Shown in pieces: positions 1-35,418 of a DNA stretch of 35,418 bases (positions are counted from its first letter, which is position 1; each line of letters starts with the position of its first letter). The stretch comes from Nitrospirota bacterium (GTDB lineage: Bacteria > Nitrospirota > Thermodesulfovibrionia > Thermodesulfovibrionales > UBA6898). The position numbers and the translations under genes are program-made. The stretch lies in the NCBI GenBank assembly GCA_021814065.1, contig JAKAIZ010000005.1, forward strand, positions 1-35,418, in the 5' to 3' direction. Below the pieces are notes generated by a model. That model searched no databases, was not told the DNA's origin, and worked only from the letters and a program-made list of their open reading frames with translations.

Positions 1-823
1 ATGCCCGTCCCCATGACTCGTAATACATCTCATATCCCCTCAGGGCAAGTGCGATATCTCCCCGCTGCCCCTCCGGCCTCAGTCTCAGATCAACCCTGTA
101 GGCAAAACCGTTTTCCGTATTAAGCGAGAGAAAACGGGTAAGGGTCTCTCCGATCTTGCAGTAATATTCATGGTTGCTGAACCGACTTACGTTGATGCCA
201 TGACTGGTGGTAACACCGGACGTCTCCCCCACCTCCGTGCCGTAAACAAAGATAAGGTCGACGTCAGAGCTGAAATTAAGTTCCTCGCCGCCCAACTTGC
301 CGAGGGCGATGACCGAAAAGGCGTCATTGGCCGGACTGCCGTAGGTCTCGCTAACCGACGCCTGCACGACCGACAACGACTGATCGAGCAGCACATCGGC
401 AAGCCCGCTCAATTCGAGCATGACGTCCACCAGATCGATCTTCCCGAGTATGTCCCGGAAAGTAATGCGCAGGGTCTCCCGCATCTTGAATTCCCGGACA
501 ACCGCCATGCACCGATCAAGGCCGTAGCGGCGAGAAGCGGCCCCGCCTTCTTGATGCAGGGCCGCCCGGAGGCTTTCGGAGAGGGTCTCTCTTTCATGGG
601 GAGTTTCGGTGTCCTGAAGTGTCTCAAACAAGATGTCCGGATTCGAAATGCAGTAATTAGCCAGGAACTGACTGAAACTGAAGAGCAGGGATACGTCCCT
701 GATATTCGCCCGGAGTTCATCAACCCTCGAAGGGTTCTCGGCAAGAAAGGACCCGAGGTTTTTCAGCGCCCTTTCAGGGTCAGGCGTCTCGCCTGCCGCG
801 TCTTTAAATAGCTTTTCCGTCAT
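1..823 (-). CDS. glnE: Glutamate-ammonia-ligase adenylyltransferase (GlnE), C-terminus off the window edge
   Basis: Minus-strand reading from ATG at 823 is open to the window edge: MTEKLFKDAAGETPDPERALKNLGSFLAENPSRVDELR...VIALGKLGGEELNFSSDVDLIFVYG...YRVDLRLRPEGQRGDIALALRGYEMYYESWGRA. The LGKLGGxELNxxSDxDLIFxY and RVDLRLRPxG motifs are typical of GlnE. Absent from the ORF track because it is edge-truncated. Confidence 0.93.
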   Translation of the reverse strand, partial: MTEKLFKDAAGETPDPERALKNLGSFLAENPSRVDELRANIRDVSLLFSFSQFLANYCISNPDILFETLQDTETPHERETLSESLRAALHQEGGAASRRYGLDRCMAVVREFKMRETLRITFRDILGKIDLVDVMLELSGLADVLLDQSLSVVQASVSETYGSPANDAFSVIALGKLGGEELNFSSDVDLIFVYGTEVGETSGVTTSHGINVSRFSNHEYYCKIGETLTRFLSLNTENGFAYRVDLRLRPEGQRGDIALALRGYEMYYESWGRA

Positions 824-877
824 CAATACCCATAATACACGATTCACCGTTTTTTGCCGACGGCTTGGGCGGGCAGC

Positions 878-1738
878 CTATTTTCTCTCTGTCTCCCAGA
901 GCCTCGGGTCTATCGAATCCCTGATGCCTTCGCCGAGAAGGTTGTAGCCGAGTACGGTGACCAGGATAGCGAGGCCGGGGAAGACCGATAGCCACCAGGC
1001 CAGCTCTATGTAATCCTTGCCGAGAGAGAGAATATTGCCCCAGCTGGGAGTCGGAGGCTGCACTCCTATCCCCAGGAAGCTCAGCGCAGACTCGACGAGG
1101 ACCGCACCGGCAACGCCGAGGACAGCTGAGACGAGGACCGGCGCCATGCTGTTGATCATGACATGCCTGAAGATGATCCGGACGTCGCTCGCCCCGATCG
1201 CTCTGGCCGCAAGGACAAACTCCCGCTCCTTCAGCGACAGGAATTCGGCCCGAACAAGCCTCGCGACACCCATCCATGCCGTAAGGCCGATCACGATCAT
1301 GATGTTCCATATGCTTGATCCTACAAAGGCGATCACGGCGAGGATAAGGAAGAAGGTGGGTATCGAGAGCATGATGTCGATGAACCTCATGATAACCCTG
1401 TCGGTCCATCCCCCGTAATATCCGGCCAGCGCGCCGAGAAGCATCCCTATGGCGGTCGCGATTCCGATCGCAACAAAACCGACAGCCAGCGAGATGCGGG
1501 CACCCCAGATCATCCTGCTCATCACGTCCCTGCCGAGGTCGTCGGTCCCCAGGGGATGATGAAGGCTGGGAGGCATAAGCACATTGTGTCTGTCGATCGC
1601 GTCGGGATTGTACGGGGACAGCAAAGGCGCAAACACGGCGACAAAAAAGAGAGCAAGCACGATGACCCCTCCCGCGACCGCAAGACCGTTTCGCTTGAAC
1701 CGTTTCCAGAAAAGGTTCCGCAGGTTCTGCCTTCCCAT
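878..1738 (-). CDS. Peptide/oligopeptide ABC transporter permease (DppC/OppC family)
   Basis: 286 aa ORF with multiple TM segments; HPLGTDDLGRDVMSRMIWGARISLAVG and the EAA-type loop (LVRAEFLSLKEREFVLAARAIGASDVRIIFRH) are typical of DppC/OppC. Confidence 0.93.
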   Translation of the reverse strand: MGRQNLRNLFWKRFKRNGLAVAGGVIVLALFFVAVFAPLLSPYNPDAIDRHNVLMPPSLHHPLGTDDLGRDVMSRMIWGARISLAVGFVAIGIATAIGMLLGALAGYYGGWTDRVIMRFIDIMLSIPTFFLILAVIAFVGSSIWNIMIVIGLTAWMGVARLVRAEFLSLKEREFVLAARAIGASDVRIIFRHVMINSMAPVLVSAVLGVAGAVLVESALSFLGIGVQPPTPSWGNILSLGKDYIELAWWLSVFPGLAILVTVLGYNLLGEGIRDSIDPRLWETERK

Positions 1739-2737
1739 CTACTTTGCCCTTATCCTCGGGTCCGCAAGCATGTACCCCAGGTCCGCCAGAAGATTTCCGA
1801 AGAGCGTCAAAAACGCCCCGATCGTCAGGATTCCCATGACCGTAGGGTAGTCCCTCGTCATCACGCTCATATAAAAGAGCTGGCCCATTCCCGGGATCCC
1901 GAAGATATTTTCGAAGATTACGCTCCCTCCCACCAGACCGCCTACGCTCAACCCCGCGAGGGTAATAATCGGCAGCAGCGCATTCCTGAATGCATGCCGG
2001 TATATGACCAACCGCTCAGGAAGGCCCTTTGCCCTTGCCACCGTGACAAAGTCCTGTCTGACGACTTCGAGCATGCTAGACCGCATGAACCTCGAATCAG
2101 CAGCAAGCCCGGTAAATGCCGAGACGAAGATCGGAAGGAGAAGATGCTTCGCCAGGTCCCAGACCTTGCCCCAAAAAGGGAGGGAGGCATAGCCCATCGA
2201 CTTGAGCTGGGAAATGGGGAGCCAGTGGAGTTCGACCCCGAAGAGGATCATCAGAAGGAGCGCCAGCCAGAACGTCGGCATCGCAAAACCGATAAATACG
2301 GTCGTCGTGGCGATCTTGTCCCAGAGTGAATTCTGGTGCGTCGCCGAGAAGATGCCGAGCGGCAAGGCGACGAGCAGAATGACGCCCATCGACAGGAGAT
2401 TGATCATGAACGTGACGAAAAGCCTCCGTTCGATCAGGGGCTTCCTGCTGTCCCAGATCTTCTCGATTACCGGCCGGTGGTCCGACGAAAAAGACTCGCC
2501 GAAATCAAACCGGGCGATCTTCTTCAGCCAGAGACCGTACTGCACTATAACGGGCTTGTCGAGATGGTAGAGCTTCTCGAGCCTCTCCCTCGCCTCCGGC
2601 GTAATCTTCGGGTTGAGTTCAGTGAATATGTCGGTCGGCTTACCCGGCGCGAGGTGGATGATAAAGAAGGAGATAAGAGTAATGCCGAACAAGGTCGGGA
2701 TGATCTCGAGAAGCCTTTTAAAGAGATACGCGAGCAT
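1739..2737 (-). CDS. Peptide/oligopeptide ABC transporter permease (DppB/OppB family)
   Basis: ORF 1739..2782; likely start is [34 protein letters not shown] at 2737, overlapping the stop of the upstream gene (TGATG). EAA loop [30 protein letters not shown]. Confidence 0.92.
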
Positions 2738-4380
2738 CAGGGCTCCAGGTGGTGCCGCTGGAGTTGCCTCGGCACATACCATTTGGGAAGGTTATAGGTG
2801 ATGCCTATCGGCGAAGGTTTTATTCCCTTGAACCGGGCATGCACGATCGGTGTTGCGTCGGGCACATAGAGAAAGATATAGGGCAGGTCCTCGGCGAGTA
2901 TCTCCTGGATCCTGAAATAGGCCTTTTTCCTCTCTTCGATATTATACGTCCGGCGCCCTTTTTCGAGAAGCGCGTCGACCTCGGGATTGCTGTAACTGAC
3001 GAAGTTGAACTCCTTTTCCTTCGTCTTCTTAGAGTCCCAGATGTCGAACTGGTCGGGGTCGGGGCTTATCTGCCAGCCGAGGATGACCGCCTCGAAACGC
3101 CTCTTGTCGATAAACTCGTTTACGAAGGTGGACCATTCGAGTACCTTGATATCCACCTTGATCCCTATCTTGGCCAGCTTCCATTGGATGATCGTCGCGG
3201 TATTCATCCTGAGCGTGTTCCCCATGTTCGTCAGGATCGTGAACCGGAAGGGCCTGCCGTCTTTGTCGAGGATACCGTCGCCGTCTGTGTCTTCCCATCC
3301 CGCCTCTTTCAGCAGCTGCCTCGCCTTTTCAGGATTATACGGATACTTTTTCACATCAGGGTTATAAGGCCAGGTATTCGGCACGTACGGGCCTGTCGCA
3401 GGGCTGCCGAGCCCGAAGAGGACGACGTCGATTATTTCACTTTTGTCGATTGCATAGGCGATCGCCTGGCGCACGCGCCTGTCCTTGAAGAATGGGTGCT
3501 TTAGGTTGAAACCCATGTAGGTATAGACGAACTGGGGATAACGGAATTTCTGGAAGTTGTTCCTGAAATATTCGCTTCCGGTCTGTTTGGTGTACTGGAT
3601 GGGGGTCAGGTCCATCATGTCCACTCCCCCGGTCTGGAGTTCGAGGAACATGGTCGCGCGGTCGGGAATCACCCGGTAGACGAAGCGGTCTATATACGGC
3701 CTGCCCTCGAAGTAGTCGTGGTTTGAATCGAGTATCAGTTCCTGACCCGGGACCCAGTTGGTAAGCTTGTACGGTCCCATCCCGACGGGATCCCTGCCGA
3801 ATTCGCTCTTCGTGAGGTCTTTGCCTTCAAGGAGATGCTTCGGGAGCACCACAAGGTTTCCCCATGAGGCAAGCGCGGGGGCGAAGGGTTTTCCGTACGT
3901 GACCCTGAACGTGTACTTGTCGAGAACCTCGGCCTTCTTCACCTGGAGGAAGTCCTCGCTGTAAGCGGTTGGCGTCTTCTTGTTGATGATCGTATTGAAC
4001 CCGAATATCACGTCGTCAGCAGTAAACTCGACCCCGTCAGTCCACCGCACCCCTTTCTTCAGATGGAAGGTGATGACCAGCCCGTCCTTCGAGATGTCCC
4101 ATGATTCTGCGAGATCTCCGATAATGCCAAGGTCTGTGTCGTACTTTACAAGCCCGTTGAAGATGAGGCCTGCGACGTCCTGTGAAGCCGCATCACCGGA
4201 GAGCATCGGGATGAGGATAGTCGGCTCCCCTATCGAGCCGTCGATCAGCGCGTCTCCGTAAGCAGGGGGCCCGCTTATCTTGGTCAGCGGTTCCTGCCCG
4301 ACTGCCTCGTTTCCGCCTTTACAACCGGGGACGAAAACCACAAGCACGAAAAGCGCAAATAGGGAGAAAGCTTTTTTCAT
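2737..4380 (-). CDS. Peptide ABC transporter substrate-binding lipoprotein (SBP family 5, DppA/OppA-like)
   Basis: 547 aa; lipoprotein signal [60 protein letters not shown] and [13 protein letters not shown] motifs of SBP_bac_5. Confidence 0.94.
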
Positions 4381-4490
4381 CTTTTGTTAAGATACCCTCA
4401 AACATCCTTTTTTTTCAATCAGAAGCCCACTCCAGACCGCCGTCACTATTAAGATGCGCCAAATAGAACGGACTATCAACTCCGAGTTCT

Positions 4491-4568
4491 GTCATTGCGG
4501 CTTGTCCGCAATCTTTCTTCCTACGGAAAGAGGGTCCAGCAGAAGGATTCCCGGCAAACGGGAATGAC
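4491..4568. repeat. Intergenic REP-like element with three consecutive short hairpins
   Basis: GTCATT...AATGAC ends; internal perfect 7-bp stems ATTGCGG-cttgt-CCGCAAT and ATTCCCG-gcaaa-CGGGAAT plus TCTTTC...GAAAGA between them. Confidence 0.55.
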
Positions 4569-4634
4569 ACTGAAAAAACAATATTCATCCAATTGTGCAC
4601 ATAATGAGTATGTACACGGATACGTCCGGAAGAG

Positions 4635-4657
4635 AGCAGCTTTTCTGATCAGCTGCT
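4635..4657 (-). terminator. Hairpin immediately after the uvrA stop (possible terminator or 3' stabiliser; no clear U-tract)
   Basis: AGCAGCT (4635-4641) and AGCTGCT (4651-4657) form a perfect 7-bp stem just 3' of the uvrA stop codon (4659-4661). Confidence 0.35.
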
Positions 4658-4658
4658 G

Positions 4659-7514
4659 CTACCTATAACTCCTGAGATATTTCCCGGTATACGACTTTTT
4701 CGACTTAACGATCTGGGCAGGGGTCCCCTCGAAGATAATCCTCCCCCCCTTGTCCCCGCCTTCCGGCCCGAGATCGATGATCGTGTCAGCGGCCCTTATC
4801 ACATCGAGGTTATGCTCTATCACGAGGACAGTATTGCCGTTATCGACCAGCCTGTCGAGCACGTCGAGAAGTGCCTGGACATCTGCGAAATGAAGCCCTA
4901 CCGTCGGCTCATCGAGGATATAAAGGAGCCCGCGCATCTTCGCCGATCCCATTTCGGCGCATATCTTGAGCCTCTGGGCCTCGCCGCCCGACAACGTGGT
5001 CGCAGGTTGCCCCAGCCTCAGATATCCGAGCCCGGTATCGACCATAAGCCCTAACTGTGCCCTGATCTTCGGGCGGTCGAAAAAGAAGTCATAGGCCTCC
5101 TCAACGGTCATATTCAGGACATCGCTTATATTTTTGTCCCGGTATCGTATCCGCAAGGCCTCCAGCCCGTACCGTTGGCCGTCGCACCTTTCGCACCGCA
5201 CATACAGGTCCTCGAAAAAATACATCTCCATCAGTTCGTACCCTTCGCCCTTGCAGGTCTCGCATCTGCCCCCCGGCACGTTGAAAGAGAAGAAACCCGG
5301 GCCGTAACCATAGGCCCTCGCCTCCCGCTGCTCGGAAAAAAGCTTCCTGATCTGATCGAATATCTTGAGATACGTGACCGGGTTGGATCGGGGGCTCCTT
5401 CCTATAGGCGACTGGTCGATCAGCTTCACTCCCTTCAGGTATGTATCGCCTTCGAGCCTGTCGAAAGGAAGGGGGGGCTCGTTTTCGGTTTTGAATCTCT
5501 TCGACAAAGCCCGATAAAGCGTCCCGACCACCAGGCTGCTCTTGCCCGATCCGGAAACGCCGGACACCACGGTAAGGGTCTGCAGCGGCACGTTGAGATC
5601 CACACCCTTCAGATTATTTCCCCTCGCGCCGGACAGAGACAAGGTCATTCCGGAGTCCCTGGGCGTCTGTCTCGTCACTCCGACCTTTTCTGCACCTCTC
5701 ATGTATCGCGCCGTAAGCGTGTCCGCCTTGAGAAATGCTTCTGCTGGACCTGAAAAAACAATCTCGCCTCCCCTATGCCCGCCTCCAGGGCCGAGTTCCA
5801 CAATCCATTCAGCCGCCTCGATCACCCACCTGTCGTGTTCGACCACGATCACTGTATTGCCGAGGTCCGCCAACTGCTTCATTATCCGGGCGATCCTCTC
5901 GGTGTCCCTCGCGTGAAGTCCGACGGTTGGTTCGTCGAGCACATAGAGCGTCCCTGTCAATAAGGACGCCAACTGGTTCGATAGGTTGATCCTCTGATAT
6001 TCACCTCCTGAAAGCGTCTTGCCGTACCGGTCAAGCGTGAGATAGTTGAGCCCGACCTTCTCGAGGAACTGAAGCTTCATGGATATCTGCCTCAGCAGTT
6101 CCTTCGCGATATCTCTCTTGAAAGGCGAAAGTTCTATCCCGGAAAAAAATTTTGCATTCTCCGATACCGACATCCGGCAGAGTTCGGCAATGTCGAGGCC
6201 GCCGATCTTGTAAGCAAGCGCCTCCCTGGTCAGTCTTTTCCCTCCGCATTCGGGACAGGTGAAGCCCCTCCGGTACCTGCTCAGGAAGACCCTTACATGA
6301 AGTTTGTATCTTCTGCCCTCCATGTCCTCGAAAAAATCGTCGATGCCGTAGAAACCTTCCCCCCCTTTGAATAAAAGCTTCTTCTCATCGGGAGTGAACT
6401 CCTCGTAAGGCTTGTGTATGTCGAGCCCGGCCTTTCTGCCCTTATCAAGGAGCTGTCTCCTCCACCACCGGTAGGCCGGCTTGTTCCAGGGATCTACTGC
6501 GCCCTTTGCGAGTGCAAGCGACTTGTCCGGTATGATCAGGTCCTCGTCATACAGCAGCGTGTTGCCGAAACCTTTACAGACGGGGCACGCGCCGACAGGA
6601 TGGTTGAAGGAAAAGAGAAGGGCCGTCGGAAGCGGTAGCTCAATTCCACACTCTTCACATTCGTTTCCGGAAGAGAAAGAAAGAACTGAATGAGGGGTGA
6701 GCGGTGAAACGTGAGGCGGTTGTTCTTCTTTGCTCCTGACTCCTGACTCCTGCCCCCTGACAATTATCACTTTTATTCCGCCCCGTCCCTCTTTCCAGGC
6801 CATCTCGACCGAGTCCCCCAGCCTCTGCGGATCTCTTATCACCAGTCTGTCGAGGACTATTTCCAGTGAAGGGTGAGACGTAAGGCGTGAGGCGTGAGGT
6901 GCAAGGGGTTGTTCTTTTCTCCTTACCCCTGACTCCTTACCCCTGACCTTTTCTTCATTGCTCCTCACATCTTCGATTTCTTGTATCTCGCCATCGACCC
7001 AGACCCTGTGAAACCCCCGCCTCTTGAGTTCCTCGGCTGATTCATTTGCAGTGAAAATGATCACCGCCTTCTGCCCCGAGTACTTCTCAAGAAGCTCCGC
7101 GACTACCTGTGCGGGGTCCCATTGTCTGATCTCCTTTCCGCAGTTCGGGCAATGAGGGGTCGATATCTTCGAATAGAGCAGCCGGAAAAGTTCATAAAGC
7201 TCCGTCAGAGTCCCGACAGTCGAGCGTGAACCGCGGACCGGGTTTTTTTGTTCGAGGGCAATCGCCGGCCTGATGTTGCGGATCGCATCCACATCGGGCC
7301 TGTCGAGTTTTTCGAGGAAGAGCCGGGCATAGGTGGAAAGGGACTCGATAAACCGCCACTGTCCCTCAGCAAAGATCGTGTCGAAGGCAAGTGACGACTT
7401 GCCGGAACCGGACACGCCGGTAATCGCGATCACCTTGTTGTGGGGAAGACTGAGGGTAATATTTTTGAGGTTGTTCTGCCTCGCGCCTTCAATAATAAGA
7501 TCCTTTTGGGACAT
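4659..7514 (-). CDS. uvrA: Excinuclease ABC subunit A (UvrA), with two in-frame heptamer-repeat inserts
   Basis: 951 aa; ITGVSGSGKSSLAFDTIFAEGQ, two ABC signatures (LSGGEYQRINLSNQL; LSGGEAQRLKICAEM), CPNCG/CETCKGEG zinc motifs, LDEPTVGLH twice. Confidence 0.97.
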   Translation of the reverse strand: MSQKDLIIEGARQNNLKNITLSLPHNKVIAITGVSGSGKSSLAFDTIFAEGQWRFIESLSTYARLFLEKLDRPDVDAIRNIRPAIALEQKNPVRGSRSTVGTLTELYELFRLLYSKISTPHCPNCGKEIRQWDPAQVVAELLEKYSGQKAVIIFTANESAEELKRRGFHRVWVDGEIQEIEDVRSNEEKVRGKESGVRRKEQPLAPHASRLTSHPSLEIVLDRLVIRDPQRLGDSVEMAWKEGRGGIKVIIVRGQESGVRSKEEQPPHVSPLTPHSVLSFSSGNECEECGIELPLPTALLFSFNHPVGACPVCKGFGNTLLYDEDLIIPDKSLALAKGAVDPWNKPAYRWWRRQLLDKGRKAGLDIHKPYEEFTPDEKKLLFKGGEGFYGIDDFFEDMEGRRYKLHVRVFLSRYRRGFTCPECGGKRLTREALAYKIGGLDIAELCRMSVSENAKFFSGIELSPFKRDIAKELLRQISMKLQFLEKVGLNYLTLDRYGKTLSGGEYQRINLSNQLASLLTGTLYVLDEPTVGLHARDTERIARIMKQLADLGNTVIVVEHDRWVIEAAEWIVELGPGGGHRGGEIVFSGPAEAFLKADTLTARYMRGAEKVGVTRQTPRDSGMTLSLSGARGNNLKGVDLNVPLQTLTVVSGVSGSGKSSLVVGTLYRALSKRFKTENEPPLPFDRLEGDTYLKGVKLIDQSPIGRSPRSNPVTYLKIFDQIRKLFSEQREARAYGYGPGFFSFNVPGGRCETCKGEGYELMEMYFFEDLYVRCERCDGQRYGLEALRIRYRDKNISDVLNMTVEEAYDFFFDRPKIRAQLGLMVDTGLGYLRLGQPATTLSGGEAQRLKICAEMGSAKMRGLLYILDEPTVGLHFADVQALLDVLDRLVDNGNTVLVIEHNLDVIRAADTIIDLGPEGGDKGGRIIFEGTPAQIVKSKKSYTGKYLRSYR
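6691..6761 (-). repeat. Composite heptanucleotide repeat element inside uvrA (copy 1)
   Basis: Minus strand: GTCAGGG GGCAGGA GTCAGGA GTCAGGA GCAAAGAAGAACAACC GCCTCAC GTTTCAC CGCTCAC CCCTCA. Confidence 0.85.
6865..6948 (-). repeat. Composite heptanucleotide repeat element inside uvrA (copy 2)
   Basis: Minus strand: GTCAGGG GTAAGGA GTCAGGG GTAAGGA GAAAAGAACAACC CCTTGCA CCTCACG CCTCACG CCTTACG TCTCACC CTTCACT. Confidence 0.85.
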
Positions 7515-7571
7515 CTTATTATTTTAGCACAGCGGTATTGTCACAAATGAAGCAACAGGCGGACCACGCGA

Positions 7572-9443
7572 CTAGATCCCTTTCCCTCCCATGATTTCGG
7601 ACTCTATTTTGGTTATCTTCTCCCGGGTCTGCGGGTCACCATCTCTTTTTAATGCGTATTGATATGCCTTGAGGGCATCTTCCTTTCTATTCATCGAATA
7701 GAAAATTTTACCAAGGGATATTAGAAATCGAGGATTCACCTTGTAACGCATTGCAAGTGTCGACGCAGAAGCGATCATCGTGTTGTAGACGGTATCGGTC
7801 GATAATCCATACTTGTCGATAAGCGCCAGGTTCTGAGGAACATTTCTCACGAATATCACGCTCAGCCGGTCGCAATAAACAGGGATCCATTTATCACCTT
7901 CCAGAAGCTTCAGCGTCAGCGGAAACAAGTCGCCATAAATACCCAAGGGGGCCATCACAATAAAATTGATTTTATAATGATTCAGCAGAATCTCCCAGAG
8001 AGGTTTATGAACTGACACGTGATTATTTTTCTCCGCGCCCTCGCCGTCCACGGCCGCCATCATAACCTCGTAGTCTTTCATAGCCTTGATATTCAGCGAT
8101 CTCGTGTCGACGAAGTTCTGTTTCCAGGGATAAAGTCTCCAGATCAGATAGCCTCCGTAACTACAGTCATTGAGCATGTTCCCTTCTATCCTGTTCGTCT
8201 CGATGAAGTCCGCAGCACCCTTGGGCACCGTTGTTCGCGTAGCGACCCCAAAACCAACGGTTGCATCCTTCATCATCCCCAGAACAAGAAGCAAAATTAG
8301 CATGGGCAAGACAAGCCCAATTCCCGATGCCCCTTTTTTCGCAAATAAGTGAGCCCGGCGCGTCTTAATCAAACCTTGAGCCACGATGTCGAATTCTTTT
8401 GCCATCAGCATCGTAAAGACGATTGCGTAAAAAAGTAAAAGGCGGAGAGATCGCGCGCCCATAATCGCCATCCCGGAGAGGAGCATCACGTGATTCAGAT
8501 CAAGTTTCCTGTTCCGCGCAGCAAGGATTATCGGAAAGGCAACCAATAGCACCGCATAATCGTAGACCCTAAAGTTACTGTAGTCCCAGATTTTATTCAT
8601 AAGAAAATACGAGGGGGACTGCCATTCCTGAGTATTTTCGAACAATATCTTATAATTGGGGAAAAAAGAGACGATAAATGCGCCCCATCCTGAAGGATTG
8701 ATTGAGGAAACAAGGACCGCGGCACCGGTCGTAATAAAAAAAATCTTTCCTTCCTTCTTCGTAAGGCTGCTTCTGTCCCGCAACATCTTTATCCCCTCTC
8801 CAGTCATGTATACGATCAGAGTAATATCTCCGATGATAAACCCGCCGTGCATGTTGGCCCAAACAAGCATGACCGGCACTATCCATAGAATTTTCTTCCC
8901 ACTGCCGTCCTTAAAGTCTTCAAGCAAAGACACGAGAAGCGACATGAAGAAGAAAGAAAAAAGGACAGGCCGTTCACCGCTGGCTATAGAGAGAACAACA
9001 AACAGGAGAAAAAGAAAGATAACAGATACAGGGAAGCTCGCGCCTGATCTGACCATCCGCCGGTAAACGATGGCCAAGGTGAGAACAAGAAGAAGAGACC
9101 GCAGAACGATCATCCCCTCCGGGCCGGCATGATCAAAGACCTCGTAAAAAATAGGCTGCGAAAGCACGTATTGCCCCAGCACAAAATGTTCCCAACGAGG
9201 CAAGAGGTTCTTGTTCTCCGGGAGACCTGAAGTAAAGGAAAAAGGGTCCTTATCCGGCGGATGACCGTGAGAGACGATATATTTTCCTGTTGCTGCATGG
9301 AACCAGAAGTCATAGTCCCACAAGTTTATCTTCAGGAAATAGATCAGAAACGAAGAAAAAAGAAGAACAACGATCGCAAGCTTTATTGCTTTATACAGCC
9401 TGGCTCCTTCGGGCAATGGCCCTTCTTGTTTCACAGAAACCAT
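7572..9443 (-). CDS. Large polytopic membrane protein, GT-C-like, with C-terminal TPR-like segment; function unknown
   Basis: 623 aa; many hydrophobic segments; first periplasmic loop NLWDYDFWFHAATGKYIVSHGHPPDKDPFSFTSG resembles GT-C-type membrane proteins; C-term SLGKIFYSMNRKEDALKAYQYALKRDGDPQTREKI is TPR-like. Confidence 0.7.
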   Translation of the reverse strand: MVSVKQEGPLPEGARLYKAIKLAIVVLLFSSFLIYFLKINLWDYDFWFHAATGKYIVSHGHPPDKDPFSFTSGLPENKNLLPRWEHFVLGQYVLSQPIFYEVFDHAGPEGMIVLRSLLLVLTLAIVYRRMVRSGASFPVSVIFLFLLFVVLSIASGERPVLFSFFFMSLLVSLLEDFKDGSGKKILWIVPVMLVWANMHGGFIIGDITLIVYMTGEGIKMLRDRSSLTKKEGKIFFITTGAAVLVSSINPSGWGAFIVSFFPNYKILFENTQEWQSPSYFLMNKIWDYSNFRVYDYAVLLVAFPIILAARNRKLDLNHVMLLSGMAIMGARSLRLLLFYAIVFTMLMAKEFDIVAQGLIKTRRAHLFAKKGASGIGLVLPMLILLLVLGMMKDATVGFGVATRTTVPKGAADFIETNRIEGNMLNDCSYGGYLIWRLYPWKQNFVDTRSLNIKAMKDYEVMMAAVDGEGAEKNNHVSVHKPLWEILLNHYKINFIVMAPLGIYGDLFPLTLKLLEGDKWIPVYCDRLSVIFVRNVPQNLALIDKYGLSTDTVYNTMIASASTLAMRYKVNPRFLISLGKIFYSMNRKEDALKAYQYALKRDGDPQTREKITKIESEIMGGKGI

Positions 9444-9473
9444 CCGTTAGTCCTCCGCCGTTATCGTACGCAA

Positions 9474-9947
9474 TCAGAAGTTCCTGTTGTTGTTGCAGTC
9501 GATGGCAAAGATATCATCCGCGACCCTCGTACCCGCCTTGCCGGTGGCGACGGCAGTGAAACAATTACCGGAATCTTGTGTAACCGGGGGATTGGCGACA
9601 GGAGTAACGATACTTCTGTTTAATCTTAATTCATAATTAAAAACAGTGTCGTTGCCCGGCTTGAATGCGGGAAGAAATGCCTTGATAGCAGCAAGACCCG
9701 TATAAGTATTTTTTGTAGGAAGAGCAGGGCAGACCGGGGGGGGACCGCCGGCCAAGGGCTCGTAACAGCTCCATTCCGCAAAAAACTGCTCTTCCACAAG
9801 TCTCAAATTCTGCAGATTCGAGTATGCCTCAGCCCTTGCCGCATTTCGTTGCTGGCCGATATAGGCCGGAATGGCAATAGCCGAGAGGATGCCGATGATG
9901 GCGATCGTAATAAGCAGCTCGATCAGTGTAAACCCCTTCTTACTCAT
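9474..9947 (-). CDS. Type IV pilin-like protein (prepilin)
   Basis: 157 aa; MSKKGFTLIELLITIAIIGILSAIAIPAYIGQQRNAARAEAYSNLQNLR: class III prepilin leader and N-terminal helix; preceded by an AAAGGAGG-type RBS on the minus strand. Confidence 0.95.
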   Translation of the reverse strand: MSKKGFTLIELLITIAIIGILSAIAIPAYIGQQRNAARAEAYSNLQNLRLVEEQFFAEWSCYEPLAGGPPPVCPALPTKNTYTGLAAIKAFLPAFKPGNDTVFNYELRLNRSIVTPVANPPVTQDSGNCFTAVATGKAGTRVADDIFAIDCNNNRNF

Positions 9948-9970
9948 GTTTGACCTCCTTTATAATTGCC

Positions 9971-10618
9971 TTAAGCCTTTAAAAGTGAAATGACCCATAA
10001 ACCAAATGTCGCTACAAAAAAAAGCAGACCATAAAGTGCCGATCTTTTTCTCAGTTTTCCGGTATGGTCGAATGCCTTCCATATGGTATATAAAACGGAC
10101 AATATCCAGCCGAAGAAGCTCGTCTCCACAAGTATAGACCAAACAGGATCAGGAGCCCGGTCGACCTTCATCACGTAAAGCAACTTTTTCTTTTCGGCCT
10201 CCGACTCTTCGGGCTTCAGGGAACCTTCTTTCACCAGCATCTGAACATCGAGGGCCGCTATCTTGTCGTCACACCTGGCGATCCATTCCTTCCCCGGCGT
10301 ATAGAGACTTCTGGACGCATAGAAAGAGCTCCTGATCGAAGAATATGCGAGGATCGCCCAATCGGGCTTGTCGGCCTTTTCAAACATTTCGCCAATCTGC
10401 CACAACCTTTCCGCCGATTTACCCACATAAGGAGAACCGGGGAAATAAAAGTGAAGTGCAGCATCATATTCCCTTATCGCCAATTTCCAGTTCGAAGCTG
10501 CGTAATATTTCTCCGCTGCCGTAAAATGGGATCGCTCCATATACAGGACCTTGGCGCCTGTCAAAAAGAGAAAAACAATGATGAAAAGCAGCCCCTTAAC
10601 CAGATATCTCTTTAACAT
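9971..10618 (-). CDS. Uncharacterised membrane protein with TPR-like central region
   Basis: ORF 9971..10645; likely start MLKRYLVKGLLFIIVFLFL at 10618; N-terminal TM, helical repeat-like AAEKYYAASNWKLAIREYDAALHFYFPGSPYVGKSAERLWQIGEMFEKADKPDWAILAYSSIRSS, C-terminal TMs. Confidence 0.65.
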   Translation of the reverse strand: MLKRYLVKGLLFIIVFLFLTGAKVLYMERSHFTAAEKYYAASNWKLAIREYDAALHFYFPGSPYVGKSAERLWQIGEMFEKADKPDWAILAYSSIRSSFYASRSLYTPGKEWIARCDDKIAALDVQMLVKEGSLKPEESEAEKKKLLYVMKVDRAPDPVWSILVETSFFGWILSVLYTIWKAFDHTGKLRKRSALYGLLFFVATFGLWVISLLKA

Positions 10619-11360
10619 ACTTTTTCCGAAATAATGTCCTGGCAACAGCGCCTGATAAGCGTTCTATCCTCAATCTCCACGGAAGGATTGCCGCCTCTCG
10701 TACAATGCGTTTCGACATCTTCGAAGAGCCGTAATTCCTTTCATAAAAAATAATCGGCATCTCATGGACCTTGAAGCCGGCTGCATCGACGCGATATGCC
10801 ATCTCGATCTGAAATGAGTAGCCGGTCGAATGCACCCCGTCGAGATCTATCGCCTGAAGGGCCTGCACACTATAACACCTGAAGCCGCTCGTCATGTCGG
10901 TAAGCCCGAGTCCCAGCAACAGGGAAGCATATAAATTGCCGCATTTTGACAGCAGAAGCCGCCTGAAGTCCCAGCCGACCACGCTTATTGATCCATTCAT
11001 ATATCTGGAACCGATCAGAAGACCAACGCCTTCTTCTATCTCCTTGATAAACCAGGGGAGCGCATCCGGGTTATGCGACCCGTCGGCATCCATCTCAATA
11101 AAATAGCGGAACCCACGCTGAATACCCCATTTAAAGCCCGTGATGTACGCGGTGCCGAGACCGAGTTTAGAAGGCCGCTCTATGAGAGAGACCCGATCGG
11201 TCGAGGAGATGATTTCCTTTACCCACTCAGGGGTCCCGTCCGTGGAGGCATCATCGACGACAAGAACATGAAATCCGTCATGTTTCAGAACAGCTTGAAC
11301 CATCTTGGGTAGACTGAGACGTTCATTCACCGTCGGGATGACGACTAGGTATTTTTCCAT
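10596..11360 (-). CDS. Family 2 glycosyltransferase, polyprenyl-phosphate mannose synthase (Dpm1)-like
   Basis: MEKYLVVIPTVNERLSLPKMVQAVLKHDGFHVLVVDDASTDGTPEWV...FIEMDADGSHNPDALPWFIKEIEEGVGLLIGSRYMNGS...DMTSGFRCYS: Dpm1-type GT2. ATG at 11360; the ORF track starts at an upstream TTG. Confidence 0.88.
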   Translation of the reverse strand: MEKYLVVIPTVNERLSLPKMVQAVLKHDGFHVLVVDDASTDGTPEWVKEIISSTDRVSLIERPSKLGLGTAYITGFKWGIQRGFRYFIEMDADGSHNPDALPWFIKEIEEGVGLLIGSRYMNGSISVVGWDFRRLLLSKCGNLYASLLLGLGLTDMTSGFRCYSVQALQAIDLDGVHSTGYSFQIEMAYRVDAAGFKVHEMPIIFYERNYGSSKMSKRIVREAAILPWRLRIERLSGAVARTLFRKKYVKEISG

Positions 11361-11371
11361 GGATGTACTCA

Positions 11372-11380
11372 ATTATAGCA
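11372..11380 (-). promoter_or_regulatory. Extended -10 promoter candidate (TGCTATAAT) upstream of the GT2 gene
   Basis: Minus strand ...GCTTGCTATAATTGAGTACATCCATG; the -10 lies 11 nt before the ATG. Confidence 0.4.
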
Positions 11381-11633
11381 AGCAGCATGCCTAAATGAAA
11401 GCACTCATCCCAGCCCTTCCCCGAGAGGATGATACCTCTAAGGACCGTTATTCCTCGGAAAGACGCGGGCCTAATGATCGGCCGACTATCTCAAGGAAAT
11501 CCACAGGAGACATCCTGCCAAATTTTGGCAATGAGAGGCGCGGAATGTCCCGGCAGCGATTATGGCCGTCAAACACCGGGATAGCCGATAACTCACACCA
11601 CTCGATCCGACCAGCACTAATTCTGCGTTTTCT

Positions 11634-12704
11634 CTACTCCCGAGAGATGTCGCAAATCGCAGCCCAAAACTCGTCGACCCTCCCACTCCAGTCGAATTCC
11701 TCTGCATAACGCAGGCAGTTGCGGCTCATCTCTTCGTACTTCACCCTGTCGCTTAGCAGTTCGATCGTCCTCACCGCCGCCTCTTCGGCTGCGCCTACCA
11801 GATATCCCGTCACTGCCTCCTGGATGGCGTCTTTAATCCCGTGGACCGAATAGCCGACAGCGGGAGTGCCGGCAGCGGCGGCCTCCACAATATTGATCCC
11901 GAAGCCTTCCCTCACCCCCGGGACGAGGAGTATATGGGACCTGCGGAGCAGTTCGTATTTTTTTTCTTCCTGCACCCAGCCAAAAAAAGTAACCCCTTCC
12001 AGATCCTTCGCCATTTCCTTCAGCCGCATTTCCTCAGGCCCCCTGCCGATAAGCCAGAGTCTGCACCCGGGGAACTGCTGTCTGACCCTGGAGTATATCT
12101 TCAGGGCATCCTCGGGTCTCTTCGTACTTTTCAACCTCCCGAGAAAAACCAGTGTCATGTCGCGTTCCTTTTCCGTCACTTCAGGAAGGGTGGGATGTTC
12201 AAGGCCGACCATGACGACAGAGATCCGTTGAAAGCCCAAATTTTCGAGATCCCCCTTCGTCGATGGGGAAATCGTGATCGTCGGCTTTCGCTTGTAGAGG
12301 GAAAGGATCAGCGGCTCGATAAGATAAGGAATCCAGCCGAACAGGCCGAATTCCCTGAGCCAGAATTCCCTGTAGAGCTGGTAGATAAGAAGAACAGAGT
12401 TCCGTAAAAAAAAAGTAAGAAACCCGATCCCATTGAATTCGTCAACGATACGGTCGAAGCGCTTCCTATTTCTGATAGCGTAATAGAACCCGATGAGATG
12501 CACAGTGGCCTCGTTTCCCCTCCGAATATAGGTAACGCCGTCAAACGCTTCTTCCCGGGTGCAGCCAGGAAAGCTGCTCGCAAACACCGACACCTCGCAT
12601 CCGTATTTTTCCGTGAGTCCGCGCGCGATCTCATGTGTATAGACTTCGGCGCCCCCTCCTGCGGGATTGAGGATGTCCCTACGATTGAGGATCAGGATCT
12701 TCAT
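11634..12704 (-). CDS. Glycosyltransferase family 4 (GT-B)
   Basis: Likely start MKILILNRRDILNPAGGGAEVYTHEIARGL at 12704 (ATGA overlap with the upstream stop); FLGRLKSTKRPEDALKIYSRV...LVPGVREGFGINIVEAAAAGTPAVGY. Confidence 0.92.
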   Translation of the reverse strand: MKILILNRRDILNPAGGGAEVYTHEIARGLTEKYGCEVSVFASSFPGCTREEAFDGVTYIRRGNEATVHLIGFYYAIRNRKRFDRIVDEFNGIGFLTFFLRNSVLLIYQLYREFWLREFGLFGWIPYLIEPLILSLYKRKPTITISPSTKGDLENLGFQRISVVMVGLEHPTLPEVTEKERDMTLVFLGRLKSTKRPEDALKIYSRVRQQFPGCRLWLIGRGPEEMRLKEMAKDLEGVTFFGWVQEEKKYELLRRSHILLVPGVREGFGINIVEAAAAGTPAVGYSVHGIKDAIQEAVTGYLVGAAEEAAVRTIELLSDRVKYEEMSRNCLRYAEEFDWSGRVDEFWAAICDISRE

Positions 12705-13843
12705 GCGATCCTCTTGTGCACATCCGAAGCCGCCACTATTCCACGCAGGTATTGCTCGTACTCGGCCGCTATCTTGTCCCAGGTACAACTCCTCGCATAC
12801 GCTCTCGCCTTCAGTCCCATCTCCCTCCTCAGCGATTCATTTCCGAGAAGATAATTCAGCTTGTCGGCGAGATCTTTTGCATCACCCGCCTTGAAAGAGA
12901 TCGCGAACCCAGCCTTGACGGCGTATCTCAATTCGGGAATATCGCTCACTATCACCGGTCTGCCGCAGGCAGCCGCCTCAAGAACGACAATTCCCCAGCC
13001 CTCAAATCGCGAAGGCAGAACAAGTATGCAGTCTTCCCGCAGAAGGGCAATCTTCTGTTCTTCGCTGACAAATCCCGCAAATTCGACATTTGACAGCCCC
13101 AGGCCTTCAGCGATCTGCTTCAGCCTGTTTTCATCCCTGCCCCTGCCGGCGAGAACGAGCCTCCGGTCAATCCGCTTCATTGCGGAAAGGAGGACGTCAA
13201 GCCCCTTATTCCTAATATGCAGTCTTCCTACGTACAAAATGAAGGGGTCCCCCTTTGCTTCCACGCCCTCCGGCGCCGTATCAGACATGGAGCTATTTAT
13301 TCCGGCGGGCACGATAAACGCCGCCGGCACATTGATTTTGCGCCTCGTCTCTTCGGAGAGGGCGGTCACATTTCTGAACAGACGGGGATACCACTTCTCT
13401 ATCAGGTAAAAAGGAGTTCCTAGGAGCCACCATCGCCTGAGGATTCCCGCCCCCTCACGATGATTCACATGCAGCACGACAGGCCTTGGGGTAAGGAGCG
13501 AGGAAAACGCCGGATTCCAAGGGGCAAAGTCCTCGACAATAACATCGAACCGAGTGGCTTCTTTCCTGACGAACTGAGCCGCCCTGAAAGCATACGAAAA
13601 AGTACTGAGGATATAATTAGCAGAGCTGCCGACAAACTCATATCGCAGATTTCCTTCACTGTAGTCTTTCACTCCGGGAAACCTGCCGCTCACGACGGTC
13701 ACCTCATGACCGCGGGAGGCAAGTCGCCTGCATAGCTCGTAGACTCTTACCGCGCCCCCGCCACCAACCCAGGGGTTGCGGACATGATCATAGATGAGGT
13801 GGAGAATTCTCACCGGCCCGCATTTAGATCCCGAAATCGGCAT
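12701..13843 (-). CDS. Glycosyltransferase family 4 (GT-B)
   Basis: VRILHLIYDHVRNPWVGGGGAVRVYELCRRLASRGHEVTVVSG...YVGRLHIRNKGLDVLLSAMK...LPSRFEGWGIVVLEAAACGRPVIVSDI. Confidence 0.92.
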   Translation of the reverse strand: MPISGSKCGPVRILHLIYDHVRNPWVGGGGAVRVYELCRRLASRGHEVTVVSGRFPGVKDYSEGNLRYEFVGSSANYILSTFSYAFRAAQFVRKEATRFDVIVEDFAPWNPAFSSLLTPRPVVLHVNHREGAGILRRWWLLGTPFYLIEKWYPRLFRNVTALSEETRRKINVPAAFIVPAGINSSMSDTAPEGVEAKGDPFILYVGRLHIRNKGLDVLLSAMKRIDRRLVLAGRGRDENRLKQIAEGLGLSNVEFAGFVSEEQKIALLREDCILVLPSRFEGWGIVVLEAAACGRPVIVSDIPELRYAVKAGFAISFKAGDAKDLADKLNYLLGNESLRREMGLKARAYARSCTWDKIAAEYEQYLRGIVAASDVHKRIA

Positions 13844-13884
13844 TTCGCCCGGGAATTTATTCTTTCACGAGATTTCGGCATGGC

Positions 13885-14991
13885 CTATCTCTTCCTGCTC
13901 GAAAAATTCTTCCACAGATACATGAGCAGCTTGTCTGACAAGGCCCTGACCATCCGCCCGCGAAAAAAGCCTCTGAGAAAGCGCATCCTCAGCAGCCGGG
14001 GCCAAAAGCCGTCAAAGGGATCACCAAACGCCTCGGAGTCGGCTCCGAGGCCCCAATAAATGCCCCTTGTCAATTCCGAAATACGCCGGCCCTTTTTTGA
14101 ATAGCCGTAGGAGTATGGCCACTGAGAGGACTCGGGATAACCTTCCTCCCGCAAGAGATCCCAATATAACTCGAACAGCCCGCGCAGCCCTTGCATGTCA
14201 CGTAGCGCAAATCTGTTCTGATATTTTGATATCCTCTCAATGTCCCCGGGATTGAATCCGCTGAAGTGAAAGAATACGAGGGGGGAACCGTTCACGGCAA
14301 AGCCGTCCTCTTCCCTGGTAACAGTCCTTTCGTGCAGATTCCAATATGCAACGTTGTAACCGGGCTCTCTGAGGATAAAACAGTCGCTAAAAAAACACGG
14401 GGCAAGGCTCAGCCATCCCTGATCGACGGCATATCCCGTCAGGGGGGCCTGCAGGCACTTGTCGTAGAGCCTCTCCTTCCACCATGAGAGCAGTCGTTGT
14501 GAGCCCCCTCCCCGGGCAATCCCAATAAACCCCAGATTAAAGATTCCCCCTTTCAGGATGTCGACTTCACGGGGGATACGTCCATCATCCGGCAGCGGAG
14601 TGAGAATATGGGGCGTCACGACTATTGCATTCGACGCCAGGGCATCGAACACTTCGGTGAGAGGCCGAAAGATCCTGATATCGGGATCAAGATACAGCAC
14701 CTGCTCAAAGGGGTGCCGGTCGAAAAGATACACGAACGAAAAGGGCTTCACGGCGGTATTCAGCTCGACAATATTATATTTGAACGCAAAAGAGGCAAAA
14801 TCCCGAATCCCGAGTTCCCCGACCTCGATGACTTCAAAATCCTCGGATAGGGCATCGAAATAGCCTTCGTTTTTATCGGCGAGGACGACAATGCGCCTCA
14901 CGGTAGGATGATGCTCCGCACAAGACTTCATCAGCACCCGGGCATGGGAAAGATAGTTCTTAGATATGATGGTGAAGACGCAGGCGCTCAT
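13885..14991 (-). CDS. Glycosyltransferase, GT-A/GT8-like
   Basis: Likely start MSACVFTIISKNYLSHARVLMKSCAEHHPTVRRIVVLAD at 14991 (ATGA overlap); PFEQVLYLDPDIRIFRPL (DxD); LSWWKERLYDKCL. Confidence 0.75.
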   Translation of the reverse strand: MSACVFTIISKNYLSHARVLMKSCAEHHPTVRRIVVLADKNEGYFDALSEDFEVIEVGELGIRDFASFAFKYNIVELNTAVKPFSFVYLFDRHPFEQVLYLDPDIRIFRPLTEVFDALASNAIVVTPHILTPLPDDGRIPREVDILKGGIFNLGFIGIARGGGSQRLLSWWKERLYDKCLQAPLTGYAVDQGWLSLAPCFFSDCFILREPGYNVAYWNLHERTVTREEDGFAVNGSPLVFFHFSGFNPGDIERISKYQNRFALRDMQGLRGLFELYWDLLREEGYPESSQWPYSYGYSKKGRRISELTRGIYWGLGADSEAFGDPFDGFWPRLLRMRFLRGFFRGRMVRALSDKLLMYLWKNFSSRKR

Positions 14992-15929
14992 GGCTTGAGA
15001 CATGCCTCGACATAGAGATGAGGGCCTCTCGCTCCCAGCGCTTTAAGGAAAAGCCACAAAGGGAAAGAAGCCGCTGTAGCAATCTGCATCTTCACTTTCC
15101 GCTTCGTCAGTATGGTTATCGCCTGTTCTTCAGAGACGTCGCGCAGGCTGTCGTCAGTACGGCTCCCTTTCATCGTCAGAAACCGCGCGCGTTCCAGAAG
15201 GTAAGGATAGAGGAGAGCCGGCATGTTCTGCAACGGGAAATTCTCAAATTTATGCCTCCTTATAAAAAAGCCGTGCCGGTCGAGAAAATTCTCCAGCGCC
15301 TTCAAGGACCAGCGGGTGAGATGGTGCGGAGGATAATCTCCCGTTTTCCCCGAGGTGTCCGGCCATCTTCCTCTCAGAGGCAGCGCCACGACCACCACGG
15401 CATCTTCCGTAATAATCCGGCCGATCGCGGAAAAAAGGTCCCGGGGATTCTCGACGTGTTCGAGCACCTGAAAGAGGGTCACTACCTGAAATTTCAATTC
15501 GGGGAATTTCCTCGTCAAGCCGTCGATATCAAGAGGATAGAGGGTATCGAGCGCAAAAAAGTCCTTCCCCCTCTGCACGGACCTTTCATTGAATTCGATG
15601 CCATATCCTCTAAATCCCATTTCCCTTGCCCTCTTCACGAAAAAGCCCGTACCGCACCCGATGTCGAGGAGGTTCCCATCCCTGCGGGGTGGCGTGCGCA
15701 GAAACTCGCCGATGTCCCACCTGAAGTCCCAGCGCACAGGGTCCATAATCAGACGGTCCCTGAGCATATAATCATAATCGGCGGAATAGAAGGATTCGCT
15801 CGTCTTCATGGGGTCCGCATAGACGACATCACACGTCCGGCAGTGGCGCAATATGTATTCATGATGCCGCTCCACTTCTCTGTTGTCACGGCCTGAACAG
15901 ATGGGACATACAATGCTCACAATGAACAC
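14988..15929 (-). CDS. Class I SAM-dependent methyltransferase with N-terminal CxxC...CxxC zinc-ribbon-like region
   Basis: VCPICSGRDNREVERHHEYILRHCRTCDVVYADPM; NLLDIGCGTGFFVKRAREMGFRGYGIEFN; FQVLEHVENPRDLFSAIGRII. Confidence 0.88.
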   Translation of the reverse strand: MFIVSIVCPICSGRDNREVERHHEYILRHCRTCDVVYADPMKTSESFYSADYDYMLRDRLIMDPVRWDFRWDIGEFLRTPPRRDGNLLDIGCGTGFFVKRAREMGFRGYGIEFNERSVQRGKDFFALDTLYPLDIDGLTRKFPELKFQVVTLFQVLEHVENPRDLFSAIGRIITEDAVVVVALPLRGRWPDTSGKTGDYPPHHLTRWSLKALENFLDRHGFFIRRHKFENFPLQNMPALLYPYLLERARFLTMKGSRTDDSLRDVSEEQAITILTKRKVKMQIATAASFPLWLFLKALGARGPHLYVEACLKP

Positions 15930-17809
15930 GACTGAGAGGAAAAATCCTTCATCAGGTCTTCCAGAATATCGACTATTCTGCCCGACGCCCTGCCATCCGC
16001 CCTGAAAAGGAATTTCTCTATATACGCAGCCCTGGCTCTTTTCATGGAACCTGCAATATCGCCGTTGTTTGAAGTGATGTCCTTTATGGCATTTTCGAGT
16101 TCTCCGACGCCCCTGGCCTCAATGGCAACACCCTCTGAAACGCAACGCACCTTTTCGCTTTGCCCGAAGAAATTCATGCCGATGATGGGCTTATCGAGAA
16201 TAACGGCTTCCACGAGCACGCTCGAGTTCCAGCTCATCACAATGTCGCTTATATAAAGAATTTCATCTATGCTTTGCTCCGGATCGACAATACTCACGTT
16301 CCCGAGTGACGACTTGTCCAGGATCTTCTTAAATCTCTTAACCCGTTCTGACGGGTGGGGCTTGAAAAGAAACTTGACATCTCTGCATCTTCCGGCCACT
16401 TCCTGGAGTCCCTGGAACATCCTCTCATTATAGTCCTCGCCATGGTAGCACAAAAACCATTCCGCCGTTGGAGCCCATGTTATAACTGAGGAATAGCCAC
16501 CCGAAATCCGCACTTTCTTTTTTATGGCATCCGCCTCATACCTCTTGGAGATAAGAGAATCGTAAGAAGGGTTTCCCGCCACCGCAAGCTTGCAAGCCGG
16601 GATACCCTCCCTTATAAGCAGGTCTCTGTCGAAGTCGCTCCAGACGCACCATTTCGCGGCCACTGCCCTGGCAGGAAAACTGCCAAAGGCGCCGTGCTGT
16701 ATATCAATACTCGGAATATGCGACTCCTCGGCCGCGGTCGCAACCACTCTGCCGAGGTTTATGGTATCATTCATGGCGATAACGGCTTTGACCGACGAGT
16801 ATTTTATCAGGTCGGAAATCATCTCATAAATTATAGCCCAATAAGGCGATAATTTTGTGACCATCCATCTCAGTTTTTCATTGCTCACGTACCTCAGAAC
16901 AGGGACCCCTCTATAACTTAAAGAATCCCTGAACCCGGCGTCATTTGAAATTCCGTGCCAGTCTTTTCCCAATTTCGCGCGCACTTTTCTGTAAAGGCTC
17001 TTATAATGCCGATTGAACAAGTCGCCGGGTCTGATATACCCCCCGAGTCCCTCAAGTTCAAGTCTTTTCAACACCCGCCCTCCATCACCGTCTATTACGA
17101 AGACAACAGTGGCGTGACCTCTCTTCGTCAGCTCCCTGAGCGGATTGGCCGCAGCGCACACCTCGTTTCTGCTGATGGCCGTGACAAGCACTGAATTCTT
17201 TTTTATCCTGCCGCCCCCTTCACCCTTCAGCATAAATTCCCTCGGGATGGGAAAAACATAATCTCTTACTTCATTAATGAGAACGCGTATATTGAAAGAC
17301 TTCATTAAATAGCGCAAATACGGATTGCCTAATAATCTACTCTTCATTGCTTCATAGGGATTCATTCGGTATGTTTCGCAGGTTACTCCTTCAATCCCAC
17401 GCGCACATATGACGTCTTCTGTTAATGCTCTGTTACTTCCGGAGACAACGATAACTCCAGGCTGTTCCTTCTCGATAGCCTTTATTACTTTTTCGACAGA
17501 CAATACTATTCTGTCGAAGAAACTGAAATCAAAGGAATATAAAGACCCCAGATGAAGCCCCTTATACTTCGAGAACTCCTGATAGCGATACCAGCTATCC
17601 ATATACTGAATGCTGCTCTTTTCGATTCCTGCAAGCTCCTCGCTGGTCAGAAGGTCGACTTTTGTCTTAAAAGTGACGGCGTTCTGAAGAAGTAAGGCTT
17701 GAGCTTCCGCGTTGTCACAGAACACGACAAAGTCATGCCCGGCCACGGCATGTTCCCTCAAAAATACCCGGCAATCAGCGAGGTCTTCTATGAGAAATAC
17801 TTTTTTCAG
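15917..17809 (-). CDS. GT-B-like surface carbohydrate biosynthesis protein, candidate nonulosonic acid transferase; probable CTG start
   Basis: ORF track 15917..17761 uses a TTG; the frame stays open upstream to CTG at 17809: (L/M)KKVFLIEDLADCRVFLREHAVAGHDFVVFCDN, preceded by GGAGGAG. C-term: DIQHGAFGSFPARAVAAKWCVWSD...VKFLFKPHPSERVKRF...SDIVMSWNSSVLVEAVILDKPIIGMN. Confidence 0.7.
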   Translation of the reverse strand: MKKVFLIEDLADCRVFLREHAVAGHDFVVFCDNAEAQALLLQNAVTFKTKVDLLTSEELAGIEKSSIQYMDSWYRYQEFSKYKGLHLGSLYSFDFSFFDRIVLSVEKVIKAIEKEQPGVIVVSGSNRALTEDVICARGIEGVTCETYRMNPYEAMKSRLLGNPYLRYLMKSFNIRVLINEVRDYVFPIPREFMLKGEGGGRIKKNSVLVTAISRNEVCAAANPLRELTKRGHATVVFVIDGDGGRVLKRLELEGLGGYIRPGDLFNRHYKSLYRKVRAKLGKDWHGISNDAGFRDSLSYRGVPVLRYVSNEKLRWMVTKLSPYWAIIYEMISDLIKYSSVKAVIAMNDTINLGRVVATAAEESHIPSIDIQHGAFGSFPARAVAAKWCVWSDFDRDLLIREGIPACKLAVAGNPSYDSLISKRYEADAIKKKVRISGGYSSVITWAPTAEWFLCYHGEDYNERMFQGLQEVAGRCRDVKFLFKPHPSERVKRFKKILDKSSLGNVSIVDPEQSIDEILYISDIVMSWNSSVLVEAVILDKPIIGMNFFGQSEKVRCVSEGVAIEARGVGELENAIKDITSNNGDIAGSMKRARAAYIEKFLFRADGRASGRIVDILEDLMKDFSSQSCSL

Positions 17810-17851
17810 TTGACTCCTCCCGGGCTTTTCTTAAACGACAGGCCAGGCGTG

Positions 17852-18904
17852 TTATTTTTCTGATAACAATTCCCACCTGAGGGGAGTTCCCCTCCGGATA
17901 TCTTTCACCGCCCTCCGGCCCAGGATGTCCTTGAGATATTTCGGAGAGAGCCCGTATCCCGGCCTGACGGATCTTACGTTTTCCTCACTGAAGGCGTCAC
18001 CGGCTTTGATATCCTTTACAACAAACAGAGAGCGGGAGAGTTCCCTGCTCATCTTTACCCTGTCAGTCAGCTCGTAGCTGACCTCCCCGAGAGCCTTTTC
18101 CACTTCTCTCACTGTCTTCACCATTGCTCCAAACTCGGACGGCTCGATCGAAAAAAGGGCGTCAGGCCCTCCGAGCTTGCGGTCCAAGATAAAATGCTTC
18201 TCTATGATTTTAGCCCCCAGGGCAACCGCCGCTATGGGAACCGATATACCGAGCGTATGATCGGACAAACCGACAACTGTCTGGAATGTCTCTTTCAAAT
18301 TCTGAATGGTGTTCAGATTCATTTCTTCGTACATCGCAGGGTACGCCGATGTGCATTTTAAAAGGGCTATCTGATGGTTTCCAACTTTCTTGCAGGCGTC
18401 GACGGCTGCTTCTATGTCGCACACCGTTGCTATGCCGCTTGATATGATAACAGGCTTGCCCTTCGACGCAATGTATTCTATTAGCGGGATATCCGTTATC
18501 TCAAAGGACGCGACCTTATAAGCCGGGACGTTCAATCCCTCCAGAAAATCTACCGCGGTCTTATCAAAAGGCGAGGAAAAACATATGAGTCCTAAATCCT
18601 CCGCCATTTCCTTCAATTTCGGCTGCCAATCCCACGGCGTACAGGCCTCCTGATACAGCTGATAAAGAGTCTTCCCGTCCCAGACCGTTCCCTGCCTTAT
18701 CCGGAAGTACTCATTGTCCACATCTATCGTCATCGTATCCGCGGTATATGTCTGCAATTTTATTGCATCCGCCCCGGACTGTTTAGCCGCCCTCACCGTC
18801 TTCACGGCGATATCAAAATCCTGGTTGTGATTGGCCGAGAGTTCAGCGACAAGAAAAACCTTCTCGCCCTCCCCTATGATTCTGTTTTCAATACTGAACG
18901 TCAT
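17852..18904 (-). CDS. pseI: Pseudaminic acid synthase (PseI, NeuB family)
   Basis: 350 aa; VAELSANHNQDFDIAVKTVRAAKQSGADAIKLQTYTADTMT; SSPFDKTAVDFLEGLNVPAYKVASFEITDIPLIEYIASKGKPVIISSG; VGLSDHTLGISVPIAAVALGAKIIEKHFILDR; SAF-like C-terminus. Confidence 0.93.
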   Translation of the reverse strand: MTFSIENRIIGEGEKVFLVAELSANHNQDFDIAVKTVRAAKQSGADAIKLQTYTADTMTIDVDNEYFRIRQGTVWDGKTLYQLYQEACTPWDWQPKLKEMAEDLGLICFSSPFDKTAVDFLEGLNVPAYKVASFEITDIPLIEYIASKGKPVIISSGIATVCDIEAAVDACKKVGNHQIALLKCTSAYPAMYEEMNLNTIQNLKETFQTVVGLSDHTLGISVPIAAVALGAKIIEKHFILDRKLGGPDALFSIEPSEFGAMVKTVREVEKALGEVSYELTDRVKMSRELSRSLFVVKDIKAGDAFSEENVRSVRPGYGLSPKYLKDILGRRAVKDIRRGTPLRWELLSEK

Positions 18905-18913
18905 GCCAGGGCC

Positions 18914-20371
18914 TCAGACATGCAATACATACTCCAGTGCATTTTGATTGTGCAAGACACGTTTTCTCACGAATCTAAAGCGGGCCCGCTCAAAAAATTT
19001 CACGGACAAAAAGTTTTCCACTTTTATATAGGCTCTGATCATGGTGACCGCCGGCAGATGCGCTTTTAAATGGACGATAGCCTTCTGCAGGATATCCTGT
19101 CCGAGCCCAAGGCCCCTGAAATCACTCCCTATCCCAAGACTGATAACCGCTTCTTCGCCTGTCACATCAAACCTCACCTGTCCTATAAAAACACCGGCAG
19201 CTTCCGCAACAAGAAACACGCAATCGGTGCTCGAAAGTTTTCCCGCAAACCACAACCGGTGGTCATCCAGTCCGATACCTTCCTCATGGAACGAATTCCG
19301 CCTGATTTCCGGATCGTTTGAAAGTTCAAAAACGGCAGACATATCTTTTACTTCTGCCCGTCTGACAACGAGAGCGCCTTTTGTGAACACCCCCCTTATC
19401 CTGGCGACAATCCTCTGCGCTCCTTTGCCGTCGACCACCGACCTGCCGATTTGGGACATCCTTTGTCTTGCCCGGATATCCTCAAGCGCCTCAACCTTGT
19501 CTGATATGTTCCTTAATACCTCCTTGTCCTCCCACCGGCCTGCGTACTCTACGAAGCCCGCCTTCTGCCAGCCTCCTATGTTATCCATCTGATTATCGGC
19601 CACAGCCACGGCGATTGCCGGGACACCTACCCTTGCCAGTTCATACAATGTCTGCCCTCCCGCAGATATTGCAATATCCGATTCAAACATTAGGGCTTTC
19701 ATTTCTTCTGCATCCGAACAATACATCATCGTGGTCCGGCTGTCAGCCTCTCTCTCTATTTCCTCCCTGTTTCGGAAACCCGGGCCTATAATGACGGTCT
19801 TCGTGAGTTCCCCGTGATTGTCATGAAGAGTCCTCATAATGCCGGGCGTAATATTTCTGGCATCATTACCGCCGAGGGTGACCACTATCCCTTTAACCCT
19901 TTCATTCAAGGTCTTTTCGGGGACATACCGGAAAGCCCTTCTGAGCGGTATATATCTCGGACCAAGAAGATAAGTGATACCTTCCTTTCGAGGATAGTGC
20001 AAATCTTCCGCACCGATACTTCCGTTGACAACAATACCGCTGGGATAGTCCATCCTCTTATAGTCGTCCATATATATACCGACGCCGGTCGAACTCGAAA
20101 CGTCTCTGTAAAAATCAGGTTCTCCCAGATAGGAGTCGATAACCGCCACATCAGCTCCTTCTGTCAGTTCATGGAGCCGTTTCCTCTCTTTCAGCCAGTC
20201 CAGAATGAGATAATTCTTGTCTCTTAACAAAGCGCCATAAGTTTCATCTCCGTTTATTACAAGTTCCGGAACTATCCCTTTCTCCTCAAATGCTTCGTAT
20301 AGAGAAGTGCATCGTGATATATGCCCGTTGCCTATCCCCGCGCCGCCCTCTGTTATGATCATAACTTTCAT
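18914..20371 (-). CDS. pseG: Fused PseG (UDP-sugar hydrolase) - PseH-like (GNAT N-acetyltransferase)
   Basis: 485 aa; PseG part MKVMIITEGGAGIGNGHISRCTSLYEAFEEKGI...VIDSYLGEPDFYRDVSSSTGVGIYMDDYKRMDYPSGIVVNGSI...AISAGGQTLYELARVGVPAIAVAVADNQ; GNAT part ALVVRRAEVKDMSAVFELSNDPEIRRNSF...ISLGIGSDFRGLGLGQDIL. Confidence 0.9.
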   Translation of the reverse strand: MKVMIITEGGAGIGNGHISRCTSLYEAFEEKGIVPELVINGDETYGALLRDKNYLILDWLKERKRLHELTEGADVAVIDSYLGEPDFYRDVSSSTGVGIYMDDYKRMDYPSGIVVNGSIGAEDLHYPRKEGITYLLGPRYIPLRRAFRYVPEKTLNERVKGIVVTLGGNDARNITPGIMRTLHDNHGELTKTVIIGPGFRNREEIEREADSRTTMMYCSDAEEMKALMFESDIAISAGGQTLYELARVGVPAIAVAVADNQMDNIGGWQKAGFVEYAGRWEDKEVLRNISDKVEALEDIRARQRMSQIGRSVVDGKGAQRIVARIRGVFTKGALVVRRAEVKDMSAVFELSNDPEIRRNSFHEEGIGLDDHRLWFAGKLSSTDCVFLVAEAAGVFIGQVRFDVTGEEAVISLGIGSDFRGLGLGQDILQKAIVHLKAHLPAVTMIRAYIKVENFLSVKFFERARFRFVRKRVLHNQNALEYVLHV

Positions 20372-21144
20372 CTGCCGCCAATATTGACATCGCGGACGGG
20401 GACTCCCTTCGAGGCAAGAAACCGTTTCACTTCCATCGGCGTTTGTTCCGTGAAGTGAAACATGCTGGCTGCTGCAACCGCTGATGCCCCGGCCAAAAAT
20501 ATAGCTTCATACATGTGCTCATAATTGCCTGCCCCCCCCGATGCGATCACCGGGATATTTACCTGTTCCGTGATCTTTCTTATCCGTTCAAGGTCGTATC
20601 CCTGCATCGTCCCGTCTCTTTCAACAGAGGTAACAAGGATTTCTCCGGCTCCACGCCCCTCAACTTCGGAAGCCCAGTCTCCGATATTCCTGCCGGTGGG
20701 GACGGAGCCGCAGTGACTGTAACATTCATAAGAGCCGTCTTTTGACCTTCTGACATCTATGCTGACTACGATACACTGCGAACCAAAATGCCGAGCGGCG
20801 TCATTTATCAGTGTCGCCGATTCGTAGGCCGCGCTGTTAATGCAGATTTTGTCGGCTCCGGCACGAAGCAATTTCCTGATATCTTCGAGGTTCCGTATTC
20901 CGCCGCCGACGGTCAACGGCACAAAACACTCGGAAGATATTTCCGATACCACTTCATAATCCGGGGAGCGTCCTTCCCTTGTCGCCGAGATATCCAGAAG
21001 CATCAACTCGTCCACCTGCCGCGTGTTGTAGACTTTAATAGCGGGCATTAGCGTACCTATTCTGCGCCAGCTATTGAACCCGACGCCTTTCACCAACCCC
21101 ACGTCCTTCCACAGCAGCGTGGGGATTACCCGCACCTTCAGCAC
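20368..21144 (-). CDS. HisF-like cyclase subunit (WbuZ/HisF2 type, LPS/nonulosonate-associated)
   Basis: Likely GTG start VLKVRVIPTLLWKDVGLVKGVGFNSWRRIGTLMPAIKVYNTRQVDELMLLDI at 21144, overlapping the hisH-like stop; VPLTVGGGIRNLEDIRKLLRAGADKICINSAA; VIASGGAGNYEHM. Confidence 0.9.
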   Translation of the reverse strand: MLKVRVIPTLLWKDVGLVKGVGFNSWRRIGTLMPAIKVYNTRQVDELMLLDISATREGRSPDYEVVSEISSECFVPLTVGGGIRNLEDIRKLLRAGADKICINSAAYESATLINDAARHFGSQCIVVSIDVRRSKDGSYECYSHCGSVPTGRNIGDWASEVEGRGAGEILVTSVERDGTMQGYDLERIRKITEQVNIPVIASGGAGNYEHMYEAIFLAGASAVAAASMFHFTEQTPMEVKRFLASKGVPVRDVNIGGR

Positions 21145-21767
21145 AAGCCACCTCTCCACTTCAAGAAATTTCTGAGAAGCCGAAAGCCCGGCTGCCCGCT
21201 CTTTTCCGGATGAAATTGCACCCCTAAAGCGTTCCCGGACTGAACGGCAGAAACGAAACTGCCGCAATATGGCGTAGTAGCGAGAACATCATCGGGGTTA
21301 AGAGGTATGAAATGGTAGCTGTGCACAAAATAAAAGTCGGAACCGTTCGCTATCCCTGAAAACAACGGATGATCTCTTTCGCGATGTACCTCATTCCATC
21401 CGACATGAGGAACTCTGACCAGAGGGTCGACCGGATCCAAACGCCTGACTTCACCCGGGATAAGTTTCAGCCCGCATTCTTCACCGCCCTCATACCCATT
21501 GTCTGCAAGGAGCTGCATTCCCAGGCATATCCCCAACAAGGGGACAGCATCTTCTATCACAGCTTCCTGAATAGCTTCTTCCCATCCGCCCCTCCGCAAG
21601 CGGGCCATGCCGTCGACAAAAGCCCCAACACCAGGCAATACGACGTGATCAGCAGATTCCATTTTCCCGGGGTCATCAGAAATAAACGCATCAGCGCCGC
21701 ATTCTTCAAACGCGCGTCTTACTGACCCCAGATTGCCCATCCCAAAATCAATTATCAGCGTTTTCAT
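21138..21767 (-). CDS. HisH-like glutamine amidotransferase (WbuY/HisH2 type)
   Basis: 209 aa; MKTLIIDFGMGNLGSVRRAFEECGADAFISDDPGKMESADHVVLPGVGAF; LLGICLGMQLLAD; GVQFHPEKSGQPGFRLLRNF. Confidence 0.92.
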   Translation of the reverse strand: MKTLIIDFGMGNLGSVRRAFEECGADAFISDDPGKMESADHVVLPGVGAFVDGMARLRRGGWEEAIQEAVIEDAVPLLGICLGMQLLADNGYEGGEECGLKLIPGEVRRLDPVDPLVRVPHVGWNEVHRERDHPLFSGIANGSDFYFVHSYHFIPLNPDDVLATTPYCGSFVSAVQSGNALGVQFHPEKSGQPGFRLLRNFLKWRGGLC

Positions 21768-21800
21768 TTAAGACATTTTTCTTAAAACAAGAAATTCTTC

Positions 21801-22709
21801 CTAATTATTGACGGCGTTGCAAGCACAACAGGGAGATATGAATTCTCTCTGGCAAATACTTTCCCTGAGTACAAGGAAAGCGTCGTTGTTCCATATTGTT
21901 GTAAGATCCTGGGCAAGTATGTTACCGACTATATACCTGCTTGTCAGGTCATAACAGCAGGGGACAACATCTCCATTCCATCGAATTGTGATAGTATTAT
22001 TTACATGGTCGCAAGAATTCCCGGATTTGTCTTGAACATTTCTGGTTGTTTCATACAATTCATTATTTACATGCATATGAGGCCATTTCATAGCAAAGGT
22101 GGTCTTAAAACCGTGAATGTCATCGAGAAAGTCCGATAAATACTCTGATATGTACAAGGGGTATTTTAAGGGCTGTTCTCCGAAATTGAGCCGTTCTTTC
22201 TTAAACTGGGTAGTCGCAATATAAACCGCCGGAGCAGTAGCCGATAATGCCCGTTTTTTCTCCATAAAAAGTCTGATGTTGCTGAGAACTTTCATTGCGT
22301 CACAATTCTTCCTGACCATATTGTTTTGTTCCGGGCTTTCTCCGTCCAGGGAAAACTCAATAGAGTCTAGGCCGCTCTCCAGTATATCTTCCATCAGGGA
22401 TTCAGTTAAGAGCATGCCGTTACTAACGGTCTTTACGTAAGGGACGCCTAATAACTTGAGCTTCCTGGCCATGGATGCAAAATTCCTGTTCAGGAGCGGT
22501 TCACCCCCATGGTACAATACCGCAACTCTTACAGACTTTATATGAAAAAGCATATTGTCCACGATACGATCAAATGTGTCGAGTTTCATAATGCCCCGTT
22601 CCATATCGATTGTCCCCGTAGGACAGTGAGAACAGCGCAGGTTGCACAGACCAGATGGCTCTATTCTGATTACCCCTGGAAAGGGTCTGATATAGCTACT
22701 ATAATTCAT
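21801..22709 (-). CDS. Radical SAM protein with SPASM-like C-terminal cysteine cluster
   Basis: MNYSSYIRPFPGVIRIEPSGLCNLRCSHCPTG (CxxxCxxC); LYHGGEPLLN; C-term GDVVPCCYDLTSRYIVGNILAQDLTTIWNND...REFISPCCACN. Confidence 0.9.
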   Translation of the reverse strand: MNYSSYIRPFPGVIRIEPSGLCNLRCSHCPTGTIDMERGIMKLDTFDRIVDNMLFHIKSVRVAVLYHGGEPLLNRNFASMARKLKLLGVPYVKTVSNGMLLTESLMEDILESGLDSIEFSLDGESPEQNNMVRKNCDAMKVLSNIRLFMEKKRALSATAPAVYIATTQFKKERLNFGEQPLKYPLYISEYLSDFLDDIHGFKTTFAMKWPHMHVNNELYETTRNVQDKSGNSCDHVNNTITIRWNGDVVPCCYDLTSRYIVGNILAQDLTTIWNNDAFLVLRESICQREFISPCCACNAVNN

Positions 22710-23850
22710 TGTCATAATGATTTTTTGTCAGATTGCCATACCTGTCTTTCATGAGGTTGCCTCTCGAATCCGTCAGAAAGATTTTCTTATTAGTAAATCT
22801 ATCGCAGATTTTGACAAATTCCTCCGTGGCAATTCCCAGCGGGGCAAGGATTTCTTCAAGAGGTTTGCCAAGGTAGCTCCATGGGAATTTGCCATCGTGC
22901 ATGCGGACCATCTCCATTCCGTCACGGCGCGTTATGCGTTCCCGCCTGATATGAAGGCAGGCTATGTCCGTGGCACGCCCGAAGCCGAATTTGAGGAACT
23001 TGAAGTAGTCATGAATTCCGGTCTGGCAATTATCGAGATTTTCATAGTTCACGATCGATCCCTCCACTGTTGTCTGGAGGGTGGTGAATCCGTGTGCCTG
23101 GGCCAACAGGGCATTTGAGTACCCGTCCCACGGGAGATAGTAGCCGAGAAATATTCCCGTAACCCCGATCCGTTTCAGTTCTTCGTCGGTCGGGTAGGTG
23201 TAGGGAATGAGATGCTTCGCCTCTATCCCCTCCATGCCAACAAGATCCGACACCCTCAGCCCCAGGAGACCTCCGAATTCCTCGAGCCAGCGACGCGTCA
23301 GCACATTCCTTTCGCTATCAGCAGCCGGACCGCCGTATTCGTTTTGAGAATTCTCACCCCAGACAATCAGCGGCACATTGAATTCCACGGCGGTCCTCAC
23401 GGGAATTGTGAAAATACCCACGTGCTCAGGCCAGGATATATCGCCTACATGGGTCAAACCGATGCGGTTCAGCAGTCTTCTGATCTTTTTGTTCGGAGAA
23501 AACTCAATGTAATCGACCCCCAGGTTTTTTATGTTCTCGATGTTCTTTCTCCCTATCTCGGACAGGTCACAGGTCGTTGCCGTTACACAAAGAGGGTTCA
23601 TGCCGAGCTGCAGCATCCGAACAACCTGATAGGTGCTGTCTTTACCGCCGCTTACCGGGACAATGCAATTCCAGTTACTTCCTCCTTCGGACCGGAATCT
23701 ATCGAATATCGCTGTCAGCTGATCGCGACGGCCGGCCCAGTCGACCGCCTCCCTCCTTTCGTAGCTGCGGCAAGCGCTGCAAACACCTTCCTCGTCAATA
23801 AAGAGATCCGGCTTCGTATCAGGCATTACACATCTTTTACAATACCTCAA
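22699..23850 (-). CDS. N-acetyl sugar amidotransferase (WbuX/WbpG/PseA family)
   Basis: 383 aa; MRYCKRCVMPDTKPDLFIDEEGVCSACRSYE; PP-loop VPVSGGKDSTYQVVRM; VWGENSQNEYGGPAA. Confidence 0.92.
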   Translation of the reverse strand: MRYCKRCVMPDTKPDLFIDEEGVCSACRSYERREAVDWAGRRDQLTAIFDRFRSEGGSNWNCIVPVSGGKDSTYQVVRMLQLGMNPLCVTATTCDLSEIGRKNIENIKNLGVDYIEFSPNKKIRRLLNRIGLTHVGDISWPEHVGIFTIPVRTAVEFNVPLIVWGENSQNEYGGPAADSERNVLTRRWLEEFGGLLGLRVSDLVGMEGIEAKHLIPYTYPTDEELKRIGVTGIFLGYYLPWDGYSNALLAQAHGFTTLQTTVEGSIVNYENLDNCQTGIHDYFKFLKFGFGRATDIACLHIRRERITRRDGMEMVRMHDGKFPWSYLGKPLEEILAPLGIATEEFVKICDRFTNKKIFLTDSRGNLMKDRYGNLTKNHYDNEL

Positions 23851-23915
23851 GAATTCTTCCTCCCTTTACCGTCTCGGTCGCCGGCTCCTTCAGCCGACAG
23901 CGGCATGATTATGCT

Positions 23916-24542
23916 TTACATGCCCTTTTCGAATAAGAACCAGAATATATCGTCCTGCGGGAAATTCACGTCCCGGTGATACACAAACCCATATTTCACG
24001 AGTTTCAGATCTCCAAACCTGTCCAATATCTCACCCGCAAAATCCCGTTTGAATAATTTGTCCTCATGTCCCCTGTACGGTATGCTTACAGGCTTCGGAT
24101 TGTAATATTCCGCGATACAAATATAGCGTTTGCTGCCGCGGTATAACAAATCATAGACGTCGGGAAGTCTGGCCGGATCAATATGAATAAGCACCCCTTT
24201 TGTAAATACAAAATCCCGCTTATAATCCGGCGAGAAATCCAGGACGGATTTATGGTATATCCTTATTTTATTGTCGAGCAGCCCCAACTCATCAACCGCC
24301 CTCTTGTTGATTTCCACGGCTGACAATTCAGTTTCGGGAAGAAGCAGGCGTATCGCCTGCAGGTTGAGGCCGATATTCGCGCCTAATTCGATCACGGAGC
24401 CGACAGAAACTGTATATGACAGGATTTCAGCGAACATTGCAAGGTTACTCGCCGTCAAGCCGGCCCCCCTGTTTCGTGCCGCATAGTCGTCGCCAAAATC
24501 ACCCGCCCAGAAATGCTCCTGCTCCGTCCTGTATGCCTTCAT
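23916..24542 (-). CDS. Pseudaminic acid biosynthesis-associated methylase-like SAM methyltransferase
   Basis: 208 aa; MKAYRTEQEHFWAGDFGDDYAARN...SVIELGANIGLNLQAIRLLLPETELSAVEINKRAVDEL...FVFTKGVLIHIDPARLPDVYDLLYRGSKRYICIAEYYNPKPV. Confidence 0.87.
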   Translation of the reverse strand: MKAYRTEQEHFWAGDFGDDYAARNRGAGLTASNLAMFAEILSYTVSVGSVIELGANIGLNLQAIRLLLPETELSAVEINKRAVDELGLLDNKIRIYHKSVLDFSPDYKRDFVFTKGVLIHIDPARLPDVYDLLYRGSKRYICIAEYYNPKPVSIPYRGHEDKLFKRDFAGEILDRFGDLKLVKYGFVYHRDVNFPQDDIFWFLFEKGM

Positions 24543-24576
24543 GAGCCCTCCCGTGTGTTGAATCTTCTCGCTGCTT

Positions 24577-25311
24577 TCACCGACCTTTTTTTTGATTTAT
24601 TTTTTTTAGCCAAGGTTTTGCCCTGAACAATCTGACAATATCCGCGATTCCAAAAAACTCGCCATATGGATAAAGAAAGTCAAAAACGGCACAAAGCAAA
24701 GTATAATCTTCTTCGGTATCGAGTGTTATCCTGATATCCGGAGAATACACGTCGGGCTCTGCCTCGATACTGCTTATAGTGAAGCGGTCCGGATTGCTCG
24801 CGTAAATGTAAGGACACACGTGCTCCCTTTCGAAGGGCTCCTTCGCCTCCAAGTAAGCTCTTTCGAGGGCGGAGAACTTCAGCGCCTCGACGTCCAAACC
24901 GTGGGGAAACGTTCTCACCAGGACGTTGGAAGTGTAATCGGCGCCGGTCCCAATGTGTTGTGATATCACTCTGTCTACGACCTCCGGATCGACACAGGGA
25001 CAGTCGCTGGTTATTCTCACAATCACATCCACACCGTTCTCCACAGCAGCCTTATAGTACCTTCCCAGAACGTCCTCTTTGCTTCCCCTGAAACACTTAG
25101 CTCTTTCTGATCCGGCGATACGGGCAATCACGTCATCTTCCCGGCCGGTCGTCGTAGCAACAATAATATCGTCGACCTTCTTCGACTTCCTGATTCGCCG
25201 GATCACCTGCTGGAGAACACTGGTACCGCTGTCAAAAGGTAATTCCTTCAACACCTTGCCCGGCAATCTCGTTGACGACATCCTTGCCTGAATAATAGCC
25301 CCTGTCTTCAT
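24577..25311 (-). CDS. SpsF-like cytidylyltransferase (COG1861 type), probable PseF-role enzyme
   Basis: Start MKTGAIIQARMSSTRLPGKVLKELPF at 25311 (ATGA overlap); SKKVDDIIVATTTGREDDVIARIA; VRITSDCPCVDPEVVDRVI; ITLDTEEDYTLL. Confidence 0.88.
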   Translation of the reverse strand: MKTGAIIQARMSSTRLPGKVLKELPFDSGTSVLQQVIRRIRKSKKVDDIIVATTTGREDDVIARIAGSERAKCFRGSKEDVLGRYYKAAVENGVDVIVRITSDCPCVDPEVVDRVISQHIGTGADYTSNVLVRTFPHGLDVEALKFSALERAYLEAKEPFEREHVCPYIYASNPDRFTISSIEAEPDVYSPDIRITLDTEEDYTLLCAVFDFLYPYGEFFGIADIVRLFRAKPWLKKINQKKGR

Positions 25312-26495
25312 GCAAAATCTTCGAATACCCTGACAAGGGTTTCTGTGACGAAGCACACCTCGTCATCATTCATAGCGGGATATATCGGAATGCTTATTTC
25401 GCTTCTATAGAAAGCCTCGGACACGGGGCACAAGGCCTTCTCATAGCCCAGCTGCTGATAAAAAGGCTGAAGATAAACCGGTATATAGTGGACCTGAACC
25501 CCGAGTCCCCTTCGTCTCAGTTCCGATACAATCGCGGCCTTTTTGACCGCATAGCCCTCCTTGAGCCTTATGGGGTACAGGTGATATGCCGAATAGGCGT
25601 AGTCTTTCTCGGCAGGGACATCAAAAAAAGGGTTGGAATGAAATTTCCTGTTATAAATACCGGCGATTTCTCTTCTTCTTTCAATGAATCGTTCAATCTT
25701 CCGAAGTTGTGAAATTCCGAGCGCCGCCTGCAGGTCGGTCATGCGGTAATTAAACCCGAGAAGATGCATCTCATAATACCAGGGACCGTCCGGTTCCCGC
25801 GTAAATTCCGTCCTTGTAATGCCGTGAGTGCGGAACATCAACAGCCTGTCGTAATAGGACTTATCGTTAGTCAGTACAGCCCCGCCTTCTCCCGTGGTAA
25901 TGTGCTTTACGGGGTGAAAACTGAACACCGTCATATCTGAAAGCGCACATTTGCCTATCCTGACCCACTCGGCACGTTCCCCTCCCCTGTGCTCCTTTGC
26001 ACGCGAAAGGAGATATCGGGCACCCAAAGCATGGCATGCGTCCTCAATGATCACCAGGCCCTGCTTTTGTGCCAGGTCAAAAACCTGTTCCATCGCGGCG
26101 GGATGTCCCGCGAAATGAACAGGGATAATGGCCTTTGTACAGGGGGTTATCGCGTGTTCAATCAGGTTTGCGTCTATGTTACCCGTGTCGCACTCAACAT
26201 CAATAAATACCGGCTTTGCCCCCACGTACAAAGAAACATTGGCAGTCGCCACAAACGTCAAGGGCGTTGTCACAATCTCGTCGCCGGCCCCAACGCCTGC
26301 GACTTCACACGCTGCATGGAGTGCCGCAGTCCCTGAGGAAAAAATCACGGCGTGCGCGGCTCCGCAGTATTCGGCCAGGGCTGTCTCGAATTCTTCAATT
26401 TTCGGCCCCTGGGTAATGAAATCCGACCGAAGTACGTCGGTTACCGCCTTTATGTCTCCGTCATCAATAAACTGTCTGCTATAGGGGAGAACCAT
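25308..26495 (-). CDS. pseC: UDP-4-amino-4,6-dideoxy-N-acetyl-altrosamine transaminase (PseC; DegT/DnrJ/EryC1 family)
   Basis: 395 aa; PYSRQFIDDGDIKAVTDVLRSDFITQGPKIEEFETALAEYCGA; SSGTAALHAA; VFSFHPVKHITTGEGGAVLT; HLLGFNYRMTDLQAALG. Confidence 0.93.
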   Translation of the reverse strand: MVLPYSRQFIDDGDIKAVTDVLRSDFITQGPKIEEFETALAEYCGAAHAVIFSSGTAALHAACEVAGVGAGDEIVTTPLTFVATANVSLYVGAKPVFIDVECDTGNIDANLIEHAITPCTKAIIPVHFAGHPAAMEQVFDLAQKQGLVIIEDACHALGARYLLSRAKEHRGGERAEWVRIGKCALSDMTVFSFHPVKHITTGEGGAVLTNDKSYYDRLLMFRTHGITRTEFTREPDGPWYYEMHLLGFNYRMTDLQAALGISQLRKIERFIERRREIAGIYNRKFHSNPFFDVPAEKDYAYSAYHLYPIRLKEGYAVKKAAIVSELRRRGLGVQVHYIPVYLQPFYQQLGYEKALCPVSEAFYRSEISIPIYPAMNDDEVCFVTETLVRVFEDFA

Positions 26496-26498
26496 AAA

Positions 26499-27497
26499 CT
26501 ATTTGAACTCCGCACCTTCGAGCACACTACGAAGCTCGCCAATCGCCATCCAGCGATCGTTACTATCACTGCTATAAGCGAAATCCTCCCCTACAAAAGG
26601 ATATGATTTGTACTTTACGTAACGCAGCGCGTCCGCGGCCTCAAACGGAGACAGTATCACAAATTTGTCGCCCGTATCAATTGTAGTTCTCGCCTCATCC
26701 TTTGCGATAAGGGTCTCGTGCAACTTCTCGCCCGGCCGTATGCCAACAACCCGCACAGCGCAATCCGGGCACAACGCCTCAACAAGATCTCTGATTCGCA
26801 TGCTCGGAATCTTTGGGATGAATATTTCTCCGCCCACGCTGTCAGCGAGCGCTTGACTCACCAGCGCTACTCCTTCGCTCAGCGTCAGCCAAAATCTCGT
26901 CATCCTCATATCTGTAACAGGCAATTCCTTCGCCCCATTTGCAAGAAGTTGAAGAAAATATGGAATGACGCTTCCCCGGCTTCCTATGACATTTCCATAC
27001 CTCACCATGGAAAACCTCGTCTGGTGCGCCCCCGCATATGCATTCGCGGCAATGAATATCTTCTCCATTGCAAGTTTCGTGGCACCGTAAAGGTTGACCG
27101 GGGTCACCGCTTTATCAGTGGATAACGCTATGACTTTCTTTACATTTCTGTCTATGGCCACATCTACTATATTGCCGGCGCCTATAATATTTGTCTTTAC
27201 CGCTTCCAACGGATTGTATTCAAGCGCCGGGACCTGTTTCAGTGCCGCAGCATGTATGACGTAGTCTACGCCGTCAAAGGCCCTTGTGAGCCGGTCCTTG
27301 TCCCTAATGTCCCCCAGGAAGAATCTGATCGGGTACTTCTCCGGAGAAAATGTCTTTGACATTTCAAACTGTTTGAATTCGTCCCGGCTGAAGATAATGA
27401 GCTTCTTGGGGGAGAAATCGCTGAAAAGCATCTGGCTGAATTTCTTCCCGAAGGATCCTGTGCCGCCTGTTATAAGAATTACTTTGTCGTCAAACAT
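26499..27497 (-). CDS. pseB: UDP-N-acetylglucosamine 4,6-dehydratase (inverting) PseB
   Basis: 332 aa; MFDDKVILITGGTGSFGKKFSQMLFSDFSPKKLIIFSRDEFKQFEMSKTF; DGVDYVIHAAALKQVPALEYNPLEAVKTNIIGAGNIVDVAIDRNVKKVIALSTDKAVTPVNLYGATKLAMEKIF. Confidence 0.95.
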   Translation of the reverse strand: MFDDKVILITGGTGSFGKKFSQMLFSDFSPKKLIIFSRDEFKQFEMSKTFSPEKYPIRFFLGDIRDKDRLTRAFDGVDYVIHAAALKQVPALEYNPLEAVKTNIIGAGNIVDVAIDRNVKKVIALSTDKAVTPVNLYGATKLAMEKIFIAANAYAGAHQTRFSMVRYGNVIGSRGSVIPYFLQLLANGAKELPVTDMRMTRFWLTLSEGVALVSQALADSVGGEIFIPKIPSMRIRDLVEALCPDCAVRVVGIRPGEKLHETLIAKDEARTTIDTGDKFVILSPFEAADALRYVKYKSYPFVGEDFAYSSDSNDRWMAIGELRSVLEGAEFK

Positions 27498-27527
27498 GTC
27501 ATCTCCTGACAGCCAATCCTGTAAGAT

Positions 27528-27536
27528 ATTATATCA
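27528..27536 (-). promoter_or_regulatory. Extended -10 promoter candidate (TGATATAAT) upstream of pseB
   Basis: Minus strand ...GAGTTCTGATATAATATCTTACAGG...GGAGATGACATG; only substantial gap upstream of the pse block. Confidence 0.5.
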
Positions 27537-27552
27537 GAACTCATTATGCAAA

Positions 27553-27575
27553 AAAGCCGACAATGCCGCAGGAAC
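27553..27575 (-). terminator. Weak rho-independent terminator candidate for the B12-binding radical SAM gene
   Basis: Minus strand AGCCG-ttcctgcggcattgt-CGGCT followed by a T-run, between the radical SAM stop and the pseB promoter; only 5-bp outer stem. Confidence 0.35.
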
Positions 27576-27592
27576 GGCTGGTCTTCCGGGGC

Positions 27593-29071
27593 TTATTCAA
27601 ACATCCTGACTTTCCCCTCGCTGCGCTTCGTCAATGCGCGAAGCTTGTATTCTTTTCTGCCGGTCAGCGCGCGGACAATCTTCTGGATGCCACGCAGAAA
27701 GGTAAGGCCATACCCGTAAAGCTTCACATATAACATAAGATCTCTCACTGCGTGACGAAGCGGCGACAGGGGATTTCGAAGAAGAACATGCCGCTTCATC
27801 TCCTTTTCGGCATCTCGTTTGACCGTCAACAGCTCTTCGTCGGACATATTCGAGAAATTCACGAGAAGCTTTTCCGATTGCTCAGAGTATGACTCTATTA
27901 ATGCAATCTCGTCGACAATCTTTCCCGTCCGAAGGCCGTAATCATACAGCTCAGTCCCGGGATAGGGAGTCGCGATAAAGAGGGACGGCGCCCTGCCGGC
28001 CCACTTTGCCAGCTCAACAGTATCCCTGACAGTTCCCCTGTCCTCTCCAACATTGCCCGTCATGAGAGAAAACTCATAGTCTATGCCAACTCTTCTGCAC
28101 AGCTCCAATGCCTTCCTGTTTTGCTCCACCGTTACTCTCTTCCTGATATTATCAAGAATCTTCTGGCTACCGCTTTCCACCCCAAACGACAACAGTATGC
28201 ACCCAGCCGATTTCATCCGTTTCAGAAGGTCTTCATCGACAAGGTTGACCCTGGCGCTGACGTTCCACTTCTTCTTGATTTTCAACTCTTCCAGTAAATC
28301 GCAAAACTCTATTACTCTGCTCCGGCTGGAGATGAAAAGGTCGTCGGCCCACGTAAAGATATCGAATGTATATCTCCTCATGGCATTCTCGACTTCGGAT
28401 ATCATTCTTTCCGGCGAATGATATCTGACCTTCATACCCTGGAATGCGTGATAGCAATATGTGCATTTATAGGGACATCCCCTCGATGAAACCCCTAAAG
28501 TCAAAGACTTTTTCCCAAAACGATATCCGCCGCCCAGCATATAAAGCTCCGCATCGAAAAGGTAATACGCAGGAAACGGTATGGTATCCAAGTCTTCTAT
28601 TGTTTCTCGGGGAGGGTTCTTTACAATTACCCCATTCTTCCAGTACGCTATCCCCCGTATATCAGCCCACTCCTTGTCAGCGGCAAGTTCTTTAGCGGTA
28701 ATCTCCCCCTCCCCTATTACCACAACATCCGCACCGGTATTCTTAAGGAAAAGCTCGGGAATCGTTGAGGCGACTGAATTGCCGACCCACACAGGGATAT
28801 CGGGGTATATTCTCTTTATGCCTTCGATAAGTGCTCGAACGTATCGGAAAGTCGTTATGATCGACCCAATACCTATGGCGTCATACCTTCCTCTCGAACG
28901 AATAAGGCCGAGCGCATCACCAAAAGCAAGGCTGTGAAGATTCAGATCAAGGATATCGACCTTGTGGCCTTCTGCCACCAAAACAGAAGCAAGGTAGGCA
29001 AGCCCAATGTTGTATACTTCCGGCATTCTTTTGGAGCCGCACACCGGACTTATCAACAAGATGTTTTTCAT
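27593..29071 (-). CDS. B12-binding-domain radical SAM protein
   Basis: 492 aa; N-terminal B12-binding-like domain KNILLISPVCGSKRMPEVYNIGLAYLASVLVAEGHKVDILDLN; GVSSRGCPYKCTYCYHAFQGMKVRYHSP; FGVESGSQKILDNIRK. Confidence 0.93.
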   Translation of the reverse strand: MKNILLISPVCGSKRMPEVYNIGLAYLASVLVAEGHKVDILDLNLHSLAFGDALGLIRSRGRYDAIGIGSIITTFRYVRALIEGIKRIYPDIPVWVGNSVASTIPELFLKNTGADVVVIGEGEITAKELAADKEWADIRGIAYWKNGVIVKNPPRETIEDLDTIPFPAYYLFDAELYMLGGGYRFGKKSLTLGVSSRGCPYKCTYCYHAFQGMKVRYHSPERMISEVENAMRRYTFDIFTWADDLFISSRSRVIEFCDLLEELKIKKKWNVSARVNLVDEDLLKRMKSAGCILLSFGVESGSQKILDNIRKRVTVEQNRKALELCRRVGIDYEFSLMTGNVGEDRGTVRDTVELAKWAGRAPSLFIATPYPGTELYDYGLRTGKIVDEIALIESYSEQSEKLLVNFSNMSDEELLTVKRDAEKEMKRHVLLRNPLSPLRHAVRDLMLYVKLYGYGLTFLRGIQKIVRALTGRKEYKLRALTKRSEGKVRMFE

Positions 29072-29164
29072 GGATCCCTTCTTCTGTCATACAATAGTAA
29101 AAGCAAGGAAAATCACCCCCACCTTTTCCCCTGAAATTTTGCAGGCAAAGACACAGCAGCCATC

Positions 29165-30724
29165 TCAGTTGCTGTTCTCCTTACCAATCATGAACAGCCT
29201 GCGCACCATTTCCATTCTTAACCCCGTCTTTCTTGAGATGGCTTCAAGCATTACGATATCCTCTTGGTCAAGGCTTTTCGTAAGAACCAAGGAAATTATA
29301 TATCCTACTATAAACAAGATAAGATACAAAGGCAAAACCAGCGAACTTAGTGGCAGGATCTTTGCGATTCCGTATAAAAATAGCCCGATAATAGAGGAAC
29401 TCAGTATCGGCTTGATGTAGTTCACGGTAAAGGGATGGATTCCGCTGATCCTGTAAAGGATGAAAGACATGACGGAGTTGAGCCCAAAGTATGATATTAG
29501 CGTGGCTAATGCAGCCCCGTTGATTCCCATTCCCAAATGTTTAATAAAGACATAATTGAGCATCAGGTTAAGTAACGTCCCATATATTGAAATATTCATG
29601 AGATCTTTCGATCTGCCCATAATGATCATCAAAACGCCATTTGCTCCCAGAAATGCATGAAAAAGAAGAGCTGCGGACAGGATGCGGAGAGAGGTAGCGG
29701 CACCCACAAAACGTTCGCCGAAAAAAAAAGTAATAGTCATCTCCGGAAAGAAGAAAAGAATAAAAAAAATCGGCAAGGTAGCCGCAAATATCCATTTTGT
29801 AAGCACCTTGTAGGTATCTCCTATTTCGAGAAGACGTCCTTTCGCGTATAAATCGCCGGCAACTGGCAAGTAGGCAAATTCCAATGCTCCAATAGGAAAC
29901 GTAAGGAGTTTTGCAAGAGAAACGCTGACGTTATAAACGCCGACATCTTCCGCAAGTGCATATCTGCCGAGTATTATAGTATCACTCCATGTCAGCACAA
30001 AGCCCAGCATATTAGCAATCAGTAGCGGGGCTGAAAATCTCATTAGTTCCCTGACAAGGCTGCTGTCCTCCGTTTCTAACCGCCGTGGGAACCCTATCCT
30101 TTTCTCATAGGTCATACATAGCAGTATCAAAACCACGAGCATCGCTGCCACATAGGAGTAAAGGATGAAGGGGAAGGGCAATCGGAAAAAAAAGACACAG
30201 CCGAGGGAAAAAAGAAAAAAAAGGGGTTGCCCTATATCCAGCAGATAAACTCTTGGAGATATCACGTTATGCCCCCTAAGTATTCCCCCCAAGATATTTG
30301 CCGTAACAGAGAAAAGAACAAAGAGTGACATTATTCTCAGCAAAGGAGCAAGTTCGGGCTTATAAAAAATCTTTTGAGCGGCAATTCCTGCCGTAAGAAA
30401 GAGGACAAGAGAAAGAAAAGAACCGGAAAGAAGACCCGCTTTTATCGCCGACGCAGATATGGACAATGCAGCATTTCTCTTTTTCCCACCCAAAAAAACT
30501 GCGACGAAGCGGGAAACGCCGTCCTGAATCCCTATTCCCCCAAGTGCAGTAAATATGCCGCCGATCGACACCGCAACCGAATAAAAGCCTAATTCCGCTA
30601 TCGATGTGTTTCTTATTATCAAGATCCTTGTCGAAAACCAGACTAGGGTGCTGATCACCATACCCATGAACACCACGGTCGTGCCTTTGACCGTATCTTT
30701 GAGAGATGCCCCTGTTTCAGACAT
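29165..30724 (-). CDS. Polysaccharide flippase (Wzx-like, MATE/MOP superfamily)
   Basis: 519 aa; about 12-14 hydrophobic segments; TTVVFMGMVISTLVWFSTRILIIRNTSIAELGFYSVAVSIGGIFTALGGIGIQDGVSRFV. Confidence 0.92.
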   Translation of the reverse strand: MSETGASLKDTVKGTTVVFMGMVISTLVWFSTRILIIRNTSIAELGFYSVAVSIGGIFTALGGIGIQDGVSRFVAVFLGGKKRNAALSISASAIKAGLLSGSFLSLVLFLTAGIAAQKIFYKPELAPLLRIMSLFVLFSVTANILGGILRGHNVISPRVYLLDIGQPLFFLFSLGCVFFFRLPFPFILYSYVAAMLVVLILLCMTYEKRIGFPRRLETEDSSLVRELMRFSAPLLIANMLGFVLTWSDTIILGRYALAEDVGVYNVSVSLAKLLTFPIGALEFAYLPVAGDLYAKGRLLEIGDTYKVLTKWIFAATLPIFFILFFFPEMTITFFFGERFVGAATSLRILSAALLFHAFLGANGVLMIIMGRSKDLMNISIYGTLLNLMLNYVFIKHLGMGINGAALATLISYFGLNSVMSFILYRISGIHPFTVNYIKPILSSSIIGLFLYGIAKILPLSSLVLPLYLILFIVGYIISLVLTKSLDQEDIVMLEAISRKTGLRMEMVRRLFMIGKENSN

Positions 30725-30792
30725 GTTGTTTCAAATCACAGAGTGTTCCAATATCCTGCAACGCACCCCTCTCCCTTCCAAAACAGTCCATC

Positions 30793-32841
30793 CTATTCTC
30801 TGTCGCGAATGACCGCAATGGCCCTTTCTTCGAGTGACTTCGCGAACTTACCTCTTTCACCGCCGGCGGTCTTGAGCTTCCCGAGCAGCGAAAGCGCCTC
30901 CCGCTCCCTTCCGTCTTTCAAAAGGAACTCCGTATAAGGCCACAACAATTTCTCGGGATGAGCGATCAAAAAAGCGCGTGCGTAAAGTAAATTCCCCTCA
31001 GTCTCAAGGCCGTCGCGCTTCAAGAAATCAGCGCACACGAGGGTATTCATCCCGTACTGTGTCAAGAGTTCCTCTACCAGGAAATCATTCGCGGGGAAGA
31101 CCTCCATCGCATGCTCATACCCCGTCTTCCCGTAGTTCGCCATGAAACGTTTTCGGACCTCCGCCTCGAATCGATTAACGCTTGTCGCATCCATGTTCTT
31201 TGGGTACAACGCAACGGAAAAAATATATGGGTAATACCTGTAATAATTCGAAACCGTCTCCGTTAATCCATAAGCGTTAGTCGAAAAAAACTTTCCCTTG
31301 CCCGCAAAATCTTTGTTTATCTCTTTCACCGAACTATTGAGCCGGCTGTAAAAAACGGGGTAGAGATACTCGTATTTCCACCTAGGGGAACTTTCCATAC
31401 CATAGACGTCTTTTTTGCCGGCGGTATCGATAACCAGAACATCCTCCCTCAGTCTTTCCACTGCCCTCATATAAAAGGTAATAAACATTGCGTTATCGCT
31501 ATAGTTAAGCAACAGGCTCTGTACGGGCAGCACAGAAAGCATGTCCCTGCCGTAGTCATACGCAATCGGGGCTTTATCGGCATCTGTCATTCGATATGAA
31601 TAGGGAAACAGCACAAGCGGAAGCGCAACGAGAGCGTATTGCGCTACAGTGAAAAGCAGGCGGTACGGGGTCTTCTTGATCACATCCAAAACCCATGCAA
31701 AGCCGACTGAAATCAGGCAGTAGAGTATGGGGATGGCAGGAAGAAAATATACCGACATTACCTCCACATTCTCGTGCCTAAGGTCTCTTACCCCCCAAAC
31801 CATTTTCCCGAGCAGCACGAACCAGATAAGAAATGCGAAAATAAAGTAAAAAAACACCACCCGCTTTTTACACAAGCCGACAAGCCCCGCAAGAAGAAAA
31901 AAGAAAATTGGCCTCGTCGTAGAAAAGGCTATATAGAGCAGACTGTTTTTCACAGCATAATACCATGATTTTCCAAAAGAAAGGGCATGAGCAAGCGCAT
32001 TGGCTGTTGATGACCCACTATAGGCCTGTCTTAGGATGACTCTCATGAAATCCTTCCAAGAACCCGCATACGAATAGACGATAAGCCCCCCTGAGTGGTC
32101 CATAGCGACTGATCTGAGGTAAAGGAGAAGATTTACGGAAAATCCCAGCAAAAAGGAAATGATACCAAGTGGTATCCATTTCAACCTTACCTCTTTCCAG
32201 CAAACCGCAAGCGGAAACAGAAAGACCAGCCCCATGAACCCAATCGTATGCTGGTTTCCCATCCCCAAGCCGATGATAAAGAATCCGACTAAAGCATGCT
32301 TCAGGAGATTGCCGCCGTTCAGTATTCTCAGCCCGAGATAAAAAACAATCATTGCAAGGGCACTGTTCAGGACATAAGCCTCTGCCTTCAGCGCTTCGGA
32401 AAAAAAAGCCGGAGAAATACAGCAAATTCCCGTAGACGCCAACGATGCGTACATATTGTGGGTAAGCGCCATCGAAACCTTGTACACCGCAAAGCACGCA
32501 ACCGTCGCCGACAAGGCACCGACAAGATTAGTTTTCATCGCTATGTTTCCGAACGGCAGGAATGTCAGAAGCTTGCCGAGCAACACAAATAGCGGGTAGC
32601 CCGGGGGATGGGTAGAGCCGAGGGAAAAAGAGGCCGCGGTGAAGAGGCTGCTGTCTCCCGCGTAAATCGAAGAACAAAGGCTGATAAGATTAACAAGAAA
32701 TATAGTGGCTATCAGAAAAAAATCATCTGCCGGGAAGGAGCGCAATAAACGCGGATGAGAAGAAGACACGTTCTTTGACTCTTGAAAACTCAAACCGTTG
32801 TCAGTCCGCAGAAATGATCTTCCCGTAAACAAACTGACCAC
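30793..32841 (-). CDS. DUF2723-like polytopic membrane protein (GT-C-like)
   Basis: 682 aa as called; AGDSSLFTAASFSLGSTHPPGYPLFVLLGKLLTFLPFGNIAMKTNLVGALSA; many TMs; the true start may be a downstream TTG (about 32790) that avoids overlap with the pilin gene. Confidence 0.85.
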   Translation of the reverse strand: MVSLFTGRSFLRTDNGLSFQESKNVSSSHPRLLRSFPADDFFLIATIFLVNLISLCSSIYAGDSSLFTAASFSLGSTHPPGYPLFVLLGKLLTFLPFGNIAMKTNLVGALSATVACFAVYKVSMALTHNMYASLASTGICCISPAFFSEALKAEAYVLNSALAMIVFYLGLRILNGGNLLKHALVGFFIIGLGMGNQHTIGFMGLVFLFPLAVCWKEVRLKWIPLGIISFLLGFSVNLLLYLRSVAMDHSGGLIVYSYAGSWKDFMRVILRQAYSGSSTANALAHALSFGKSWYYAVKNSLLYIAFSTTRPIFFFLLAGLVGLCKKRVVFFYFIFAFLIWFVLLGKMVWGVRDLRHENVEVMSVYFLPAIPILYCLISVGFAWVLDVIKKTPYRLLFTVAQYALVALPLVLFPYSYRMTDADKAPIAYDYGRDMLSVLPVQSLLLNYSDNAMFITFYMRAVERLREDVLVIDTAGKKDVYGMESSPRWKYEYLYPVFYSRLNSSVKEINKDFAGKGKFFSTNAYGLTETVSNYYRYYPYIFSVALYPKNMDATSVNRFEAEVRKRFMANYGKTGYEHAMEVFPANDFLVEELLTQYGMNTLVCADFLKRDGLETEGNLLYARAFLIAHPEKLLWPYTEFLLKDGREREALSLLGKLKTAGGERGKFAKSLEERAIAVIRDRE

Positions 32842-33295
32842 GGCCGTCTGCGGCAGACATTATAATGGCCGTTATGGTGCTGTCGTCGGCCGGGGCGGCC
32901 GAGAGGCTGATCTGTCCCCGACCTGGGACAGCAGCAGCAACCCACAGGACTCCGCCCCACGGCGATTTCTCGCCGGCAGCGTTTCTGGCACTGACAAATG
33001 TGCTGACCACGCCGTTTGAGGCGAGCGTATTGTTGTCGTCCGGTCCTACCGATCCGTTCCAGTCGCTATCTACTTCAACGAGGGTCCCCTGCGGGGTACC
33101 CGCCTTTTTTGCCGCATTGAGCCAACCTTGCAGTTCCGGTTCAGAAGAAGTGGCGGTCCTCTGGATGGTCCCTTTTCTGGCCCTGTCTTGCATGCCGATG
33201 TAGCCCGGGATAGCGATGGCAGCCAGGATGCCGATGATCGCTACGACGATCAGAAGTTCGATAAGAGTGAAGCCCGCGGATTTTTCTAACTTCAT
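32801..33295 (-). CDS. Type IV pilin-like protein, paralog of the next gene
   Basis: Start MKLEKSAGFTLIELLIVVAIIGILAAIAIPGYIGMQDRARKG at 33295 with an AAGGAGCC RBS; class III prepilin leader. Confidence 0.94.
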   Translation of the reverse strand: MKLEKSAGFTLIELLIVVAIIGILAAIAIPGYIGMQDRARKGTIQRTATSSEPELQGWLNAAKKAGTPQGTLVEVDSDWNGSVGPDDNNTLASNGVVSTFVSARNAAGEKSPWGGVLWVAAAVPGRGQISLSAAPADDSTITAIIMSAADGRGQFVYGKIISAD

Positions 33296-33345
33296 TATTA
33301 AGGCTCCTTGCCTCTTCAATATCAAGATGGTTCCTTCGCCGCCCG

Positions 33346-33386
33346 TGGAAAGGGACGAACACATTATGAGCGTCCGTCCCTTTCCA
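33346..33386. other. Intergenic stem-loop between the two pilin genes (12-bp perfect stem)
   Basis: TGGAAAGGGACG (33346-33357) / CGTCCCTTTCCA (33375-33386), 17-nt loop; no U-tract after it on the minus strand. Confidence 0.75.
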
Positions 33387-33397
33387 TCAATCAGGCA

Positions 33398-33916
33398 TCA
33401 GTCTGCAGAAAGCGTTTTCGTATAGAGGAAATTGGCTTTACCGTCATAGACAGACATAACAATCGCAGAAACCGTACTGTCATCTGCAGGGGAAGCGGAA
33501 AGCGTAATCGTGCCGTTATGCGATCCTCCTCCATTAGTGTCGTCAACCCATAGGTTTCCGCCCCACGGCGATTTCTCTCCGGAACCGTTTCTGCCAGTTA
33601 CAAATGTGTTGACCACGCCGTTCGAGGCGAGCGTATTGTTGTCGTCCGGTCCTACCGAACCGTTCCAGTCGCTATCTACTTCAACGAGGGTACCCTGCGG
33701 GGTCCCCGCCTTCTTCGCCGCCGTCATCCATGCGGTCAGCTCCGGCTCGGACGAGGTCGCAGTCCTCTGGATCGCGCCTTTCCTGCCCCTTTCCTGCATG
33801 CCGATGTAGCCCGGGATGGCGATGGCAGCAAGGATACCGATGATTGCCACAACGATCAGAAGCTCGATAAGGGTAAAACCTTTTTGCTCCTTAAGATTAT
33901 TGACTGCCTTGTACAT
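33398..33916 (-). CDS. Type IV pilin-like protein (probably the promoter-proximal, major copy)
   Basis: MYKAVNNLKEQKGFTLIELLIVVAIIGILAAIAIPGYIGMQERGRKG; strong RBS AAAGGAGGTTTGATT before ATG at 33916. Confidence 0.95.
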   Translation of the reverse strand: MYKAVNNLKEQKGFTLIELLIVVAIIGILAAIAIPGYIGMQERGRKGAIQRTATSSEPELTAWMTAAKKAGTPQGTLVEVDSDWNGSVGPDDNNTLASNGVVNTFVTGRNGSGEKSPWGGNLWVDDTNGGGSHNGTITLSASPADDSTVSAIVMSVYDGKANFLYTKTLSAD

Positions 33917-34026
33917 AATCAAACCTCCTTTTGATTGTTACGACCAAAGGTCGATAAATACCCCGCCAAAAGTACCCTGAATTATCACCTCCTCAAAATA
34001 ATTAAAGAAACCTATGACGTTCAAAG

Positions 34027-34042
34027 AGCACTTTTTATGCCA
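34027..34042 (-). promoter_or_regulatory. Candidate sigma-54 (RpoN) -24/-12 promoter upstream of the pilin pair
   Basis: Minus strand TGGCATAAAAAGTGCT; GG and GC separated by exactly 10 nt (consensus TGGCAC-N5-TTGCW). Confidence 0.6.
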
Positions 34043-34248
34043 GATTCTCAGCTTTTAAACCACTGAATTATCGCACATAAAATATTCCTTAAAGACGATA
34101 AAAGTCAAGATGGATGACATTATTTGTCATAATAGCAGGGTAGATGGCGCATATTTTAGTACTATCCTGCCTTTGGGTCTATTTTTCTGCCCTTGCTGGA
34201 GGAAACGACAAATATCGACCGTCTATGGAATACAATAGGAGAAATCTG

Positions 34249-34257
34249 TGGTATAAT
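34249..34257 (+). promoter_or_regulatory. Extended -10 promoter candidate (TGGTATAAT) upstream of the ASKHA gene
   Basis: AATCTGTGGTATAATTTTCC; about 38 nt before ATG at 34295. Confidence 0.45.
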
Positions 34258-34294
34258 TTTCCAAAAATTAAATGTACTTTCTCTATAATAGAAG

Positions 34295-35418
34295 ATGAAT
34301 TTTATCGGCCTCGACGCGGGATCAGTAAGTGTCAAGCTTGTTTCCCTCGATAATGGTGGTAATAGGCGTCATAGCGTATATCAGAGACATAAAGGGCAGC
34401 CCCTGGCTGTAGCACTCCAACTTCTGAAAGAAGCGCTAGGTGTTGAGAGTGAGGAGTCAGGAGCCACTCCCCTCGCGCCTCGCGCCTCACGCCTCACCCC
34501 TCAATTTTCGCTTTCTTTAACCGGTTCGGCAGGCAGGCTGATCGGATCTGTTCTCGGCCTTGAACCGGTCAACGAAGTCGTTGCATATGCATATGCCACA
34601 TGCAGGCTCTATCCCGATATCAGGACCATCATCGAGCTTGGCGGCGAGGACTCGAAGCTCATTATGCTCGGAGAGGGTCCCGGCGCCGCAAAAGATTTCT
34701 CGATGAACTCCGTCTGCGCGGCCGGCACCGGCTCGTTCCTGGACCAGCAGGCCGAAAGGCTGAGGCTTACGATAGAAGAATTCAGCAAATTATGCCTAAA
34801 ATCGAAGAACCCTCCCCGCATCGCAGGAAGATGCAGCGTCTTTGCTAAGTCCGACATGATCCATCTTCAGCAGATCGCCAGCCCGGTGGAAGACATCGTT
34901 GCAGGGCTCTGCTTTGCGGTTGCCCGGAACTTTAAGGGCTCAATCGCGCGCGGCAGGGAGATAAAATCTCCTGTCTCTTTCCAGGGCGGGGTGGCGGCAA
35001 ACGCCGGCATGGTCAGGGCATTCAAAGAGATCTTCGGCCTCGATGAACTCTTTGTGCCGGAAGAGCATGCCCTCATGGGAGCCTTCGGAGCGGCAATGAA
35101 GAACCTCGATTCCGGGGCGAAACAGACGTTCGATCTGAAGAAACTGGAGGTCTTCATCAATTCGACAAGGACTGCGGAAAAAGGTCATATCCCTCTCCTC
35201 GGAGAGGGGGACCGGTTCTCTGAAAGACACCTTAAAAAAAGTGAGGAGACAGGAGTAAGGAGTCAGGAGTCACCCCCCTCACGCCTCTCGCCTCACACTT
35301 CACGTGTGAAAGCCTATCTCGGTATCGATATAGGTTCGATCAGCACGAATCTCGCGGTCATCGATGAAGACTGCAGACTGATGGCAAAGCGTTATCTCAT
35401 GACCGCCGGCAGGCCGAT
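34295..35418 (+). CDS. Acyl-CoA dehydratase activator-like ATPase (BcrAD/BadFG/HgdC ASKHA family), tandem-domain, 3' end beyond the window
   Basis: Hand-translated open frame to the window end: MNFIGLDAGSVSVKLVSLDNGG...SLTGSAGRLIGSVLG...ELGGEDSKLIML...MNSVCAAGTGSFLDQQAERL...FQGGVAANAGMVRAFKEIFG...AYLGIDIGSISTNLAVIDEDCRLMAKRYLMTAGRP. Missing from the ORF track because it is edge-truncated. Confidence 0.92.
   Translation, partial: MNFIGLDAGSVSVKLVSLDNGGNRRHSVYQRHKGQPLAVALQLLKEALGVESEESGATPLAPRASRLTPQFSLSLTGSAGRLIGSVLGLEPVNEVVAYAYATCRLYPDIRTIIELGGEDSKLIMLGEGPGAAKDFSMNSVCAAGTGSFLDQQAERLRLTIEEFSKLCLKSKNPPRIAGRCSVFAKSDMIHLQQIASPVEDIVAGLCFAVARNFKGSIARGREIKSPVSFQGGVAANAGMVRAFKEIFGLDELFVPEEHALMGAFGAAMKNLDSGAKQTFDLKKLEVFINSTRTAEKGHIPLLGEGDRFSERHLKKSEETGVRSQESPPSRLSPHTSRVKAYLGIDIGSISTNLAVIDEDCRLMAKRYLMTAGRP
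34449..34503 (+). repeat. Composite heptanucleotide repeat element in the ASKHA gene (copy 3)
   Basis: GTGAGGA GTCAGGA GCCACTCCCCTCGC GCCTCGC GCCTCAC GCCTCAC CCCTCA. Confidence 0.85.
35241..35305 (+). repeat. Composite heptanucleotide repeat element in the ASKHA gene (copy 4)
   Basis: GTGAGGA GACAGGA GTAAGGA GTCAGGA GTCACCCCC CTCACGC CTCTCGC CTCACAC TTCACGTG. Confidence 0.85.

Follow-up and report, generated by a model that had tools for sequence, protein, structure and literature searches.

The closest described systems to the elements reported here are the GGGAATC heptamers of Xanthomonas and the GGGGAYT heptamers of Nostoc, which occur at hundreds of sites, 70-75 of them with two convergent arrays (PMC4692102). 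They share with our elements degenerate 7-nt units, convergent pairs, fixed positions with length and sequence variation between relatives and a lack of linked mobile elements, but they use another unit, are about 90% intergenic and carry four G-tracts suited to quadruplexes (PMC4692102). Empty sites or dialect replacement (a change of heptamer sequence at a retained site) inside essential genes, both of which are present here, were not found in the text of that study (PMC4692102). Rickettsia palindromic elements (reviewed in PMC10969869) are likewise palindromic, dispersed and carried in frame by conserved genes as tolerated peptides, but they are about 150 bp long with a conserved family sequence (PMC10969869), whereas the elements described here are tandem heptamer arrays that differ by site and species and fold weakly. 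Beggiatoaceae TAACTGA repeats (PMC4679880) and cyanobacterial STRRs resemble them as heptamer arrays of patchy distribution; unlike ours, the Beggiatoaceae repeats have one fixed unit, form 169 direct sets and one indirect set and lie mostly just upstream of start codons (PMC4679880). An earlier note on this DNA had likened its repeats to the Rickettsia elements for their behavior and to cyanobacterial STRRs for their heptamer composition, and both likenesses held.

The GGACCGG x4 elements of Geobacter metallireducens, with 49 copies inside and between genes, share the heptamer units and the genic and intergenic placement (PMC2700814). They are described as single direct arrays and putative regulatory RNA, and the text found reports neither convergent layout nor turnover (PMC2700814). 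Mammalian interstitial telomeric sequences are also short-unit arrays at internal sites with empty orthologous loci, mostly without duplication, but these are single arrays of a telomerase-written hexamer in eukaryotes (PMC2246262). REP/REPIN sequences with RAYT have a fixed stem tagged by a GTAG/CGTC-type tetranucleotide, whereas no constant stem is present here and the arms are variable heptamers. The unit found here, GTNNNRN (mainly GTNAGGN), matches none of GGGAATC, GGGGAYT, TAACTGA or GGACCGG. No description of these elements in Nitrospirota was found in the literature searched, a partial coverage with most subscription journals outside it. What is demonstrated here is convergent heptamer elements with presence/absence and sequence replacement between congeners.

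Heptamer arrays in the window and the host genome

The window, which is the whole 35,418-nt stretch of DNA analysed, is one contig of a Nitrospirota metagenome assembly (3.33 Mb, 271 contigs). Four copies of a composite heptamer element had been reported from it, and all four were found where they had been placed and with the described layout. Each is carried in frame by an open reading frame, two in uvrA and two in a BadF/BadG-type ATPase gene (Table 1). The 7-bp arrays were recovered independently by Tandem Repeats Finder. Three shuffled versions of the window gave no paired arrays, and their single runs scored 8.6-14.8 vs 14-28 for the real arms. No Rfam model matched within the window. The earlier note had also suggested that the element could fold as a hairpin. 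Folded as DNA, the four copies had z-scores of +1.7, -0.9, -2.7 and -0.4, and with a clear excess over shuffles in only one of four the hairpin was rejected as a selected structure.

Table 1. Positions of the features discussed in the text, in the window unless another sequence is named.
Feature	Sequence	Position	Strand	Description
uvrA	window	4659..7514	-	hosts copies A and B
uvrA copy B	window	6691..6761	-	coding strand: (GTCAGGA-type)n, spacer GCAAAGAAGAACAACC, (NCCTCAC-type)n
uvrA copy A	window	6865..6948	-	insert of 84 bp (12 x 7 nt, 28 codons); missing from G001
Copy A flank	window	6949..6973	-	one unit and spacer-like sequence, coding strand GTGAGGAGCAATGAAGAA; conserved in G001
BcrAD_BadFG ATPase open frame	window	34292..35416	+	ends at contig end; hosts two copies
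ATPase-gene copy 1	window	34449..34503	+	BadF/BadG/BcrA/BcrD-type ATPase; right arm exceeds that in G001 by 30 nt
ATPase-gene copy 2	window	35241..35305	+	same BadF/BadG/BcrA/BcrD-type ATPase gene; length equal in G001
Type IV pilin-like genes	window	32801-33922 and 9474-9947		three genes
Period-9 array, example	G170 L349	5749-5839		from the set L347-L366
Period-9 array, example	G170 L352	14473-14625		from the set L347-L366
Concentric arms	G170 L361	1115-1287		
Concentric arms	G170 L361	11514-11742		
Concentric arms	G170 L361	12680-12930		

The host genome yielded about 25 array elements in three fuzzy pattern searches. At least 14 of the 26 arrays listed were genic, the remainder being intergenic, at gene ends or unclear, so the mostly intergenic distribution with random orientation that the earlier note had named as evidence against its reading was not what the genome held. 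The genic copies lie in uvrA (2), the ATPase gene (2), purL (3, on two contigs), ddl, a sugar epimerase gene, holB, uvrC, prmC, dapF and carA. As a separate observation, purL by itself has three or four distinct heptamer arrays, each of them in frame (C14:9350; C54:475 and 706 [L076, L063]; G001 L291:3033).

In each element, two arrays of a single heptamer family converge on a spacer, with (GTNNNRN)n before it and (NYNNNAC)n after it, mainly (GTNAGGN)n ... (NCCTNAC)n; array lengths are 30-150 nt. Both arms of the intergenic copies were built from the same unit, GT(G/A)AGGN, with position 3 occupied by 25 G, 18 A, 7 C and 4 T, and in three genomes the arms within one element were more alike than shuffled partners. 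The uvrA copies were confirmed to share a spacer core: the non-heptamer spacer GGAGCAAAGAAGAA, with variants, was present in uvrA copies A and B and also in C207 and in the uvrC element of the sister genome G001, and a related stretch, GTGAGGAGCAATGAAGAA, lies in the copy A flank. Linkers and a centre also recurred among clustered copies in the genome G170. The sharing of these non-heptamer spacers indicates that the elements have spread, in part at least, by being copied whole; most spacers, however, differ between elements, which fits poorly with simple copying.

Frame and stop codons in genic copies

Position 3 of the left arms differed between genic copies (25 C/T vs 16 A/G) and intergenic copies (2 vs 18; p = 2e-4). 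Genic left arms are shifted to GTC because GTG or GTA at this place would give TGA or TAA on the coding strand. What the earlier note had described as two halves is thus a single unit family modified by stop avoidance. That note had further described the element as free of stops in any frame, which is true for pure GTCAGGA and GCCTCAC units but fails for the real copies, which also carry GTAAGG/GTGAGG; three of the four (those starting at 6865, 34449 and 35241) contain stops in other frames. Of the TNA triplets in array units, none of the 19 in frame was a stop, as compared to 16 of 43 out of frame that had A/G as the middle base (p = 1.4e-4).

Length showed the same constraint. Genic arrays differed between host and G001 by 84, 30, 39, -9, 3, -60, -15, 3 or 0 nt, and all non-zero differences (8/8) were multiples of three (p = 1.5e-4), whereas the intergenic differences included -10, 122, 1 and 31. 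The arrays that survive in genes have only multiple-of-three lengths without in-frame TGA or TAA, and genic copies are under strong purifying selection for frame and readability.

The GTCAGGA half does always stand 5', as had been noted, but this is trivial: the layout is palindromic, (GTN5)n...(N5AC)n reads GT-first on either strand, and GT-first therefore carries no orientation. The special co-orientation and frame-keeping claimed for the element is accounted for by palindromic layout plus selection and is not an element property. Of the adjacent opposite-type arrays classified in four genomes, 20 pairs were GT-first and just one had the reverse order, and this one is the gap between the neighboring uvrA elements in the window.

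Turnover between congeners and spread across Nitrospirota

The uvrA locus was compared by blastn between the host and G001, a congener whose UvrA protein is 94-96% identical. Copy B was found in G001 at equal length. Copy A met a clean empty site with flanks about 88% identical, reading AATGAAGAA up to the junction and CTGGATATC after it, which bears out the proposed in-frame entry of a dispersed element into genes. No target-site duplication, a criterion for MITEs, was seen at this site in the G001 comparison. As the copy A edges share microhomology of just 1 nt, copy A was probably inserted in the host and not precisely deleted from G001. The flanking unit and spacer-like sequence could possibly be the relic of an older element. 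The intergenic copy C214:9644-9763 was also missing in G001. This makes two clean empty sites between the genomes, a number so low that polarity rests on weak outgroup evidence. Close relatives thus differ by discrete presence or absence of elements.

Elsewhere the arrays stayed in place but changed in length and in heptamer sequence. Several orthologous sites kept an array in G001 in which the heptamer sequence was replaced, the G001 dialects being GTTTTGA/GGAACTT in ddl, GTTCTGA in holB, TTTGAAC in prmC, GCTCAAA in dapF, ATTCACT at the nusB-adjacent site and TTCACGC at C192; dialect replacement was also found at C66:3603. The uvrA loop that carries copy A varied in the same way among more relatives: G010 has a GTNATGN element there, G050 has arrays with a TCAGC core, G007 has one TCGAAAC array, and several other genomes lack an array at this place. 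A different palindromic repeat occupies the uvrA loop in G039 (L134) and G013 (L117), where it encodes PPIPPLVKGGKGG / LPTSPPGKGGKKG.

Period counts were made with N masked. In G001 (389 kb) there were 26-27 arrays of period 7 and nine of period 14, while every other period from 4 to 15 gave 0 or 1; shuffled G001 sequence gave no arrays. Period-7 arrays numbered 45 in G170 and 29 in G286 as compared to one in the array-poor control G154. A dialect-neutral pattern run across 296 Nitrospirota genomes returned from 0 to more than 200 matches per genome, and the distribution was very patchy even inside families. G170 also carried a second dispersed family of period 9, (GGTTTGTTT)n facing (AACCAAACA)n, with 49 arrays in 400 kb (examples in Table 1). 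All 16 adjacent pairs of this family were inverted and GT-first, the same convergent layout as for period 7. The same genome contained concentric arms of different heptamer dialects (A-B-B'-A'), which form a cluster within a few kb; their linkers, GGAAGACGGGGAG, are mirrored and their centre, TTGGCCGGAAACGCTGAAA, is conserved.

Origin of the arrays and candidate machinery

These sequences are probably dispersed elements, non-coding and self-complementary, that each combine two convergent degenerate-heptamer arrays and are gained, rewritten in place and filtered by selection in genes. An element copy, or a burst of heptamer addition, would enter at a break or permissive site, and the arrays would then alter through slippage and through the formation of new arrays in the middle of old ones. 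Genic copies would persist only where they encode a tolerated loop, and the peptides VRSQESG and ASRLTPH would have no function of their own. If this is right, heptamer arrays are a class of dispersed palindromic elements that patchily fill genomes across a phylum and not inert microsatellites; from one congener to another their sequence would change while their positions stay fixed, and they would lengthen the same loops of essential proteins time and again. It would also account for the low-complexity peptides, VRSQESG and ASRLTPH among them, in the predicted proteins of these bacteria, and would make the host and G001 a tractable system for how such arrays arise.

The conserved positions at most sites would also fit old elements altered by slippage alone. 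Among the alternatives we rank slippage first, followed by telomere-like healing and then Y1-mediated movement. In a model of slippage only, chance-seeded heptamer microsatellites would grow by polymerase slippage and template switching at a quasi-palindrome would write the opposite arm, with no mobile step. The variation of 30, 39 and 60 nt at shared sites fits such growth, as does the copy A flank, which already has GTGAGGA and a spacer-like stretch, and slippage favored at 7 nt has been proposed earlier (Mrazek, as cited in PMC4679880 and PMC4692102). We nevertheless consider slippage alone unlikely. It does not sit well with an 84-bp two-armed insert where the congener site is empty, with spacers and linkers common to several copies or with the G010 uvrA element, in which the arms are not unit-by-unit copies of each other, and the inverted period-9 family of G170 is not predicted by a fixed 7-nt polymerase footprint.

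Quite improbable, in our judgment, is healing of the kind seen at telomeres, in which a template-carrying polymerase would extend both 3' ends of a double-strand break with the same unit before joining, leaving facing GT-first arms whose hairpin centres could be re-broken and rewritten in a new dialect. Constant polarity, the absence of target-site duplication, dialect replacement at fixed sites, the concentric arms of G170 and the occurrence of period 9 alongside 7 all agree with it, and precedents exist in mammalian telomeric repeats inserted at breaks (PMC2246262) and in DRT10, a bacterial reverse transcriptase that writes tandem repeats (PMC12632851). Shared spacers, on the other hand, suggest whole-element copying. 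RVT_1 (PF00078) was not detected in the array-rich, nearly complete genomes G167, G175, G165, G152 and G279, where a divergent reverse transcriptase could escape PF00078, and Ku was missing from most of the array-rich, nearly complete genomes checked. Neither RVT_1, as defined by PF00078, nor Ku thus appears to be required. The broader proposal is a long shot: short-period DNA (7 or 9 nt, with switchable dialects) would be written by a bacterial system on broken or hairpin ends, telomere-like but internal, so that convergent arrays are repeatedly broken and rewritten in place, essential genes included.

Mobilization by a Y1 (HUH) transposase, as for REP/REPIN-like or IS200/IS605-like non-autonomous elements, appears very improbable. 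The elements are short, palindromic and free of target-site duplication, and Y1_Tnp was found in the host, in G001 and, in an informal comparison of genomes hand-picked within families from the pattern scan, in 27 of 32 array-rich as compared to 18 of 34 array-poor genomes. However, Y1_Tnp was missing from the array-rich genomes G084 (100% complete), G230, G239, G272 and G112 and abundant in the array-poor G018, G019, G020 and G154, and the arms are tandem heptamers with no constant stem and no apparent tag tetranucleotide. The Y1 transposase thus appears not to be required in spite of its enrichment. The earlier note had recommended a search for a linked recombinase or transposase. No linked enzyme and no required recombinase was found: some array-rich, nearly complete genomes lack Y1 transposase, some lack RVT_1 and some lack Ku.

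That the arrays are ancestral functional protein segments (the VRSQESG/ASRLTPH peptides) is almost certainly wrong and was rejected, since despite always being open in frame and being retained in several copies by both congeners, the same arrays also occur between genes, their dialect and length differ between congeners and the uvrA loop of relatives has different arrays or none.

Two further observations were made. Ten viral contigs in IMG/VR (L387-L396) carry at least three full tandem GTCAGGA units by exact match. The type IV pilin-like genes of the window (Table 1) include two tandem near-duplicates and have the usual FTLIELLI N-terminus.
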